64,000 bases of DNA from contig NZ_JAMXMY010000014.1 in NCBI RefSeq assembly GCF_024055795.1, positions 62,001 through 126,000 of the forward strand, read 5' to 3'. Source of the stretch: Actinoallomurus purpureus. Its GTDB lineage: Bacteria > Actinomycetota > Actinomycetes > Streptosporangiales > Streptosporangiaceae. Position numbers and translations under genes: made by a program. The notes below the pieces were generated by a model. That model did no database searches, was not told where the DNA came from, and was given only the letters and a program-made list of their open reading frames with translations. This document shows, in pieces, positions 1 to 64,000 of this stretch. Position 1 is the first letter of the stretch; each line of letters opens with the position of its first letter.

Positions 1-750
1 CAGCCGCCCGCCCCGGCGCAGCAGCCGGCTGGCCGCCGCCGCCGAGTCGCGGGCGCCGGCGGTCTCCACGACCACGTCGAGGTCGAGCTCGCCGAGCTCG
101 TCCGGGTGGAAGTAGCCCGTCGCGCCGCCCGTCCGCGCGACGGGCTCCCGGCCGGCGCGGGGGTCGCTGACGATCAGCTCGGCGGGCGAGGACGCGGCCA
201 GCAACTGGATGGTCAGCAGGCCGAGGGTGCCCGCGCCGACGACGCCGACCCGCTCGCCGGGCAGGGGAGCGGCCCGGAGCACCGCGGCGGCGGCGACCGC
301 CGCCGGTTCGAGCAGCACGGCGGCCCGCAGGTCAATGCCCGGCGGCAGCGTGTGCAGCAGGCGGGCGGGCACGATCAGGTGGTCGGCGAACGCGCCGGGC
401 CGGGTGAACCCGATCTCGTCGTAGCCCGCGTGGCACAGGTTCGTGTCGCCCGCGCGGCAGCGTTCGCAGACCTGGCAGCTCACGAAGCCCTCGCCGACGG
501 TGGGCAGGCCGACGAGGGCGGGGTCGACGCCCGGCCCTACCTCCTCGATCGTCCCTGACCACTCGTGGCCGGGGACGATCGGGAACGTGCGGTACGCCTC
601 GGGGCGCCCGCCCTCGTACAGCTCGCGGTCGCTGCCGCAGATGCCCGCCGCGGCGACCCGGACGAGGACCTCGCCGGGCCCGGGTCTGGGGACCTCTCCC
701 TTGACCAGCCGGTGGCGACCCGGCTGCTCCAGGAGTACGGACCGGCTCAC
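1..750 (-). CDS. Zinc-dependent alcohol/polyol dehydrogenase, 3' end outside window
   Basis: I translated the reverse strand from the GTG at 750 to base 1 without a stop, giving the first 250 residues of a GroES-like medium-chain dehydrogenase. Visible are GICGSD and PGHE (catalytic zinc ligands near residues 37 and 64), a four-cysteine structural zinc cluster (CQVCERC then NLC, residues about 95-109) and a GxGxxG nucleotide-binding loop (GVVGAGTLG, about residue 165). Family members oxidise sugars or sugar alcohols with NAD(P). The GTG overlaps the TGA of the upstream dehydratase by four bases (GTGA), so the two are translationally coupled and probably act in one sugar-acid or polyol pathway. 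The exact substrate cannot be read from the sequence. Confidence 0.88.
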   Translation of the reverse strand, partial: MSRSVLLEQPGRHRLVKGEVPRPGPGEVLVRVAAAGICGSDRELYEGGRPEAYRTFPIVPGHEWSGTIEEVGPGVDPALVGLPTVGEGFVSCQVCERCRAGDTNLCHAGYDEIGFTRPGAFADHLIVPARLLHTLPPGIDLRAAVLLEPAAVAAAAVLRAAPLPGERVGVVGAGTLGLLTIQLLAASSPAELIVSDPRAGREPVARTGGATGYFHPDELGELDLDVVVETAGARDSAAAASRLLRRGGRL

Positions 751-1904
751 TTGGCCCTGGCCGGGTCGCGCAGGTGCCAGTTCTCGGCGAACAGGTTGAA
801 GTTGGCTTGCTGACGCGGGAACTCGGCGAGCGCGTCCAGGTCCAGCTCGACGCCCAGGCCCGGGGCCTCGGGCAGGGAGAAGTACCCGTCGACGACCTCG
901 GGCAGGCCGGGAGCCACACTCTTGATCGCCGAGTCGGCGAAGTCGTTGAAGTGCTCCTGGATCTTGAAGTTGGTGGTGCAGGCCCCCAGGTGCAGGTTGG
1001 CGGCGGTCAGCACCGGGCCGCCGACGTTGTGCGGGGCGACCATGACGTAGTGCGTCTCGGCGGTGGCGGCGAGCTTGCGGGTCTCCGCGATGCCGCCGAT
1101 GTGGGAGATGTCCGGCTGGATGATGTCGACGGCCTGCAGCTCGAACAGCTCGCGGAACTCGATCCGGTCGTGGATCCGCTCGCCGGTCGCGACCGGCAGG
1201 TCGGTGTGGGCGGAGACCTTGGCGAGGGCCTTGAGGTTCTCCGGCGGGCAGGGCTCCTCGATCCAGCTCGGGCGGAACGGCGCGATCAGACCGGCCAGGC
1301 GGATCGCGGTCGCGGGGGAGAACCGGCCGTGCATCTCGACGAGCAGCTCGGCCTCCTCCCCGATGGCGTCGCGGACCGCCTCGACGAGGCTGACCGAGCG
1401 GATGGTCTCGGCGTGGTCCAGCTCCATCGTGCCAGTGCCGAACGGGTCGAGCTTCAGCGCCTGGTAGCCGCGCTCGACGACCTTCGTGGCCGCCGCGTGG
1501 AAGGCCTCGGGGGTGCGCTCGACCGTGTACCAGCCGTTGGCGTACGCCTTGATCTTGTCGCGGACCTTGCCGCCGAGCAACCGCCACACCGGCTGGCCGA
1601 GCGCCTTGCCGACGATGTCCCAGCAGGCCATCTCGACGCACGCGATCCCGGACATCACGACCTCACCGGCGCGGCCGTAGTCGCCGTACTTCATCCGGTG
1701 GACCAGATCCTCGATGTCGAACGGATCCGACCCGACGATGTGGTTCACCTCGGCCTCGGCGAGGTAGCCGATGAGCGCGTCGGTGTGGTTGAGCATCCGC
1801 GCCTCGCCCACACCGACGAGTCCCTCGTCGGTGTGCACCTGAACGAACGTCAGGTTGCGCCAGGGGGTCCCGGCGACGTGGGTGGAGATACGGGTGATTC
1901 GCAT
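747..1904 (-). CDS. Enolase-superfamily (mandelate racemase/muconate lactonizing) sugar-acid dehydratase, galactonate dehydratase-like
   Basis: The 385-residue protein has the length and fold signature of the mandelate racemase branch. It has an N-terminal capping domain, a KLDPFG strand (general-base lysine), metal ligands in LVEMHG and WIEEP, a GER strand, QPDISHIGG and APHN (Asp-His dyad). The E-x-H arrangement after the first ligand and the overall order resemble D-galactonate or related aldonate dehydratases, which make 2-keto-3-deoxy acids. A Shine-Dalgarno AGGGAG lies just ahead of the ATG. The gene starts an operon with the zinc dehydrogenase. A LacI-type half-palindrome (1932-1943) sits 28 bases upstream, so it is likely repressed by the neighbouring LacI. 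The substrate assignment is inferred. Confidence 0.85.
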   Translation of the reverse strand: MRITRISTHVAGTPWRNLTFVQVHTDEGLVGVGEARMLNHTDALIGYLAEAEVNHIVGSDPFDIEDLVHRMKYGDYGRAGEVVMSGIACVEMACWDIVGKALGQPVWRLLGGKVRDKIKAYANGWYTVERTPEAFHAAATKVVERGYQALKLDPFGTGTMELDHAETIRSVSLVEAVRDAIGEEAELLVEMHGRFSPATAIRLAGLIAPFRPSWIEEPCPPENLKALAKVSAHTDLPVATGERIHDRIEFRELFELQAVDIIQPDISHIGGIAETRKLAATAETHYVMVAPHNVGGPVLTAANLHLGACTTNFKIQEHFNDFADSAIKSVAPGLPEVVDGYFSLPEAPGLGVELDLDALAEFPRQQANFNLFAENWHLRDPARAK

Positions 1905-1931
1905 GGATGGGCTCCCTATTCGTCAGGGGGT

Positions 1932-1943
1932 GTTAGCGCTATC
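1932..1943. promoter_or_regulatory. LacI-type operator, dehydratase operon
   Basis: GTTAGCGCTATC differs by one base from the perfect palindrome GTTAGCGCTAAC found at 3165-3176. It lies immediately upstream of the dehydratase start. The shared motif on both sides of the lacI gene suggests one regulator controls both arms. Confidence 0.6.
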
Positions 1944-2005
1944 ATTCGAGGCCGTCCTGGAGGGCGGCCAAGGCTGGACAAGAGTCGGGGATGGGACGAA
2001 GTGCG

Positions 2006-3055
2006 TCAGCCGGGGCGGCCCGTGCTCTGGCGCACGACGAGCTCTGGTTCGACGATGATCCGGCGGTCCTCCTCGGCGGGAGCACCGCCGATGCGTTCCA
2101 GCAGGAGCCGGAGCGCGTGCCGGCCGACCTCACCGAAGTTCTGGCCGACCGTCGTCAGGGGCGGGGTGAGGTACGCCGCCTCCGGGACGTCGTCGAAGCC
2201 GACGATGCTGACGTCGCCGGGGATGCGGCGCCCCGCCTCGTGCAGGGCCCGGATCAGGCCCACCGCCATCTGGTCGTTGGCGGTGAACACCGCGGTCACC
2301 GAGGGGTCGCCGGTCAGTCGCTTGCCGAACTCGTAGCCGCAGCGCGGGCTCCAGTCGCCGATGACGACCGGGGGGACGTCCCGTCCGGCGGCGCGAAGGG
2401 TGTGCTCCCACGCCTCCCGCCGGGCGCCCGCCTCCACCCAGTCGGTCGGGCCGGCCAGGTGCCACACGGTCGCGTGGCCCAGATCGAGCAGGTGGCGGGT
2501 CGCCGCCGCGGCGCCCGCGTGCTGGTCGACGGCGGCGACGGGGATGACCCCGCCGTCCCCGCCGCCCACGGCGACGATCGGCAGGCCGGAGGCGAGGTCC
2601 CCGAGCCCTTCGACCGACGCGACGTGCGGGGCGATGATGATGACGCCGTCGACGGACTGACCGCGCAGCCGGTCCACGGCCTCGGTCACGTTGCGCTGCG
2701 TCAGCGCGGCGAGGCTGGTGATGGTCACGCCGTACTCGGCGTCACGGGCGGCCTGCTCGATCCCGAACAGCATCGACGCGGGGCCGTACAGGGTGGTGTC
2801 GAAACCGACCACCCCGAGGACGCCGGAACGGCCCGTGGCGAGCACCCGGGCGGCCGAGTTGGGCCGGTAGCCGAGTTCCCGTACGGCGTCGAGGACGCGC
2901 ATCCGCGTCTCGCGCCGTACCCGTGTCGGAGAGTTGAGCACCCGAGACACCGTCATGGGCGACACGCCGGCCAGTTTCGCCACGTCCGCCATCACCACGG
3001 TGCCCGTGCCTCTGCCGGAACCGGGGCCGACCGGCTTCGCGAGATCGTTGCCCAC
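2006..3055 (-). CDS. LacI-family transcriptional regulator (first of two paralogs)
   Basis: The N-terminal helix-turn-helix reads DVAKLAGVSPMTVSRVLN, followed by the LacI hinge and a periplasmic-binding-protein-like sensor domain (LGVVGFDTTLYGP to VSIVGFDD). An in-frame TTG exists at 3070, but the GTG at 3055 has GGGGAGG five bases upstream, so I prefer 3055 (349 residues). It is a clear paralog of the LacI at 7557: both share DVAKLAGVS, ATGRS, TLYGPASM, ALHEAGRR and PEAAY blocks. It lies between the dehydratase operon and the transporter operon, and palindromes occur in front of both, so it probably represses both in the absence of a sugar or sugar acid. Confidence 0.92.
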   Translation of the reverse strand: MGNDLAKPVGPGSGRGTGTVVMADVAKLAGVSPMTVSRVLNSPTRVRRETRMRVLDAVRELGYRPNSAARVLATGRSGVLGVVGFDTTLYGPASMLFGIEQAARDAEYGVTITSLAALTQRNVTEAVDRLRGQSVDGVIIIAPHVASVEGLGDLASGLPIVAVGGGDGGVIPVAAVDQHAGAAAATRHLLDLGHATVWHLAGPTDWVEAGARREAWEHTLRAAGRDVPPVVIGDWSPRCGYEFGKRLTGDPSVTAVFTANDQMAVGLIRALHEAGRRIPGDVSIVGFDDVPEAAYLTPPLTTVGQNFGEVGRHALRLLLERIGGAPAEEDRRIIVEPELVVRQSTGRPG

Positions 3056-3164
3056 GGTCACCTCCCCCAAGCTCCGGATCCTCGGACGTCGTCATGTTTC
3101 CACCAGGTTGCCGAGGAGTGTTAGCGATAACCATCCAGAAGTCAACCGTTGACCCCGGAACATG

Positions 3165-3176
3165 GTTAGCGCTAAC
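3165..3176. promoter_or_regulatory. LacI operator, perfect palindrome
   Basis: GTTAGCGCTAAC is a perfect 12-base palindrome with a central CG, as in typical LacI/GalR-family operators. A near copy, GTTAGCGATAAC, is 45 bases closer to the lacI start (3120-3131). Confidence 0.7.
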
Positions 3177-3385
3177 ACTAACTCTTCCGAGGTCACTGTC
3201 CGCGACCGGATGAGATCAATGCGCTGACGGCGCGCATGACGCTGGACCTCGCCTTCCGCTCCGGAGGTCCGGATGGCGGACGGCACGCCGTCCGCGGTGC
3301 TGCCGCCCGTCTCGTGGAACCTGATCCGTCTTGTCCGCCGACCGTCCCCGGACGCGCCTGCCGAGGTGCCCAGATAGGGGCGCGA

Positions 3386-3399
3386 TGTTACCGGTAACA
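3386..3399. promoter_or_regulatory. LacI-type operator, TGTTACCGGTAACA
   Basis: This is a perfect 14-base palindrome with a central CG and flanks TGTTA/TAACA. The spacing is LacI-like but the core differs from the GTTAGCGCTAAC sites. It could be the site for the second LacI paralog, which is encoded at the end of the transporter operon. Confidence 0.6.
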
Positions 3400-3448
3400 C
3401 ACTCCTCGGCAGAGCTGTTGGGAGACAGCGGCGTTGCCGAACTGTGTC

Positions 3449-3476
3449 TTGACATCGGATTTGTGACCGTTAACAC
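3449..3476 (+). promoter_or_regulatory. Predicted promoter of the sugar transporter operon
   Basis: TTGACA at 3449-3454 is followed after 16 bases by TAACAC at 3471-3476, a plausible sigma-70-type pair about 70 bases ahead of the binding-protein start. The -10 lies inside CCGTTAACAC, a degenerate GTTAAC palindrome that a LacI protein could occupy. Confidence 0.5.
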
Positions 3477-3546
3477 TCCCGACACAGCAGTGGGAAATTC
3501 AGTCGTAACCCCGGCGTAACCGCCTAGCCCCCACCCAAGGTGAGAG

Positions 3547-4683
3547 ATGAAGATCACTAAGTTGGCCACGATGGCCACGGGCCTGTTCATGGCCCTCAGC
3601 GTGACCGCGGCGTGCGGTTCGAGCACCAAGAGCGTCGACAAGAAGGGCGCGACGGGTGGCGACTCGGCCAAGGGCGCGCTGATCGGCGTCACGATGCCGA
3701 CCAAGTCGTCCGAGCGGTGGATCCACGACGGGGACAACCTCAAGTCCTCGCTGGAGAAGCTGGGCTACAAGGTCGACCTGCAGTACGCCGAGAACGACAT
3801 CCCGACCCAGGTCAACCAGATCGAGAACCAGATCACCCGGGGCGCCAAGCTCCTGGTCGTCGCCTCGATCGACGGCACCGCCCTCACCACGCAGCTGCAG
3901 GAGGCGGCCGACAAGCACATCCCGGTCATCGCCTACGACCGGCTGATCCGCAAGTCGCCGAACGTCGACTACTACGCGACCTTCGACAACTACAAGGTCG
4001 GCGTCCTGCAGGCCACCTCCCTCCTCGTCGGCCTCGGCCTGAAGAAGGAGGACGGCACCGACGGCACCGCCAAGGGCCCGTTCAACATCGAGGTCTTCGC
4101 CGGCTCGCCGGACGACAACAACGCGACGTTCTTCTTCAACGGCGCGATGGCCACGCTGAAGCCCTACATCGACAAGGGCACGCTCGTCGTCAAGAGCAAG
4201 GAGACGGACTTCAAGACCGTCGCGATCCTGCGCTGGGACCCGGCCACCGCGCAGAAGCGCATGGAGGACCTGATCACCAAGGCCTACACCGGCGGCCCGA
4301 AGGTCAACGGCGTGCTGTCCCCGTACGACGGCCTGTCGATCGGCATCCTGTCGGCCCTCAAGAGCGCCGGCTACGGCACCTCCGGCCAGCCGTACCCGGT
4401 CGTGACCGGCCAGGACGCCGAGCTCGCCTCGGTGAAGTCGATCATGAAGGGTGAGCAGTACGCCACCATCTACAAGGACACCCGCCAGCTCGCGGCGGTG
4501 ACCGTGAAGATGGCCGACACCGTGCTCAAGGGCGGCAAGCCCGAGGTGAACAACACCACGGACTACAACAACGGCGTCAAGGTGGTCCCGTCCGAGCTGC
4601 TCCAGCCGGTCGCGGTCTACAAGGACAACGTGCAGAAGACCCTCATCGACACCGGTTACTACACCGCCCAGCAGGTGCAGTAG
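3547..4683 (+). CDS. chvE: Monosaccharide ABC transporter substrate-binding lipoprotein, ChvE-like
   Basis: The 378-residue protein has a lipoprotein signal (TM segment ending in VTAAC, Cys at about residue 23) followed by a ribose/xylose-type periplasmic-binding fold: [47 protein letters not shown]. The sequence pattern is that of ChvE/multiple-monosaccharide binding proteins (galactose, arabinose, xylose, glucose). It is anchored outside the membrane and delivers sugar to the two following gene products. GGTGAG precedes the ATG. A strong hairpin after the stop (4692-4722) probably keeps its message more abundant than the downstream transporter genes. Confidence 0.88.
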
Positions 4684-4691
4684 CGGGTCAG

Positions 4692-4722
4692 GGGCGGGCG
4701 GCGCCGAGTGCGCCGCCCGCCC
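4692..4722 (+). terminator. Intercistronic hairpin / attenuator
   Basis: Thirteen bases (GGGCGGGCGGCGC) pair perfectly with their complement around a CGAGT loop and are followed by TT. The hairpin sits between the binding-protein and ATPase genes. In sugar ABC operons such a hairpin usually gives partial termination or 3'-end protection, so the binding protein is in excess. Confidence 0.7.
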
Positions 4723-4748
4723 TTCCGGCGTGACATGAAGGGCACGAC

Positions 4749-6296
4749 ATGACCGACGACGCGATTCTGCGGATGAGCGGGATCACCAAGACGTTCCCCG
4801 GCGTCAAGGCGCTGCAGGACGTCAACCTGGTGGTGCGGCGCGGCGAGATCCACGCGATCTGCGGTGAGAACGGCGCGGGCAAGTCCACCTTGATGAAGGT
4901 GCTGTCCGGGGTCTATCCGTACGGCTCGTACGACGGCGAGATCCACTTCGACGGCGAGCTGTGCCGCTTCTCGGACATCCGAGAGAGCGAGAAGCACGGC
5001 ATCGTCATCATCCACCAGGAGCTGGCGCTCAGCCCGTACCTGTCGATCGCCGAGAACATCTTCCTCGGCAACGAGCGGGTCCACCGCGGCCTGATCGACT
5101 GGAACAAGACCAACGCCGAGGCCGCCGAGCTGCTCGCCCGGGTCGGCCTGGACGAGAACCCGGTCACCCCGGCGATGGACCTGGGGGTCGGCAAGCAGCA
5201 GCTCGTGGAGATCGCCAAGGCGCTCTCCAAGGACGTGCGGCTGCTCATCCTGGACGAGCCGACGGCGGCGCTGAACGACGACGACTCCGCGCACCTGCTC
5301 GACCTGCTGCGCGGCCTGCGCGACCAGGGCATGACCTGCGTGATCATCTCCCACAAGCTGAACGAGATCAAGGCGATCGCGGACTCGACGACCATCCTGC
5401 GCGACGGCCGCACGATCGAGACGCTCGACATGGAGAAGGACCTCGTCACCGAGGACCGCATCATCTCCGGCATGGTCGGCCGCGACCTGGAGCACCGCTT
5501 CCCCGAGCACGAGCCGACGATCGGCGAGGAGGTGCTGCGGATCGAGGACTGGACCGTGCGCAGCCCCACCCAGCACGAGCGTCTCGTGGTGTCGGGCGCC
5601 AACCTCACGCTGCGGCGCGGCGAGATCGTCGGCCTGGCCGGCCTGATGGGCGCCGGGCGTACGGAACTGGCGATGAGCGTGTTCGGCCGTAGCTACGGCG
5701 TCGGGATCACCGGCCGCGTCTACAAGGACGGCAAGGAGATCCGCATCAGGTCGGTCGGCGACGCCGTCAAGCACGGCATCGCGTACGCCACCGAGGACCG
5801 CAAGCGGTACGGCCTGAACCTCATCGAGGACATCAAGCGCAACGTCTCCACCGCGGGGCTGCGCAAGCTCGCCAAGCGCGGATGGGTCCACGACAACGAG
5901 GAGTTCCGCGTCGCCGAGGGCTACCGCAAGAGCATGAACATCAAGGCGCCGAGCGTCCTCGCGGTGACCGGCAAGCTGTCCGGCGGGAACCAGCAGAAGG
6001 TCGTGCTGTCCAAGTGGCTGTTCACCGACCCGGACGTGCTGATCCTCGACGAGCCCACCCGCGGCATCGACGTCGGTGCGAAGTACGAGATCTATTCGAT
6101 CATCAATGAGATGGCCGACCAGGGCAAGGCCGTGCTGGTCATCTCCTCGGAGCTGCCCGAGCTGCTCGGCATCTGCGACCGCATCTACGCGATGTCGGCC
6201 GGGCGCATCACCGGTGAGGTCCCCCGCGAGGAGGCCACACCCGAGCGGCTCATGCAGTACATGACCAGATACGACGAGGAGCAGGTAGTCTCATGA
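4749..6296 (+). CDS. mmsA: Multiple monosaccharide ABC transporter ATP-binding protein (two ABC domains)
   Basis: The 515 residues hold two ABC cassettes. The first has Walker [10 protein letters not shown] (about residue 42), a degenerate signature LGVGKQQ and Walker [12 protein letters not shown]. The second has GLMGAGRTE, signature LSGGNQQK and [12 protein letters not shown]. The arrangement and length match the GguA/MmsA family, which energises uptake of galactose, arabinose and related sugars. It overlaps the permease start by four bases (ATGA). The second Walker A lacks the usual GKT/S lysine (GAGRTE), as is common in this family. Confidence 0.92.
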
Positions 6297-7540
6297 GCAG
6301 CGTCGCACCGGCCCGCCCGGACAAGGGCGAGGCCCCGCCCCCGTCCCGTGGCGGCGTGGCAGACCGGATTTTCTCCGTCAACCTGCGCCAGAGCGGGATC
6401 TACGTCGCGTTCGCGCTGATCGTCGCGCTGTTCGCGATCCTCACGCACGGGGACCTGCTCTCGCCGGAGAACATGTCCAACGTCCTCGTGCAGAACTCCT
6501 ACATCCTGATCCTCGCGATCGGGATGATCCTGATCATCATCTCGGGGCACATCGACCTGTCCGCGGGCTCGGTCGTGGCCGTCTGTGGCTCGATCTCCGC
6601 CGTGCTGATGGTCAACCACCACGTGCCCTGGCCGCTCGCGGTCGTCCTGACCCTCGCGGCGGGAGCGCTGATCGGCGCGTGGCAGGGCTACTGGGTCGCC
6701 TACTTCGAGATCCCGGCGTTCATCGTGACGCTCGCTGGCATGCTCGTCTTCCGCGCCCTGACCCTCACCGTGCTCGGCAACCAGGGCATCGGCCCGTTCC
6801 CCGACCAGGTCCGTACGCTGGCCAACGGCTTCCTGCCCGGCTACTTCGGCAACGTCGGCCTGGGCGGGCTCGGCGGCGCCGACCTGTTCACGCTGATCGT
6901 CGGCGTGGTCGCCGTCGTGGGCATCGTGCTCACCCAGTGGCGGGCCCGCCAGGGCCGCTCGGGATACGGCCAGAAGGTCGACCCGCTGCCGCTGTTCGTC
7001 GTGAAGATGGCGCTGGCCGCGTTCGTCGTGATGGCCATCGTCGTGCAGCTCGCCCGGTTCAAGAACCTCCCGTTCGTGCTGGTGATCCTGACCGTCCTCG
7101 TCGTGGGGTACACGCTGGTCACCAACCGCGCCGTCTTCGGCCGGCACGTCTACGCCCTCGGCGGCAACCTCCAGGCCGCCCGGCTGTCGGGCATCAAGAC
7201 CAAGTCCGTGGTGTTCTGGCTGTTCGTCAACATGGGCGTGCTGGCCGCGCTGGCCGGCATCATCTTCGCCGGGCGGCTCAACCAGGCCGGCCCGACCGCC
7301 GGCACCAACTTCGAGCTGGACGCGATCGCGGCGGCGTTCATCGGCGGCGCGGCGGTCCAGGGCGGCGTCGGCAAGGTCGTCGGCGCCATCACCGGTGGCC
7401 TCATAATGGCTGTGATCAACAACGGCATGTCCCTGCTGGGCGCGCCCAGCGAGCGGGTCATGCTGATCAAGGGTCTGGTGCTGCTGGCCGCCGTGGCGTT
7501 CGACGTCTGGGCCAAGCGCCGCGCCGGCACCTCCCGATGA
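6293..7540 (+). CDS. mmsB: Multiple monosaccharide ABC transporter permease
   Basis: A 415-residue polytopic membrane protein with about ten hydrophobic segments, of the ribose/xylose permease type ([19 protein letters not shown] early, [19 protein letters not shown] in the middle, [19 protein letters not shown] near the end). A central hydrophilic segment of about 50 residues before [10 protein letters not shown] is typical of the GguB/MmsB group. It forms the channel for the ATPase encoded just upstream. The reading frame starts within the ATGA overlap. Confidence 0.92.
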
Positions 7541-7556
7541 ACCGAGGAACGATCAC

Positions 7557-8591
7557 ATGACCGCAGCCCCCGGTGAGCGGGGAGACGCGCGGGTCACGGC
7601 GCGCCCCGGCCTACGGGATGTGGCCAAGCTCGCCGGGGTGTCGCACCAGACCGTGTCCCGGGTCTTCAAGGATCACCCGAGGGTGAGCACGGAGACCCGG
7701 GCCAAGGTCCTGGCGGCGGCAGCCCAGCTGGACTTCCGGCCCAACGCCTTCGCCCGCGCCCTGGCCACCGGCCGGTCGCGCACGCTCGGCGTGGTCAGCT
7801 TCGACGCCACCCTGTACGGGCCCGCGTCGATGATCAGCGAAATCGAGCGCTGCGCCCGGGAGTCCGACTACTTCACCAGCGTCGTCGCGCTGCAGTCGGC
7901 CAGCCAGCGCTCGATCGTCGAGGCGGCCGAACGGCTGCGCGGCCAGGGCGTGGACGGGCTCATCGTGATCCCCGGGCACGTCCCGCTGACCCAGACCACC
8001 AAGCACCTGCCGTCCGACCTGCCCCTCGTGGTCATGGAGAGCGAGACGATCATCCCGGCGGTCGGGGTCGACCAGTACTCCGGCCCGAAGGCGGCGACGC
8101 GCTACCTCCTCGACCTCGGCCACCGGACGGTCCATCACCTGCCCGGCCCGCTGTCGTGGCTGGAGGCCCGGGAACGCGCCCGTGGCTGGCACGACGCGCT
8201 CGTCGAGGCCGGTGCGCCGGTGCCGGTCACCCTCCCCGGTGACTGGAGCGCCGGGTCGGGGTACGAACGGGGCCTGACCCTGGCCGCCGACCCGGAGGTC
8301 ACGGCGGTCTTCGCGTCCAACGACCAGAACGCCCTGGGCCTGCTGCGTGCCCTCCACGAGGCGGGCCGCCGTGTGCCGGACGACGTCAGCGTCATCGGCT
8401 TCGACGACATCCCCGAGGCCGCCTACTTCATCCCGCCGCTCACCACGATCCGCCAGGACTTCGCCGCCGTCGGCCGGTCCAGTGTGAACCTGCTGCTCGG
8501 GCAGATCGAGAGCGGCCGTCGCAGCGACAACAAGATCATCATTTCCACCGAGTTGGTCAGCCGGAACAGCGCCGGCCGGGCACCCGCGTAG
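7557..8591 (+). CDS. LacI-family transcriptional regulator (second paralog)
   Basis: The 344-residue protein has the LacI helix-turn-helix LRDVAKLAGVSHQTVSRVF near residue 20 and a sugar-binding sensor domain ending in VSVIGFDDIPEAAY. It is the last gene of the transporter operon, 16 bases after the permease stop, with AGGA before the ATG. It is closely similar over its whole length to the LacI at 2006-3055. As operon-encoded regulator it probably gives feedback on sugar uptake. Which operator class belongs to which paralog is unknown. Confidence 0.92.
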   Translation: MTAAPGERGDARVTARPGLRDVAKLAGVSHQTVSRVFKDHPRVSTETRAKVLAAAAQLDFRPNAFARALATGRSRTLGVVSFDATLYGPASMISEIERCARESDYFTSVVALQSASQRSIVEAAERLRGQGVDGLIVIPGHVPLTQTTKHLPSDLPLVVMESETIIPAVGVDQYSGPKAATRYLLDLGHRTVHHLPGPLSWLEARERARGWHDALVEAGAPVPVTLPGDWSAGSGYERGLTLAADPEVTAVFASNDQNALGLLRALHEAGRRVPDDVSVIGFDDIPEAAYFIPPLTTIRQDFAAVGRSSVNLLLGQIESGRRSDNKIIISTELVSRNSAGRAPA

Positions 8592-8658
8592 CCTGGACCG
8601 GCCCGTGCCGTGACCGTACGGTCCGGCGCGCGCTCGGTTCCCCGTGAAAGGAAGCCCG

Positions 8659-9711
8659 ATGTCCTCCGCACAGGCCGTCACCGCCTCCGCCGACCGCACG
8701 TCCGTGCGGCTCGCCGACGGAAGAGAGATCATCTACTTCGACGACGTGCCCGGGTTGGACCGCTCCATGCCCGACCGTCGGGACCTGCCCCCGTACGCGC
8801 CCGCCGCCGAACTGCGGTACGACGAGCTGCACGGCGAGGAGGTCCTCGTCGCCGCCCACCGGCAGAACCGCACCTACCAGCCGGCGCCCGGCGAGTGCCC
8901 GCTCTGCCCCTCCCACGGCGACCACCTGAGCGAGATCCCGGCCCCCGACTACCACGTGGTGTCGTTCGAGAACCGCTTCCCGTCCCTCGGCGGCCCGGCG
9001 GGCGGGCGCTGCGAGGTGCTGTGCTTCACCAGCGACCACAACGGGTCCTTCGCGACCCTGCCGCCGGAACGGCTCGCCACCGTCGGCCGCGCGTGGGCCG
9101 ACCGCACCGCCGATCTGGGCGGGCGACCGGACGTGGAGTACGTCTTCCTCTTCGAGAACCGGGGCGCGGCGATCGGCGCGACCCTGCCGCACCCGCACGG
9201 CCAGGTCTACGGCTTCCCGTACATCCCGCCGGCTCCCCGCCGGATGCTGGCCGCCGCCGAGCGGTTCCGCGAGGAGCACGGCCGGTGCCTGATGTGCGAC
9301 GTCGTCGCCCGCGAGGCCGGCGGCCCCCGCGTCGTGGCCGAGACCGACGGCTTCCTCGCGTACGTGCCGGAGGCCGCCCGCTGGCCGTACGAGGTGTACG
9401 TCGCCCCGCGCTCCTGCGTCCCCGACCTGGCCTCCCTCGACGCCGCCCCGCGCGACGAGCTCATGGGCCTGTACGCCGACGTGCTGCGCCGCTTCGACGC
9501 CCTGTACGAGGACACGACGCCGTACATGGCCTGCTGGTACCAGGCGCCGGCCCGTACGTCACGCGACCTGGCGCACCTGTGCGCCCGCATCTACACGCCG
9601 CAGCGCACCGCCGACAAACTGAAGTTCCTCGCCACAAGCGAGACCGGCGCCGGCGCGTACATCAACGACGTGCTCCCCGAGACCGCCGCCGCCCGCCTCC
9701 GCGAGCTCTGA
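8659..9711 (+). CDS. galT: Galactose-1-phosphate uridylyltransferase
   Basis: The protein exchanges UMP between UDP-glucose and galactose-1-phosphate in the Leloir pathway. Visible are a zinc-type ECPLCPS motif (about residue 75), FENRGAAIGATLPHPHGQ with the catalytic histidine of HPHGQ, and the terminal repeat half with RCLMCDVVARE. I chose the ATG at 8659 (350 residues) because AAAGGA lies just upstream; a GTG at 8644 is also in frame. It follows the second lacI by 67 bases on the same strand, so galactose is the most likely sugar for this locus. Neither galK nor galE is present in the window. Confidence 0.92.
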   Translation: MSSAQAVTASADRTSVRLADGREIIYFDDVPGLDRSMPDRRDLPPYAPAAELRYDELHGEEVLVAAHRQNRTYQPAPGECPLCPSHGDHLSEIPAPDYHVVSFENRFPSLGGPAGGRCEVLCFTSDHNGSFATLPPERLATVGRAWADRTADLGGRPDVEYVFLFENRGAAIGATLPHPHGQVYGFPYIPPAPRRMLAAAERFREEHGRCLMCDVVAREAGGPRVVAETDGFLAYVPEAARWPYEVYVAPRSCVPDLASLDAAPRDELMGLYADVLRRFDALYEDTTPYMACWYQAPARTSRDLAHLCARIYTPQRTADKLKFLATSETGAGAYINDVLPETAAARLREL

Positions 9712-9721
9712 CGGACGGCCC

Positions 9722-9782
9722 TCAACGGCGGCCGCGGGTCAGCAGTGCGACGGCGCGGTCGAAGGCGGAGTCGCGGCCGCCG
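9722..9782 (-). other. Possible 3' coding remnant between galT and SRPBCC gene
   Basis: The reverse strand reads GGRDSAFDRAVALLTRGRR followed by a stop, which looks like a protein C-terminus. No start or upstream part is present. It may be the tail of a lost gene; the evidence is weak. Confidence 0.2.
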
Positions 9783-9845
9783 TTTCGTCACCCCGTGGGG
9801 CCGGAACCGGCGTCACCCTTGAGGACGACGGGCCTCACCCCGGCG

Positions 9846-10325
9846 TCAGCGGCCCTGGAGTTCGACGAGGAGTTCCTCCAGGCGTTCGTCCGAGGTGCGG
9901 ACGCCGCTCTCCATGCCGGAGGCGACCATGCCGTCCCGGTCCTCCACCGACTGGAAGCTCGACACCGACCGCACGAGCGTCCGGCCGCCGGCCTCCTCGA
10001 AGGTGACCGTCTCCAAGGCCACGTGGCCGGGCACGCCCTCGTACTCGAAGGTCTGGACGATGCCGTCCATCGACGGCGTGCCGTGGAAGACGCCGTGGAA
10101 GCCGTGCTCGTTGCCGGCGGGGTCGGTGCTGACGTAGCGCCAGCGGCCGCCGTCGCGCGGCTCGTGGTGGTCGAAGCGCGTCGTCAGCTCGCGGGGGCCG
10201 AGCCAGCGCACGATCAGCTCCGGGTCGGTGTACGCGCGGAACACCAGGTCGCGCGGTGCCTCGAACTCCCGCGTGATGACGACCTGCGGGATGCCGGGCT
10301 CAGCGGTGATCTGCGTCTTGGCCAT
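9846..10325 (-). CDS. SRPBCC / AHSA1-type (activator of Hsp90 ATPase homologue 1-like) protein
   Basis: The 159 residues contain ITREFEAPRDLVFRAYTDPELIVRWLGP near the N-terminus and GGRWRYVSTDPAGNEHGFHGVFHG in the middle, the usual pattern of AHSA1-type START-like domains that bind small hydrophobic ligands. It overlaps the upstream ArsR gene by 26 bases, a very common actinobacterial pair in which the ArsR protein controls itself and its partner. GGAG precedes the ATG. The true ligand is unknown. Confidence 0.9.
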   Translation of the reverse strand: MAKTQITAEPGIPQVVITREFEAPRDLVFRAYTDPELIVRWLGPRELTTRFDHHEPRDGGRWRYVSTDPAGNEHGFHGVFHGTPSMDGIVQTFEYEGVPGHVALETVTFEEAGGRTLVRSVSSFQSVEDRDGMVASGMESGVRTSDERLEELLVELQGR

Positions 10326-10695
10326 CGTCGTCTCCGTTCGTCGTGGTCGCGTCGGCGCGGCCGTCTCGTCCTTCGCCCTGCAGCGCCGCGAGCAGCTCGT
10401 CGAGCCGTTCGTGACTCTCGTCCCAGAACCGCTGGTAGCGGGCCAGCCAGGTGGTCACCTCACGGAGCGGTTCGGCCTCGAGATGGCTGATCCGGGCCGT
10501 CGCGCGACGGGTCCGTGAGATCAGCCCGGCGTTCTCCAGCACCTTCAGGTGCCGGGAGATCGCCGGCTGGGACACGTCGAACGGCGCGGCCAGCTCGGCC
10601 ACGGTCGCGTCCCCCTGGGTCAGCCGCGTCAGGATCGCGCGCCGCGTGGGGTCCGCCAGCGCGGCGAAGACGAGACTGATCCGGTCATCGGCCAC
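10300..10695 (-). CDS. ArsR-family (winged helix) transcriptional regulator
   Basis: The winged-helix core ISLVFAALADPTRRAILTRL is followed by a recognition helix (FDVSQPAISRHLKVLENAGLI) and a C-terminal helix with ATTWLARYQRFWDE. No metal-binding cysteine cluster is seen, so it belongs to the SRPBCC-paired, non-metal subgroup. I place the start at the GTG at 10695 (131 residues), with AAGGTGG seven bases upstream. A longer frame to 10758 exists but would begin with residues unlike the family. An AT-rich stretch around 10715-10735 is the probable promoter/operator. Confidence 0.9.
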   Translation of the reverse strand: MADDRISLVFAALADPTRRAILTRLTQGDATVAELAAPFDVSQPAISRHLKVLENAGLISRTRRATARISHLEAEPLREVTTWLARYQRFWDESHERLDELLAALQGEGRDGRADATTTNGDDDGQDADHR

Positions 10696-10773
10696 TTCAT
10701 AACCACCTTGTTCCAAAACGAGTAGGTTAATAATCAGCCCGTGCGCCGATCCTGTCAAGGGGACCGCTCGGGG

Positions 10774-11700
10774 CTACCGCCGGGTGAGCACGCCCGACGA
10801 GATCGTCTTGCCGTTCTTGTCGTAGTAGGCGAGGGCGAGCCTGCCGTTCTTGCGCAACGTGAGGTGCATGTCGCCGACGTCGCAGCCCGTCGTCCCGTTG
10901 GAGAACACGGTGCGGACCGTCAGCCGGTCGCGTTCGAAGGAGACCGGCACGGCGGTGCCGCCGCACCCGCTCTCGAGGTAGTGGACGTCACCGTTGTGCT
11001 TCCCGGCGTGCAGGGTCACCTGAGCCTTCCAGCCCTTGGCCTCACGGTTCTTGTCGGCGACGTCCTTGACCAGGCCCTTCCACGTGCCCGCGAACGAGGA
11101 CGGGACCGCAGCCGACGGCTGGGGGCCGTGGTCCGTAAGGGCCGAGCGCACGATGTGCAGGATGCCGCCGAACCAGACGAGGCAGAACACGATGCCGATC
11201 AGCCGGCGGAGCAGGCGACGAGGGCGCACGGACGGCGGAACGAACGGTGGCGCCGGTGCGTCCATCCGCGGCGGGCGCGGTACCGGAACGGGCGGCGGGG
11301 GAGGCGGGGGGCCGACGTCGGCGGTGTCCCAGGGGTCCGGGAAAAGGGCCGGGCCGGGGTCGGCGTTCGCCCATGGGTCCTGCGAAGGGGGGGTGCCCGG
11401 CGCGGCATCCGCCCACGGATCGTCGATGAGCTCCTCGGGCTCGGCTTCCGGCTCCGGCGGCGCGGAGCGGAAGGCGTCGTATGCGGCGCGGCGGTGCTGC
11501 AGGGCGTCGCGGGCGGCGTTCAGCAGGCGGATGTTCTCCTCGGCCTCCGCCTTGGCCCGCGGCTCGCGGAACAGGTCCGGATGGTTCGCCTTGGCCAGCG
11601 TGCGGAAGGCGCGCCGGATCTCCTCCCGGGTGGCGTCCTGCCCGACGCCGAGAACGTCGTACGCGTCGTGCCCCGCGAGTTCGGCGAAGTCCGCCGACAT
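10774..11700 (-). CDS. J-domain (DnaJ-like) membrane-anchored protein
   Basis: Residues about 10-75 form a J domain with the HPD motif (ANHPDLF), so it should stimulate an Hsp70 partner. A long acidic and then proline-rich linker with repeated DPWA/DPWD units follows (about 85-150), then a basic segment, one transmembrane helix (LIGIVFCLVWFGGILHIV, about 175) and an extracytoplasmic domain of about 115 residues with two cysteines. The ATG at 11700 shares an A with the upstream TGA (TGATG). The same frame is open to 12876, but the upstream part is a shadow of the neighbouring gene. It is 308 residues. Confidence 0.75.
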   Translation of the reverse strand: MSADFAELAGHDAYDVLGVGQDATREEIRRAFRTLAKANHPDLFREPRAKAEAEENIRLLNAARDALQHRRAAYDAFRSAPPEPEAEPEELIDDPWADAAPGTPPSQDPWANADPGPALFPDPWDTADVGPPPPPPPVPVPRPPRMDAPAPPFVPPSVRPRRLLRRLIGIVFCLVWFGGILHIVRSALTDHGPQPSAAVPSSFAGTWKGLVKDVADKNREAKGWKAQVTLHAGKHNGDVHYLESGCGGTAVPVSFERDRLTVRTVFSNGTTGCDVGDMHLTLRKNGRLALAYYDKNGKTISSGVLTRR

Positions 11701-12446
11701 CACCGACCGATCCGGCGCGCCACCGAGGCCCGGAAGCACGTCAGTGACCAGTGGGCGGTCGCGTCGGAGTGGCCCGCGGGGATCACCTTCGTGCCGGACG
11801 CCACCGTCACGTCGCGCGCCCCGGCCAGGCAGACCATGAACATGGTCAGCTGGTGCTCGAAGCCCTCGTAGGCCCAGTGGCAGCGCAGCACGCCCTGTCC
11901 CGACGTGAAGGGGGTCTGGAGCAGCTCCTGGGCGCGCGGCGGGAGGTTGCCGAGCAGCCCCCGGTCGGCCGGGTCGAGGCCGGTGACCGGCGCGACCGGC
12001 GACCTGGGCCCGGATCCCACGGCGGGTCCGGACGAGGGCGCGTACGGCGGCGGCCGGTGGTCCACGCGTACGTGCCGCAGCGAGCCCGGCTCGAACACGA
12101 ACGCCGAGATCGCGTAGACCGGGCGGTGCTCGGTGTTGATGCGCGGCTCGGCGATGGTCAGGCCCCGGTCGCCGAAGACCACGGCGTACGGCCGGCCGTC
12201 GAGGCTGGAGGCGTCGCGGCGGGCGAACCAGTCGATGACGCCGCCGGCCAGCTCCGTCAGCCGGTCCCGCGTGCGCCCGCCGATCATCTCCCAGCATTCC
12301 TGACGGAGCTTCTCGCCGGAGTCCAGGCCCATCTCCCCGGCCTGGTGCAGGGGGGCCGCGGCGGGCTGCGCACGGTCCAGACCGCCGCCGCGCCGCGTGA
12401 GCGGACGGTCGTCGCCGGTCGGAACGATGGGAAACGACGGATCCAC
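11700..12446 (-). CDS. Conserved hypothetical protein coupled to the J-domain protein
   Basis: The 248-residue soluble protein has no recognised family. A central region reads AVVFGDRGLTIAEPRINTEHRPVYAISAFVFEPG, followed by a Pro/Ser-rich segment and a C-terminal GQGVLRCHWAYEGFEHQLTMFMVCLAGARDVTVA block. AGGAGG lies eight bases ahead of the GTG at 12446. It is translationally coupled to the J-domain gene (TGATG), so the two may work as client or partner. The function is unknown. Confidence 0.65.
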   Translation of the reverse strand: MDPSFPIVPTGDDRPLTRRGGGLDRAQPAAAPLHQAGEMGLDSGEKLRQECWEMIGGRTRDRLTELAGGVIDWFARRDASSLDGRPYAVVFGDRGLTIAEPRINTEHRPVYAISAFVFEPGSLRHVRVDHRPPPYAPSSGPAVGSGPRSPVAPVTGLDPADRGLLGNLPPRAQELLQTPFTSGQGVLRCHWAYEGFEHQLTMFMVCLAGARDVTVASGTKVIPAGHSDATAHWSLTCFRASVARRIGR

Positions 12447-12907
12447 GCGCCGAGCCTCCTGACCAGCTTTTGTCGACCGCTGACCCCATTATGTCGAGAC
12501 CGGCGATCCGTTGTCCCGTCCAAGAAGGGCCATGGGGCACGGAAGACGATCCGGGCGTGCGACGGAGTACGGGCGACCGGGTGGGCGGGATGGTGCGGGA
12601 GGGCGGACCGGGGCGGCCAGACCAGTGGACGTTTTGGGCCACCTGGAGGGGACGCGACGATCGCCGCAGTACTCGGCCGAGGTAGGAACCGGTCGCCCGC
12701 CGCCCGGACCTGACCGTGCATGCAAGGAGCGTGCGCGGTCGATGGCACTTACGGGGCGGGTGAAGGCCGAGTTGGTGCCGAGGTAATCGGGATCGAGGCG
12801 ATCGGCCCTCTGGAGATTCGCGGGTCGGCTTGAGACAATGTGGCGCTGACCGCAGTGGCCCGTCCCGATGGGACAAGCGCTGTCAGCCCAGTGGCGGGGG
12901 TGCGGTA
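12447..12907. other. Intergenic region, no gene recognised
   Basis: This 461-base stretch lies between two divergent genes and should contain both promoters. Open frames exist on both strands but are arginine/proline-rich and have no family resemblance. I see no repeat or RNA structure in it. Confidence 0.4.
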
Positions 12908-13534
12908 ATGGCGGAAAGAGACAGCGACGAAGGCTCCGCACAGCACGGCCTCAGCAGTTCTCGGCAATGGACACCTTTCGGTATCACCACGGCAGTGGCC
13001 ATCCCGCTTCTCGCCATCGTCGTGTCGGTCATCATTGCCGTCACGACCTCAAGTTCCGGTGGCCCCAAACCCACTGCCGCCACCAGTCCGACGGCGACGC
13101 CCGCTACCCCGATCCCACTCCTCGACTCATGCCTGTTCGGCGTATGGATCCAGCAGGACCATCTGCCCGACCGCATCATCCTGACCGACGGCAGCATCGT
13201 CAAACCAGTCACCCGGACCGGCGGCATCTCTCTGCACTTCGGCTCAGACGGCCATGGCTCGACCGAGTTCGGCATGCAGCTCACCGGCACTCACCAGGGC
13301 TCACCCGTCGAGGTGGATCTCGAAGGAACGGATGCCTTCACCTACACCGTCCGGGACGCGACGCTGCAATTCGTCCGAACCACAAACAATGCACAGCAGG
13401 TGCTGTATGTAGGCCACCAAAAAACCTTTGCCAAGCCACTGAATGGGGCCCTGTTCAGCGACCAGATCACCTGCACGCCGGCCCACCTGACCCTGGTAGA
13501 AGCCGACGGCGCTTGGCACTACGACCGGCCTTGA
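12908..13534 (+). CDS. Single-pass membrane protein, hypothetical
   Basis: The predicted protein has a short polar N-terminus, one strong membrane helix (TAVAIPLLAIVVSVIIAV, about residues 28-46), a Ser/Thr/Pro linker and an extracytoplasmic domain of about 140 residues that begins LLDSCLFGVWIQQDH and has two cysteines. The ATG at 12908 (208 residues) is chosen because it starts just ahead of the topology expected. The exported domain resembles lipocalin-like or SCP-type sequences only vaguely. Function unknown. Confidence 0.65.
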   Translation: MAERDSDEGSAQHGLSSSRQWTPFGITTAVAIPLLAIVVSVIIAVTTSSSGGPKPTAATSPTATPATPIPLLDSCLFGVWIQQDHLPDRIILTDGSIVKPVTRTGGISLHFGSDGHGSTEFGMQLTGTHQGSPVEVDLEGTDAFTYTVRDATLQFVRTTNNAQQVLYVGHQKTFAKPLNGALFSDQITCTPAHLTLVEADGAWHYDRP

Positions 13535-13561
13535 TGAACTCATGGTGGTTGCGGGGGGCAC

Positions 13562-13766
13562 TTAAGGCCCGGCATGGCGGCTGGTGAGGAAGTCCTCAAG
13601 GGCGTTGACCGCCTCATGGCCGTATGGGACGGCGGCCCGTCCGGCGGTCTCGGTGGGACGGCTGATGTTGTCGAGCACGCCCGCCGAATCGGGACACCCG
13701 TTGACGTGATCTGGCCAGACGGCGCGCAACGTTCGTAGCCCGGCTTCGGCATCGAGCGGACGCGAG
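13562..13766 (-). pseudogene. Possible 3' gene fragment
   Basis: A reverse-strand frame reads DLSRPLDAEAGLRTLRAVWP and then HVNGCPDSAGVLDNISRPTE up to VNALEDFLTSRHAGP and a stop. It looks like natural protein but has no start codon and runs into the end of the methyltransferase gene. It is probably the remaining tail of a deleted gene. Confidence 0.3.
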
Positions 13767-13769
13767 AGG

Positions 13770-14582
13770 TCAGCGCTTGCGTCCGGCGGCGCCGAGCATC
13801 CAGACGGCTTCGGCGTCGCGTGCGGCGCCGGGGTCGTCGGGCCGCCACCTCGGCAGGTTCACCAGGCCGGGGTCGACCACCTCGTAGCCGTCGAAGAACG
13901 CCTCGATCTGCTTGGGGGAGCGCAGGACGGCCGGGGAGGTGGCGCGTTTCTTGTAGACGTCGGCGGCGGATTCCGCGCCGTCGGCGCCCCGCTCAGGCGG
14001 GGTGATGTGGGACAGCGCCAGGTGGCTGCCCGGCGCGCACACGTCCCGGAACGCCGCGACGAGGCCGTACGGGTCCTCCGCGTCGGTGATGAAGTGCAGC
14101 ACCGACATGAACAGCACGGCCACCGGCTCGTCGAACCGGATCAGCCGGCGCGTGTCCGGGTGGTCGAGGATCGGGCCCGGGTCGCGCATGTCCGCCTCGA
14201 CCACGGCCGTGGTGCCGTCGTCGGGCAGCAGCGCCTTCGCGTGGGCGCGGACGATCGGGTCGTTGTCGACGTACACGACGCGGGAGCCGGGCGCGACGGC
14301 CTGCGCGACCTCGTGCACGTTGCCCTGGGTCGGCAGCCCGGTCCCGACGTCGACGAACTGCCGGATGCCCGCCTCGGCCGCGAGGAAGCGCACGGTCCGG
14401 CCGAGGAACGCGCGGTTCTCCCGCGCGAGCACACGCACCTCGGGGGCGGAGGCCAGGACCTGCTCGGCCGCGTCCCGGTCGACGGCGAAATTGTCCTTGC
14501 CACCGAGGTAATAGTCGTACATCCGGGCAGGGGTCGGCCGGTCCGTACGCAGGTCGTGAACCGGGATCTCCTCGTCGTCCAT
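13770..14582 (-). CDS. SAM-dependent methyltransferase, DUF574/Methyltransf_19 family
   Basis: The 270-residue protein shows the actinobacterial hallmark PTPARMYDYYLGGKDNFAVD near residue 15, then the SAM-binding FVDVGTGLPTQGNVHEVAQ and VVYVDNDPIVRAHAKALL, and LFMSVLHFITD. Its substrate is not known; these proteins are numerous in actinomycetes. The ATG at 14582 starts the conserved MDDEEIPVHDL; upstream in-frame starts would add an unrelated arginine-rich stretch. Confidence 0.92.
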   Translation of the reverse strand: MDDEEIPVHDLRTDRPTPARMYDYYLGGKDNFAVDRDAAEQVLASAPEVRVLARENRAFLGRTVRFLAAEAGIRQFVDVGTGLPTQGNVHEVAQAVAPGSRVVYVDNDPIVRAHAKALLPDDGTTAVVEADMRDPGPILDHPDTRRLIRFDEPVAVLFMSVLHFITDAEDPYGLVAAFRDVCAPGSHLALSHITPPERGADGAESAADVYKKRATSPAVLRSPKQIEAFFDGYEVVDPGLVNLPRWRPDDPGAARDAEAVWMLGAAGRKR

Positions 14583-14800
14583 CAGGGTTCCCCATTCCGT
14601 ACGCGTTCGATCGCGGGCCATCTCCGACGATCGGGGCAACGAATCCGAAGATCGTTCTGTTCCCGGGGCCGGCGACGGTCGCACGCCTCATTCCACGCCG
14701 TCTACGGAGACAGGAATATTCTCGCCTCAGTAGACGGCGCGGAACACGACTGCTGGAACGGGCGCGGCGCACTCGCGGCACCGCGCCCGTCGACGTGCGA

Positions 14801-14823
14801 GCGGCCGGCCCTCGGCCGGCCGC
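14801..14823 (-). terminator. GC hairpin downstream of the secreted lipase gene
   Basis: GCGGCCGGCC pairs perfectly with GGCCGGCCGC around a CTC loop, 17 bases after the lipase stop. No strong U tract follows on the reverse strand, as is usual in actinomycetes. Confidence 0.55.
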
Positions 14824-14840
14824 GTCGTTTCGGCCGCTCG

Positions 14841-16088
14841 TCAGCGGGCGGCGAAGCGGGTCTTGACCCAGGCGAGGATGTCGGGCATCGCGCCGTCGTC
14901 GATGCCGGTCGCGCCTCCGTACGTGTCGTGCTCCAGGCCGTCGTAGACCCGGTAGGTGACCTGGGACCCCGTGCCGCGGAGCTCGGCGGCGACCTTGGCG
15001 TTGACCGATGCGGGGGTGACGGTGTCCGCGCCGCCCTGCAGGAACAGCACCGGGCCGGCGACTCGCCGGTGGCCGAGGCTGTTGTCGCGCAGGTACCGGG
15101 TGAAGCGCGGGTCGCCGGAGTAGCCCGGCCGGACCAGCGCCGGCCCGGTCAGGTCCGCGTACACCGCGGTGGTCACGCCCAGGCAGCCGTTCCGGGCGGA
15201 GTCCACGCGGGCGAGGGCGGCCGGGGTCAGCAGTCGCCCGACGTCGATCTTCGGGTCGCTGTAGGCGGCGCCCTGGGCGAGCAGCGGAGCGAAGCCGCCG
15301 TACGGGACGGTCGTGGCGACGTGGGCGGCCAGCGTGGGCAGATCGGCGGCGGGCGAGGTGACGACCGCCCCCCGGTAGCCACGCTCCGGGCGCTTCAGCT
15401 GGCGTTCGGCGAAGCCCAGTGCCGCGCCGCCGCCCTGGGAGTGCCCCCACAGCACCCAGCCGCGCGCCAGGCCGGGCACGGCCTGGCGCGCGGACCGCAC
15501 CGCCCCGGCGATGTCCTCGGCCTCGGCGGTCTTGTTCACCAGTTCCGGACGACCGGTCGTTCCCAGGCCCGCGTAGTCCGGGGCGACGACGACGTACCCC
15601 TGCTCCAGGAAGCGGACCATCTGGTCGCCGTGGTAGAGGTCGCGCATCAGTGACGGCGCGCAGTCGACCCCGATGCCGCTGGCCCCGTGGGCGTCGACCA
15701 CGACGGGCCGGCCGCCCACCGGGCGCGGGCGGTCCTGCGGCACCAGCACGACGCCGGAGACCGCCACGTCACGGCCCCGGGAGGTACGGGAGTGGTACAG
15801 CACCCGGACGGCCTTGACCGGTTTGTTCTCCACCACGTGGTCGGAGGTGGTCTCCGCGCGGATCAGGGTTCCGCTCGGCGCCCATGGCAGTGGGCTGGGC
15901 GCGTCGTAGAAGGCGGTGCGCGTCAGAGCGTTCTGCCGCTGGGCCGCCCAGGCCCAGTCGATCTGGCAGGCCTGATCACAGCCGTCGGCATGCCCGCTCG
16001 TGGCGGGCACGGTTGCCAGGACGGCACCGGCCACGGCGGCCGCGGACAGCAGACGGGCTCGGGGGAAGGCATGACGAACAGACCTCAC
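14841..16088 (-). CDS. Secreted lipase/triacylglycerol hydrolase-like protein (secretory lipase family)
   Basis: A signal peptide (RARLLSAAAVAGAVLATVPATSGHA) is followed by a mature alpha/beta hydrolase of about 385 residues with nucleophile elbow GHSQGGG (about residue 205), an acid/histidine end region (LQGGADTVTPA, LEHDTY) and four cysteines. The pattern is that of bacterial members of the secretory lipase (LIP) family, which act on esters outside the cell. The GTG at 16088 overlaps the TGA of the upstream hydrolase by four bases, so I use it as the start (415 residues). Confidence 0.82.
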   Translation of the reverse strand: MRSVRHAFPRARLLSAAAVAGAVLATVPATSGHADGCDQACQIDWAWAAQRQNALTRTAFYDAPSPLPWAPSGTLIRAETTSDHVVENKPVKAVRVLYHSRTSRGRDVAVSGVVLVPQDRPRPVGGRPVVVDAHGASGIGVDCAPSLMRDLYHGDQMVRFLEQGYVVVAPDYAGLGTTGRPELVNKTAEAEDIAGAVRSARQAVPGLARGWVLWGHSQGGGAALGFAERQLKRPERGYRGAVVTSPAADLPTLAAHVATTVPYGGFAPLLAQGAAYSDPKIDVGRLLTPAALARVDSARNGCLGVTTAVYADLTGPALVRPGYSGDPRFTRYLRDNSLGHRRVAGPVLFLQGGADTVTPASVNAKVAAELRGTGSQVTYRVYDGLEHDTYGGATGIDDGAMPDILAWVKTRFAAR

Positions 16089-16978
16089 CGGACGCTCCCG
16101 TCGAAGAAGGACACGGCCCGGTCGATGGCCGGCAGTACGTAGCGGTCGTCGTCGTACAGGTCGATGTGGTTGCTCGTGTCGAGCAGCAACAGTTCCCTGG
16201 GCTCGGGCGCCGCCGCGAAGGCGGCCTCCGCGTCGGCTACGGGAATGGCCTGGTCGCCGCGGCCGTGCACGATCAACAGGGGAGCGTCGACCAGCGGCAG
16301 GAAGGAGTCGACGTCCAGGGTCAGCTCCTGCAGCACCGACAGCGCGGTGCAGCGGTTCTCCCATCCGGGCCGGGCGCCGCGCTCCGTCCCGTAGTACTCG
16401 AAGGGTTCCGGCCCGGGGTTGCCCGCGGGCATGCCTTCGGGGTTGACAGCGGGCCAGTACTCGATCTCGCCGGTGTCGGACTGCCGCTGCGCTATCTGCG
16501 CGAACTGGGCCATCAGCGCCGCGAAGTTCTCCGCGCCGAAGCGGTCATGGATCAGCTTGGGGTTGTTGTAGGCGGCCGCGATCAGTGCCACGGCCTTGAC
16601 CCGGGGGTCGAACGCGGCCAGCTGCACCGAGTAGATCCCGCCCAGGCACACCCCGCACAGCGCGATCTTCTCGGCGTCGACCTCCGGCCGGGAGGCCAGG
16701 AAGCCGACCGCGTTGCGCAGGTCCGACACCTTCGCGGTGGCGTCCTCGTGCCGGCGCGGTTCACCCTCGCTGTCGCCCCAGTTGCGGTGGTCGAAGGCCA
16801 GGGCCGCATATCCGCGCCGCGCGAACCGCTCCGCGTAATAGCCGGTCACCTGCTCCTTCACCCCGGAGAACGGGCCGGTCAGCACCACACCGCCGCGCCC
16901 GGTCCCGGGCTCGGGCAGGTGGAGGTCACCGACCAGCCGGTACCCGTCGCTGCTGAACTCGACCTTCTCGACCGCCAT
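16085..16978 (-). CDS. Alpha/beta hydrolase with cysteine nucleophile (dienelactone hydrolase-like / YcjY-like)
   Basis: The 297-residue cytoplasmic hydrolase has FDHRNWGDSEGEPRR, a nucleophile elbow GVCLGG in which cysteine takes the usual serine place (about residue 115), VHGRGDQAIP (acid) and DTSNHIDLYDD (His). Such Cys-type hydrolases are related to dienelactone hydrolase and act on esters or lactones. AAGGGGA lies seven bases ahead of the ATG at 16978; an upstream ATG at 16999 is less well placed. It is coupled to the secreted lipase, so the two may process the same ester in turn. Confidence 0.82.
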   Translation of the reverse strand: MAVEKVEFSSDGYRLVGDLHLPEPGTGRGGVVLTGPFSGVKEQVTGYYAERFARRGYAALAFDHRNWGDSEGEPRRHEDATAKVSDLRNAVGFLASRPEVDAEKIALCGVCLGGIYSVQLAAFDPRVKAVALIAAAYNNPKLIHDRFGAENFAALMAQFAQIAQRQSDTGEIEYWPAVNPEGMPAGNPGPEPFEYYGTERGARPGWENRCTALSVLQELTLDVDSFLPLVDAPLLIVHGRGDQAIPVADAEAAFAAAPEPRELLLLDTSNHIDLYDDDRYVLPAIDRAVSFFDGSVR

Positions 16979-17146
16979 CACGAATCCCCTTACGCTCATG
17001 CCTGCTCAAACGGTGCTGCCAGGCACCGCGCGGAGAAGATTCGCAGATCCGGCAGGTGGCTCGATAGCGCGTGCGTCATCTGCTGCGATGTGACTTTTTC
17101 ATAGGGATCCCGGACGGGCGGTCCGGTGGCCACCGTGCCGCCGGCC

Positions 17147-17752
17147 TCAGATCCAGCCCGCGTCGGCGGCGATCCTGATGGCGTCGACGCGGTTCCTGGC
17201 GTCCAGTTTCACCGCGGCCGACGTGAGGTAGTTGCGGATGGTCCCCGGGGTGAGGAAGAGCCGTTCGGCGATCTCCGCGGGGGAGGCGCCCGTGGCCGAC
17301 ATGCGCAGCACCATCGTCTCCCGCTGCGACAGGGGGCTCGCCGGCGCTTCCAGGGCCGCGGCCGTGAGCGCCGGGTCCAGCACCCGGCCGCCTGAGGCGA
17401 CGGTCCGGATCGCGCCGGCCAGCTCGGCGGGCCGTACGTCCTTGGGCAGGAACCCCGCGACCTGGGCGGCGAGTGCCCGGCGGAGCTGGCCCGGCCGGTT
17501 CAGACCGGTCAGGATCAGCACCCGGCACTCGGGCAGGCGTTCGCGGAGCCGTTCGGCGGCGGCCAGGCCGTCCACCTCGGGCAGGTCGATGTCGAGCACG
17601 GCCACGTCAGGCCGGACCTCCAGCGCGGTCGGCACGATGAGCGCGCCCGAGGCGAGCTCGGCGACCACCTGGAGGTCGTCCTCCAGGGACAGCAGTTCCA
17701 CCAGCGCCGAACGCAGCAGTGCCACGTCCTCGGCGAGCAGAATCTTGATCAC
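17147..17752 (-). CDS. NarL/LuxR-family response regulator
   Basis: The receiver domain (IKILLAEDVALLRSALVELL, phosphorylatable Asp in VAVLDIDLPEVDG, Lys in GFLPKDV) is followed by a LuxR helix-turn-helix (LSQRETMVLRMSATGASPAEIAERLFLTPGTIRNYLTSAAVKL). The GTG at 17752 gives 201 residues; a longer frame to 17869 adds an unrelated leader. It is divergent from a histidine kinase gene 148 bases away, and the pair makes a two-component system. Confidence 0.9.
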   Translation of the reverse strand: MIKILLAEDVALLRSALVELLSLEDDLQVVAELASGALIVPTALEVRPDVAVLDIDLPEVDGLAAAERLRERLPECRVLILTGLNRPGQLRRALAAQVAGFLPKDVRPAELAGAIRTVASGGRVLDPALTAAALEAPASPLSQRETMVLRMSATGASPAEIAERLFLTPGTIRNYLTSAAVKLDARNRVDAIRIAADAGWI

Positions 17753-17850
17753 GGCGAACAGTACCTCAGCGGCAAGGGATTCGACGGTCGGCGTCCGGGG
17801 TGGAGGGGTGGCGAGGAAGAGCATGTGGTCCGGGGAGATCGGCGCCACTA

Positions 17851-17880
17851 ATGTCCATTTAACCGACATTCTGTGATGTC
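17851..17880. promoter_or_regulatory. Inverted repeats between response regulator and kinase genes
   Basis: ATGTC (17851), GACAT (17865) and ATGTC (17876) alternate in orientation with spacers of 9 and 6 bases, inside an AT-rich patch of the divergent promoter region. They may be the binding site of the neighbouring LuxR-type regulator. Confidence 0.35.
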
Positions 17881-17900
17881 AGGGGCCAGGGGAGACGCGG

Positions 17901-19832
17901 GTGCTGGGAACCTCGGTTGCTGCGGCGGTGGAGAACGATCCGGCAGACGACGGGTCGGGCGGCACCGGGGATTCGCAGTTGCGGTTGGTGCGGCTGATGA
18001 TGTGGACCGCGCTCGGCCTGATCATGGCCATCCGGCTGCTGTCGGCGCTGCAGGAAGGGCTGGCGTGGTCGGTCGCGTTCGTCACGATGGCTCCCTATCC
18101 GCCGCTGGTGGCGCTGCTGGCCGGGCCGCGTCGCCTCCGGGTACGGAACGGCCTGCTGGCGGCCCTGGTGATGCTGTACGCGGTGCCGTTCGCCGTCGCG
18201 GGCACGCACTGGGACTGGCTGCCGTGGCCGCTGGCGGTCGCGGCGCTGTGCTTCTTCCCGGGACGGGTGGCCTGGCCGCTGTTCGGGCTCATCCTGGTCG
18301 CCACGGACGTGGCCGGGATGTGGGCCGGCGACGGCGCGCTGGGGGCGATCACGAGGACGCTGAAGACCGCCGATGACGGGCTGATCATCTTCGGGCTGTA
18401 CGCCCTGGTGGCGATGGTGGCGAGGCTCGACGCGGCCCGTGGGGATCTGGCGCGCCTGGAGCTGCTGCGCGAACGGCTACGGGTCGACGGAGAACTGCGC
18501 ACGGTCGTCGGCGCTCACCTGCGGGCCGCCTCGGTGCGGCTGGCACAGGCCGTCGACGCCGAGCCGAAGATCGCGCGGGACCGGCTCGGCGCGGCCGTCG
18601 AGACCGTCCGGCAGGCGCTGACCGACATCCGTGCGACGGCCGCCGACTACCGCGTCTCGCCCGCCCCGCCGGCGCCGATCGAGTCGCCGAGGGTGGCGCG
18701 CCTCACCCTGGCCGCGGTGTTCGTCTGCGATGCGTCGCTCCAGCTGGTCGGCGCGGTTCAGACCTACCATCGGCCGTGGACCCTGCTGCTGTTGGCGCCG
18801 TTGATCTGCGCGGCCGGAGTGGTCCTGCTGCTGATGAAGCCGTCACGCAGGCAGCTGATCCTCCTCGGGCTGCTGGTGGGCGTCCCCGCGATGCCGTTCG
18901 GCTACCTGCTCTGGGAACTCAGCGCCATCGCCAACCTGTGGCCCTTCTTCCTGGGCCTGGTGCTCACCCGCATGCGGCCACCGCGCTCTCTGGTGATCAC
19001 GGGTGTGGCGGTGGCGCTGTACATCACTTTCTTCTTCTACCCGCCGCCGGTGCCCAACCTGGCGGGGATGGCAGGGTTCCTGGTGTCCATGGCCATCCTC
19101 ACCTGGGTCTCCTACGGCCTGATCCGGCTGTCGAACCTGGTGGTCCTGCTGCACCAGGCCCAGCGAGACCTGACCCGTGAAGCCCTCATCCGCGAGCGCA
19201 CCCGCATCGCCCGCGACCTGCACGACCTGCTGTCCTTCAGCCTGTCGGCCGTGGCGCTCAGGGGAGAGCTGTGCGAACGGCTGATGGAGACCGACCCGGT
19301 CCGCGCCCGCACCGAGCTGACCGCGCTGCCCGACCTGGTCGAACGCGCACTGACCGAACTCGAATCAGTGGCCCACGCGGCCGTGGGGCTGCGCCTCGAC
19401 CAGGAGCTGACCACGGCGCACGCCGTCCTGGAGGCCGCCGGGATCCAGGCCGCCACCACCGTCGAGACCGGCACCCTGTCGCCTGAGGTGGACGCCGCGA
19501 TCGCCGCGGTGCTGCGCGAGGCGGTCACCAACGTCGTACGCCACAGCACCGCCCGAACCTGCCTCATCACCGTCACCCCGGAGGGCCCCGCGGTCCGGCT
19601 TCGCGTCGTCAACGACGGAGCCGCCGACCCCCCACCCGCGACTCCGGAACCAGGCCCCGGTGGATCGGGGCTGACCGGCCTGGCCGAACGCACCGGGGGG
19701 CGGCTCACCGCCGGAACACGGGCAGGAGGCCGTTTCGAGCTGGTCGCCGAGTTCGCCACCGACCCCATCAGCGCTCCTGGGCCGGCGCCTCTTGATCTTG
19801 CTCCGGAGAATGGTCCGCACCTGCGACTGTGA
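17901..19832 (+). CDS. Sensor histidine kinase with duplicated membrane/dimerisation modules
   Basis: The 643-residue protein has two sets of membrane helices. The first set (about residues 30-175) is followed by a HisKA_3-like helix pair in which the usual histidine is missing (LRVDGELRTVVGAH). The second set (about 270-400) is followed by the intact RTRIARDLHDLLSFSLSAVAL and a HATPase domain (REAVTNVVRHS, then GGSGLTGLAERTGG). It should phosphorylate the divergent NarL-type regulator. The GTG has GGGGAG upstream. The duplicated architecture suggests that the first half is a sensory pseudo-kinase module. Confidence 0.88.
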   Translation: MLGTSVAAAVENDPADDGSGGTGDSQLRLVRLMMWTALGLIMAIRLLSALQEGLAWSVAFVTMAPYPPLVALLAGPRRLRVRNGLLAALVMLYAVPFAVAGTHWDWLPWPLAVAALCFFPGRVAWPLFGLILVATDVAGMWAGDGALGAITRTLKTADDGLIIFGLYALVAMVARLDAARGDLARLELLRERLRVDGELRTVVGAHLRAASVRLAQAVDAEPKIARDRLGAAVETVRQALTDIRATAADYRVSPAPPAPIESPRVARLTLAAVFVCDASLQLVGAVQTYHRPWTLLLLAPLICAAGVVLLLMKPSRRQLILLGLLVGVPAMPFGYLLWELSAIANLWPFFLGLVLTRMRPPRSLVITGVAVALYITFFFYPPPVPNLAGMAGFLVSMAILTWVSYGLIRLSNLVVLLHQAQRDLTREALIRERTRIARDLHDLLSFSLSAVALRGELCERLMETDPVRARTELTALPDLVERALTELESVAHAAVGLRLDQELTTAHAVLEAAGIQAATTVETGTLSPEVDAAIAAVLREAVTNVVRHSTARTCLITVTPEGPAVRLRVVNDGAADPPPATPEPGPGGSGLTGLAERTGGRLTAGTRAGGRFELVAEFATDPISAPGPAPLDLAPENGPHLRL

Positions 19833-19835
19833 AAG

Positions 19836-19861
19836 GAGCGGCCCCCCGGAGGGGACCGCTC
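19836..19861 (+). terminator. Hairpin after the kinase gene
   Basis: GAGCGG with CCCC pairs with GGGG and CCGCTC around a short loop, four bases after the stop. It can act for the converging genes on both sides. Confidence 0.5.
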
Positions 19862-19881
19862 GTCGTTCATGGGGTGGCCGC

Positions 19882-20034
19882 TTAGCCGCGCTCCAGCGTC
19901 TGGTGCGGCCTCGTCGGGGTGTTGTCGTCCCGCTCCAGCGTCCGCTCCGGGATGACGCGCTGTTCGCCGTCTCCCCGCTCCAGCGACTGGTGGCCGCTGT
20001 CGCGGTCGAGGGGCTGCTCGTTGTTGGTGGTCAT
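19882..20034 (-). CDS. Small protein with repeated LERG/LERD units
   Basis: Fifty residues, beginning MTTNNEQPLDRD, carry the near-repeats HQSLERGDGEQ, ERTLERDDN and HQTLERG. AAGGA lies eight bases ahead of the ATG at 20034. The peptide is very polar, with no signal or cysteine. Its own promoter must lie after the strong hairpin at 20129-20162. No family was recognised; a disordered small regulatory protein or a repeat-type precursor peptide are both possible. Confidence 0.55.
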   Translation of the reverse strand: MTTNNEQPLDRDSGHQSLERGDGEQRVIPERTLERDDNTPTRPHQTLERG

Positions 20035-20128
20035 GTCGACCGTCCTTTCCTTTTTGTGAAAGGTGCTCTGTAGAGACACCCGGTCACGATTGTTCGGGCG
20101 ATCACCGCGCCCGCAACCCAGCGATGCG

Positions 20129-20162
20129 AACGGGCGCGGCACCGTACGGTGCCGCGCCCGTT
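20129..20162. terminator. Perfect 34-base palindrome, strong terminator
   Basis: The sequence from AACGGGCGCGGCACCGT is followed directly by its exact complement (17 + 17 bases), ending in GTT. It lies 19 bases after the stop of the C39-like peptidase gene and should end transcription on that strand. Confidence 0.75.
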
Positions 20163-20180
20163 CATGTTCCGGGGGATGGG

Positions 20181-21647
20181 TCAGCCGACCGAGCCGTTCC
20201 AGCCGGTGGTCAGCTGCTGCCGGGCCGCGTACCCGGTCGTGCGGCCCGGGTAGACGAACATCGTCCCGGTGCTCGCCTCGACGCCCACGAGGTCGGGGGC
20301 GCCGTCACCGGTGATGTCCCCGGTCAGGGTCAGCGAGCGGATGCCGCCCCAGCCCGAGCCCAGCTTCGTGGCCGACCCGACGGCGCGGTTGCCGCCCGGG
20401 TAGACCCAGAGGGTGCCGTCGGACTTGCGGACGGCGATGAGGTCGGGCTTGCCGTCCTGGGTGATGTCGGCGACGCCGGTCAGCTTCTCCATGCCGTTCC
20501 AGCCGCTACTGCCGATCTTGACCGGGGTGGCGACCCGCTTCGTGGCGCCCGGGTAGAGCCAGAGGGTGCCGTCGGACTTGCGGACGGCGATGAGGTCGGC
20601 CTTGCCGTCGCCGGTCAGGTCACCGATGCCGGTCAGCTCGGTCATGCCGTTCCAGCCGCTACTGCCGATCTTGATCGGAGTGCCGACGGCGTTCGTGGCG
20701 CCCGGGTAGAGCCAGAGGGTGCCGTCGCTCTTGCGGACGGCGATGAGGTCGGCCTTGCCGTCGCCGGTCAGGTCACCGATGCCGGTCGTCTCCGCCATGC
20801 CGTTCCAGCCGCTGCTGCCGATGAGCTTCCGCTTCGCGGCGGCGAACCCCGGCCCCGGGTAGAGCCACAGTTTCCCGGTGACCCGGTCGGTCGCCACCAT
20901 GTCGGCCGTGCCGTCCCCGGTCTGGTCGCCGAGGCTCGTCAGGCCGACGTCGGTGCGGCCGGTGGCCAGGAACATCCCGGTCGGCTGCATGCCTGCGGCG
21001 AGCTTCGTGGCCGAGAGGGTGTGCGTTCCGCCGGTGGCCTTCCACGGGTCGAAGACGGTGATCGTCCCCGCGCTGCGGTTGTACCCGTACGCGACGATCG
21101 CGTGCCCGACCTTGCTGCCGCTCATCTTGGAGTTCCACGGCAGCTTCTCCATCCACACGCCGAGGACGGGAGCACGCTTCAGCACGCCGACGTCGTACGA
21201 CACCTTCGCCATCAGGCTCGACGAGGTCGAGGCGTCCGCGAAGCCGTACGAGTAGCCGAGCGGGTCGGCGTAGGAGTTGAGGACGGGCCGCGCCTGGGCG
21301 CCCGTCGTGCCCTTGGTGGGGCTGGTGCCCATCTTCTTGGCCAGCGTCTCCTGGCTCACCTTGACGCCGAAGGTCGACAGGCTCATCGACGACGACGTCG
21401 GCACGCAGTTCATGTTCGTCTTCTGGTACTGCCCCGTCATGGACAGCTTCGCCGACGCCGGGGCGGCGGCCGCCGTCGTCGCGGTGACCTGCGGGGCCAT
21501 GGCCTGCGCGCCCGGCCGGGCGACGAGGTTCGCGCCGGGCGGCGGCGGGGTCGGCGCGGCGTCCGCCGCGCCGGTCAGACCTCCGCCCGCCAGGATGAGC
21601 GCCGTAACCGAGCCCACCGGCAGCACCCGTCGGCCGAACGACTTCAT
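20181..21647 (-). CDS. Secreted C39-like cysteine peptidase with VCBS/FG-GAP-type repeats
   Basis: A signal peptide (about residues 1-30) leads to a papain-like C39 domain. The catalytic cysteine is in TNMNCVPTSSSMSL, the histidine in VGHAIVAYGYN, and an Asp in TVFDPWKA. From about residue 245 there are five repeats of GDLTGDGKADLIAVRKSDG and LWLYPGA type, each about 47 residues, which form a propeller-like domain of the VCBS/tachylectin type. GAGGAG precedes the ATG. It is exported, and the repeats may bind carbohydrate or surface partners while the N-terminal domain cleaves peptides. Confidence 0.85.
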   Translation of the reverse strand: MKSFGRRVLPVGSVTALILAGGGLTGAADAAPTPPPPGANLVARPGAQAMAPQVTATTAAAAPASAKLSMTGQYQKTNMNCVPTSSSMSLSTFGVKVSQETLAKKMGTSPTKGTTGAQARPVLNSYADPLGYSYGFADASTSSSLMAKVSYDVGVLKRAPVLGVWMEKLPWNSKMSGSKVGHAIVAYGYNRSAGTITVFDPWKATGGTHTLSATKLAAGMQPTGMFLATGRTDVGLTSLGDQTGDGTADMVATDRVTGKLWLYPGPGFAAAKRKLIGSSGWNGMAETTGIGDLTGDGKADLIAVRKSDGTLWLYPGATNAVGTPIKIGSSGWNGMTELTGIGDLTGDGKADLIAVRKSDGTLWLYPGATKRVATPVKIGSSGWNGMEKLTGVADITQDGKPDLIAVRKSDGTLWVYPGGNRAVGSATKLGSGWGGIRSLTLTGDITGDGAPDLVGVEASTGTMFVYPGRTTGYAARQQLTTGWNGSVG

Positions 21648-22028
21648 GCAATCTCCTCACGTTCAGGTGCCGGTGCGCCGTGCCGTACGCGGGGGAGCGC
21701 CGGCGGCCGGGGCCGCACCGGTCGAATACCGGCCGGGATCTTCGACGGTGCCGCGAACGAATCGGATCCACGAAAAAGGGGAAAAGGGCGGCGCCGAGGA
21801 CAGGCCGGACGTCGAACGCCGGTCACCACGTAACAGGCGAATCCGCTGGATCACCCCGTGGACCGGCAAACGGATCGTACCGGACGGTGATCTTCCGTAG
21901 TGGCGACATCCGCGGAAGTTCACCGCGGCGAGAGATGTTCATTCGCTCGACCACGACCGGTCAAGGCCGGTGTTAGTGATCACCCGCCCGGCGCGTTAAT
22001 CTCCTCCGGCACCCCCACGGAGGCCTCC
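21648..22028. other. Divergent intergenic region
   Basis: The 381 bases between two genes for secreted proteins must hold both promoters. I found no convincing open frame or repeat in it. Confidence 0.4.
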
Positions 22029-25000
22029 ATGCGCGTACGATCCCTGCTGACCGCGGGCGCCCTTGCCCTGGGCGTTCTCGGCGCACCCGCCTGGACCGTT
22101 CCGGCCCGGGCGGAGCGGCCGCCGCGCGTCCCGGTGCCCTCCTACCAGACCGCCGTTCCCGGCGAGTCGGTCGAGGCCGACCGGGTCGACCAGCCGGTCG
22201 CCCCGGGGATCGTCCGCACCACCTTCGACACCTTCGGCCGTACCGGCTGGACGCGCGTCCACGTCCTCAGCGCCGACCTGCGCGACCGCTCGGTCGGCGT
22301 CGACCTCGTCGGCCGCAAAATCAGCGAGGCACGGCCGCTCGCGCAGGCCGCCGACGACCAGCGCGCCGTCGCCGCCGTCAACGGCGACTACTTCGACATC
22401 ACCGAGACCAACGCCGCCATCGGCCCCGAGATCCAGGGCGGCACCCTCCGCAAGGGCGTGAGCCAGTCGTCGACGGTCGCCGGCATCGGCACCGACGGCA
22501 TCGCCCGGCTCGCCGACCTCGCCATCGAGGGCACCGTCACCGTCGCCGGCACCGAACGCCCCCTGGCCGCGCTCAACTCCGCCGGCGTGCCCGCCGACGG
22601 CATCGACGCCTTCACCCCGCAGTGGGGGCCGGGCCTGCGCACCCTCATCCGCGACCCGGGCCCGTACACCGAGCTCATCGTCGCGGGCGGCAAGGTCACG
22701 GCGGTGGGCGACCACCTCACCACGACGCCCGTCCCGGACGGCGGCCTCGTCCTCCTCGGCCGCGGCGCCGCCGCCGGACAGCTCGCCGCCGTCAAGCCGG
22801 GCGACCCCGCCGCGATCGCCTTCGCGCCCAAGGCCGACACGAAGCTGCGGATGGCCCTCGGCAGCGGCGCGGTGCTCGTTCGCGACGGCAAGGCCGTCGA
22901 CTTCCCGCCGAGCACCGGCAACGACGCGCTCAAGCCCCGCACGGCCATCGGCTGGAGCGACGGCGGCCGCCGGCTGCTCCTCGTCGCCGTCGACGGGTCG
23001 GCGAGCTTCTCCGCGGGCCTGTCGTTCGACGACACGGCCCGGCTGATGGCCCGCCTCGGCGCCGGCGACGCGTACATGCTCGACGGCGGCGGCTCCACCG
23101 AGGCCGTCGCCCGCCGCCCCGGCGACCCGGGCGTCAGCGTCGTCAACACCCCGTCCGACGGCAGTGAGCGGCCCGTGCCCAACGGCGTCGGCCTGTTCGG
23201 CCGCAAGGGCTCAGGAACGCTCCAGGGCCTGGACGTACGGCCGCGCGCCGACCGCGTGTTCCCCGGCCTCACCCGCGACGTCACGGCCGCCGGCTACGAC
23301 GAGACGTACGCGGCGGCGCCGGTCGCCGGACGTCACGTCTCCTGGCAGGCCGCCCCCGGCAGGCTCGGCCACGTGAGCGGCGGCGTGTTCCACGCGTCCA
23401 TACCGGGTGCGGGCCGGCTGCGCGCCCGCGCCGGATCCGCGAGCGGCGAGCACGACCTGCGCGTCCTCGGCCCGCTGCACAGGCTCGCCTTCGGCCGCCG
23501 CGCCGCCACCTTGGAGCCCGGCACGGCCATGAGCATCGGGCTCACCGGCTACGACGCCGACGGCTTCAGCGCCCCCGTCGCCCCGCGCGACGTCACCCTC
23601 GCCTACGACCACGACGCCATCGACGTCACCGCCGAACCCGACGGCGACCTGAAAGTCACCGGCAAACCGGGCGCGACCGGCACCGGCACGGTTCTGACGG
23701 CGACCGTCCACGGCGTCACCGCGAAGCTCCCCGTGTCGGTCGGCCTCATCGACAGGTCCCTCGCCGAGTTCGAGCCCGACGAGAAGTGGACCGCCTCGGC
23801 CGCCCGCGGCACCGCCAAGGTCGCCACCGTCGACGCCCCCGACCGCCCCGGCGCGCCGTCCGGCAACCAGGCACTGCGCCTCACGTACGACTTCACCGGC
23901 CAGCCGAGCACCTCCGCCGGCTACGCCGTCGTCCAGCCCACCCCGCTCACCCTGCCGAGCGGCGCCAGCGGACTCGCCCTGTGGGTCAAGGGCGACGGCA
24001 AGGAGCACTGGCTGCGCGCGACCCTCCGCTCCCAGGGCACCACGAACGTGCCGTTCACGTTCGCGCTCAGCGTCGACTGGACCGGCTGGCGGCGCGTCAC
24101 CGGCACCCTGCCCACCGGGTTCGCCACTCCGATCACGCTGCTGAACATCTACGTCGTCGAGACCGCGCAGGACAAGAAGGACGCCGGGGAGCTGCAGTTC
24201 GACGCGCTCGCCGCCCAGGTCGGCCAGCAGCCCGACAGCCGCGAGGCCCCGGTCCCGGACCCGTACGTGCTGGAGCAGCGCGGCGTCGGCACCGACCGCT
24301 GGACGTACGCCGTGATGTCCGACCTGCACGTCAGCGCCGCCGCCGGAGCCGACTCCTTCCCCGCGAAACAGGCGGCCGCCGCCCTCGACCAGGCCGTCGC
24401 CGCCAGGCCCGACTTCATCCTCGTCAACGGCGACTTCGTCGACAGCGACAGCCCCGCGGACTTCGCGTTCGCTCAGCAGCTGCTGAAGGACCACGTCCCC
24501 GACGGCCTGCCCGTCTACTGGGTGCCCGGCAACCACGAGGCGGGGCTGGGTTCGAGCGGCGGGCTCGACAACTTCGTCAGCGCCACCGGCCGCAAGACCC
24601 GGCAGGTGTTCGACCACAAGGGCACCCGGTTCGTCCTGCTCGACTCCCACAGCGGCAGCCTGCGCACGTCCGACTGGGACCAGGTCCCCGCGCTGCAGGA
24701 CGAGCTGAACAAGGCCGCCACCGACCCTTCCGTCACGGGCGTCGTCGTGCTGTTCCACCACCCGCCGCACGACCCGTCCGGCGCCGGCGACTCCCAGCTG
24801 ACCGACCAGCTAGAGGCGGGCCTGGTCGAGCGGTGGCTGGCGGCGTTCAGGGAGGAGTCCGGCAAGCCGGTCGCCCTCTTCAACGGCCACGCCCACACCG
24901 CCGCCGTCACCCGCGCGGACGGGGTGCTCGAAGTGAACACCCCGGCCGTCGGCAAGACCCCGTACAGCTCACCGGACCAGGGCGGCTTCTTCGGCTGGAT

Positions 25001-25418
25001 GCGCGTCGGCGTCGACCCTCGCCCGGGTCGCGTACGGGCCGGGCTGCCGGACCCGCAGACGCGGGACTGGCTGCAGGCCGAGAGCCGGCCGCTCATCGAC
25101 GGCATCGAACTGTCGGCGCCCGCGCAGGTGGCCGTCGGCGGGTCCGGGCAGGTCGCCGCGACGGGCGTGACGAGCGGCTTCGGCCTGAGGTTCCCGCTTC
25201 GCTACCCGGCCAGCGTGACGTGGAGCGGAGATGCGGGCCTGCTGGTGACCTCCTCGCCCGAGGCCGCCAAGGCCGCCCGCCACCACCCCGACGTCCTCGC
25301 GATCCTCGACCCGGCCACCGGCACCCTGACCGCCGTACGCCCGGGCACGGTGACCGTCACGGTCTCCTCCGGCCCCCAGACCAGGTCCGCCACCGTGACC
25401 CTCGGCCCGAGCACCTGA
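22029..25418 (+). CDS. Secreted phosphodiester glycosidase fused to metallophosphoesterase
   Basis: The 1129-residue exported protein starts with a signal peptide (about 1-30, ending ARA). A phosphodiester alpha-N-acetylglucosaminidase-like domain follows (VNGDYFDI, MLDGGGSTEAVARRPG, about 100-390), then Ig/carbohydrate-binding-like modules (about 400-740). A calcineurin-type phosphoesterase has its metal motifs in order (MSDLHVS, VNGDFVDS, GNHEAG, LFHHPPHD, NGHAHTA, about 760-980). A C-terminal Big-like domain ends it. GGAGG lies five bases before the ATG. It probably removes phosphodiester-linked sugars and then phosphate from extracellular polymers such as teichoic-acid-like or nucleotidic material. 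Confidence 0.87.
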   Translation: MRVRSLLTAGALALGVLGAPAWTVPARAERPPRVPVPSYQTAVPGESVEADRVDQPVAPGIVRTTFDTFGRTGWTRVHVLSADLRDRSVGVDLVGRKISEARPLAQAADDQRAVAAVNGDYFDITETNAAIGPEIQGGTLRKGVSQSSTVAGIGTDGIARLADLAIEGTVTVAGTERPLAALNSAGVPADGIDAFTPQWGPGLRTLIRDPGPYTELIVAGGKVTAVGDHLTTTPVPDGGLVLLGRGAAAGQLAAVKPGDPAAIAFAPKADTKLRMALGSGAVLVRDGKAVDFPPSTGNDALKPRTAIGWSDGGRRLLLVAVDGSASFSAGLSFDDTARLMARLGAGDAYMLDGGGSTEAVARRPGDPGVSVVNTPSDGSERPVPNGVGLFGRKGSGTLQGLDVRPRADRVFPGLTRDVTAAGYDETYAAAPVAGRHVSWQAAPGRLGHVSGGVFHASIPGAGRLRARAGSASGEHDLRVLGPLHRLAFGRRAATLEPGTAMSIGLTGYDADGFSAPVAPRDVTLAYDHDAIDVTAEPDGDLKVTGKPGATGTGTVLTATVHGVTAKLPVSVGLIDRSLAEFEPDEKWTASAARGTAKVATVDAPDRPGAPSGNQALRLTYDFTGQPSTSAGYAVVQPTPLTLPSGASGLALWVKGDGKEHWLRATLRSQGTTNVPFTFALSVDWTGWRRVTGTLPTGFATPITLLNIYVVETAQDKKDAGELQFDALAAQVGQQPDSREAPVPDPYVLEQRGVGTDRWTYAVMSDLHVSAAAGADSFPAKQAAAALDQAVAARPDFILVNGDFVDSDSPADFAFAQQLLKDHVPDGLPVYWVPGNHEAGLGSSGGLDNFVSATGRKTRQVFDHKGTRFVLLDSHSGSLRTSDWDQVPALQDELNKAATDPSVTGVVVLFHHPPHDPSGAGDSQLTDQLEAGLVERWLAAFREESGKPVALFNGHAHTAAVTRADGVLEVNTPAVGKTPYSSPDQGGFFGWMRVGVDPRPGRVRAGLPDPQTRDWLQAESRPLIDGIELSAPAQVAVGGSGQVAATGVTSGFGLRFPLRYPASVTWSGDAGLLVTSSPEAAKAARHHPDVLAILDPATGTLTAVRPGTVTVTVSSGPQTRSATVTLGPST

Positions 25419-25671
25419 CCAGGTCACTGCAGGCTCCAGAGCGGATCAGGTCCGATCGTTCGCCTTGATAACGCATTTTCCGGCCATATCCGACCAATCG
25501 ATGGCGCGGCGATAAACGCGCGTGTCCTTTCTTGATGCGACGTCTATTCAATGATCTCTTTGGGGCTGCTCGCTCGTTACGAACGGTTGACATCCGGTGT
25601 CGTGATGCGAGCCGGCGAATGGGTGCTGATCGCCCATTCGGTGCACATTCATGCACGAACGAAGGAGAATC

Positions 25672-26331
25672 ATGGCTATCGACGCAACTCCGGCCGGCCG
25701 GTTCGCCTCCGACGCGCCGCGACTTCGCGGGTGCCGACCCACTCACGCGCGCCCGTGGCGGCGGCTCTGCGCAGGCGCCGGCCTGGCCGCCGCGCTGGCC
25801 GGGTCGGCCGCCTTCGCGGCCGCTCCGGCCAATGCGACGTCTGGGCTGGCGGACGGCAGCTTCGAGACCCCAGTGGTAACTCCGGGCACCTTCCAAACCT
25901 TTTCCTCGGGACAGCTCATCGGACCATGGAGAGTGACCAACGGGAGCGTCGACCTGATCGGAGGCGGCTTCTGGCAGGCCTCGGACGGACGCCAGTCACT
26001 CGACCTGAGCGGCGGTTCCGCCGGTGGGGTGACCCAGACCTTCGCGACACGTCCGGGTGTCATATACGAAGTGATCTACGCGCTGGCGGGGAATCCGCAG
26101 GGATCGCCGGCCGTGAAGACCGGGCAGGTCTTCATCAACGGTGCTCTCGCGCAGAACTTCTCCTTCGACGTCACCGGTCACACCGTCGCCAATATGGGAT
26201 ATGTGACACGGGCGGTTAGGTTCCGGGCGACCGGGGTTTCCAGCACCGTGCACTTCTCGAGCACGACGAACAGTGCCTACGGCCCGGTCATCGACGATGT
26301 GGGTGTCGACCGATGCGGTTGCGGCGTGTAG
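25672..26331 (+). CDS. Choice-of-anchor C family secreted protein (DUF642-like)
   Basis: The 219-residue protein has a signal peptide preceded by a basic, twin-arginine-free leader (cleavage after about residue 55, AFAAAPANA). A jelly-roll domain follows with LADGSFETP, VTNGSVDLIGGGFWQ, GRQSLDLSG, VTQTFATRPGVIYEV, ALAGNPQG and NMGY, the pattern of the choice-of-anchor C domain. These domains are found on exported, probably carbohydrate-binding proteins. GAAGGAG precedes the ATG at 25672; there is no visible C-terminal anchor, so the protein may be free. Confidence 0.85.
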   Translation: MAIDATPAGRFASDAPRLRGCRPTHARPWRRLCAGAGLAAALAGSAAFAAAPANATSGLADGSFETPVVTPGTFQTFSSGQLIGPWRVTNGSVDLIGGGFWQASDGRQSLDLSGGSAGGVTQTFATRPGVIYEVIYALAGNPQGSPAVKTGQVFINGALAQNFSFDVTGHTVANMGYVTRAVRFRATGVSSTVHFSSTTNSAYGPVIDDVGVDRCGCGV

Positions 26332-26484
26332 GAGCCGAATACCCCGTACCCTCCGGGCATCGCCGGGCGCGAGCGGCCGCCCGGCGGTGCCCGGCCGCGC
26401 TGCGCGTCACTTTCGTCACCGTGGGACGGTGCGGAGTGGCCACCTCGCGCTGAGGCCTGTCTTCGCCTGCGCCACCGCATGAGG

Positions 26485-27114
26485 TCACTTCGGGGCGGTA
26501 CGGCGGACCTTGGCGCGCAGCGCACGGGTGGCGAGCGGGCCGAGGTCGTCGAAGACCTCCAGGACCGCACCGAGCTGGTCGAGGGCGTCGAGCGCGTCGC
26601 CGGCGCCTCGCGGGTCGGCGCCTTCGTAGAGCTCGATGCCGATGAAGGCGGCGGCGACCGCCTTGGCCAGCCCCGGAATCTCGGCGAACTCGGCAAGTGG
26701 GGTGCGGTCCAGGACTCGCCTGAGGACGGTCTCGAGCTCACGCGTCCACAGGTCGAGCGCGGCGGCCGTGGCCGATGCCAGTTTCGGGTCGCCCTGGGCG
26801 CCGGCGAGTAGTTGGGCCAACACGGTGACGTTTCCGACCTGGCGTTCGGCGGCGTGCAGTTCCCGGCCGACCGCGAGCAGCTCCCGTAGCGAGCCGACTT
26901 CGGCGAACCGGTCGCGGACGACCTCGATACGCCGTGCGGTCGCCGTGGTGCAGGCGGCGGCGAGCAGCTGGTCGACGCTGCCGAAGTGGTAGAACACCAG
27001 CGCCTGGTTGACCTCGGCGGTGGCCGCGATCGTCCGTGCCGAGACTCCCGCGATGCCGTGCGTCCGAAGAGTCTCGATGGCGGCGTCGAGGAGTCTGTCC
27101 TTGGTGCTCGTCAC
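26485..27114 (-). CDS. TetR-family transcriptional regulator
   Basis: The N-terminal TetR domain (KDRLLDAAIETLRTHGIAGV, SARTIAATAEVNQALVFYHFG) is followed by an all-helical ligand domain; total 209 residues. The GTG at 27114 overlaps the stop of the upstream membrane-protein gene (GTGA). It probably represses this two-gene operon through the paired palindromes at 27640-27689. The ligand is unknown. Confidence 0.92.
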   Translation of the reverse strand: MTSTKDRLLDAAIETLRTHGIAGVSARTIAATAEVNQALVFYHFGSVDQLLAAACTTATARRIEVVRDRFAEVGSLRELLAVGRELHAAERQVGNVTVLAQLLAGAQGDPKLASATAAALDLWTRELETVLRRVLDRTPLAEFAEIPGLAKAVAAAFIGIELYEGADPRGAGDALDALDQLGAVLEVFDDLGPLATRALRAKVRRTAPK

Positions 27115-27626
27115 TCAAGCGAGTCTGCACCCTTGTCGTGTCCCGGGGCGTCATCGGGCCGTTTTCCGTAGAGTATGCGCGGCGCCACCAGCGTGCCGGC
27201 GGCGGCGCCCACCATGCATATGGCGGCCAACGTCTCTCTCGTCTCGCCGGAGAGTATGTCGTCCGCGGTCTTTAGCCGCCAGATCGAGAACACGCACGAG
27301 GCCAGGACCAGGATGCCGGGCAGGACGGCGGCGCCGGCGGGCCGCACGGCCCGGGGATGACGCGCCAGGCATGGCATGGCCAGCGCGAACGCCACTCCGC
27401 CGATGAGGCCCGCCACCAGCCCGGCCGCACCACCGACGACGCCGCCGCAGAACGCGTAGATGACCGACCAGAACAGGTAAGGAAGCCGCAGCAGGGCGCC
27501 GAAGATGGCACCGCCGATCAGGCCGGCGAGACATCCGTATCCGGTCCCCCTCAGCACGATCGACGTCCGTAGTGGAACCGTACGGCCGGCGCGATGGGCG
27601 TCGACATCGTCGGGTGCACCGGACAT
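27111..27626 (-). CDS. Membrane protein, TetR-operon partner
   Basis: The 171-residue protein has four predicted membrane helices (YGCLAGLIGGAIFGALL, YAFCGGVVGGAAGLVAG, a segment ending VAFALAMPCL, and later LPGILVLASCVFSI and ICMVGAAAGTLVA). GGAGGTGGGC precedes the ATG at 27626, and a frame open further upstream lacks this. It is the first gene of an operon with the TetR repressor and may be a small transporter or stress-related membrane protein. No family was recognised. Confidence 0.75.
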   Translation of the reverse strand: MSGAPDDVDAHRAGRTVPLRTSIVLRGTGYGCLAGLIGGAIFGALLRLPYLFWSVIYAFCGGVVGGAAGLVAGLIGGVAFALAMPCLARHPRAVRPAGAAVLPGILVLASCVFSIWRLKTADDILSGETRETLAAICMVGAAAGTLVAPRILYGKRPDDAPGHDKGADSLE

Positions 27627-27639
27627 GCCCACCTCCGAG

Positions 27640-27655
27640 TTGAGCGGTCGCTTAA
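27640..27655. promoter_or_regulatory. TetR operator, downstream copy
   Basis: TTGAGCGGTCGCTTAA is a near-perfect palindrome (one mismatched pair), located just downstream of the predicted -10 and 14 bases upstream of the membrane-protein start. Its centre is 34 bases from that of the second copy. Confidence 0.7.
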
Positions 27656-27660
27656 ATCCG

Positions 27661-27689
27661 AGAATACGCCGATTTGAGCGACTGCTCAA
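27661..27689 (-). promoter_or_regulatory. Promoter and upstream TetR operator of the membrane protein-tetR operon
   Basis: On the reverse strand TTGAGC (27689-27684) and TATTCT (27666-27661) stand 17 bases apart. The -35 lies inside TTGAGCGACTGCTCAA (27674-27689), a perfect 6-4-6 palindrome matching the other copy. Occupation of both would block the promoter, so the operon should be autorepressed. Confidence 0.65.
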
Positions 27690-27785
27690 GTGGCCTGCTG
27701 ACTGCTGCCGACCGCGGCGTCGCCGTACCATCCGCCTGTCTGATCATCGGGCGATGACCACGGGACGAACTTCGCGGCCTCACCG

Positions 27786-27863
27786 GAGGGATGCGCAGCC
27801 GGGCCGCGCGGCCCTGGCCGTACGGCATCGCGACCAATCTGAGGGATGCGCAGCCGGGCCGCG
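27786..27863. repeat. 23-base direct repeat and sigma-gene fragment
   Basis: A 23-base sequence (starting GAGGGATGCGCAGCCGGG) occurs perfectly at 27786-27808 and 27841-27863. Between the copies, 27815-27840 matches 25 of 26 bases of the sigma-factor gene at 28159-28184, the codons for LYGIATNL. It appears to be a duplicated scrap of the neighbouring or a related sigma gene. Confidence 0.7.
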
Positions 27864-27927
27864 GACCAATAGCCGGGTGACCCTGCCCCCCGCCTTGGAG
27901 GTTCGCGATGACGCGAATGAGCTCGAC

Positions 27928-28527
27928 ATGATCAGCCATGTCAATGAACAGGTCGCCACCGATGACGAGATCGTCACGTGGTCCCTCCGGGATCCCGAGG
28001 TGTTCGCGACGTTGTACGACCGGCACGCCCCGGCGATCCATCGCTACATCGCCCGCCGGCTCGGTCCGGATCTGGCCGACGACCTGATGGCGGAGACGTT
28101 CCTGCTGGCCTTCCGGCAGCGGGCGCGCTACGACACCGCCCGTACCGACGCCCGGCCGTGGCTGTACGGCATCGCGACCAATCTCATTGGCCGGCATCGG
28201 CGCGCCGAAGGGCGTTTCTGGCGGGCGATCGCCCGCAGCGGCACCGATGCCGCGACGGAGTCACTCGCGGAACGAGCGGCGGACCGGGTGAGCGCCCAGA
28301 TGTCCCTGCCAGCACTGACGGCGGCCCTGGCCCGCCTCAGTAAAAGCCAGCGTGACGTGCTGCTGCTGACCGCGGAGGCCGGCCTGTCACCGGTAGAGAT
28401 CGCGGACGCCCTGGGGGTTCCCAAGGGCACGGTGCACTCGAGGCTGGGCCGGGCGCGAAGAAAGATGCGCGAGGCGCTCGGCGGAATCGACCCCCTGGAC
28501 CCGCGAGAGGACGCAATCGATGAATAG
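27928..28527 (+). CDS. RNA polymerase ECF-type sigma factor
   Basis: Region 2 reads DPEVFATLYDRHAPAIHRYIARRLG and DLMAETFLLAFRQRARYDTARTDARPWLYGIATN. Region 4 reads LPALTAALARLSKSQRDVLLLTAEAGLSPVEIADALGVPKGTVHSRLGRARRKMREAL. I prefer the ATG at 27928 (199 residues), as the sequence upstream is degenerate. The stop overlaps the next gene by eight bases. This sigma plus CU044_5270-type membrane-protein pair is common in Streptosporangiales, and the second protein probably acts as a regulator of the sigma factor. Confidence 0.88.
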   Translation: MISHVNEQVATDDEIVTWSLRDPEVFATLYDRHAPAIHRYIARRLGPDLADDLMAETFLLAFRQRARYDTARTDARPWLYGIATNLIGRHRRAEGRFWRAIARSGTDAATESLAERAADRVSAQMSLPALTAALARLSKSQRDVLLLTAEAGLSPVEIADALGVPKGTVHSRLGRARRKMREALGGIDPLDPREDAIDE

Positions 28528-29482
28528 CCTCAAGCAGATGCTGCCCGAGGTGGCGCCGCCCTCACGAGAGGCGTTGCTGGAGGGACGCGGCAGGCTGGTG
28601 GCGGAGGCCCGCGACGAAGCCGCGAGTGCCGGAAGGTCACGGCTTCTCAAGCGCCGGATCAACCCCTGGACGGCTCTGACCGCGGGCCTGGTCGCCGGGA
28701 CGCTCGGGGTCGGTGCCGCTCTCGCCGTCCAGATCGGAGGCGACCACCGTCCGCCCGAGAGAGTACGGCTCGTCAGCGCCGCCGAGGTGCTCAGCCGCGC
28801 CTCGGCGGTCGCCGGTGCCGACGGCGCCGCGCGGCATGGACGGTACTTCCACTACCGGTGGCAGGAGATCTCGCTGCCCGACGAGAAATCGCGGCACGTG
28901 CTCGGCAGCGGCGAGAGCTGGGTTCCGGCCGGCGGCAACGGCAGAGGCCTCCAGCGGATGCAGCCGTGCACCGAGGGGAACGCACCCGACTGCGATGTCG
29001 TCCTGAATTACAAGGACGGCGCCACCGACCGAGAAGGGTTCACCGGCCCGAGATCACCGAAGTACCTTCGCGACCTGGCCACCGACCCTGATGCGTTGCT
29101 GGCTCGGATCAGGCGCACCGCCAAGGGCGACGGTACGGCGGACGACCGAGCGTGGCGCGAGATCACCGATCTCATCACGGAGTCCGTCGGCACCGAGCCG
29201 AAACTGCGGGCCGCGCTGTTCGCGGCGGCGGCGAAGATCCCCGGAGTCGTCGCGGACATGAACACCAAGGACGCCATCGGGCGACCGGGGATCGCCATCT
29301 CGAGGCCGGGCAGGTCGCCCCAGCAGATCATCTTCGACCGCGGCTACCGGCTGATCGGCGACCGTACCTTGGCCGTCGGTAAGGGCGGCCCTGAGCCCGG
29401 CACCGTACTGTCCGCCTACGTCCTGGTGAACGAGGACGTCGTCGACCGACTGCCCGCGCCGCGGCCGGGACTCGTCCGCTGA
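28520..29482 (+). CDS. CU044_5270-family membrane protein, sigma-factor partner
   Basis: The 320-residue protein has a cytoplasmic N-terminus (about 1-45, starting MNSLKQMLPEVAPPSREALL), a membrane helix (ALTAGLVAGTLGVGAALAVQ) and a large extracytoplasmic domain with RYFHYRWQEIS, SGESWVPAGG, YLRDLATDPDALLARIRR, ALFAAAAKIPGV and FDRGYRLIGD. The pattern is that of CU044_5270 proteins found after ECF sigma genes. By position it should regulate or sense for the sigma factor. Confidence 0.85.
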   Translation: MNSLKQMLPEVAPPSREALLEGRGRLVAEARDEAASAGRSRLLKRRINPWTALTAGLVAGTLGVGAALAVQIGGDHRPPERVRLVSAAEVLSRASAVAGADGAARHGRYFHYRWQEISLPDEKSRHVLGSGESWVPAGGNGRGLQRMQPCTEGNAPDCDVVLNYKDGATDREGFTGPRSPKYLRDLATDPDALLARIRRTAKGDGTADDRAWREITDLITESVGTEPKLRAALFAAAAKIPGVVADMNTKDAIGRPGIAISRPGRSPQQIIFDRGYRLIGDRTLAVGKGGPEPGTVLSAYVLVNEDVVDRLPAPRPGLVR

Positions 29483-29486
29483 CCAA

Positions 29487-29520
29487 GGGCGCCCGCCGGG
29501 TCCGGCCCCGGCGGGCGCCC
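29487..29520 (+). terminator. GC-rich terminator hairpin
   Basis: GGGCGCCCGCCGGG and its complement form a stem around a short loop a few bases after the CU044_5270 gene. It lies between converging genes and may serve both. Confidence 0.7.
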
Positions 29521-29564
29521 GTGGCGCTGGGGCCATCGATCCGCCGGTTCGTCGGCGCCGCAGG

Positions 29565-30122
29565 CTAGGGGCGGGCCAGTTGCCAGAGCGCCCCTGAAAG
29601 CCACAAGATCACAATGAGGGAGAAAAGCGTCCCGCCGGCGAGTGGCAACGCCCAGCCGGGAAGGCGGCGGCTGCGGACAAGAAGCACTTTGGCGGCGAAT
29701 GCGCCGTAGAAGAAACCGCCGGCTATGGAGTGCAGGGCGACCCGGGCACTGTACGTCTGTACTCCGTACGCCGTGATGCAGTGGTAGGCAATGGGCAGGG
29801 AGAGTACGAACAGAACGGCTCCGCCGATGCGATGGGTGAGCGGCACCTGGCGGGGGGCGGCTCCGGCACCGGGTAGCCGTCGGTACATCCACAGCGCCAA
29901 TATCAGCTGGAAGAGCGCCAGGCACAGCAGGGCGGTGCCGAGTTCGGCCTTGAGAATGTTCGCGTCGTTGCCGCGGCGTCCGAACAGGCTGCTGTCGTAA
30001 TTCGGCGTGTGTATCCGGCCGAATGCGTACAGGGCCCCCGCCACGACGAGCGCGAGCCCGGCGGCTGCCGTCAGCCGCAGCCTGACCGGCCGGTTCGACG
30101 TCCTTGTTCCGCTCCCAGTCAT
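29565..30122 (-). CDS. DUF6529-like membrane protein
   Basis: The 185-residue protein has five hydrophobic segments (LTAAAGLALVVAGALYAFG, GTALLCLALFQLILALWMY, IGGAVLFVLSLPIAYHCIT, FFYGAFAAKVLLV, LPLAGGTLFSLIVILWLSG). HCITAYGVQTYSARVALHSIAGG and RRLPGWALPLAGG resemble the DUF6529 family, a heme/cytochrome b-like four-to-five-helix protein; the histidines in the third and fourth helices could bind heme. AAGGGA precedes the ATG. Confidence 0.75.
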   Translation of the reverse strand: MTGSGTRTSNRPVRLRLTAAAGLALVVAGALYAFGRIHTPNYDSSLFGRRGNDANILKAELGTALLCLALFQLILALWMYRRLPGAGAAPRQVPLTHRIGGAVLFVLSLPIAYHCITAYGVQTYSARVALHSIAGGFFYGAFAAKVLLVRSRRLPGWALPLAGGTLFSLIVILWLSGALWQLARP

Positions 30123-30229
30123 CTGATCCCTTCGTCTCCTCGGCCGTCAGCGATGATCTTGCCGAGTTCGGCGTCGTGGACCGCGAGGCTGAGGCTCACC
30201 CATGGCTTCCCGGGGCGAGCCGCGCGATG

Positions 30230-30757
30230 TCAGCTGCAGGTGAACTTCTCGCGAGGACTGTTCACGTAATTCGACGCTGATCCGGCCTGATGGGTGACGA
30301 TGGTCAGCCAGGTGTCGGTGATGAATTCGTGCTGGGTCGAGTGCGTAGGGCATCTGTAGGACGGATTCAGTGCGATTCCCGGTCGGCAGGTCTTCCAGCC
30401 GGAGTCCGCCCATTCGCCCTTCTGTACCCACTGGCTGGAATAGGGGACCCACATCTGCAGGCGCGATTGGAGATGGCAGTAGACGGGAGCCGGGGCGGTG
30501 CACCTGGTTATCTGGGCCTGCCCATGGACGTACCTGTCCCTGGTGTGCAGTACGAAGGGCTTATGGGCGCTGAACCAGCAGCCCTCCACCGCTTTCGCGG
30601 TGGTCGAGTCCGTGCCGGCGAATCCCTGCTCAGGGCCCGGTTGCGGGGTCGGTTCGTCCGGGTGGGGGATCGGTGTTCCGGGAGCGTACGCCGTCCCGGC
30701 GAGGATGCAGGCGAGTGCGATCACGACTGGTCCCATCGAGGTTCTGGCGAGAGCCAT
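30230..30757 (-). CDS. Secreted hypothetical protein
   Basis: A signal peptide (GPVVIALACILAGTAYA) is followed by a proline-rich segment and a domain of about 120 residues with six cysteines, which suggests disulphides (GCWFSAHKPFVLHTRDRYVH, YCHLQSRLQMWVPYSSQW, WKTCRPG, YRCPTHSTQHEF). AAAGGGA precedes the ATG at 30757 (175 residues). No family was recognised; the small, cysteine-rich exported form suits a surface or extracellular protein. Confidence 0.7.
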   Translation of the reverse strand: MALARTSMGPVVIALACILAGTAYAPGTPIPHPDEPTPQPGPEQGFAGTDSTTAKAVEGCWFSAHKPFVLHTRDRYVHGQAQITRCTAPAPVYCHLQSRLQMWVPYSSQWVQKGEWADSGWKTCRPGIALNPSYRCPTHSTQHEFITDTWLTIVTHQAGSASNYVNSPREKFTCS

Positions 30758-31081
30758 TCGGTCCCTTTCGTAGGCGTCGTCTGCAACGAGGTGGTTCGGC
30801 ACCGGTCCCGCGTGGCCAGACTAAAGTCCTGTCGCATGACCTGGAAGGTCACATCGCCGGTACGAAGAGGAAATAAATTATTCTGGTGGCGCGAATGTCG
30901 TTGAATATGGGATTGGCGATGATTTGCCGCAGTAGGGAATTGCGCGGTGAATCGGTGCGCGGTCAGGGCGTACGGAGGATCTGGGCCTGGTACTCCAGTG
31001 ACACTTCGTGATCTTGGTTCGGTCGCCGAACCTTACGCAGGAGGGGAGGCGCCTCCACCGGCGCGTGCGAAAGGCCGCCGG
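30758..31081. other. Intergenic region with transposase-tail remnant
   Basis: The 324 bases hold no gene. Bases 30994-31018 are an exact 25-base copy of 31539-31563, the end of the transposase tail at 31535-31780. Confidence 0.5.
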
Positions 31082-31513
31082 TCACCCGGGGCGGTGTGGC
31101 GTAGATGCGGCCGGAGGCGGAGCGAGCACCTCGGCGATCAATTGGGTGTCGGTGTACTCGGTGATCTCGGCGACCTTGCCGTCGCGCATCACGAAGACCC
31201 AGCAGTAACGGTTCGGGTAGTCACGGCCTGATCTCGTGACGCTGTGATTGCGGCCTTCGACGACGACCACATCATTGTCGGCCACGAAGCGTTCGGCGCT
31301 GACGACGTTACGGCCGCCGAGCTGTTCCGCGAGCGGGCGGAGCAGTTCCTCCAGCACGGCACGCTTCCCCTCGTAGGTGCGTGACCACGCGGTCTGCCCG
31401 ATGATCGTCCAGCGGACGTCGTCGGCCAGCGCGTCGAGGAACGGCCGCCCGTTCCCTTTCGCGGTCTCGGCGAAGACCCCCTGCAAAAACGCCTTGTTGC
31501 TGACCTCGGACAC
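31082..31513 (-). CDS. SnoaL-like / NTF2-fold protein
   Basis: The 143-residue protein reads FAETAKGNGRPFLDALADDVRWTIIG, then AERFVADNDVVVVEGRN and YCWVFVMRDGKVAEITEYTDT, the standard pattern of SnoaL-like polyketide-cyclase/ketosteroid-isomerase folds. AGGAGG lies eight bases before the GTG. The gene is bracketed by two copies of a 25-base transposase-tail sequence (30994 and 31539). Confidence 0.88.
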   Translation of the reverse strand: MSEVSNKAFLQGVFAETAKGNGRPFLDALADDVRWTIIGQTAWSRTYEGKRAVLEELLRPLAEQLGGRNVVSAERFVADNDVVVVEGRNHSVTRSGRDYPNRYCWVFVMRDGKVAEITEYTDTQLIAEVLAPPPAASTPHRPG

Positions 31514-31534
31514 CTGGCATACCTCCTGATCGGA

Positions 31535-31780
31535 CTAATCCAGTGACACTTCGTGATCTTGGTGGTTCGGGTGGCATGAGAACGGCCACCGCGTGATCAT
31601 CCAGTGTTTGTGCAGACAGCTGAAGATCGCGTGGTGGCCGTTGGCCGTAGCGTAGCCCCGGCCTGTGGCGGGCGCAGTGGCCGCAGGCTTGAGTCGTGCT
31701 CGGGCGATGTAGTCCTCGACGTGGTGGTCGATGTCGGCCAGTGCGCGTCGTAGTTGGGGTGGAGCTTGGGGCAGGTCGGC
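31535..31780 (-). pseudogene. Transposase C-terminal fragment
   Basis: The reverse strand is open for 81 codons and ends with TANGHHAIFSCLHKHWMIT, then RWPFSCHPNHQDHEVSLD and a stop. This matches the typical C-terminus of an actinobacterial transposase. No start or catalytic region is present. It abuts an IS630-like fragment on the other strand at about 31777. Confidence 0.65.
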
Positions 31781-31983
31781 TGCGGTCGAAGCTCCTGCGC
31801 CGCGGCGACTTCACCTCCCGTGAGCACCTCGAAGCCCAGATCACCGAGTTCACCATCCGGCACAACGAGACCGCGCATCCGTACAAGTGGAGCTACGACG
31901 CCGATGCCGACCACGCCCGCTACCTCGAACGCCACCCCGGCAGCAGAACCTCGCCCAGGCCGCATGACCGCGACACGGCCTAA
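31777..31983 (+). pseudogene. IS630-like transposase C-terminal fragment
   Basis: The fragment reads LRRGDFTSREHLEAQITEFT, IRHNETAHPYKWSYD, the usual C-terminal block of IS630-family transposases (FxxRxxLxxxIxxFxxxxNxxAxPFxW). No DDE residues remain. Its last four bases overlap the stop of the acetyltransferase gene on the other strand. Confidence 0.65.
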
Positions 31984-32504
31984 CCACGAACCAGTAAGGA
32001 ACTGCTGAGGGGCTGCACCAGGTCACGCTGATACCAGGTGCCTTGCTTACCGCCGAGGTCGGCCGGGTCTGCCGGGCCAACCGGGACGAACCCGGCCTTG
32101 GTCAGCACCTTCTGGGACGCGGCGTTGTCGTGGGAGGTGGCCGCCCGCAGCGTGCGCAGCCCGTGCCGCGCCGCCGCAATCCGGCATAGCTCCCGGACAG
32201 ACTTGGTCGCCACGCCGCGGCCGGCGACCTGCTGCGCGACCCGGTAGCCGAGTCTGGCAGTGCCGTCATTGAGGTCGTACAGGTTGAACCGGCCCAGAAC
32301 CGAGCCGTCATCAGCGACGAGCACGTAGAAGGCACAGATGCCGGCCTCCTGCTCGGCCAGCAAGGCACTGTGCCGCTCGGTGAACCGATCGTAGAACTCA
32401 TCACCGCGGTCAGAGACCGAGGCGGCGAAGTAGACGCGGTTGGCCAGCTCGAAGGCCAGGACCGCCGGGGCATGGCCGGCTCGCAGGCGCTCCAACTCTG
32501 GCAC
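31980..32504 (-). CDS. GNAT-family N-acetyltransferase
   Basis: The 174-residue protein has LAFELANRVYFAASVSDRGD at the front, FYVLVADDGSVLGRFNLYDL, LGYRVAQQVAGRGVATKSVRELC (acetyl-CoA loop) and LRAATSHDNAASQKVLTKAGF. The order is that of RimJ/RimL-like acetyltransferases. The start is the GTG at 32504. The last dozen residues (QPLSSSLLVRG) are encoded by a repeat that has a second copy 653 bases away, so the native C-terminus may have been altered. Confidence 0.88.
   Translation of the reverse strand: MPELERLRAGHAPAVLAFELANRVYFAASVSDRGDEFYDRFTERHSALLAEQEAGICAFYVLVADDGSVLGRFNLYDLNDGTARLGYRVAQQVAGRGVATKSVRELCRIAAARHGLRTLRAATSHDNAASQKVLTKAGFVPVGPADPADLGGKQGTWYQRDLVQPLSSSLLVRG
31981..32021. repeat. 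41-base repeat, copy A
   Basis: TAACCACGAACCAGTAAGGA and the next 21 bases match copy B at 32634-32674 in 36 of 41 positions, same orientation. The two copies flank the acetyltransferase gene. Copy A forms the 3' end of that gene. Confidence 0.65.
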
Positions 32505-32566
32505 AGCACGACTTTATCCAGATGACGCGCGGAGGTCGCCTGAGTTTCCGCCGGGTCAGGTCGGGC

Positions 32567-32674
32567 CTGGTGCAGCCCCGCACAAATCCCTTACCGGTTC
32601 CTCGTCAGACTGCCGTATGGCTGCAACTCGGTGTAACCACGGACCAGTAAGGAATTACTGCGGGGCTGCACTAG
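32567..32674. repeat. Inverted-repeat element (MITE-like) with 41-base repeat copy B
   Basis: CTGGTGCAGCCCCGCACAAA at 32567 onward is the imperfect inverse of the end of 32634-32674 (CTAGTGCAGCCCCGCAGTAA read from the reverse strand). The two arms, about 38 bases each, enclose about 30 bases. It looks like a non-autonomous insertion element or a pair of IS ends. Confidence 0.5.
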
Positions 32675-33234
32675 CGAGCCTTCAGGCGGACGACGGGCAC
32701 CAGGCGTGCCTTCCTCATGCCGTACCTCTCGTCGAGTGAGGCACTCTTGAGGAGCCGAGCCGCCACCTTGGACTGCTCGGCCTCACCGATCACCGGGAAG
32801 ACGTCGGCGTCCAGCTGCCGTTGCGTCGCGCCGTCGCGGACCTGCTCGCGGAGCCGGCGCGCTTTCTCGGCGTCCGCCTCTCCGTCGCCGACCACCGAGA
32901 CGGCCGTACGCTCGATGCCCTCCTCGATCTCCAGCGTGACGCTCGTGGCGCTGCGCACGTCGCGCACCCATCCTGGTTCGGACGCACGGGCGGGCACGAG
33001 CAGGACGAAGTCGTCACCGTCGCGCAGGTAATCGACGAAGGGGGGATCGAGCTCAGGGACCTGGCCGATCCGGGTGAGCCGCGCATAGGGCATCCCTCCG
33101 AACCGGTGGAGCACCACCCGCCCGCGGGAGACCCGGAAGACCGCCACATTCGCCGCGCCGATGACATGGACCAGGACGGCGTCCAAGACGTACGTCACGA
33201 GCACTCGCCCCCATCGAAGGTGCCGTGCATCCAC
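32671..33234 (-). CDS. Nitroreductase/deazaflavin-dependent (DUF385-like) family protein
   Basis: The 187-residue protein has ANVAVFRVSRGRVVLHRFGG and PYARLTRIGQ, then PGWVRDVRSATSVTLEIEEG near the middle, a spacing similar to small split-barrel F420-dependent (DDN/DUF385) proteins. The C-terminal half, with RRLREQVRDG and VFPVIGEAEQSKVAARLLKS, also resembles that family. The start is uncertain: GTG at 33234, or the GTGs at 33204 and 33198. The last bases reach into the inverted-repeat element. Confidence 0.55.
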   Translation of the reverse strand: MDARHLRWGRVLVTYVLDAVLVHVIGAANVAVFRVSRGRVVLHRFGGMPYARLTRIGQVPELDPPFVDYLRDGDDFVLLVPARASEPGWVRDVRSATSVTLEIEEGIERTAVSVVGDGEADAEKARRLREQVRDGATQRQLDADVFPVIGEAEQSKVAARLLKSASLDERYGMRKARLVPVVRLKAR

Positions 33235-33299
33235 CCAGCACCTTAATCCGGCAGGCCTTCAGAAGCTCGTCGGTTGGGAGGAACCCGAGCATGGGGAGG

Positions 33300-33788
33300 T
33301 CAGTTCTCCGGAAGGGGACCGATCAGCTCGATGCCGTACTCGGCCCCCAGTGCCCGGAGCTTCTCGGGCGTCACTGCGTCCACCTCGATGGCGCGGTGTA
33401 CGTCGCGGAAGAACCCCTCGGACCCGCCGGGGATCATCATCGTCAGCTTGCGCCCGCCCTCGGGTCCCGCGCGCAGGCCGTGCACCAGCCCGCCGGGCAC
33501 GAACACCACCCCTCCGGCGTCGGCCGGCAACCACTCGCCGGCGACGTAGAAGTCGTAGTGGCCGTCGAGGATGTACCAGAGTTCGGCGACGTCGTGCCGG
33601 TGCAGGGGAGTGGCGAAGCCGGGCGCGTCCACACCCTCGATCAGTCCGAGGCCGCCGCCGGTCGACTCGGCGGACGCCTTGAGCCGCATGACGGAGCCCT
33701 CGGGCGCCGCCCCCATCGCTCCCTCGCCCGCGGCGAGGACGTACGGGCGGAGGGTCCGACTCGTCGCCCCGTTTCCCTCAACGGCCAT
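33300..33788 (-). CDS. Cupin-domain protein
   Basis: The 162 residues contain the cupin motifs FATPLHRHDVAELWYILDGHYDFYV and VVFVPGGLVHGLRAGPEG with the metal-binding His-x-His and later His. The ATG at 33788 begins the conserved part; the frame further upstream has no Shine-Dalgarno sequence. Such single-domain cupins are often dioxygenase- or isomerase-like; the substrate is unknown. Confidence 0.85.
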   Translation of the reverse strand: MAVEGNGATSRTLRPYVLAAGEGAMGAAPEGSVMRLKASAESTGGGLGLIEGVDAPGFATPLHRHDVAELWYILDGHYDFYVAGEWLPADAGGVVFVPGGLVHGLRAGPEGGRKLTMMIPGGSEGFFRDVHRAIEVDAVTPEKLRALGAEYGIELIGPLPEN

Positions 33789-33983
33789 GGTCAGGCGCCC
33801 GCGAGCTGGACCGTGGCCACGCGGTGGTGGCGCGGGGAGGTCAGACCAGAAGTCATATGACGGTATGTCCGCATAGGACGATCTTGGCACGACCCGACCG
33901 TTATCTGATCTTGGGATGGGCGGCGAACGCTCGGACGCGGAGTCGGCGGGCGACGTCTTGCCCCCTGGGTATCGCCGGTGTCC

Positions 33984-34133
33984 TTATGAAGGCATCGCCT
34001 TGGCGTGCTCGCAAACGTCCCCGAGAAGCTGCCGCTCCTCGTCGGTGGACGGGTTCACCGTCACGCCCGCCCGCGCCAGCAGGCTCGAGGTGTTGACGGC
34101 GCCTACGGCCGTTGACGGCCGTACGCCGCGTGC
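33984..34133 (-). pseudogene. Short gene remnant
   Basis: Within the 345-base gap the reverse strand reads TAVGAVNTSSLLARAGVTVN and PSTDEERQLLGDVCEHAKAMPS, then TAA. It looks like a protein tail, but there is no start codon before the next in-frame stop. The rest of the gap shows nothing. Confidence 0.3.
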
Positions 34134-35081
34134 TCATCCAACGGTCAGCACGATCTTGCCTTTGACCCGGCCGGTCTCACTGAGCTCGTGCGCCTTCGCC
34201 GCGGCCTCCAGGGGCAGGACCTGGTCGACGACGACGCGCAGGGCACCGCCTTCGACCAGGTCGGTGACCTCGCGCAGGTCGTCGCCGGACGGGGTGAAGC
34301 CGAACTCGACGTGGCGCAGGCCGCGGGCGCGGGCGAGGTCGCGGGTTTCGGCCCGGTCGGGACCGGTGCCGCGTACGTCGAGAAGGACGCCGTCCGGGGT
34401 GAGGACCCGTAGCGACCGGGGTCCGTACTCGCCGCTGATCGGGTCGAGGACCACGTCGACGTCGCGAACGGCGGTCGTGAAGTCGGTGGCGGTGTAGTCG
34501 ATCAGCTCGTCCGCGCCGAGCTCGCGCAGGAAGGCATGCTTGTCACGGCGGGCGGTGCCGATGACGTACGCGCCGCGCGCTTTCGCGATCTGCACCGCCA
34601 GGTGCCCGACGCCACCGGCCGCGGCGTGCACGAGGACGCGCTGCCCGGCGCGGACGCCGGCGACGCGGACGAGGGGCTGCCAGGCGGTGAGCGCGGCGGT
34701 CGGCAGTGCGGCGGCGTGGACGAGGTCCAGGCTCGGTGGGGCGGGCGCGAGGGCCTGTTCGGGGGCGACGGCGTATTCGGCGTAGGTGCCGCTGGGCGAC
34801 AGCACCGCGCCGTACACCTGGTCGCCGAGCCGGAATCGCTCCACTCGATCGCCGACGGCCTCGACGGTTCCGGCCAGGTCGAGCCCGAGGGTGAAGGGCG
34901 GTTCGCCGAATCGGCCCACGATCCCGGCGCGCCTCTTCCAGTCGGCGGGATTGACACCGGCGGCGCGGACCCGGACGAGAACGTCCTGCGGGCCGGGAAC
35001 GGGCCGGTCGGTCTCGACGACCTCCAGGACCTCCGGGCCGCCGAAGGCCTGCTGGCTGATCGCGCGCATGCGGGTGCTCAT
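34134..35081 (-). CDS. Zinc-independent NADPH:quinone oxidoreductase-like (medium-chain) protein
   Basis: The 315-residue protein reads AISQQAFGGPEVLEVVETDRP, AGVNPADWKRRAG, LGLDLAGTVEAVGDRV and QRVLVHAAAGGVGHLAVQIAKARGAYVIGTA, the standard NADP-dependent quinone oxidoreductase pattern, and lacks zinc ligands. GGAGGAG precedes the ATG. It is divergent from an HxlR-type regulator with a conserved cysteine, a frequent pair in which the regulator senses quinones or electrophiles. Confidence 0.92.
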   Translation of the reverse strand: MSTRMRAISQQAFGGPEVLEVVETDRPVPGPQDVLVRVRAAGVNPADWKRRAGIVGRFGEPPFTLGLDLAGTVEAVGDRVERFRLGDQVYGAVLSPSGTYAEYAVAPEQALAPAPPSLDLVHAAALPTAALTAWQPLVRVAGVRAGQRVLVHAAAGGVGHLAVQIAKARGAYVIGTARRDKHAFLRELGADELIDYTATDFTTAVRDVDVVLDPISGEYGPRSLRVLTPDGVLLDVRGTGPDRAETRDLARARGLRHVEFGFTPSGDDLREVTDLVEGGALRVVVDQVLPLEAAAKAHELSETGRVKGKIVLTVG

Positions 35082-35140
35082 CTGGTCGTTCTCCTCCTCG
35101 GGACGGCCGTTCCGGCCGTGATCTCATCGTGGAGGAGGGC

Positions 35141-35183
35141 GGTACCTGTTGTGAAGTAGGCACCTGTTCGATATATAGGTACC
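35141..35183. promoter_or_regulatory. HxlR operator region
   Basis: GGTACCT (35141-35147), AGGCACCT (35157-35164) and AGGTACC (35177-35183) form a set of direct and inverted GGTACC boxes upstream of the regulator and in front of the divergent oxidoreductase. This is the kind of site bound by quinone-sensing HxlR regulators. Confidence 0.55.
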
Positions 35184-35185
35184 CC

Positions 35186-35599
35186 ATGGATACCGCTTCT
35201 CCGGCCGGGACCGGCCTGCGCTTCATCTACCACCGTGACTGTCCCTCGCGGACGGTGATCGAGGTGCTGGCCAACAAGTGGGCGCTGTACGTCCTGGCCG
35301 CGCTGCGGCGTCAGGAGCAGCCCCTACGGTTCAACGAACTGCGGCGCGTCCTGGAGGGCATTACGCAGAAGATGCTGACCCAGACGCTCCGGGCACTGGA
35401 ACGCGACGGGCTGGTCAGCCGCACCGTCTACCCGACCGTTCCGCCGCGCGTTGAGTACGGCCTGACGCCGCTCGGGGTCGATGCGGGGCGACTGACCGGC
35501 GCGATCGCGGACTGGTCCATTGACCACGCACGGGAGATCCTGCAGGCCCGCCGGGAGTTCGACGACCGGGCCGCCGTAGAACCGCAGCCGGTCCGCTGA
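35186..35599 (+). CDS. HxlR-family transcriptional regulator
   Basis: The 137-residue protein has a cysteine near the N-terminus (YHRDCPSRTVIEVLANKWALYVL), then LRFNELRRVLEGITQKMLTQTLRALERDGLVSR and PPRVEYGLTPLG. The cysteine before the winged helix is the redox switch in QorR/YodB-type members. The ATG at 35186 fits the family; upstream codons from 35129 would cover the operator. It should control the divergent quinone oxidoreductase gene. Confidence 0.92.
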   Translation: MDTASPAGTGLRFIYHRDCPSRTVIEVLANKWALYVLAALRRQEQPLRFNELRRVLEGITQKMLTQTLRALERDGLVSRTVYPTVPPRVEYGLTPLGVDAGRLTGAIADWSIDHAREILQARREFDDRAAVEPQPVR

Positions 35600-35644
35600 C
35601 GCACCACCGGACCGACGGACGAGCCTGGATCCGGCGATGGGCGG

Positions 35645-35926
35645 TCACCGGCCGCCGGCCCGCAGGGCTCTGAAACGGGGTGACGACTGTGGGAGGGGAA
35701 GAGCGCCCGGATCGTCAGCGCCGTCCCAGCTCACCCACCCTTCGTTCGGCATCGGGAAGCCCATGGCCGTGAAGGCCGAGAACTCGACGGGCGCTTGCGG
35801 CCGTACGGCCGCACCGTTCGGAAGCTGCCGAGCGAAGCCCTGGAACTGCGGCGGGGCCCGGCGGTGGTCGGTGGTGATCGTTCGGTATGTTCCGGGTGAC
35901 CGAATTTGGCAGAGCGCTGTGGGGGT
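35645..35926 (-). pseudogene. Gene fragment without start codon
   Basis: The reverse strand is open for 93 codons and reads RSPGTYRTITTDHRRAPPQF, then VEFSAFTAMGFPMPNEGWVS, ending LPQSSPRFRALRAGGR. The composition looks like true protein. No ATG, GTG or TTG precedes it before a stop at 35927. I do not recognise the family. Confidence 0.4.
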
Positions 35927-35932
35927 TCACGG

Positions 35933-36514
35933 ATGGACTTCGGCCCGGCTTCGAACGCCTGCCCGCTCTGTCGCATGACGGACCAGACCCAGCCGGTCCA
36001 GGGCATCGTCGCGTCCCAGACGGCGTACTCCAGCGCGTACGTCAGGGGCTACCGCGCGCACGGCACGTCGAGCACATCCCTGGCACAGCTGCTGGACCTG
36101 CCACGGCCCCGGCCTCCGCGCGGCATGGTCACCACCGGCTGGATACTCACGCTGCTCGGGGTGCCGCTGGCGGCACTGTTCGTCCTGGTCTCCTTGTGGG
36201 CACGCCACAACGAAACGGATCCCGCCCCCGCGTGGGCGTCCGTCATGGCGCCCCTGTTCATGACGATGCCCGTATGGCTGCCGGGACTCGTCTGCCTCGT
36301 CGTCGGGTACGCCCGCCTGCGCGGCTTCCGCCGCGGAGCTCCGCTCCGTGAAATGGCATGGCAGGTATGGTCGACCGCCCGCTACTGCGCCCGCGATCAC
36401 GTGGTCTTCCTGCCCCACGGCGTCCACGCTCCGGCGGAGTTCGCCCGCTCGCTCATCTTCGACACCGCCCAGCGCGCCCTGGCCGGACCCCATACGACCG
36501 GCCTCAGGGCGTAA
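35933..36514 (+). CDS. Membrane protein with N-terminal CxxC, hypothetical
   Basis: The 193-residue protein begins MDFGPASNACPLCRMTDQTQ, a half zinc-ribbon (one CxxC), and has two membrane helices (GWILTLLGVPLAALFVLVSLW and APLFMTMPVWLPGLVCLVVG) followed by a cytoplasmic C-terminus with REMAWQVWSTARYCARDHVVFLP. The ATG at 35933 starts the conserved motif. It resembles hypothetical proteins of actinomycetes of unknown role. Confidence 0.65.
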   Translation: MDFGPASNACPLCRMTDQTQPVQGIVASQTAYSSAYVRGYRAHGTSSTSLAQLLDLPRPRPPRGMVTTGWILTLLGVPLAALFVLVSLWARHNETDPAPAWASVMAPLFMTMPVWLPGLVCLVVGYARLRGFRRGAPLREMAWQVWSTARYCARDHVVFLPHGVHAPAEFARSLIFDTAQRALAGPHTTGLRA

Positions 36515-37112
36515 AGGCCACGGACGGTGGTTGCCGCGCCAGCACCGAGGTGCCGCGGTCTTACGTGAAGCGCTCCTCAATCCGGAGGCCATGCCGCAAG
36601 ATGGCGGCAGAAGTATCTAGGGGACTTAGAATCCGCGCAGATAGGCGCGGCAGGGCCGCCCCGGTAGCAAAGCAGGCACGTGCGCATGGTGGGCAAGTCA
36701 GAATAGCTCTTTGGTTGGAAATACCTCCGCAAGTCCGCCAGTAATGTGCCCAGCGCTCACTTCCACCTGCACGCGCACCCCGACGAGGTACTCCGTCGAC
36801 GCGGGCGGGTAGCTGCGACGTCGGCTCCTGCGCTGGGCAGGGGCCGGTTGCGACCGGATGCGCCAGCGATGGCGAGGTAGTTGACGTGCCGGCCCCGTGG
36901 GAAGGACGTGCCTGGAGCTCGTCTACAGCAGGAGATGCCACAGCACCTGTGCCAAGCCCAGTTGAGCAAGCCTGGCCGACTCTTCTTGGTCGAGAACACG
37001 AACGACGAAAGAGGAAACGGCCCACGAGAACCCCAGTGACTGGGACTTTCACTTTGTGTAAAGTCGCTAACAGTTAAGATCGGCAGATTTGGGACCAAGG
37101 GGATGTGGCAGT
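36515..37112. other. Intergenic region, no convincing gene
   Basis: This 598-base stretch before the toxin gene has lower GC in parts. A reverse frame ends LSARILSPLDTSAAILRHGLRIEERFT, which could be a decayed transposase tail, but this is not secure. An inverted repeat GACTTT...AAAGTC (about 37043-37064) and the AT-rich bases that follow may form the toxin-gene promoter. Confidence 0.35.
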
Positions 37113-38639
37113 GTGGCGGGTGGCCAGCGGGATTCGGTCCGGTTTTCGGTCGAGGTGTTGCTGTATTACGCGCCCCGGTTCGACGCGGCAGGCACGGCAT
37201 TGTCGCAGGCCGAGACGGCGGCGCAACGGAAGCTGGAAGGGTTGGGGTCGTTTTGGGGTTCGTCGTGGCCGGATGAGTCGTTCGCCGAATCCTACCGGCC
37301 GGCACAGCACTCACTCTTAGTAACGGTGCGGCAATGCGCGGCCCACCTTAGGGCGATAGCGAGCGGCATCCAACAGATGGCGCGCAACTACAGCGTCACC
37401 GAGGCGAACATGACCGCCGACATCGACCGGATCGCTGAGGCCGCGAGCCGAGAATCGCGGTTACTGCATAACACTGGTGGGCTCCCGCCCCCACCGGACG
37501 TGCCCGAAAGCACCCCACCAAGCTCACCGCGTACGACCCCGAATCCGACCCCGAATCGGTCACCGACCCCACCGGCATCGGCCCCGCCCGGGCCGCCGAA
37601 ATCCACGCAACCGGCGCCGGTGCGGACTCCGAGCCCGTCGCCGGAGGCAGCACCGGACCCGAACGCGTGGAAGCGGGCCGGGGCGACCTACTTCTTCGGG
37701 CCGTTCCCTACGGGCAAGCCGGAACTGATGGAGGAGGCCGCCGAGGCGTGGCGAGAGTTCGCCACCGCGCTGCGCACCGCCTGGGAGGACACCCAGCACT
37801 ACGCGGCCTACGTGTTGGCCGAAAGCGAAGGCCCGGCCGCCGACAGTTTCCGCCACCACGTGCAACGGCTGGTGGACTACAACACGGGATCGCTGACGTT
37901 AACGCTGCAGGGGTGCGAGCACACCGAGCGTGCCTGCCGGGACCAAGCTCAGGCAATCCGTGACCTGAAACGCCAGTTCGACGAACTCGCGTTGGAGTTC
38001 GCCCTCACGTTCATAATCGGCGAGGTCGTCGCCGCGTTCTTGGCCGCACCCACCGCAGGGGGCAGCGAGGCCGCCGGCCAGGCGGCCGAAGCCGCCGCAG
38101 AAGGCGGGATCACCGCCCGCGCGATGGCGTTGCTCCGTCAGTTCGTCGGAGCGGTCGTGGCTCGCATGAGGACCGTCGGCTCGGCACTGAGGGACCTCGC
38201 ACGAGTACTACCGACTTCAGAACGAGAAGCCGCCGGTCTGGGCAAGGTTACCGTCAAGATCATCAAGAATCAGCTCACGGAAGCCGAGGAGGCGCAGGCC
38301 AAAGAGCTCGCTGAGTATCTTGGTGGAAAGGAGTTCACCGGGCCGCCGACGAATAACTTCGAAGGCATCGACGGCTGGCTCGATGGCCAGGAGGTCAGCC
38401 TTAAGGAGTACTCCGGAACGTCTCCGTCTGCCGTGCTGAAACACGCGGTCAAAGCCGAGAGCCAGGCTACCAATGCGGGTTACAGTAACGTGACGCTGTA
38501 TATCAAGGCGCCGGACATGTCAGCGGCCAGACTGGCCGATTTTGCCAAGAACGGGCCGTTGGCGCAGATTCCAGGACGTGCGTCGATCGGACGGATCTAT
38601 ATCCGTACGGCGGACGGATGGCTAAGATTCCCTCAATAG
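37113..38639 (+). CDS. Polymorphic toxin with WXG100-like N-terminus and nuclease-like C-terminal domain
   Basis: Of 508 residues, about 1-115 are helical and contain SFWGSSWPDESFAESYRP, a WXG-like hinge seen in ESX substrates. About 120-195 is a Pro/Ser/Thr linker and about 200-375 a second helical region. The last about 120 residues (from KVTVKIIKNQLTEAEEAQAK) form a distinct domain with GIDGWLDGQEVSLKEYSG, which may carry an acidic residue and lysine of a PD-(D/E)XK-like nuclease, and AESQATNAGYSNVTLYIKAP. The GTG at 37113 has AAGGGGATG upstream. Secretion through a type VII system is inferred. The following gene is the immunity candidate. Confidence 0.75.
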   Translation: MAGGQRDSVRFSVEVLLYYAPRFDAAGTALSQAETAAQRKLEGLGSFWGSSWPDESFAESYRPAQHSLLVTVRQCAAHLRAIASGIQQMARNYSVTEANMTADIDRIAEAASRESRLLHNTGGLPPPPDVPESTPPSSPRTTPNPTPNRSPTPPASAPPGPPKSTQPAPVRTPSPSPEAAPDPNAWKRAGATYFFGPFPTGKPELMEEAAEAWREFATALRTAWEDTQHYAAYVLAESEGPAADSFRHHVQRLVDYNTGSLTLTLQGCEHTERACRDQAQAIRDLKRQFDELALEFALTFIIGEVVAAFLAAPTAGGSEAAGQAAEAAAEGGITARAMALLRQFVGAVVARMRTVGSALRDLARVLPTSEREAAGLGKVTVKIIKNQLTEAEEAQAKELAEYLGGKEFTGPPTNNFEGIDGWLDGQEVSLKEYSGTSPSAVLKHAVKAESQATNAGYSNVTLYIKAPDMSAARLADFAKNGPLAQIPGRASIGRIYIRTADGWLRFPQ

Positions 38640-38664
38640 TTTCGAGTATTTCACGGGAGGGCAT

Positions 38665-39171
38665 GTGGCGGTCGAATGGTGGACGCGAGTCAATCAAGGT
38701 TTTTCGATAGCGGATCTACTCAGGGCCGTCGCGGCGGTCCTTGACGACATCGGCTTTCCTGGGATCGAGTTGGCTCCTAGTCCTGAAGATGCCACGGGCC
38801 AAGTCATTGGTTCCGGTCGGGCTGATATCGAGATCAGGATCTCGACCACGGATAGAAAACATTCGAATACGGTGAGCTTCCAGGATTTCGGGGATCCAGA
38901 TGATCCAGAACTCGGGGGATGGATCACAGTCACCCCGTGGCGAGACAACCTCTCCATCGTCCTGTCAATAGCCACCATAATCGCCGCAGCGAAATTGACG
39001 AAGTCTCCGGTCGTCGACGAGTCGCAGTTGCTGGGTGGCAGGCAACAGGATCCAGAGGATCTGATCGAGGCCATTAAGCAACATTCCATTGAACAAGCCG
39101 TTCCGCCTGCCGAAAAAGCGCAATCGCTATTGCGAAGCTTCCAGCCGGGCCTGCTAATTGTAGGTCAGTAG
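38665..39171 (+). CDS. Candidate immunity protein for the toxin
   Basis: The 168-residue soluble acidic protein starts 25 bases after the toxin stop, with GGGAGG before a GTG. It reads GFSIADLLRAVAAVLDDIGF, then VSFQDFGDPDDPELGGWITVTP. No known family was recognised. The assignment rests on position, strand, size and acidity; it is the usual arrangement for polymorphic-toxin immunity genes. Confidence 0.65.
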   Translation: MAVEWWTRVNQGFSIADLLRAVAAVLDDIGFPGIELAPSPEDATGQVIGSGRADIEIRISTTDRKHSNTVSFQDFGDPDDPELGGWITVTPWRDNLSIVLSIATIIAAAKLTKSPVVDESQLLGGRQQDPEDLIEAIKQHSIEQAVPPAEKAQSLLRSFQPGLLIVGQ

Positions 39172-39330
39172 AATTATTCGGCACGGTATCGGCGCCATCT
39201 GTGGTGCTCGGTCGGCGACGCTGGATGGTCTCGGCTTGGACGACATACCCGACCGTCCCGCCGATCGTGCTCGCCTTCAAAGACGACGCCGTTGCCGTCA
39301 ATAAGGGCCCCGTCTTCGGCGGCCTGTGCG

Positions 39331-40509
39331 TCAGCCGGCCGAGGCGGCGGTGATTCCGGCACGGTCGAATCGGGCGATGAGGCTTGGCTTGCGGAGATGT
39401 TGTTGGCGCAGGAGCGAAAATCGCCGCGTGAACTCCTCCGCCTGGCCGCCGCGTGATGCGACCACCTGGAGATCCTGGAGGATCTCGACGGCTGCGTCGT
39501 AGTCGCCCTGCCGACGGGTGTCGATCAGCGCGTCGACCCGCGCCCAGGCCGTTTCCTGGTCGCGGGCCAGGGCATCCAGCCGCTTGTCCCGGGCCAGCTC
39601 ACGTTCCTGGGCCCGGCGAGCCTCTTGGGCGGCAAGCGCGACCTCGGCCTGCCGATGGCGTTCCTGCCGGATCTTCGCTGCGGCGTCCAGCAACTCGGCC
39701 ACCGTACGGCGGGAACGGCCATCGTCGCTGGTGCCTGGGTCACCACGGAAACGGCGCAGCAGCTCCATCTGGACTCGGGCGCCGTGGCCTTGCGCGACCT
39801 GAAACAGGAGCGTCTCCTTGTCCCCGGAGGGCAGATCCTTGAGCCATCTGGCCAGTTTCCGGGGATCGTCCCTGGTCTCCGCCAGGGCCGGGCTCGTCTG
39901 GGCCGCGACCGTGAGCAGGTCGGCGTCAAGGCGGAGGAGGTCCGCCAGGGCCCGCTGCGGCGCGGTGAGGGAGCCCAACCCGGCGGGCACCGGCGGTTCG
40001 AGTTCGTCCTCCTCGTCGTAGTCGAAGGCGTCCTCGTCGCGTTCCCACGCCCCGTAGCCGGCCAGCCAGGCCAGATGAAGAGACCGCAGGTCACCGGACG
40101 CGAGTTCGGCGCGAACACCGACGATGGCCGACAGGGAGTCCTCGGCGCCCTCCACCCAGTCGCCGCCCTCGTCCTCGCTGGTCAGACCGAGGATGAGATG
40201 CTCCTTGGAGGTCCAGGCGGTCACGTGCGGGTCGATGAGGTACTGCTCGACGGCCTTGAGATCGAGGAGAGCACGGGGCACGCGGAGCATGACCTGGTGG
40301 GTGCCCCAGCTGGTGACGTAGAGGTGAGCGTCGTAATAGCGCTCCATCATCCTGCGTGGATCGCCGCCGAAGTCGCCCCAGTGGTATTCGTTGGTGAAGC
40401 TCGTGGCGGTGATCCGGGCTCGGGTGGACAGGGCGCGGACCTCGGCCTGCTGCCGTTCGTCCAGGGGGCGGTCGACGGCCAGGAACTCGTAGTACTGGTA
40501 TTCGCTCAT
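39331..40509 (-). CDS. Conserved hypothetical, coiled-coil C-terminal region
   Basis: The 392-residue protein starts MSEYQYYEFLAVDRPLDERQ and continues LSTRARITATSFTNEYHWGDFGGDPRRMMERYYDAHLYVTSWGTH, a pattern of an actinobacterial conserved family often near SWIM-zinc-finger protein genes. The region about 290-350 (RQERHRQAEVALAAQEARRA onward) is a long charged helix, probably coiled coil. The ATG at 40509 opens the conserved block. Function unknown; the neighbour at 40523 is on the same strand and probably in the same operon. Confidence 0.75.
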   Translation of the reverse strand: MSEYQYYEFLAVDRPLDERQQAEVRALSTRARITATSFTNEYHWGDFGGDPRRMMERYYDAHLYVTSWGTHQVMLRVPRALLDLKAVEQYLIDPHVTAWTSKEHLILGLTSEDEGGDWVEGAEDSLSAIVGVRAELASGDLRSLHLAWLAGYGAWERDEDAFDYDEEDELEPPVPAGLGSLTAPQRALADLLRLDADLLTVAAQTSPALAETRDDPRKLARWLKDLPSGDKETLLFQVAQGHGARVQMELLRRFRGDPGTSDDGRSRRTVAELLDAAAKIRQERHRQAEVALAAQEARRAQERELARDKRLDALARDQETAWARVDALIDTRRQGDYDAAVEILQDLQVVASRGGQAEEFTRRFSLLRQQHLRKPSLIARFDRAGITAASAG

Positions 40510-40522
40510 CGTCGCTTCGTCG

Positions 40523-40834
40523 TCAAGGGGTCCAGTGCCGGTAGGCGTCGATCCATTCGGCACCGGCCGGGGGCGGGGCGGGCAGTGGCAGATCCAGGAG
40601 GCCGATCGCCTGGCGATTCCTCTTACGGGTGCAGATCGCGACGATGCCGCTTCCGGGCACCAGGTCGATCTTCGTAACGGTCACCTCGACGCCCAAGACG
40701 GTGGTCTGGAATGGAACAGCGAGCTCCTGCTCGATCACGGCGTGGAAGGCCGTGAGCTGTTCGTACTCGTCATAGGCGTCGACGACGGCCTGCTCGACCA
40801 GGGCGTCCAGCTCGGCCTTGCTCGGCTTCGCCAC
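40523..40834 (-). CDS. Conserved hypothetical small protein
   Basis: The 103 residues read ELDALVEQAVVDAYDEYEQL, FQTTVLGVEVTVTKIDLVP, GIVAICTRKRNRQAIGLLDLPLP, a pattern of a small conserved family with beta strands. The GTG at 40834 begins it. The stop lies 13 bases ahead of the next gene on the same strand, so they form an operon. Function unknown. Confidence 0.65.
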   Translation of the reverse strand: MAKPSKAELDALVEQAVVDAYDEYEQLTAFHAVIEQELAVPFQTTVLGVEVTVTKIDLVPGSGIVAICTRKRNRQAIGLLDLPLPAPPPAGAEWIDAYRHWTP

Positions 40835-40977
40835 GTCCGGCAGCCTACCGAGGCGGGGAATGGACTACGTCAGGGATCGGCGTCATTTCGAGATTCAGGC
40901 TCAGTCGTCCGCATCCTCGATCATCGGAACTCATCAGCCTCCCCAAGCCCCCGCCCAAACGACGCTGATGTCGTCGC

Positions 40978-42840
40978 TCAGGCGACCTGGAGGAGGTCGG
41001 CGAGGAATTCGCGAGTCTCCGGATCGACCGCGTAGATCACCGTGCCGACCATCCCGCGCGTCAGCAGCACCTTGTGGATGTTGCGGATGTGCCGGGCGTA
41101 CTGCAGGTCGGTGACGGAGCGCCGCTTGAAGTCGGGGTCCTTGTTGGCCTCCCGTACGGTGACCAGCCGACCGTTGCGGGCAACGATGTCGGGGCCGAGG
41201 ATGACGCCCGACCAGTCGTACTCGAAGCCCTGCGCGGTGTACACGCAGCCGACCTGCTCGAAGCCGCCGTCGAACGTCGCCCACAGCGCGCTCGGCGGCG
41301 CGTCACCGACGGCCCGCTCGCCCTTGACATTCCACGGCCGGGCCCAGTCGCCGATGTGGACGTCGTTGATGAGGCCGTCAGGTCCGGAATCGCTCCACGG
41401 CCAGCAGTACCCCGCTGAGATCCGTGCGGAGTAGCCGTCCTTGAGCTTGTCCCGCAGGAGGTTCTCCATCTCCCACGGCGACTCCGCGAGCCGTACCTCG
41501 AAGTGGTCGTCGCCGGTCCACTCCTCGGGGCCGCCGGGCTCCAGGTTGAGGAGCCGGAGAACCCACTCCTCGTACTTGCGGCTGCCACCGCACCGGAACT
41601 GACCGTCGAGCGGAACGTGGTGGACCCGGATCCCCATCGCGGTGGCGTGGGCCTTGATGGCTTCGACGGTCCCGATCTCGTTGGGCTTCACCACCTGGTG
41701 CTCGTCGAGCAGGAAGACCGGCACCCGGGCGGTGGCGATCAGTTCGTCGACCTGAAGCCGGCCCGTACGCTGCGTCGCCTTGGTGAAGCGGTTCGCGGAC
41801 GTCTCCCGGATCCGGTGCGCCTCGTCGCAGATGAGCACCTCGAGGCTGTTCGACTCCGCATCCATGAAGCTGTTGAAGTACTTGAACATGTTCTTGACGC
41901 GGGACGAGCCCTTGCCCACGTGCCGGCGCATCGTCTGGGTGAACGACCGTGAGCCGGTCGCGTGCAGGACGGAGTATCCCTGGCGGGAGAGGTCGCCCAG
42001 CAGGGACAGTGCGATGACGCTCTTGCCACTGCCCGGTCCGCCGGTGACGATGACGACCTCTTTGGCGTCGGACTGCCGGGCCTTCTTTACGGCATGCTGC
42101 ACGAGGTCGTACGCCAGCCGCTGCTCGGCGAGCAGCGTGAACTGCTCCTGCTTCTTGATCTCGTCGGCGGCGAGCTTCAGGAGCTGCTTCGAGGGGCGTA
42201 CGGCGCTGGCGAGGAACCGATCCGCGGCGCCGGCCCCGCTCTTGGGAGCGAACTGTCCCTGGAGGTATTCGAGGAAGGCGCCCCGACGAGTCTTGGTGAA
42301 GAGCCTGGTGCGCTCGGTGGTGGACAGCTCGAAGAGGTCCTGAACGTCGAGGTCCGCCGCGTTGTGGAGGTACGCGACGCCCCGGACGGCGTCCGGATGC
42401 TCGCTCAACGATCCGATGAAGTCGGCGATGTGCTCGCAGTAGCCCTGGACCTGCAGCAGGGGATGGCCGAGGGGGCGGTGGATGCCCTCGACCAGGACGA
42501 GGTGCTCATCGTCCTCGTAAAGATCGGCCTGGCTCCACTGCTTGAGCTCGACGACCACATAGGCATCGCCGCCGGTCCGCGCGTCGACCCCCGCGAGCAC
42601 GACGTCGGCGCGTTTGCTGGTCAGGGGAAGTTGGTACTCGATGAGCATCTCGACCTTGCCGAGACCCGCCTCGACAAGGTCCCGGGCGAGCACCGGGATG
42701 CTCCGTGGCCAGGACTTCTTCTCCGACGCGGACGGGTACCTGCCCGTGGTCGCCTTGACGTGATCGGCGAGGATCCCGGCAAGTTTTCGTTCCATCGGTG
42801 AGCCGACCAGACTCTCGGCGGACACACGAAGCGCCGTCAC
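40978..42840 (-). CDS. DUF2075-type P-loop NTPase/helicase with nuclease-like N-terminus
   Basis: The 620-residue protein has an N-terminal restriction-like segment (KRADVVLAGVD, then YVVVELKQWSQADL at about 100, an Asp followed by ExK), and a superfamily 1-like ATPase with Walker A VTGGPGSGKSVIALSLLG, Walker B LICDEAHRIRE and a C-terminal VYTAQGFEYDWSGVILG. This is the DUF2075/Schlafen-group-3-like arrangement. Proteins of this type occur in defence islands, so it may restrict phage or process foreign DNA, but this is inference. GTG at 42840 has GGGGGAAG upstream; a longer frame to 42885 is less likely. Confidence 0.8.
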   Translation of the reverse strand: MTALRVSAESLVGSPMERKLAGILADHVKATTGRYPSASEKKSWPRSIPVLARDLVEAGLGKVEMLIEYQLPLTSKRADVVLAGVDARTGGDAYVVVELKQWSQADLYEDDEHLVLVEGIHRPLGHPLLQVQGYCEHIADFIGSLSEHPDAVRGVAYLHNAADLDVQDLFELSTTERTRLFTKTRRGAFLEYLQGQFAPKSGAGAADRFLASAVRPSKQLLKLAADEIKKQEQFTLLAEQRLAYDLVQHAVKKARQSDAKEVVIVTGGPGSGKSVIALSLLGDLSRQGYSVLHATGSRSFTQTMRRHVGKGSSRVKNMFKYFNSFMDAESNSLEVLICDEAHRIRETSANRFTKATQRTGRLQVDELIATARVPVFLLDEHQVVKPNEIGTVEAIKAHATAMGIRVHHVPLDGQFRCGGSRKYEEWVLRLLNLEPGGPEEWTGDDHFEVRLAESPWEMENLLRDKLKDGYSARISAGYCWPWSDSGPDGLINDVHIGDWARPWNVKGERAVGDAPPSALWATFDGGFEQVGCVYTAQGFEYDWSGVILGPDIVARNGRLVTVREANKDPDFKRRSVTDLQYARHIRNIHKVLLTRGMVGTVIYAVDPETREFLADLLQVA

Positions 42841-42955
42841 GGACTTCCCCCAGGCAGCACGAAGAACTCGTGCGGGTGGGGGCATGTCCGCGATCAGAAC
42901 CGATCAGCGGAAGCCCCGGGCCGCTACCTAACGACTGACGAGGTTACAGCCGGAC

Positions 42956-43243
42956 ATGGTGACGTACATGGCGCCCGCCGAACGGGCGGTCGAGGTGCGG
43001 CTGCCGTCCGGCCCGACGCCGATCGTCGTGGCGTCCTGGCAGGTCGCGTTCCGCGAGTGCCGTCAGGTGCTGTGCCTGCGCGTCGACGGCCTTTCCGCAC
43101 GGGTCGTCGTGCCCAGCCCGGGCGCGGACGAGCGGATCGGCACCATCGCCGACCCGGTCCTCGAAGCAATAGCCACGCCCACCTGGGCGACACGTCCGGC
43201 GAGGTCACCCTCACCGGAGCGCCGGGAGCCGCGCCGCGGGTAG
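42956..43243 (+). CDS. Small hypothetical, uncertain
   Basis: A 95-residue frame begins MVTYMAPAERAVEVRLPSG and reads SWQVAFRECRQVLCLRVDGL before an arginine-rich end. It may be an intact small gene or the head of a decayed one, as it runs into the GH105-like relic. Confidence 0.25.
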   Translation: MVTYMAPAERAVEVRLPSGPTPIVVASWQVAFRECRQVLCLRVDGLSARVVVPSPGADERIGTIADPVLEAIATPTWATRPARSPSPERREPRRG

Positions 43244-43249
43244 GCTGGC

Positions 43250-43520
43250 ACGACCGCGGCTGCGGCGTGCATCGCGGCCGCGATGTTGCGGGTTGCCCAC
43301 CTCGGCGTGTCACCGGACCCGCTCCGCGAATCCGCGTGGCGCGCCCTCGCCGGCGTCGACGCGTTGGTGGCCGACAACGGCACCTGACCCGAACCAGCGC
43401 TGGCACGGTCCTGCAGCTCGTCCCGTTCGGCTACTCGGTGATTCGCGACGACCCCGTTCAGCCATGGGGACAAGGCCTCGCCTCACACGCCTACGCCGCG
43501 GCTATGCACGACCGACGACA
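43250..43520 (+). pseudogene. GH88/GH105-like glycoside hydrolase relic, 3' part
   Basis: The forward strand reads AAAMLRVAHLGVSPDPLRES, ALAGVDALVADNGT and a stop, then after a frame break LVPFGYSVIRDDPVQPWGQG, LASHAYAA. The order fits the C-terminal half of a GH88/GH105 unsaturated-glucuronyl or rhamnogalacturonyl hydrolase (PWGQG). An about 100-base tail is repeated at 45505-45608. The gene is broken by stops and frame changes. Confidence 0.55.
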
Positions 43521-43589
43521 CGTGAATTACCACACGATGAGCGGCGTGGCGACGAAGCAGATAGACGAGCGGCGAGGCAGCGGTAAGGG

Positions 43590-44612
43590 TTAGAGATGTT
43601 CTCGGATCTGCATCATGTGATCGCGGCGGTGGGACGGAGCCGGTAGGCGCTTAAACGTCCCGTCCTCATCTCTATGAACGCAGTCGATGCCATAATGGTG
43701 GAGCAGCTCGATATCGGAATTGGCTGGGCGGCTTGGGAACAGACCCGTGAGGCGTGTTACCTTCTGTTGAATCTGTAGATAATAATCTAGGAGTTGGCCT
43801 AGCGCTTGGCGAACAAAATGGTGATCGGCAGATCTCTTTGCTTCGATTACATCGGCGTCGTCGTGGGTGACGACGTATAGGTCAGTAACTCCCGACGGCA
43901 CGCGGATTCGGGTAACACTGGCCCCGTCGAGCGCCGCTCGATATTCCCTTACCAGGATTGCTTCAACGCGACGGACCAGGGTTGTCCCAGTGGCCTTTTC
44001 GTAACAGGTATTTTCGGTATTAACGGCTTCTACGTCGACGATCTGTGACTGGCTGACGAGGCTATCTATCAGTTTTTGTTCCTGCTTGATGGCTTTGCGA
44101 GCCGCGGTCAGTGTTTCGATGTTAAGGCCGTCGATGATTATATTCGCCTTGTATGCATCCAGGAGTCGTAGACCCATGAAATTGTCGCCGGAATTGAAAC
44201 CCGGTAGATCCCAAATCTCCTCGTAGGGGATCACGGTGGCCTGGAAGCTGAGCAAGCTGTAGACGTTTCGGTAGGATCCTCGTTCAGGGTGTGGGGCCCA
44301 GAGGGTGTCGGCGAACGCCGGGTTGCGGAAGCTATATCCGACCTCGCCTACGGCCCTGACTAGCTTTTTCCCTGTAAACAGAACCACGTCGCCAGTCTGG
44401 AGTTTTCCCATTTTCTTATCGTGGTTACCGGTCGCGCCCCAGAATCGAGCCGCACCTGAAACGTGCAGGGTGTCAAGGCCGGCGCGATCAGCTGAGGTCA
44501 GGGCTTCTGCGTGTGGGCTTGCGCCGTATTCGATCTCTTGATCCAAAGTGTCTCGCCAGTGCCTCTGTGCCGTTGGGTTGCCAAAGGAGGGCTGGATGAC
44601 GACCTGTGTCAT
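43590..44612 (-). CDS. EVE-like domain protein with PD-(D/E)XK nuclease, candidate modification-dependent restriction protein
   Basis: The 340-residue protein has an N-terminal EVE/PUA-like segment (SGAARFWGATGNHDKKMGKL, GDVVLFTGKKLVRAVGEVG, about 50-115), a middle helix region and a C-terminal nuclease segment. There DLYVVTHDDADVIEAKRSAD and FVRQALGQLLDYYLQIQQ give Asp, then ExK, as in PD-(D/E)XK enzymes. EVE domains bind modified bases, so a type IV-like enzyme is plausible. GAGGAC precedes the ATG. It lies between two GH105-like relics, near the phosphorothioation genes, in less GC-rich DNA. Confidence 0.7.
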   Translation of the reverse strand: MTQVVIQPSFGNPTAQRHWRDTLDQEIEYGASPHAEALTSADRAGLDTLHVSGAARFWGATGNHDKKMGKLQTGDVVLFTGKKLVRAVGEVGYSFRNPAFADTLWAPHPERGSYRNVYSLLSFQATVIPYEEIWDLPGFNSGDNFMGLRLLDAYKANIIIDGLNIETLTAARKAIKQEQKLIDSLVSQSQIVDVEAVNTENTCYEKATGTTLVRRVEAILVREYRAALDGASVTRIRVPSGVTDLYVVTHDDADVIEAKRSADHHFVRQALGQLLDYYLQIQQKVTRLTGLFPSRPANSDIELLHHYGIDCVHRDEDGTFKRLPAPSHRRDHMMQIREHL

Positions 44613-45162
44613 ACGCGAAGTCCTCGTCGGAGTTACGACTCGTTCACCGTGAGTACTTCACGGCTGCGGGCGGACGCCGGTGCGTTGCTCGCACTCCTGA
44701 TCTTTGCGCACACGTACGACAAATCGGCTATAAGACACGGATAGTCAGCTATACGGACAAGACGATCGAGATGCCGGACTCTAGGAGGCGGGTGACATCA
44801 GACGGTTCGGCGACCGATCTGCTCTGCACCTGCGCTGCAGCCAGCGGCCGTAGCTAGCTAGGGAATGGGTGCTCAGGGCTCGGCCGTCCCAGACGCGGAC
44901 CGGATGGGATCCCACCCTTGAACTGCGAAGACATAATGAACGACCACCTGACCGGATCTGAGCGGTGCTGATTTTCCGCTGCCGGTCGACCCGCGGGGAA
45001 CAGGAGTGACGAGGACTTCTGAAGACCGGCCAGGACGTCCGCGGACTCCACGACCTGTGACACGGGCCGGAAGGTCAGAGGAAGAGACCCCGACCGGGGC
45101 GCCCCGGCCGTCGGCCTCGACCGCAGTCAGGCCCGCCGCGCCCGCCCACCCGAACCAACCAA
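44613..45162. other. Intergenic region, no gene seen
   Basis: The 550 bases carry only short arginine-rich or broken frames. Fragments of lower GC suggest foreign origin. The promoter of the EVE-like gene should lie at the left end. Confidence 0.4.
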
Positions 45163-45625
45163 TCGGCTGGCCTCGCCGCGCTCACCCGGCCCGTACTCGC
45201 CGAGAACGGCAACGCGCGGTACGCGGGGGCTTGCGAGTAAATGCTCGACTGGCTCGGCGCCCACCCCACCGGCGCACCGGGCGGCGCGATCGAACACTGG
45301 CTCGGCAGCGTCTGGGCGGACACCGTCTTTATGGTCGGCGTCTTCCTGCTGCACTACGGACGGCTCACCGGACGCCGTGGCGTCATCGCCAAGGCGAGCC
45401 GGCAGGACCTCGCCCATGCCGATGTCCTCCGCGACCCAGGCACCGGGCTGTATGCGCACGGCTACCACTGCGGCGAGACGATCTGGTGCTTCTGGGGCAG
45501 GGCGAGCTCGTTCCGTTCAGCTACTCAGTGATCCAAGACGACCTCATCCAGCCATCGGGCCAAGGCCTTGCCCTGCACGCCTATGCAGCCCCGCCCTGCA
45601 CGACCGCCAACACGACCAGCAACTG
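45163..45625 (+). pseudogene. GH88/GH105-like glycoside hydrolase relic, second copy
   Basis: The forward strand reads QSAGLAALTRPVLAENGNAR, a TAA, then MLDWLGAHPTG, AIEHWLGSVWADTVFMVGVF, DVLRDPGTGLYAHGYHCGET and IWCFWGR. After a frameshift near 45505 it continues ELVPFSYSVIQDDLIQPSGQ. The blocks VWADTVFM and DPGTGLYAHGY are those of GH105 enzymes. An in-frame stop and a frameshift make it a pseudogene; a middle portion, corresponding to that kept in the first relic, is deleted. Confidence 0.6.
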
Positions 45626-45894
45626 ACGAACAACGAGATCCACAGAGAGCCGGTCCAGTATCGCCCTCGACCAGCTCGTCGGGCCGCACCGCCAGGGAAC
45701 AGCAAGGTGGCAGGCACCTGCGGACGGAGATCATGAGCTGGGAGCCTCATGGGGTGATCAAGAAGTCCGGCACACCGATCAGGAACCCTGGAGGCGTTCA
45801 TCGAAGGCCTACAAGTCCTTTACCAGGAGTTACCATTTCCGCTAAGCTGCCGCTGGCAGCGACATGATCAAAGACGATCGCCCGGGGAGTCGGT

Positions 45895-47613
45895 GTGGAC
45901 CAGGCCCACGTTTACCGGTACGAGGTTTACGTCCTCCAGGAGACCGAATCAAGTAAGCCGCTGCTCCTGTTCGCTGCCAACGCGCTCGAAATAAGCGAGT
46001 GGGCAGGTATTCCTCAACGTCGACGCCTTTCCGGCGAAGAGACGGTCGGCTGGCAGCGCGAGGAGAATGTTGGTCGCTTGCGTGAGCTTGCGAAATTCTT
46101 CGATGACGGCAAGAACGTAGTCCAAAACCCACTCCTTTGTGCACTGCAGGATCCGCAGTGTGTCACTTTTGAGCCGTTGGACGGACTGCCGAATTTTGGC
46201 GAATTGGTGATCCGGCCATCGGTAAAACAAGACACACCTCTTCTTGAGGTACTAGAGCTATTGTCTCAAAGGCTTGAAAGCCGAGTCCCTAGTCTCAAGG
46301 ACCATGCGATCGACACCGACCGCCGAAGAAAGGTGCGGGAGCGCGCAAGATTCGAAGATGGTCTGCATCCTCAACTGCCGTCAGACTCGGCCGACCTGGT
46401 GGAGCCCGAGGGCGACGAGGTGCGCCTGACTCCTCAAGTCGAGGAGAACGAGACCGAAGATGTAGCTTCCGTTGTACTGACGGAAGAGACACAGCTCGTT
46501 GACTTCTATCAGGAGCTACGAATTCGGATAGAAATCCTAAGGGAGTTGCCTGCTGACGCCAGGCCAAGCAAGCTAGTCGGATTCTCCGCAGACGCGATGC
46601 TCAGTTATCTGCAACCAGTCGTGCTGGTTGATGGGCAACATCGTCTCCATGGAGCAGTACTCTCGGCCAAGAAGAGGATCCAATCCAACGAGATGCAGGA
46701 CATCCTGATCGATCAGGTCAATAACGGGATTAACCCTGCGGAGGCGGAAAGAAGTGCGCTCCACGAATCCGCTAGGATGCTCCCCGTCTCACTGCTTTTC
46801 GACGCGAATCCGGCAGAGCATGTCTTCCAGTTCGTGGTGGTAAACCAGAAAGCCACACCTATGGGGAAGGCGCTGCTAGGGACTATTGTCTCCACCAGTC
46901 TATCCCGTGAGGAGCTCGAGCCGGTAGCGGATAGATTGCGCAAAGCGTCGATCCCTCTCGATGATTCGCAATCTGTCTCGTATATGACACGCGCCGATGA
47001 GAGTCCCTTTAAAGCACTTGTACAGACCGGTATGGGTGGAGACGATCGCCGCCACCTCCAATGGTCTGTTCTCAAAAGCCTAACGCAGATATTCCGCGAA
47101 TTGAAGGGCGGAAGGGTCTTCGGGGATACCAACGACTACGCCGAACTGTGGCAGCAGCGACATCTAGAGAAGTCGGACCTCGTTAGCCAAGGCGAATCGT
47201 TGGAGGAAAAATACCGAATCTGGAGGGAGCCGGATGGTCCGTGGAGAGCCGTATTTGTGCGCTTCTTCACCATTATTCGAGACCGGTTCGGCGACCCTGA
47301 TCCGGAAGCGCATAACGCGTGGGGCAACACGAACAAGAACCTGTACAACAAGATATCACTAACCATTCTTGCTGCAGATTATTTCCAGTTCCTATGCGAG
47401 ACCAAAACGGCGATCAATGACTTGAATGACGTCGATGAGTCAGTAGCAGACTGGCTAGAAGGCGCCAATGATCAATATTTCGCGCGAGACTGGCGCATGG
47501 ATCTGAAGAAGGATCAGCGTAGAGTGCGCGAAACCTGGGCCAAGGTATGGGTCCAGTATCGCAAGAATCCTGCACGTCTTCCTAGGGTGGAGAACTACAC
47601 GCCATCTTCCTAG
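45895..47613 (+). CDS. DGQHR-domain protein (DndB-related)
   Basis: The 572-residue protein carries VVLVDGQHRLHGAVLSAKKR at about 245, and later FQFVVVNQKATPMGKALLG, the DGQHR family signature also found in DndB. It is much longer than the DndB encoded at 52527 (376 residues) and diverges outside the motif. GGGGAG precedes the GTG. Codon use is distinctly AT-richer than in the neighbouring chromosome. It is followed after 24 bases by an HNH endonuclease, so the two form a cassette; by analogy, it may bind or sense modified DNA. Confidence 0.8.
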   Translation: MDQAHVYRYEVYVLQETESSKPLLLFAANALEISEWAGIPQRRRLSGEETVGWQREENVGRLRELAKFFDDGKNVVQNPLLCALQDPQCVTFEPLDGLPNFGELVIRPSVKQDTPLLEVLELLSQRLESRVPSLKDHAIDTDRRRKVRERARFEDGLHPQLPSDSADLVEPEGDEVRLTPQVEENETEDVASVVLTEETQLVDFYQELRIRIEILRELPADARPSKLVGFSADAMLSYLQPVVLVDGQHRLHGAVLSAKKRIQSNEMQDILIDQVNNGINPAEAERSALHESARMLPVSLLFDANPAEHVFQFVVVNQKATPMGKALLGTIVSTSLSREELEPVADRLRKASIPLDDSQSVSYMTRADESPFKALVQTGMGGDDRRHLQWSVLKSLTQIFRELKGGRVFGDTNDYAELWQQRHLEKSDLVSQGESLEEKYRIWREPDGPWRAVFVRFFTIIRDRFGDPDPEAHNAWGNTNKNLYNKISLTILAADYFQFLCETKTAINDLNDVDESVADWLEGANDQYFARDWRMDLKKDQRRVRETWAKVWVQYRKNPARLPRVENYTPSS

Positions 47614-47637
47614 GGCGAGAAACTTGGCACCAGATCG

Positions 47638-48597
47638 ATGAACCCTCATCTTGTTGGTAATTGGGTAGACGTAGCTGGCGAGGCATTGGAGACGGGATGG
47701 TCGCGCAAGGCTCTTACCGATCTCGCGAAGCTCGAAGTCCCCGCCGACATCCTGGGTGATATGGCATGGGTCATCCGAGGTGACGCCGCAGCCACCTGGG
47801 CCCAGTGGTTCCTCGAATCCTTGATCGATAGCGCTCCGTACGAGAGCCGTGAAGATCTAGGTTTCGCTCATCTCTATGAAGAACTGCGCCGGATCCTCCG
47901 TGACGAGCTTCACGCGTGCCCTATGGACGAGGTATCGGCGCTTGCCTCTCAGATTGCGAAGGTCGCATGGCGAGAGATTTCGTTCCGCCGCGAATCCGGG
48001 CTACGGAAGTCTCCAAGCAAGGAGCAGCGTAAGCGTCTGTGGCTCCGCAACGAGCCTGACCCAAGATGTTATCTCTGCGGATACAAGTTTTGCGAAGCGG
48101 CAAAGGATAGATTTCTGAATGGAGGCGACATTGGAGACATTGCCCGTCCTTTGCTGTTCGACTTCATGCGTCCGCGTGGGCTCCATGCTGTCGATTTGAC
48201 GATTCAGATTGACCATGTGCGACCAGTGCGTGCAGGGGGCGCGACAGATGACGAAAACCTAAGGTTTGCATGTGGCTGGTGTAACAGAGCAAAGTCAGGC
48301 CATATGCAACTCTACGGTGCATCGTCATGGGTAAACCATCGGATACAACACCCACTTCTAGGATGGGTCTCGATACCGAGGCCTCTGTGGGTCGTTCGTA
48401 TGACGCAGCTCCGGGCGCGCTGCGAGGATCCTAGCGGTTGCTCGGCAACGCTAGCTACGAATGAGCTATATGTAGCACCGAAGCGTACTACTGGTGCCTT
48501 TAATCCCAGCAACTGCCGGATATACTGCGACGTACACGATCCTTGGGCGGGTATCCGATTCGTCGGGGAGAAGGTTCTCTCGGCGAAGTCTCCATGA
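47638..48597 (+). CDS. HNH endonuclease, partner of the DGQHR protein
   Basis: The 319-residue protein has a C-terminal HNH/zinc domain (CYLCGYKFCE, LTIQIDHVRPVRAGGATDDE, LRFACGWCNRAKSGH). It contains two CxxC pairs and the catalytic His-Asn-like residues, with about 135 helical residues before it. The upstream part has no recognised family and does not resemble the sulfur-binding domain. The gene begins 24 bases after the DGQHR gene, same strand. The lower GC matches its partner. A nuclease acting on modified or unmodified DNA beside the Dnd cluster is the likely role. Confidence 0.82.
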   Translation: MNPHLVGNWVDVAGEALETGWSRKALTDLAKLEVPADILGDMAWVIRGDAAATWAQWFLESLIDSAPYESREDLGFAHLYEELRRILRDELHACPMDEVSALASQIAKVAWREISFRRESGLRKSPSKEQRKRLWLRNEPDPRCYLCGYKFCEAAKDRFLNGGDIGDIARPLLFDFMRPRGLHAVDLTIQIDHVRPVRAGGATDDENLRFACGWCNRAKSGHMQLYGASSWVNHRIQHPLLGWVSIPRPLWVVRMTQLRARCEDPSGCSATLATNELYVAPKRTTGAFNPSNCRIYCDVHDPWAGIRFVGEKVLSAKSP

Positions 48598-48658
48598 TTG
48601 CCAAGCCGTCTGGTAGTACAAGGGATTGGTTCGATCGATGCGGTGGCATTGTCCTCCG

Positions 48659-49036
48659 CTAGTCGAGCGCCATCCGAACTAGGTCATCGATGCCTTTAAG
48701 GCTCTTGCGGCCTGCAAGGTGTCCGATGCCGCGGTGAACGTGAACGATTAGGGCGGCGGAAATGGCCTCGTCTGTCGGCTCACTTCCGTCTACTAGACAC
48801 CGTTGCTTGAGGAGAACGAGGTAGATGTCGCCGTAGGCGCCGGCGAATGTCTTCCAGCTCATCTCGACATTAGAGTCGGTCGTGATCTCTCGTACGAGAG
48901 GAGGCGATGGGTCTTGGAGTGACAACGTTAGAGCCCACCGACATAGAGTGTTCCAGTGCTTAATGCCCGTAATGCGCTTCAGTTTTGTCAGCTGGTCCTT
49001 GGCTGGCTGTGACAGCCGGATATTGTCAAGCGACAT
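48659..49036 (-). CDS. dndE: DNA sulfur modification protein DndE
   Basis: The 125-residue protein reads MSLDNIRLSQPAKDQLTKLK, TGIKHWNTLCRWALTLSL, then SWKTFAGAYGDIYLVLLKQR, the DndE pattern of a small helical protein that binds nicked DNA. The ATG at 49036 overlaps dndD by 11 bases; a frame to 49123 has an unrelated leader. It is the last gene of the dndBCDE operon. Confidence 0.93.
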   Translation of the reverse strand: MSLDNIRLSQPAKDQLTKLKRITGIKHWNTLCRWALTLSLQDPSPPLVREITTDSNVEMSWKTFAGAYGDIYLVLLKQRCLVDGSEPTDEAISAALIVHVHRGIGHLAGRKSLKGIDDLVRMALD

Positions 49037-51020
49037 CCGAAGCCCCTGTAGTCCACCAGTAGCCGCGTTCGATCGTTGTGACAAAGCGCTTGTCGTCGTG
49101 AACCAACATGTAGGTGTGCGCAATCGATGGGGCGAGCTTGGTCAGTAGGTGCTCGTCAATCTCTTCGTCGGTAGAAAGCAACAGGACTTGATGACTTGCG
49201 AACGGGAAGTAGCGCTCCACCAGCTGCTCTCGGTGTCGGCTGTCCAGCCGTCCAAGCGGCGTGTCGATCACACTTGGCTGGCGCTTCCCTGCTACGCGCG
49301 CGAGTCCCCAAAGGAGCGCGACGGCGAGTAGCTGTCGTTCCCCCGCGCTGAGTCGGGATGGATCGAGCTGTTCGTCATCCGGGCCGACCAAGGTCAGAGT
49401 GAACTTTTCCGTGTCGATGCGGAGGTCACGTACCAGCTCGCTCTTACGCATAAGCCTGTTAAAGCTATCCAATACGGCTACTTCCAGCCGACTTATATGT
49501 CGACGAAGTAGTGCGGATCCGAACTTCTCAAGCGTCTCGCGGGCGCGGTCTGTATAGGAAACAATGCGGGTCGCCGATTCGGTCTGGGCGAGCTTTTGTG
49601 CACGTCGCTTGTAGGCGCGGTCACGGTCGAGCGATAGCTGTTGCCTCTGTCGTCGGGACTTGGCAAGCACTTCCTCAAGAGTGGTCAGCGCGGATCGGAT
49701 TTGCGTTACCCGGTCACGAGCGGTATCTCGCTCTTCAATGAGCGCAGCGATTGCATTCTTGTCCGGGACGCCGGCGAGTTGTCGCTCCAGAGTGTTGAGA
49801 CGCTCCCGCAGATTTCTCGCCTGGCCGACCAGTTCACTGGCGCGCTTGGCCTCGTCTTTAAGTAGTTGATCTAGGGACGACAGCTGAGGAAGGGCGCTTG
49901 CCGGGAAATCCAGTACTTGAGGCGTCTCTGCGGCTATCTGGGCGCGTATTTGTCGATCTTCGGCGAGATAGCTCTCTGCTGCAGCGATGCTTTGGGAGGG
50001 GACCAGCGTCCTGAGCATCTCGAGCACCATGTGATCTCGCTCGTTCAGGAGCTCGATTACCTGGGCGCTGTCTGCGGCTGCGTGCTCCTTGTTGATCTGC
50101 TCACGAAGCGAGGTTAGCTGTGTCTGGAGGAGGAGCAGAGGAAGCGGCCCAGCGACCACGGTGGTCGCGAGCGTTTCGCTAACGCTCCTTAGCGTGGATT
50201 CTGTTTGCTCTTTCTGTGCTTCTAGGTCGGCACGTCGACTGTAGAGGTCGCCTCCTTCTTTCGAGAAGGCGACGTCGATCACTGAGTAGTCGTCTTCGGC
50301 TCTGGCTAGGCTGTCGCGAAGGGACGCAACTTTTTGGTTGAGGTCAGCACACTGCTGGTCGACCTTCCTGATATCCGCTTCTATCAACCGAATACCTCCC
50401 ATTGTCTCGTCGTCTTCCTCCGAGACCTTCTGGCGGCGCTGGAGGGCGAGGAGGTCGGTGCGTAGCTTTTCGACAGTGTTGACGCCAAGAAGCGAATGAA
50501 CTGCAGATTCTATGACTGGGGCCGCACGCTCCGGATCGGCAAGCGACTCAATCTTCTCTCCGTCGAAAAAGAATAGCGAGGCGGCTTCGATCGGCAGGAT
50601 CTCTTCGATGTGGTCTGCCCAGTTCTCACTGATGACCTTGTCGTACTCGCCGTCGATGAACACTTCAAGGAACTCGCGAACGGCCTTGTCGTAGGCTTCC
50701 CAACTGCGACAGACCCGGTAGAGCCGTTCCTGACCTTCGAGCGTTGTGGAGAACTCGACGACAACGTGGGCATGCTTGGGGTTGGCGTCCCTGTTCACGC
50801 TGTCTTTGAGGTAGCTCTCATAGGGGCGGTTGCCGCGACCACTGGTACGTGCTCGCGGGCCGTAGAGCGTTAGCTGGATTGCATCCAGCAGGGTTGTCTT
50901 TCCGCAGCCGTTGAGGCCTCCGATCAGGATGATCGGACGCCCAGGCCTGGTCGCGAGGTCCAGAGACTGTTCGTCTTTGTAGGCGCCGAAGTTCTTGAGG
51001 GTGACCCTATGAAGCAACAT
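49026..51020 (-). CDS. dndD: DNA sulfur modification ATPase DndD
   Basis: This 664-residue SMC/RecF-like ATPase starts MLLHRVTLKNFGAYKDEQSL and has Walker A LIGGLNGCGKTTLLDA at about 34. The two coiled-coil arms are long (about 190-500), with a signature LSAGERQLLAVALLWG and a Walker B/D-loop VIDTPLGRLDSRHRE. It overlaps dndC by 14 bases and dndE by 11. In the family it acts with DndC and DndE in sulfur insertion, probably by providing ATP-driven DNA nicking or remodelling. Confidence 0.94.
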   Translation of the reverse strand: MLLHRVTLKNFGAYKDEQSLDLATRPGRPIILIGGLNGCGKTTLLDAIQLTLYGPRARTSGRGNRPYESYLKDSVNRDANPKHAHVVVEFSTTLEGQERLYRVCRSWEAYDKAVREFLEVFIDGEYDKVISENWADHIEEILPIEAASLFFFDGEKIESLADPERAAPVIESAVHSLLGVNTVEKLRTDLLALQRRQKVSEEDDETMGGIRLIEADIRKVDQQCADLNQKVASLRDSLARAEDDYSVIDVAFSKEGGDLYSRRADLEAQKEQTESTLRSVSETLATTVVAGPLPLLLLQTQLTSLREQINKEHAAADSAQVIELLNERDHMVLEMLRTLVPSQSIAAAESYLAEDRQIRAQIAAETPQVLDFPASALPQLSSLDQLLKDEAKRASELVGQARNLRERLNTLERQLAGVPDKNAIAALIEERDTARDRVTQIRSALTTLEEVLAKSRRQRQQLSLDRDRAYKRRAQKLAQTESATRIVSYTDRARETLEKFGSALLRRHISRLEVAVLDSFNRLMRKSELVRDLRIDTEKFTLTLVGPDDEQLDPSRLSAGERQLLAVALLWGLARVAGKRQPSVIDTPLGRLDSRHREQLVERYFPFASHQVLLLSTDEEIDEHLLTKLAPSIAHTYMLVHDDKRFVTTIERGYWWTTGASDVA

Positions 51021-52530
51021 TCGCGGCCTCTTCGTCAGAGAACGGCAGCTCCGGGGCTTCCTGGGCTGCGCGGATCCGTCGGGCGTAATCCTCGGCGTCG
51101 TCCTTATCCTCGTAATAGCCGCGACGGATGGTCTTCTCCAACTCTTCGAACAGTCCAGCGCGGCGCCTCATTGTGCGGTACTTGCGCTCCACACCCATGA
51201 GCTCTCGCACGGTGGTGAAGTGTAGATCGTCGTCCCCGCATACCTCCCGAAGCAGCTCCATCTCATCCCCGGCCAGTGTGAGGTGCTCATCGAGCGGCTT
51301 GCCGGGGAACTCCTCGCCGGTCTCTTCTTCATAGATACGCGGGAGGAGATCTTCGATCTCATGCTTCTCGAACACCCATATGCGCCGGATCTCATGAAGC
51401 TCATCCATGGTGATGAGCTCAATACCCCGAACGTTATGTGGGGCGTTCTTGCGGATCCAAGTCTGCGCATTGAGGAGGTCACGCAGCCACTGCCCGCGTG
51501 CCTGTTGGGTGTAGGGGCCGTGAACGACGCGGTCGTTGAACAGCTGGATGGTGCCGTTCATCTTCCGCCAGTCTCTGAGGTGCTTGTCGTCGCGGTGGCC
51601 TTCCTCGTTGCGCACGTCCAGCTTGTTCCGGAGCTCGAGGAGCGGAAGCATCCACTCCTTCTCCTCGTCGTTCTGGATCATCGCCGACATCGACTTGTCC
51701 TGGTCGACGAGGGTGCATGTCCAACAGCCGAACCGGCTGTCGCCGCAAGAGGGAGTGGTGTTGTCGACGACGAGCGGGCACTCGCCGTCGCTGGACGCCC
51801 CCTGGTACATGGTGAGCAGGTCTTTGTTCTCATGGCCCCACGGGTTGGGTTGTTGCATGAGGAACGTCCAGACCTCGTCGTTCGACCACTCCTCGATCGG
51901 GCTGTAGACGAGCGAGTTTGGCAGGTTGCCATTCGGGGAGAGCCGCTCTCGTACACGCCGTTTCTCATGTTTGGCCATCGTTTTGGCGCGCATCTGGCTC
52001 TCGGCCTTGCGGATGCCCAGGACCAGGATCGTCTCGCCATGCTCACGGACGACTTCGCGGATGAACCTGTTGGACGGTCGGATCTTCAGCCGTTCAGTGC
52101 ACCAGCGGAACTTCGGGCGTGGCGCAGGGTAGCCGCGGCCGATCAGCCCTACCCAGAAAGTATCTTTGACCTCAGGGGTGAGCCGGTGGGGTGCGATCGG
52201 CAGCTGCTGATCTTTAGCGGCCCTGCCCATGGTCACGAGAGACTGGGTCACCCAACTCGCGACGATCGGATTCTCGACCAGTGTGTCGGTGGAGATGACA
52301 TGCACCGGCTTGCTGCGCTTGTCGGCAGGTAGCCCTTGGAGGGCAAGCCACACGAGCTGCAGAACGGCCGTCGAGTCCTTGCCTCCGCTGTACCCCACGA
52401 CCCAAGGCACGGAGTCTGCTTGGTAGAGCTCCCGAATCTCCTCGGTCAGCTCGCTGACGACGACTGCGAGACCACCGCGGTCCTTGAAGGGGATGGCCCG
52501 GCGGGTGGGGGCACCCAATGGGATGCTCAT
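51007..52530 (-). CDS. dndC: DNA sulfur modification protein DndC
   Basis: The 507 residues contain the PP-loop VVGYSGGKDSTAVLQLVW at about 45, of the PAPS reductase family, and a cysteine cluster (ECPLV, PSCGDSRFGCWTCTLV, about 255-275) that holds the iron-sulfur cluster. DndC accepts sulfur from the cysteine desulfurase and has ATP pyrophosphatase activity for backbone phosphorothioation. It overlaps dndB by four bases. Confidence 0.95.
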   Translation of the reverse strand: MSIPLGAPTRRAIPFKDRGGLAVVVSELTEEIRELYQADSVPWVVGYSGGKDSTAVLQLVWLALQGLPADKRSKPVHVISTDTLVENPIVASWVTQSLVTMGRAAKDQQLPIAPHRLTPEVKDTFWVGLIGRGYPAPRPKFRWCTERLKIRPSNRFIREVVREHGETILVLGIRKAESQMRAKTMAKHEKRRVRERLSPNGNLPNSLVYSPIEEWSNDEVWTFLMQQPNPWGHENKDLLTMYQGASSDGECPLVVDNTTPSCGDSRFGCWTCTLVDQDKSMSAMIQNDEEKEWMLPLLELRNKLDVRNEEGHRDDKHLRDWRKMNGTIQLFNDRVVHGPYTQQARGQWLRDLLNAQTWIRKNAPHNVRGIELITMDELHEIRRIWVFEKHEIEDLLPRIYEEETGEEFPGKPLDEHLTLAGDEMELLREVCGDDDLHFTTVRELMGVERKYRTMRRRAGLFEELEKTIRRGYYEDKDDAEDYARRIRAAQEAPELPFSDEEAANVAS

Positions 52531-53657
52531 CGGTCTCCTCGCAGGTAGGTCGCTTCCACGTGTGCTTCCTCAGGCCCAAGCTCAAGCCCGAGTTTTCCCC
52601 TCAGATAGTTCACTGTCAGTACGACATTCGAATGATTCTTCGAAACCCGGCCGCCGACAATCGCCCGGCCCTCCCAGTCGGGACTGATGCGAGACCAATC
52701 GACCTGCTTCAGAGGTTCCAGCCGCGGTTGCCACACCTCGGCCGCAACAGACTCGCGGAGCAGGGTGTTCCCCAGCCGACCGAGAGCATGGAGTGCGATC
52801 CCGTGGCTGTGGAGATACTGGCGTCGGACGTCTGCAGCGGACATCTTGCGTTGGCGGACGAGCCGCCACTCAGGTATCAGCTGGTCGATGGTCGACCAGA
52901 AGGCGTCCGCCAACTCGGCCGCGGCGTCCTCTCTATCGAGCTCAACCCCTTGGAGCAGGGAACGAGTGGCGTAGTAGAGGGCGCTGAGGGTAAACAGCTT
53001 GCTGGACCGGGCCGACAGCGTGCTGCTCTCCATCTCGACGAAACCGCGGAAGGCCACCGACTTCAGCGCGAGGAGTCGGGCTACCTTTGCGTGTTGATCG
53101 CGGTGGTCGTACAGCACACCGATAGACCGGGCCGGCCGTACGGCGTGGCGGTTGAGGTCGGCGAACATCTGCTGGCAGCGAGCGAGCCCCGAGTCCTGGA
53201 AGAAGACAACAGCGATCGTCTCGTCGCCGAGCTCCGGGTTCTCGTTGAGGGCCGCCTCGATCGCTGCACGGCGGTGCTGCCCGTCGTTGATGAGGAACCG
53301 AGCCGCCATGGGAATGTGGAGCTGCCCGATCCGCATGCCGGGACCCTCGTCGGAGATCCCGACGAACTTCATCTCGCCGTCGACGGACGCTGTCAGCGCA
53401 CTGAACACATAGTCATCGGGATTGTCGACGATGTACGAGGCGAGCGCAGGGATGCGGCCCTTGTTGAGGACACGCTGCGCGCGCACCTCAGGTGCTAGCT
53501 CGTCCTCGTCAAACAGGAAGATCTTGGGGATGAGCCGTAGAGGGCACATCGACACGTAGAACTCGCGACGAGCCTGTACGCCTCTGATCGCGGGGAAGAC
53601 GTACTCGAACCCTGCGGTTGTTCCCAAAGTAGACAGCGGTGATGACTGTGAGCCCAC
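52527..53657 (-). CDS. dndB: DNA sulfur modification protein DndB (DGQHR family)
   Basis: The protein carries ARFLINDGQHRRAAIEAAL at about 115 and begins near FEYVFPAIRGVQARREFYVS, the DndB pattern. DndB regulates modification level and transcription. The start is unclear: an outer TTG at 53666, GTG at 53657 (376 residues) and TTG at 53627 are in frame, and none has a good Shine-Dalgarno sequence. A leaderless message is possible. The gene opens the dndBCDE operon and is divergent from dndA. Confidence 0.93.
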   Translation of the reverse strand: MGSQSSPLSTLGTTAGFEYVFPAIRGVQARREFYVSMCPLRLIPKIFLFDEDELAPEVRAQRVLNKGRIPALASYIVDNPDDYVFSALTASVDGEMKFVGISDEGPGMRIGQLHIPMAARFLINDGQHRRAAIEAALNENPELGDETIAVVFFQDSGLARCQQMFADLNRHAVRPARSIGVLYDHRDQHAKVARLLALKSVAFRGFVEMESSTLSARSSKLFTLSALYYATRSLLQGVELDREDAAAELADAFWSTIDQLIPEWRLVRQRKMSAADVRRQYLHSHGIALHALGRLGNTLLRESVAAEVWQPRLEPLKQVDWSRISPDWEGRAIVGGRVSKNHSNVVLTVNYLRGKLGLELGPEEAHVEATYLRGDR

Positions 53658-53690
53658 CGGCCACAAGGTACCGTATGTACGTCAGTTATT

Positions 53691-53706
53691 TCACGTGCAC
53701 ACGTGA
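53691..53706. promoter_or_regulatory. Palindrome in the dndB-dndA divergent promoter
   Basis: TCACGTGCACACGTGA is a perfect 7-2-7 inverted repeat, 29 bases before the dndA ATG and 33 bases before the dndB GTG. It is the only such site in the divergon, so it is the best candidate for a regulator of both arms. It overlaps the alternative dndA GTG at 53703, which argues for the later start. Confidence 0.65.
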
Positions 53707-53735
53707 TGATGTGGACAGAGGGGTGCCGCAAGCAG

Positions 53736-54887
53736 ATGGCCGCGTACCTGGACTCAGCAGCGACAACCCGGGTTGACCCCCGGGTCGCAGAGGTCGTCCT
53801 CCACTGCATGACCGAGGACTTTGGCAACGCCGGCAGCAGGACCCATGACTGGGGTACCCGTGCCAAACGCGCCGTCCAGCAGGCACGCGAGCAGCTTGCT
53901 GCTCAGGTCGGTTCCAGCCCGTCCGAGCTGATCTTCACCTCTGGCGCGACCGAGAGTAACAACATCGCGCTCCTCGGGCTTGCCGCTTACGGGGAGAAGC
54001 AGGGGCGTCGGCACATCATTACCTCTGCCATCGAGCACAAAGCTGTGATCGAGCCCTTGGAACACCTTGCGTCTCGGGGCTTCGACGTCGACTTCCTTTC
54101 ACCTGGTCCTTCCGGGCGGCTCAGCGTGGCAGCCGTCCAAGAGCGGCTCCGCGATGACACGCTGCTTGTGTCTCTCATGCACGTGAACAACGAAACCGGA
54201 GTGATCCAACCCGTCGCCGAGCTTGCTGATCATCTGCGCGGCACGTCCACCTACTTCCACGTCGATGCGGCTCAGGGCTTCGGCAAGTTGACGGAGGACC
54301 TGAGAGCGCCGATCGATCTCATCAGCATTAGCGGCCACAAGATCGGAGCGCCTAAGGGCGTCGGCACGCTGGTGATCCGCCGGCGTGGGCGCGACACGGT
54401 GCCTCTGGTGCCACTCATGTATGGCGGGGGGCAGGAGCGCAAGCTCCGGCCCGGCACTCTGCCTGTACCGTTGATTGCCGGCCTAGCCAAGGCGACAGAG
54501 ATCTTCGAGCGCGAACGGGATCAGTGGTGGGCCGAGGCAGCCGCATTCCGTTCACGCCTCGTTGACGCGCTGGGAAAGACCAAGCTTCACTTTAACGGGG
54601 ATCAGGAGCATGCTGTTCCTCATATCCTTAACGTCTCCTTCGACGGCGTGGATGCCGAGGCTTTGATCGTCCAGCTCAAAGAGATCGCCGCTGTCTCGAC
54701 GGGGTCAGCCTGCACGAGCGCGTCCTACACACCCAGCCATGTGCTCCGAGGGATGGGACTGCCGGACAGCATCGCCGCCAACGGATTGCGCTTGTCGTGG
54801 TTCCCCGATCAGATCGCAGAGCTCAACGTCGATGAACTGGCTGCCGAGATAGCGGAGTTCCAGGCCGGGACGGCCTTTCTTGGCTAA
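53736..54887 (+). CDS. dndA: Cysteine desulfurase DndA
   Basis: The 383-residue pyridoxal-phosphate enzyme begins MAAYLDSAATTRVDPRVAEV and has the PLP lysine in SISGHKIGAPKGVG and the sulfur-carrying cysteine in STGSACTSASYTPSHVL. It supplies sulfur to DndC. In-frame starts up to 53703 exist, but the ATG at 53736 gives the family length and clears the palindrome. The last codons overlap the stop of the converging methyltransferase-like gene by four bases. Confidence 0.93.
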   Translation: MAAYLDSAATTRVDPRVAEVVLHCMTEDFGNAGSRTHDWGTRAKRAVQQAREQLAAQVGSSPSELIFTSGATESNNIALLGLAAYGEKQGRRHIITSAIEHKAVIEPLEHLASRGFDVDFLSPGPSGRLSVAAVQERLRDDTLLVSLMHVNNETGVIQPVAELADHLRGTSTYFHVDAAQGFGKLTEDLRAPIDLISISGHKIGAPKGVGTLVIRRRGRDTVPLVPLMYGGGQERKLRPGTLPVPLIAGLAKATEIFERERDQWWAEAAAFRSRLVDALGKTKLHFNGDQEHAVPHILNVSFDGVDAEALIVQLKEIAAVSTGSACTSASYTPSHVLRGMGLPDSIAANGLRLSWFPDQIAELNVDELAAEIAEFQAGTAFLG

Positions 54888-56326
54888 CTAGCACCACGGC
54901 GCCGCACCAGGCGATGGCCGCGAAGCTCCCGCCCGCAACGAGCCAGTTCCGCCTCCCAGCCGTCCTCAGTCCCGATCAGCTGCGGATTTCGGTAGAGGCC
55001 CGCTCGCGTCTCGGACTGGGTCAACCGACGGTATTTCGGTACGTCCGGGTCATCGGCGGCGAGGAACTCGTGCTTACGGTGGAGTAGCGGCCGGTTGGCC
55101 GAGACTTCGTACGACTTGAACGATGCCTTCAACGTCGTCAGGTCCACCATGTAGGACGAGTGCAGCTTCGGGTGCGGGTCGGTGTCGAACTCCGGATACT
55201 CCAGCCAGCTCACCGCCCGACCTTGATGACGCAGTTTGGCGACTGTCCAGGAAGCCGGGCGGCCAGCGGCGATTGAAGCACAGTGTTCGTAGAGCCGTAG
55301 CACCGTGGGCGTCTGGTTGATCGCGCGCCTGTGCACGTAAAGCGCCGTGGGCGTCAGTTTCCCGACCTTCGACGCCTGCATGGCCCCTCTGACGTAGGTG
55401 TCGTCCCGTAGCTTGAGTAGCAGGCGGTCGGCCCGCATGCAGGCTTCCTTGTAGGAGGAGAAGAAAGCCCTGACGTCCAGTTGTAGGGACATGGGGAGGC
55501 TGCTGTAGGGGCCACGTCCGTTGAACAGCTCGACCGTAAGGAACAGTAGTGCGGATAGGGTCGATGCCCTGATACCAGCCTCGATCTTTTCGGGGTCGGC
55601 CGACTTTTTCACGATGCGCTGCAGTTCGTTCGGTTGGAGATGTACGAGGAGCTTGGGCATCTCCGTTGGCATCTCTTCCAGCCTTGGTAGGCGACCGCGT
55701 CGCTCGGTGTAGTCCACTACGGAGGCGATTGCTGAGCCGGTGTCGTCGGAGGCCAGCCAGTCTGCGTGTGGAACGATCTTCCGGGCCAGATAACGAAGGC
55801 GCGCGTCGTCGTTCTTGAACGCGTAGACGATGCCTGGGGCGGCGGAGACGCATCGGACACCGGTCGCCTCCTCGACGTAGGAGCGAAGCTCCGCTGGGCT
55901 GAACAGGTGTTGGAATGTCCGTCTGTTCGTCAGGACACCGTCCTCGTACTGCAGTCCTCTCACCTTCGACCGGTCCCAGGTGAGCCGCGTGGTCACCGCA
56001 AGCAGATGCTCCGCAAGCCCCCACGCGTGCTTTAGCGCTTCGCGTCGTTCTTCGGGGTCTTCAATGACGTTGAGGACGTAGGTCAGCAGTACGACATCCG
56101 CTGGTTGAGGAGCGCCGTCAGCGGCGTAGAAGGGGTCCCACCCATGAGCATGGAACTGCATTTCGCGAAGGCCGCGGACATCGTCACCGCGTCCGCTGCC
56201 GTAGTCCAGGACGCTGGTGGCCATGTTCACCTCGCCATCGACAACAGCCTGCCGGGCTGCCACCGACAGTGTGGTGCGGCCGATCGCGGTGAGGCGGCGA
56301 TCGCTCTCCCAGTGCAACCCGGACAT
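54884..56326 (-). CDS. DNA phosphorothioation-associated methyltransferase-like protein
   Basis: The 480-residue protein has a SAM-binding segment (ATSVLDYGSGRGDDVRGLREM, HGWDPFYAADGAPQPADVVLLTYVLNVIED) and downstream blocks LLAVTTRLTWDRSKVRGLQYEDG, FQHLFSPAELRSYVEEATG and LHSSYMVDLTTLKASFKSYE, as in the Dnd-related methyltransferase family (TIGR04096-type). GGGAG lies five bases before the ATG at 56326. It lies 97 bases after the assoc-4 gene and so may be in that operon. The target (DNA, or a regulatory role) is not known. Confidence 0.88.
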   Translation of the reverse strand: MSGLHWESDRRLTAIGRTTLSVAARQAVVDGEVNMATSVLDYGSGRGDDVRGLREMQFHAHGWDPFYAADGAPQPADVVLLTYVLNVIEDPEERREALKHAWGLAEHLLAVTTRLTWDRSKVRGLQYEDGVLTNRRTFQHLFSPAELRSYVEEATGVRCVSAAPGIVYAFKNDDARLRYLARKIVPHADWLASDDTGSAIASVVDYTERRGRLPRLEEMPTEMPKLLVHLQPNELQRIVKKSADPEKIEAGIRASTLSALLFLTVELFNGRGPYSSLPMSLQLDVRAFFSSYKEACMRADRLLLKLRDDTYVRGAMQASKVGKLTPTALYVHRRAINQTPTVLRLYEHCASIAAGRPASWTVAKLRHQGRAVSWLEYPEFDTDPHPKLHSSYMVDLTTLKASFKSYEVSANRPLLHRKHEFLAADDPDVPKYRRLTQSETRAGLYRNPQLIGTEDGWEAELARCGRELRGHRLVRRRGAS

Positions 56327-56423
56327 GGAAGCTCCCGTTCGTTCCGTCGGCACCCCACTCATACCGCGATTCATCGGGTGTCGCTCAGCGATTGCCGAGC
56401 GAGGCCTACTGCGGAGCAGTCGA

Positions 56424-56912
56424 TCAGGATTCGAAGTCGGGCGTTCCGAAGCCGGTGAGGCGCGGGCCGAGGATATCGTGAACCATGCTTTCGGCGGGTG
56501 TCATTCCCCGGCGACAGAGGTTCAGAACGACGTCCATCGGGCGAACATGCGTGCCGCTGTTGAGCTCACCTTGAATGATGGAGAGCCCGCCGTTGGCGTA
56601 CTCCTCGAACACCTTGATCCGCTCGGGGAGACGGTCGTCGGCCATGATCCCCGCATCGTTCGGGTGTGCAAGGACCCCCATCGAGTCGATCACGGCCGAC
56701 ACAGTCGCGGAACTGTTGAAAAGTCCGTAACGGATCGGCTCGCCTGCCTTCTCGAACGGCTCGTGCCGACCTCGCGACCAGCCGAGCGCCGCCGCGAAGA
56801 CGAGAACCTGCCAATAGTTGGGGAACGGACCGCCTTCTTTAGAGACCAGCCGGCCAATGAGATCCTCATGCTCCAGGGGGCGCCGGACGCGGACATCGGC
56901 GTTGAGGACCAT
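56424..56912 (-). CDS. Dnd-system-associated protein 4-like
   Basis: The 162-residue soluble protein reads RRPLEHEDLIGRLVSKEGGP, YWQVLVFAAALGWSRGRHEP, GLSIIQGELNSGTHVRPMDVVL. I match it to the Dnd-associated protein 4 family (TIGR04062-type). The ATG overlaps the ATPase stop by one base (TGATG), so they are translationally coupled. No catalytic motif is seen; a structural or adaptor subunit of the restriction arm is likely. Confidence 0.8.
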   Translation of the reverse strand: MVLNADVRVRRPLEHEDLIGRLVSKEGGPFPNYWQVLVFAAALGWSRGRHEPFEKAGEPIRYGLFNSSATVSAVIDSMGVLAHPNDAGIMADDRLPERIKVFEEYANGGLSIIQGELNSGTHVRPMDVVLNLCRRGMTPAESMVHDILGPRLTGFGTPDFES

Positions 56913-58981
56913 CAGTTCCGAACCTCCGTGAACTCAGCGCCGGTCCGGTCGGAACCGACGACCTGATAGGGGTAGGTGTTTCCGTTCAGCGTAAGTTTCT
57001 CGGTCACACTGCTCACATCGGTCTTGGTGGTGTGCGCGGTGATCACGTACTGCCTGCCGAGACGGGGCCGCAACTCCTGCTCGACGATCTCCCCGGCCTG
57101 CGCTTTGCTGGTGAGGATCACCACCTGGGAGGCGAGTCTAGGCAGGAAGTCGGCAATAGCCTTGCGGTAGTCGTCGTCCAGGTTGCCGAAGACCGCATCC
57201 ATCACCACCGGGAAATCGCCACCGATCCCTTGGATGAAGGTACGACCATTCTCCTGTCCCTCTCGTGCCTCACCGATGAGAGAACCGACGAAGGCGAGGG
57301 CCAGCAGCATGTTCTCGCCGGTGGACTTGGGCGCCGGGATTCGTTCGCTGCCGCTCGAATCCCACAGCTCCAACTCAAAGTCCGGGGTGAGCTCTGGTTC
57401 GTAGCTCTTAAACGACACCTGGCGATAAAGCTCCTGAATACGTGCGTCTAGTCGACGCCGGACTCCCTGAGAAAGGATCTCCAGAATCTTGGCAAGCGCC
57501 GTGCTCGCTTCCTCCACAGCCATGATCCGGCTCCTGATCCGGCGGCTGCGAGCATCCTTGACCTCGAGCTTTTCGATCTGATTCTTCAGACCCTCTTTGA
57601 CGCTTCCTAGCCGCTGGATCTCGGCAATAGCGGCACCGATCGCCGCCACCTTCTCATCCCGGTCGAGCTTAGCCGCATCCAACTTTTCCTCGGTCCGGAG
57701 GACCTCCTCGGACGGTAGGCGCTTGAGTTTGTTTCCGATCTCGTCGATACCGTGCTCGAGGCGGCGCTGCTCCTCTTGTGCCTCGGCAATCCGCTCGTCA
57801 AGGCTCCTCAGCGCTTCGTGCATTCGCGTTCTCTGCTCGTCGATGCTTTCTACGGTCCCCCGGAGCTGGTTCCAGGCGGCTTCCACTTCCGCGAGTCCGG
57901 CACGAGCACGCCAGTGTTCCAGCGCGGTGCGGTGAGGGCTTCCGCCGGTCAGGGGTGTTCCGCAAATACACTGACCGCGCTCAAGCAGGTCGTCAATGAA
58001 AGCCCGCTTGAGCGGTGCCGGGAGCTCGCCACGCTCGCGTAGCTCCTCACAGGCGGCCAAAATCTTGCCCGGCAGAGCGGGGAGGAAGCCAAGGAAGCCG
58101 CTCGTTCCCACTAGCTTGGCGCGCTCCTCCTCTTGCTCCTGCCGCACTGTACGGATGCGCCTCAATTGGTCTTCCATCCGGTACCGCTCCTTTTGAAGCT
58201 CCTTTGCCTCGGTGAGCTGCGTCATCTTGAGGTTCAGCGACTGAATTTCGGAATCGAAGTGCTTCTTCTCCTTCTCGGCGCCGTTTCGGCGCCGCTGCTG
58301 CTCCTGGACCATACGTTCGGTGTCCTCCATCTTCCCAAGGAGGTCGTCCAGCATCTGCTGGGACGCGTCCTCGGCTTTAATACCGCGACGCAGCTTCTCT
58401 GCGACCTTGGGCAGATGGTCGACCGCACGCTCCATGGCCTCCAGCCCGAGAAGCGTCTTGACGGCTTCACGCACATCTTCGCCGCTATCGTGCCTCACCA
58501 AGGCTTCGATGCGCTCACCGTTCACGAAGAAGAAGCGACTCAAGCGCGCGGGCAGCATCTGGTTGAGGATCCCGCTCGGGTTGAGTACTTGTTCGAGATT
58601 TCCGCCTCTCTCGCGCCGCCACAGTTGCAGCTCGGGCCTCGGCCGCGGCTGGATCACGCCGCGCTTAGATGCGTAGACGGATCGCTTCAGGATGTAGACG
58701 TCGCCGCGGTGCTCGAACTCGACTGTTACCGAGGCGGTCAAAGGCGTACCCTCGTCTGCGCTATTCCAGACGGTCGTATTGATGAGTTGGTCCGGCTTCT
58801 CGACGTCTGCACTGAGCTCGCCGTAAAGAGCCCAGGTGAACGCATTCAAGAGGGTCGTCTTGCCGCCGCCGTTGGTGGCCCACAGGACGGTGACGTTGGT
58901 CTCCGGATCCCGCGCGAAGCTGATCTTCTGCGTTCCCTGGTAGGGGCGAAAGTTCTCCAGTTCGACCGAGAGGAACTTCAT
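56912..58981 (-). CDS. SMC/DndD-like coiled-coil ATPase
   Basis: The 689-residue protein starts MKFLSVELENFRPYQGTQKI and has Walker A LWATNGGGKTTLLNAFTW at about 35, two coiled-coil arms (about 180-275 and 360-500) and a hinge-like ERGQCICGTPLTGGSPHR at about 340. The C-terminal GENMLLALAFVGSLIGEA and PVVMDAVFGNLDDDYR (signature and Walker B) close the ATPase. It differs from DndD at 49026 in the hinge and both ends. The ATG shares a base with the upstream TAA (TAATG). It probably forms the ATPase of the restriction arm. Confidence 0.87.
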   Translation of the reverse strand: MKFLSVELENFRPYQGTQKISFARDPETNVTVLWATNGGGKTTLLNAFTWALYGELSADVEKPDQLINTTVWNSADEGTPLTASVTVEFEHRGDVYILKRSVYASKRGVIQPRPRPELQLWRRERGGNLEQVLNPSGILNQMLPARLSRFFFVNGERIEALVRHDSGEDVREAVKTLLGLEAMERAVDHLPKVAEKLRRGIKAEDASQQMLDDLLGKMEDTERMVQEQQRRRNGAEKEKKHFDSEIQSLNLKMTQLTEAKELQKERYRMEDQLRRIRTVRQEQEEERAKLVGTSGFLGFLPALPGKILAACEELRERGELPAPLKRAFIDDLLERGQCICGTPLTGGSPHRTALEHWRARAGLAEVEAAWNQLRGTVESIDEQRTRMHEALRSLDERIAEAQEEQRRLEHGIDEIGNKLKRLPSEEVLRTEEKLDAAKLDRDEKVAAIGAAIAEIQRLGSVKEGLKNQIEKLEVKDARSRRIRSRIMAVEEASTALAKILEILSQGVRRRLDARIQELYRQVSFKSYEPELTPDFELELWDSSGSERIPAPKSTGENMLLALAFVGSLIGEAREGQENGRTFIQGIGGDFPVVMDAVFGNLDDDYRKAIADFLPRLASQVVILTSKAQAGEIVEQELRPRLGRQYVITAHTTKTDVSSVTEKLTLNGNTYPYQVVGSDRTGAEFTEVRN

Positions 58982-59169
58982 TACGCGATTCCCTCAACCT
59001 TCTTCGCCATTTCATCGCGAACCGTGTTTCTGGCCAAAGCCTCGGACTTGTGGAGATTCTCCCATTCCAGAGCGAGAACCATCCTGATGACGTCGTACGC
59101 ATTCGGGTTAATCTTGGTGAGTATCTGCTGGACTCGCTCGATTTCCTGCTGGTCCATCTTGTTGGTCAC
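58981..59169 (-). CDS. Small protein in the Dnd-associated operon
   Basis: Sixty-two residues, starting MTNKMDQQEIERVQQILTKI and containing NAYDVIRMVLALEWENLHKS. GGGAG lies eight bases before the GTG. It is charged and helical, with no membrane segment. The gene is coupled to the ATPase by TAATG and begins 12 bases after the helicase stop, so its product must be made with both and may bridge them. No family was recognised. Confidence 0.7.
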   Translation of the reverse strand: MTNKMDQQEIERVQQILTKINPNAYDVIRMVLALEWENLHKSEALARNTVRDEMAKKVEGIA

Positions 59170-59181
59170 TGAAGTTTCTCC

Positions 59182-61305
59182 CTAAACATCCATGAGCTCG
59201 TAGTACTCGCGCAGGTCACGTAGCTCGCTCAGGGCCTCTCCGTAGTTCTCGGAGTGTTTGGCGAACTCGACGAAGCGCTGCATTTCCCGTCGGAACAGGT
59301 TCCTCTCCGTCTCGAAGAGCTCTTGGTCCTGCGGTGGCACCGCGACGAAATCGATGACCTCGGCCGCTGTCTTTCCTGAAGCTCTACGCAGAATCCTTCC
59401 GCGACGCTGAATGAACTGCCGGGGGTTGCTGCTGCTGGCTAGCATGTAGGCGATCCGGGCGTCCGGAAGGTCGACACCCTCGTCCAGGCAGCGCATCGAG
59501 ACCAGCGCTTCTAGGTCGCCGGCTCCAAACGATTCGAGGAGATTGCGCCGCTCCTGTTTGGACTCCTGTGAGGTATAGGCATGCACACGCATACCGAGCT
59601 GGTTGCCGAGGAGAGCGAGCGCCTGGTCGACCTGGCGCTCGCCGCCCATAGGATCGTCCTCCTTTGGGCGACCTCCCTCGGCGCAGTAGACCAGCTGGAA
59701 CGGCAGCTCGCGCCGCTTGCTGACCTCATCCCGTAGCGCGGCGATCTTCCCTTCAGCGTGACCGAGCACCTTCGCTCGCTTATTGAGCAGTTGGCCGAGC
59801 TGTGCCTCTGCGTCGTCGCGGGCCCTTCCCCTGGCACCTTTAACCTGGCCATAAAGTGCGCCGATCTTGCCGGTGAGGATCGTGTAGTGTGCCGCCTCTT
59901 CGTCGGTGAGGGGAACCAGCACCGGGCGGTACTGGTACCGGGTGAGCGCGCCCAGCTCGATCGCGTCCTTGAGCCCGAGGCCGATCAGGGTCTCCCCGAA
60001 GTAGCTGCGGAGTGCCTCGGTGCCCTCGTCGTCGAACCAGCGCTCTGGCGTGGCCGAGAGTGCCAGCCGCCACGGCGCGTTATCCGGCAGGCCGGAGCGG
60101 TAGTGATCGGCCCCCAGGTGGTGAGCCTCGTCCGCAATGAGCAATAGCTCGTTTCCTACAGACGACAGAACATCCTGGAAGGCGGCCGAGCCGAAGGTCT
60201 TGTTGGTGACGACCAGGGTTATTGCTTGTCCCGGTCGCAGGCCCGCGATCGCATTATTCGCTTGAGCTCGCCATGTAGTTACCGAATCCCGGCACTTGAC
60301 CGGAACGACCCCAAACCGGTTGAGTTCCTGCGACCACTGCTCGACCAGGTCGAGTAGGGGAACCACGATCACGGTTACGAGGGAGCTGCTACGAGCCCGC
60401 AACTGGCGGCCGATCTGGTCGAGTGCCGCTAGAGCGGTGATTGTCTTACCCGTGCCGGTCGCCATCTCGAAGATGCCGCATGCCCCCGCTTGGAGCCACT
60501 TCGTAATGGCATCCTTCTGGTACTCGCGCAGCTCGATTTCCTCGGGAGTGCTGGCCCAGCCGTACTTGCTGGCCTCTTCACGACGACGTTCGCGATCCTG
60601 CCGTGCGGAGGCGTCCGAGTCGGCCTTGGCCATCCGCGCTGCCAGCTCGCGCAGATGCTCCTCCGCCTCGTTTGGAAACTCCAGCACTTCGAGGCGCTGG
60701 GTTTTTCCCTCCCACAGTGCGGCGAAGTTTTCCTCGATCCGTCGTACCCGGCGCGCGTCTCCCGGCGTCCAAGAGGTGAACACTTCAATGGATTCGAAGT
60801 TGTCCTCCATCGCGGCGCGCGTCTCGTTCAGGGAGCCGGTGAAGGCGACCGTGTTTCCCTCGTAGTCGGTAACGACGCCGATTTTCTCGTGATAGATGCC
60901 GAGCCCGTTAGTATTCGCTACGACCGCGATCTTGATCTCGAGAACGCCATCGGCGATCAACTTGCCCAGCGTTCCGAGCTTCTTAGCCGCCCGCGCATCG
61001 AGCGTTTCGGGAGCGACCGCTCGGGCAACGGCCCGTGCGACGATCGCGCGGTACTCATAACCTCGGCGGATGTCCTCGACATCGTCGGGTGAGAGCAGCG
61101 GGCCGGCTACCAGGCGGATCTTGCCGCCGTTCGTGCGCAACCCGTCGACACCACGCGCCACCAACTCCAGGGAGGTGCTGGTGAAGTAGCCGACGGCTCG
61201 GTCATACTGTACGGCCTTCGCGAGCACCGGTATGTAGAAGTCGTTGGCGACGTTACTAATGTCAGTTCTGTAGGAGTCTTCTATCGGGACGCTGGGCAGG
61301 CTCAT
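59182..61305 (-). CDS. PLD-family nuclease fused to SF2 helicase, candidate phosphorothioation-dependent restriction enzyme
   Basis: The N-terminal 230 residues are phospholipase-D-like with GIYHEKIGVVTDYEGNTVAF (HxK) and GSLNETRAAMEDNFES. From about 270 an SF2 helicase follows: LREYQKDAITKWL, Walker A MATGTGKTITALAAL, Walker B LLIADEAHHLGADH, LALSATP, and MRCLDEGVDLP with RRGRILRR. The architecture resembles type III/ISP-like restriction helicases and the helicase family associated with Dnd (TIGR04095-type). The ATG at 61305 has an AGGTG site; a GTG at 61314 is possible. It heads the restriction-arm operon. Confidence 0.87.
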   Translation of the reverse strand: MSLPSVPIEDSYRTDISNVANDFYIPVLAKAVQYDRAVGYFTSTSLELVARGVDGLRTNGGKIRLVAGPLLSPDDVEDIRRGYEYRAIVARAVARAVAPETLDARAAKKLGTLGKLIADGVLEIKIAVVANTNGLGIYHEKIGVVTDYEGNTVAFTGSLNETRAAMEDNFESIEVFTSWTPGDARRVRRIEENFAALWEGKTQRLEVLEFPNEAEEHLRELAARMAKADSDASARQDRERRREEASKYGWASTPEEIELREYQKDAITKWLQAGACGIFEMATGTGKTITALAALDQIGRQLRARSSSLVTVIVVPLLDLVEQWSQELNRFGVVPVKCRDSVTTWRAQANNAIAGLRPGQAITLVVTNKTFGSAAFQDVLSSVGNELLLIADEAHHLGADHYRSGLPDNAPWRLALSATPERWFDDEGTEALRSYFGETLIGLGLKDAIELGALTRYQYRPVLVPLTDEEAAHYTILTGKIGALYGQVKGARGRARDDAEAQLGQLLNKRAKVLGHAEGKIAALRDEVSKRRELPFQLVYCAEGGRPKEDDPMGGERQVDQALALLGNQLGMRVHAYTSQESKQERRNLLESFGAGDLEALVSMRCLDEGVDLPDARIAYMLASSSNPRQFIQRRGRILRRASGKTAAEVIDFVAVPPQDQELFETERNLFRREMQRFVEFAKHSENYGEALSELRDLREYYELMDV

Positions 61306-61314
61306 CTCTTGCAC

Positions 61315-61769
61315 CTGTTGATCAACTGAAGGAACCCCATCGCATTGGGCGTGAACGCAGTAGCCCCCTTGCCTGATCTAGAGCCGTCTCTACCTGGATC
61401 GTGAGTCCTGCGTCGCAGCTCTTGCCGACGCAATGCTGCGGAGAAAGCGAATCGGGTGGCACCGCGCTCGTCGAGCCGGTGCGCCACGTCGTTCCGCCTC
61501 CTGGATCGGGGGAGAAGCAGCCTAGGCCCTTAGCTGAGAACCACGAGCCCAACCGACTCCAGGCGGATGGGGTCGGCAGAGCCACCGGGGTACTTGGCGC
61601 ACACCCGCCAGGTGTCCTCGACACAGGGACGCGGTCGGTGCGGCCCGGCGAGGAGCTCAGAGACGGCGTGTCTCCATACAAGGGGAAGTTAAGCGATGCG
61701 ACTGTGAGCCGGGAGAACGGCGGATGGGACGAAGCAGCCAGTCTCCTTCCGCTTCTGCATGCCCCGGGG
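61315..61769. other. Intergenic region between Lsr2-like and helicase genes
   Basis: The 455 bases separate two genes on the same strand. A forward frame of 131 codons (61401-61796) is not convincing. The region should hold the promoter of the five-gene operon. Confidence 0.4.
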
Positions 61770-62327
61770 TCAGCCATTGCGGGACTCGCCGCGTAGAACC
61801 TGGAGGAAGTCCTGGAGCTTTGAGTCGGACGTGTCAGCGTCGATGGCGGGGTCGAAGGCCGGAACGTCGTTCCCTTCCTCAGCATCCCAGAGGCCTGGTG
61901 AGTTCTGCGGTTCTTGGGCGTGTTCGGTGTGGTACAGATCGACGACCCAGGCCGGAACCCGGCCGCGATCGCCGATCGAGATGCCCTTCTGTTGCGCCCA
62001 CGCGCGGATGACAGACGCCGGCACGTCATCCGAGCGGTACTTGGAGCCTGGGGCATCACTGACCTGGCTCGCGAAGCTGTTCGACCGGTCGGCCGTTCTT
62101 GTGCCCCTCTGGTTTGACGCCGAGGCCTGATCATCTATCAGTGAGAGCAGGACTGCGGCGATCATGTCCCGGTAGGCGGTCCAGATGTAGCGCGGCATCG
62201 CATCCATCCCGCGCCGGCTCATGAGCTCATTGGCCCATTGCTTGGCGTAGACATCCCGTACGAGTACGGACATGTCGGAGAGCCTCTCAAGCCGCTCCCA
62301 CGGCGGAATCTCGACTTCGTCGGTCAT
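61770..62327 (-). CDS. Lsr2-like C-terminal-domain protein
   Basis: The 185-residue protein ends in a region with VPASVIRAWAQQKGISIGDR and GRVPAWVVDLYH, which has the Lsr2 pattern (helix, then DRGRxP AT-hook-like turn). The N-terminal part (WERLERLSDMSVLVRDVYAKQ, RYIWTAYRDMIAAVLLSLID) is new and not the Lsr2 dimerisation domain. GGAGGGG precedes the ATG at 62327. Lsr2 domains bind the minor groove of AT-rich DNA; here the protein may regulate the island or recognise invading DNA. Confidence 0.72.
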   Translation of the reverse strand: MTDEVEIPPWERLERLSDMSVLVRDVYAKQWANELMSRRGMDAMPRYIWTAYRDMIAAVLLSLIDDQASASNQRGTRTADRSNSFASQVSDAPGSKYRSDDVPASVIRAWAQQKGISIGDRGRVPAWVVDLYHTEHAQEPQNSPGLWDAEEGNDVPAFDPAIDADTSDSKLQDFLQVLRGESRNG

Positions 62328-62484
62328 GGCCCCTCCATGGTTCAGGTGTAGTTCCTCGAGGACGAAGGGCTTGGGTGGCACCCGTCGGAGCAGACACTGG
62401 CGCGAGAAGTCTGCCCCGACGAGCGGTCCGTTCGTGGCTGCGCGAAGGTGAGGTCCTAGACCCTCGACGGGCCCAGGCCGGTTG

Positions 62485-62958
62485 TCAGCGCCGTCTGTTC
62501 TTGGGGCGGCTGCGCTTGGGCGCAGTCGGCCGGGCCGGCGGCCGGCGTTGTGACACGCCGCCTCTGCAACGTGACGCCGCGTTTACCTGCCTTACAGAAC
62601 TACGACGAGGAGTCGACTGCTCGCCGTTTCCGAGTGGGAACGATGCGTGAGCGGAAGCGACGAGCCAGGCGATGACTACAGAGATCAGCGATCCTGCAAG
62701 CAGCCTTGGCAGTCCATGCAGCGACATCTGGAAGTGGCCGGTGATCGTGCAGAGCACCGGGGGGGATCCGTCGGTCGACGTCTCGTGACCTACTACCATG
62801 GAGTACGTCGGCAAGCTAACCACCAGGTTGTTGTTGGGATCGCGAGTCGGCGAGAGGGCGGCACCGTCTGGTTTGGCAACTGGGGCGGTGCCGCTCTTTC
62901 TGTTTACTCGGTTCTTTTTGTTTACCTTGCCTTGTTTCGGTGGGGGATGCGGTGCCAA
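62485..62958 (-). CDS. Small membrane protein, uncertain
   Basis: The 157-residue frame has a basic N-terminus, one membrane helix (LLAGSLISVVIAWLVASAHA) and an Arg-rich C-terminus. CAGGAGGAG lies just ahead of a TTG start, which argues for expression, but no homology was recognised and the arginine-rich end could be a shadow effect. Confidence 0.4.
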   Translation of the reverse strand: MAPHPPPKQGKVNKKNRVNRKSGTAPVAKPDGAALSPTRDPNNNLVVSLPTYSMVVGHETSTDGSPPVLCTITGHFQMSLHGLPRLLAGSLISVVIAWLVASAHASFPLGNGEQSTPRRSSVRQVNAASRCRGGVSQRRPPARPTAPKRSRPKNRRR

Positions 62959-64000
62959 AGGGCTCCTCCTGAGCGTGAGTCGCTTCTGGGCTGAGGTCCG
63001 CGCAAACGCGCGTCGCCCGCAAAGCCGGGTCTCTTAATCATGCGGGCGCTGGACGCAGAGTACACCTCCTAATTAGCGACATGCTCGGACAATTGCGTCT
63101 CCCGCGACAGGAGTTCCAAAGCGCCCTCGTCCGAACAAGTCGACGATACTAGCCCGATCCAAGCAAGTCGTACGAGCCAAACGCAACAGCCCCGCTAGGG
63201 GTGTCACTCTCCGTAAGGATGGTGCAGGTGGATGCTGTTCGGTGAGGAAGTCGCACACTCTCGCCAAGACGACGACTCGCCTACTTGGCAAACGGGCGCT
63301 ATGCACTCGATGGAGCCTCGGCTTGCTCTATCGGAGGACATCTGCGTGCTGAGTCCTGCGTACGTCGTTAAGACAATCTCCGATTTCGGAGAGTAATAGA
63401 TCTCCGAATCTGATAACTGGCGGTAACATTAACCAAGGAAATGCGGCTTTATAGCCGCTTTGCTTCAGGCGTCGAGGGGTGTCGCGAGGGCGGTGCTTCG
63501 GGCGCCGTCGAATGTTGCGTGGCTCTACAGTGAGGCGGGACCGCAGTCATCGTGGATTGTCAACTTGATCGGCGCTGGTAATCCTTGTGAGCGTGTCAAG
63601 ATCTGACCGTGTGAGACTAATCACAGCCCCCTGGTAACTGTGAGTAGTCGGTGTGGGCCTTGGCGAGCGCGGCGCTCACCGGTCGAGAGACCGCGATCGC
63701 TGACCCACCGGGGCTCCGGGTCGACCGCTGGACTCCGCGTGCGGGTCTTCCCTGCTGTCGTTGCGGACGGGTGCGGTTAGGGCAAGGTAACTCGACTGGT
63801 ACCTGACCCGGTCTACCTAGTCACATTGGCGGACCTCCGGATCTTGACCACGCCCATGAACGCCCACCACGACACGGCGCTGATCGTCCCCTCGCTGTAG
63901 ATGGCCGTCTACCGCCGCCTGCGGCGGTGTGGGCAGACAGCGTGATCTTTGAGTCGGGCAATGGCAGCGATTACACCGCCGCCAAACGGCGCGGCGCGCC
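62959..64000. other. Non-coding end of the window
   Basis: No supportable gene was found in these 1042 bases. The AT-rich section at 63340-63440 contains the inverted repeats at 63377-63407. Small reverse frames such as 63073-63306 lack family patterns. It may include the edge of the island. Confidence 0.4.
63377..63407. repeat. Triple inverted repeat TCTCCGA
   Basis: TCTCCGA-TT-TCGGAGA (63377-63392) is a perfect 7-2-7 palindrome, followed after eight bases by another TCTCCGA (63401-63407). The surroundings are AT-rich. It could be a regulator site, a recombination site or a terminator of a gene to the right. Confidence 0.5.

Follow-up and report, generated by a model that had tools for sequence, protein, structure and literature searches.

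A probable DndABCDE-PbeABCD phosphorothioation locus in Actinoallomurus purpureus, with adjoining TIGR04096 and DGQHR-HNH genes

A 64,000-nucleotide stretch of Actinoallomurus purpureus DNA (contig NZ_JAMXMY010000014.1, positions 62,001 to 126,000; hereafter the window) contains what is, with a probability of roughly 0.86 on its gene content, a defence locus based on phosphorothioation (PT) and belonging to the known DndABCDE-PbeABCD type. In such a locus DndA would take sulfur from cysteine, and DndC, together with DndD and DndE, would insert it at a target motif in the backbone of the DNA, with DndB tuning the level of modification; these are the general roles described for Dnd systems. The attack arm would consist of PbeA (PLD nuclease and SF2 helicase), PbeB, PbeC (CxC ATPase) and PbeD, and would act on DNA without the mark, halting its replication. 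We infer that the locus works in this actinomycete as the archaeal system does. The main locus holds little that is new: the attack set thought to be missing is present and known.

According to the family matches, the DndABCDE core is complete: all five Dnd proteins exceed their curated family cut-offs, in one cluster, in HMM scans of the window ORFs. Four genes lie on the minus strand, i.e. dndE (48659-49036, 125 aa; TIGR03184 4e-36 and PF08870 1.8e-39, both scanned on a longer ORF extending to 49123; PADLOC DndE 3.5e-18 for the 125-aa form), dndD for a coiled-coil ABC ATPase (49026-51020; TIGR03185 7.8e-199), dndC for a PAPS-reductase-like sulfurtransferase with an SGGKDS loop (51007-52530; TIGR03183 4.1e-210) and dndB for a DGQHR-domain regulator (52527-53666; TIGR03233 2.2e-159). 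The cysteine desulfurase gene dndA (53703-54887; TIGR03235 4e-158) is on the plus strand. A motif search of the window's DndD protein finds no C-x-C hook. ORF calls and HMM scans show that the gene content given in the initial annotation, dndA and dndBCDE included, is real.

An operon on the minus strand (54884-61314) comprises pbeA, pbeB, pbeC and pbeD, followed by a methyltransferase-like gene. The PbeA protein (59182-61314; PADLOC PbeA 3.6e-245; PF13091, PF04851) is a PLD/HKD nuclease fused to an SF2 helicase and carries the motifs HxK...D, GSxN, GTGKT, DEAH and QRRGR; it scores 535.9 bits against TIGR04095, under the 600-bit cut-off, which none of the 342 genomes of the order passes (0/342). 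The 62-aa pbeB product (58981-59169) has no family match in the HMM scan and is assigned from its position between pbeA and pbeC, which its homologues in relatives share. Next is pbeC (56912-58981; PADLOC PbeC 4e-173; AAA_23), encoding a coiled-coil ABC ATPase with a C-x-C motif (CIC, residue 338) that reaches 168.3 bits with the DndD model, under the cut-off of 245.85. As PbeC and DndD are not told apart by the PADLOC PbeC models (DndD of the window gets its best score, 785.8 bits, from a PbeC model, vs 712.9 with the DndD model), the assignment of PbeC is based on the C-x-C motif, the low DndD score and the gene order. The hook is found in the window's PbeC and in 17 of the 26 best PbeC-matching segments; among the nine segments lacking it, six derive from loci without PbeA and are DndD by length, one, a fragment of 64 aa, lies at the edge of its locus, and in two (G259, G044) a DndD by length was matched rather than their PbeC-like gene. 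The pbeD product (dnd_assoc_4, 56424-56912, 162 aa; TIGR04062 1.5e-25) is over its cut-off. PADLOC Pbe model matches span nearly the full length of PbeA and PbeC, PbeB (62 aa) and PbeD (162 aa) are close to the published 66 and 152 aa, and the published gene order is kept. One-base overlaps noticed earlier can be read in the sequence as TAATG where pbeB runs into pbeC and as TGATG where pbeC runs into pbeD; 12 nt separate the pbeA stop from the pbeB start and 49 nt separate pbeD from the methyltransferase-like gene, both close and non-overlapping. A PbeABCD complex is plausible.

PbeABCD was described in 2019 as a PT-linked antiviral module (Xiong et al. 2019, PMC6459918) and again in 2024 as a CxC-ATPase system (Rakesh et al. 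2024, PMC10853773). According to the accessible text of the former, virus exclusion by the Haloterrigena genes is PT-dependent and is impaired by the loss of any pbe gene; the accessible parts of the two papers disagree on DNA cleavage by Pbe.

Neither DptF (TIGR03238) nor DptH (TIGR03237) has a match in a model search of the whole 9.25-Mb genome. The same two models give 1208.6 and 453.8 bits in a dnd-carrying E. coli record, used as positive control, which shows that the models work; by them no DndFGH set is found elsewhere in the genome. The lack of DndF and DndH, first noted for the window, thus extends to the genome-wide search; a dptFGH-type set just outside the window had been named as the finding that would speak against the initial annotation, and by these two models there is none across the genome. 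Restriction had been expected to come from another set. Such a set exists, but it is already known: the PADLOC matches of PbeA and PbeC and the descriptions in PMC6459918 and PMC10853773, as far as their accessible text goes, identify PbeABCD and rule out a novel restriction set. As to SspE, the same contig encodes, at a distance of ~30 kb and next to an AAA ATPase-like gene, a GmrSD_N (DUF262) protein that with 389 aa is about half as long as SspE.

In Streptosporangiales, TIGR04095 matched all 342 genomes via other helicases, so that a threshold of 100 bits was used for PbeA-like matches, picked after the scores were known (in the gap between 149.3 and 63.6 bits). Matches above it occur in 21 of the 342 genomes, DptH matches over cut-off in none (0/342), which makes PbeA-like genes, not DndFGH, the usual PT partner in this order. 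Among the 25 genomes of the order in which the methyltransferase scores above cut-off (window included), ten have the same-strand order pbeA-pbeC-pbeD-methyltransferase beside dnd, and PbeB is placed between A and C in seven of these ten. The five-gene order, whose absence from other dnd loci was to count against the initial annotation, does recur, and its conservation across relatives indicates an established arrangement. The methyltransferase accompanies PbeA-like matches in 14/14 order genomes at >500 bits and in 18/21 at >100 bits.

Pbe is not obligatory, since seven relatives among these 25 genomes carry PT genes and the methyltransferase without a PbeA-like match >100 bits. Moreover, Pbe is inverted in G004 and lies on the far side of dndE in G249, the PT genes staying in both, and divergent PbeA/PbeC adjoin Ssp genes in G218 and G079. 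This variability fits a different reading, argued to be possible by Rakesh et al. in the accessible text of PMC10853773, in which PbeABCD would be a stand-alone, possibly suicidal module located beside dnd by happenstance, with an ATPase-DndE-like scanner, an HKD-helicase nuclease and the small protein as brake. We regard it as unlikely, because the archaeal system is experimentally PT-dependent (PMC6459918, in its accessible text) and the PT-associated methyltransferase is present in those 18 of 21 genomes with PbeA-like matches; a PT-dependent DndABCDE-PbeABCD locus is preferred.

The initial annotation presented the five genes as one operon. They are not an unknown set: four of them are the known PbeABCD, and the fifth (54884-56374, minus strand; TIGR04096 6.2e-149, 496.8 bits vs a 150-bit cut-off), a PT-associated putative methyltransferase, goes with the modification core. 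The unit is read as 4+1 because relatives have PbeABCD in inverted or displaced form, or lack it, while their methyltransferase remains with the modification genes; these neighbourhoods rule out TIGR04096 as a fifth Pbe gene. PT-modification genes are found in the same locus in all 30 sampled genomes with TIGR04096 above cut-off (24 Dnd, 6 Ssp), whether Pbe is present or not. Among the 30 methyltransferase segments, L114, L028, L029 and L031 (incomplete or divergent) and L021 (a duplicate of the window) were excluded from alignment A1 (26 rows). The protein has a class I SAM-type fold with the SAM motif at residue 57 and further sequence to residue 496. A motif search finds the SAM-type motif DYGSGRGD, but neither PP(Y/F/W) nor (D/N/S)PP; the lack of a (D/N/S)PP(Y/F/W) motif speaks against a usual DNA base methylase. 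Foldseek matches of its AlphaFold2 model (pLDDT 88.3) are general class I methyltransferases (small-molecule, tRNA, Hen1) with query TM values of at most 0.24, and the alignments mostly comprise ~180-240 columns and so cover about one domain, probably the N-terminal fold given the SAM motif at residue 57. The partner of TIGR04096 would be the modification step rather than Pbe. What this widely PT-linked protein does is a testable question, apparently unstudied, as the searchable literature text contains no mention of TIGR04096.

Two plus-strand genes beyond dndE form a DGQHR-HNH cassette (45895-48597). The first (45895-47613) encodes a 572-aa ParB/Srx-like (ParB/sulfiredoxin-like) protein with QR, DGQHR and FxxxN motifs, matching TIGR03187 at 1.7e-11, below the curated cut-off; the second (47638-48597) encodes a predicted CxxC-HNH nuclease of 319 aa (PF01844 4e-08; D-H-N-N, four cysteines). 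The cassette could be a GmrSD/SspE/DndI-like machine divided between two genes and, by reading the mark on the host's own DNA, serve as a second effector, in which the ParB/Srx-like protein would sense the mark and use NTP, and the HNH protein would nick unmarked DNA; it would work beside Pbe and not replace it. We consider this possible, at slightly less than even odds. The QR pair, DGQHR and FxxxN, which are the three features describing DGQHR domains in the accessible text of PMC4619093, occur in this order in 7/7 sequences (window included), with F replaced by Y once in the third motif, and E/D-H-N-N, as in GmrD, is found in 6/6 aligned HNH proteins. Both genes are adjacent and on the same strand in all six close loci (window included), five of which also contain dnd; the sixth begins at the end of a contig. 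Two Dpd (7-deazaguanine) loci contain distant DGQHR and HNH genes, and SspE and DndI unite a DGQQR NTPase domain and an HNH domain within one protein (PMC11662687 and PMC9646914, in their accessible text). On the other hand, the cassette proteins have no Pfam match to GmrSD_N/DUF262 (PF03235) or DUF1524, and the profile comparison of the DGQHR protein with DndB is marginal (P 0.0025, probability 11.7; 10 shuffles reach 0.60). The AlphaFold2 model of the DGQHR protein is poor (pLDDT 56.7) and yields no match in a structure search; no solved sequence relative was found either. Furthermore, the cassette is rare: of 200 genomes of the order, two have it (window included), and a search of 360 genomes of the class added none. 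Two of the six loci, those of the window and G186, were reached via dnd, hence are not independent of it. Neither a description of the DGQHR-HNH pair, which may still appear in figures or supplements, nor a mention of dnd_restrict_1 was found in the searchable literature text.

More tentatively still, the cassette may be a mobile two-gene effector fitting chemically different marks, i.e. Dnd backbone sulfur and, for its distant versions, Dpd 7-deazaguanine, with one protein reading or tolerating the mark and gating an HNH nickase, so that two attack arms (Pbe and the cassette) would depend on one sulfur mark. In the same proposal TIGR04096 would be a general PT partner, common to Dnd and Ssp, with a possible role in chemically completing or editing the PT site, S-methylation or methylation of a neighbouring position being the boldest option. 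A second testable question is whether, with a split ParB-like/HNH cassette, a host can run several nucleases under one and the same DNA mark.

An Lsr2-like DNA-binding protein is encoded upstream of pbeA (61770-62381, minus strand; PF23359, Lsr2 DNA-binding domain, 6.7e-10), with homologues upstream of pbeA in four relatives, and is likely a regulator. DGQHR, HNH and Lsr2 domains are present as first claimed. The label EVE-PD-(D/E)XK for the protein at 43590-44612 (minus strand) fared less well: it has no Pfam or NCBIfam family and no solved-structure match, its EVE half is not confirmed, and a possible PD-(D/E)XK part is recognised by eye only (E-x-K with a D before it, and a stretch Q...Y). 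This EVE-like gene occurs in one of 22 neighbourhoods, that of the window, its Rhodococcus homologue lies away from dnd, and by this distribution it is an unrelated neighbour outside the system, contrary to the view of all accessories as one composite system. The same observations would suit an ordinary defence island of unrelated systems in which Dnd, Pbe and accessories cluster by chance and do not cooperate, as would the G+C content of 0.55-0.63 over 44-64 kb vs ~0.70 in the first 30 kb, which suggests acquired DNA. Chance clustering is nevertheless quite improbable for the locus as a whole, given that the order recurs in 10/25 genomes, that the methyltransferase occurs with PT genes in 30/30, and that the cassette adjoins dnd not only in actinomycetes but also on a plasmid of Agrobacterium.

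Among known systems, DndABCDE-DndFGH shares the modification core, whereas DndF and DndH are not found in this genome. A close likeness is to DndCDEA-PbeABCD of Haloterrigena jeotgali A29 (PMC6459918), with the order PbeA-B-C-D, similar sizes and adjacent PT genes; DndFGH is not reported for that system in the accessible text, nor found here with the DptF and DptH models. In contrast to it, the present predicted locus has DndB, a divergent dndA, flanking TIGR04096 and Lsr2-like genes and a bacterial host. The CxC ABC-ATPase-DndE systems (PMC10853773, accessible text) likewise combine a PLD(HKD)-SF2 protein, a small protein, a CxC ATPase and PbeD in tandem with a DndD system. PbeD is there called a DndE cognate, whereas the homology is not recovered here with shallow alignments (hhalign probability 0.07, which does not exceed what 20 shuffles give). 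The cassette resembles DndI and SspE (PMC11662687, PMC9646914, accessible text) in its ParB-like domain with DGQ(Q/H)R, its HNH nuclease and its place beside PT genes, but consists of two genes instead of one, has DGQHR instead of DGQQR, and leaves DUF262 and DUF1524 unmatched. Unlike GmrSD type IV restriction enzymes, it lacks a Pfam match to PF03235 and is linked to host DNA-modification loci; it shares with them QR, DGQ(Q/H)R and FxxxN, the E/D-H-N-N nuclease and, since GmrSD consists of one or two proteins (PMC4619093, accessible text), a two-protein form.

The phosphorothioation (PT) island of the window (contig C5, bases 62001-126000; genome size 9.25 Mb) is of a known kind, DndABCDE with PbeABCD, to which a PT-associated methyltransferase-like partner is added. 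According to open reading frames and family models, dndB-E run from 53666 to 48659 on the minus strand, dndA starts at 53703 on the plus strand, and the five-gene operon from pbeA to MT, the TIGR04096 methyltransferase-like gene (54884..56374, minus), occupies 61314 to 54884 on the minus strand. ORFs and family scans of the window find the genes named in the initial annotation, and its one-base overlaps are confirmed (TAATG at pbeB/pbeC, TGATG at pbeC/pbeD); pbeA and pbeB are 12 nt apart, pbeD and MT 49 nt. The G+C content is about 0.70 over the first 30 kb of the window vs 0.55-0.63 over 44-64 kb, the lower value being consistent with acquired DNA.

PADLOC assigns the first operon gene to PbeA (3.6e-245) and the third to PbeC (4e-173). 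Its PbeC models are unselective, the DndD of the window itself matching a PbeC model best (785.8 bits vs 712.9 for DndD). The third gene is PbeC and not DndD on account of its C-x-C hook, which is absent from the window's DndD, its score of 168.3 bits with the DndD model, under the cut-off of 245.85, and its position. A 62-aa gene stands at the PbeB position, and the 162-aa gene at the PbeD position is dnd_assoc_4 (TIGR04062). PbeA retains HxK...D and GSxN as well as the GTGKT, DEAH and QRRGR motifs of its helicase, with relatives of 77-84% identity in Actinomadura, Microbispora and Planobispora records. According to Xiong et al. (2019, PMC6459918), the virus SNJ1 plates about 10^4-fold less well on Haloterrigena jeotgali dndCDEA-pbeABCD, loss of any one of the four pbe genes weakens protection (slight protection is left without pbeA), PT-modified virus escapes, and no cutting of viral DNA is visible. 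Rakesh et al. (2024, PMC10853773) class the same set as a CxC ABC-ATPase system, report it as the tandem companion of DndD systems for 936 bacterial and 41 archaeal taxa, and argue for DNA cutting by PbeA. The restriction component regarded as missing in the initial annotation is thus present and already known, as PbeABCD (PADLOC; PMC6459918, PMC10853773); the genes were real and the inference sensible, but the system is not of an unknown kind.

Models DptF and DptH, for the DndF and DndH proteins, match nothing anywhere in the 9.25-Mb genome, in line with the initial annotation, which saw neither protein in the window. As a positive control, both models exceed their cut-offs on an E. coli record to which a DndD match had led. 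DptH exceeds its cut-off in none of 342 genomes of the order (a single weak match, 30 bits), and PbeA-like matches above 100 bits occur in 21 of them.

Twenty-five of the 345 order genomes score above cut-off with TIGR04096, and the neighbourhoods of all 25 were examined (22 including the window, plus G115, G186 and G307); these loci were selected for holding MT, and the order counts apply to MT-bearing loci only. Their MT loci contain dnd in 22 genomes and genes of the other PT-modification type, Ssp, in three (G079, G218, G307). The operon order recurs: pbeA-C-D-MT lie on the same strand in ten of the 25 (window, G017, G078, G164, G196, G217, G231, G234, G291, G310), with PbeB between A and C in seven of these. 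For G164, G231 and G291 a positional search finds no PbeB between A and C, where there is a gap of about 200 nt; a PbeB-like segment is present somewhere in the stretch, from a search that does not give its position. Elsewhere Pbe is inverted (G004), beyond dndE (G249), in another part of the locus (G186, G115) or divergent (G044, G079, G218, G259; PbeA identity 27-33%), and no PbeA-like match above 100 bits is found in G150, G153, G170, G198, G228, G307 and G325. An Lsr2-like gene precedes pbeA in the window, G017, G078, G196 and G234; in G004 the match is partial. The EVE-like gene, earlier counted as an island component, is excluded, since it is seen in one of 22 neighbourhoods and its Rhodococcus homologue (41%) is away from dnd. 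A Schlafen group 3 type helicase (40978-42885, minus; PF09848, 3.9e-83) lies beside the island; in G170 a 69% identical gene and dndE are about 8.5 kb apart. About 30 kb past the island (C5, 152478-154741), a 389-aa GmrSD_N (DUF262) protein adjoins an AAA ATPase-like gene, possibly a separate defence module.

The cassette at 45895-48597 consists of a DGQHR gene (572 aa, 45895-47613) and, after 24 nt, a CxxC-HNH gene (47638-48597). The features given for DGQHR domains in the accessible part of PMC4619093, QR pair, DGQHR and FxxxN, occur in this order in all seven compared sequences, the window's included (F replaced by Y once); E/D-H-N-N, given there for GmrD, and four cysteines are present in all six aligned HNH proteins (window included; G310 outside the alignment). 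Searches independent of dnd find the cassette in two of 200 order genomes (window, G310) and one of 360 class genomes (window only); three of 72,556 plasmid records match (two Agrobacterium larrymoorei, one of them examined, and one distant Bradyrhizobium), none of 50,697 phage records, and two viral contigs, in a scan seeded from short peptide patterns that may miss divergent relatives. The G186 cassette was found via its dnd locus. HNH directly follows DGQHR in all six close loci (window, G310, G186, A. larrymoorei pTi, and the stretches L147 and L148), and dnd shares the locus in five, L147 starting at a contig end where this cannot be judged. HNH-led searches return no loci outside the same set. 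A D-H-N-N HNH gene comes after the distant Bradyrhizobium DGQHR gene (24% identity), within a locus of the 7-deazaguanine DNA-marking system Dpd. At the A. vitis Dpd locus, the DGQHR gene (26% to that of Bradyrhizobium, E 2e-16) adjoins an IS5 element and the HNH gene (E 2e-07 with the window's HNH, in a comparison among a few sequences only) is on the other side, upstream and not downstream.

SspE and DndI, as described in PMC9646914 and PMC11662687, are PT-responsive proteins that combine an HNH nickase with a ParB-like NTPase domain of DGQQR type. By analogy with this combination, the simplest reading, put forward tentatively at somewhat below even odds, is that the cassette may be a two-gene version of such an effector beside dnd. 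However, Pfam places neither of its proteins in DUF262 or DUF1524, the profile link of DGQHR to DndB is marginal (P 0.0025, above ten shuffles), and the DGQHR structure model is poor and matched nothing in a fold search. The IMG/VR contig L148 combines dndDE, the cassette and phage terminase-like genes (assigned by eye), a hint that Dnd-cassette islands lie next to prophages or are carried by them. Beside dnd genes in L148 (2205-6333), G228 and G259 stands a GHKL ATPase that resembles MzaB weakly (2.9e-18, far under cut-off), and a large DGQHR protein of about 725 aa follows it; the large DGQHR lacks a GHKL neighbour in G153, G164 and G325, and GHKL occurs without it in G170, G217 and G310.

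MT, the METHYLTRANSFERASE-like gene, is assigned to the marking step by the company it keeps, which does not depend on Pbe. PT-modification genes share its locus in 30 of 30 genomes (24 Dnd, 6 Ssp), the phylum sample having TIGR04096 above cut-off in six of 396 genomes, i.e. the window and five further ones. In a PADLOC check of the Ssp label all ten submitted proteins matched (SspA, SspB, SspC and SspD of G218, SspC and SspD of G435, SspD of G460, SspC of G522, SspD of L129, SspB of L126); the label of G079 and G307 rests on similarity to G218. Ten of 34 plasmid records with a TIGR04096 match were examined, and in nine of these the stretch includes PT genes (Dnd: H11, H12, H34; Ssp: H13, H14, H20, H22, H25, H31), H11 (Nonomuraea gerenzanensis) resembling the G153 locus and not being an independent case. 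The tenth, Massilia H33, has none in the examined stretch, and dndD lies about 11 kb off across the start of the same circular plasmid. The PT link is already contained in the NCBI family name; added here is that MT is common to Dnd and Ssp and Pbe-independent.

The AlphaFold2 model of MT is confident (pLDDT 88.3), and its Foldseek matches (best E 9.3e-06, about one domain covered, query TM <=0.24) are class I methyltransferases of a general kind. Its motif DYGSGRGD would suit SAM binding, and (D/N/S)PP(Y/F/W) is absent from the window's MT sequence; MT may act on the PT site or beside it. The Actinomycetota TIGR04096 proteins L116 (G435) and L115 (G522) are about 545 aa long, contain an internal near-duplication and are encoded beside Ssp-type genes. 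Cyanobacterial and proteobacterial plasmids (L126-L131, L149, L150) encode TIGR04096 with an additional N-terminal copy ahead of the methyltransferase domain, resembling the C-terminal region (query residues ~328-490). In the alphaproteobacterial plasmids L129, L149 and L150, SspD is followed by two unnamed genes (one more in L149), an FtsK/SpoIIIE-domain gene and TIGR04096, and these SspD-to-TIGR04096 runs resemble SspFGH loci.
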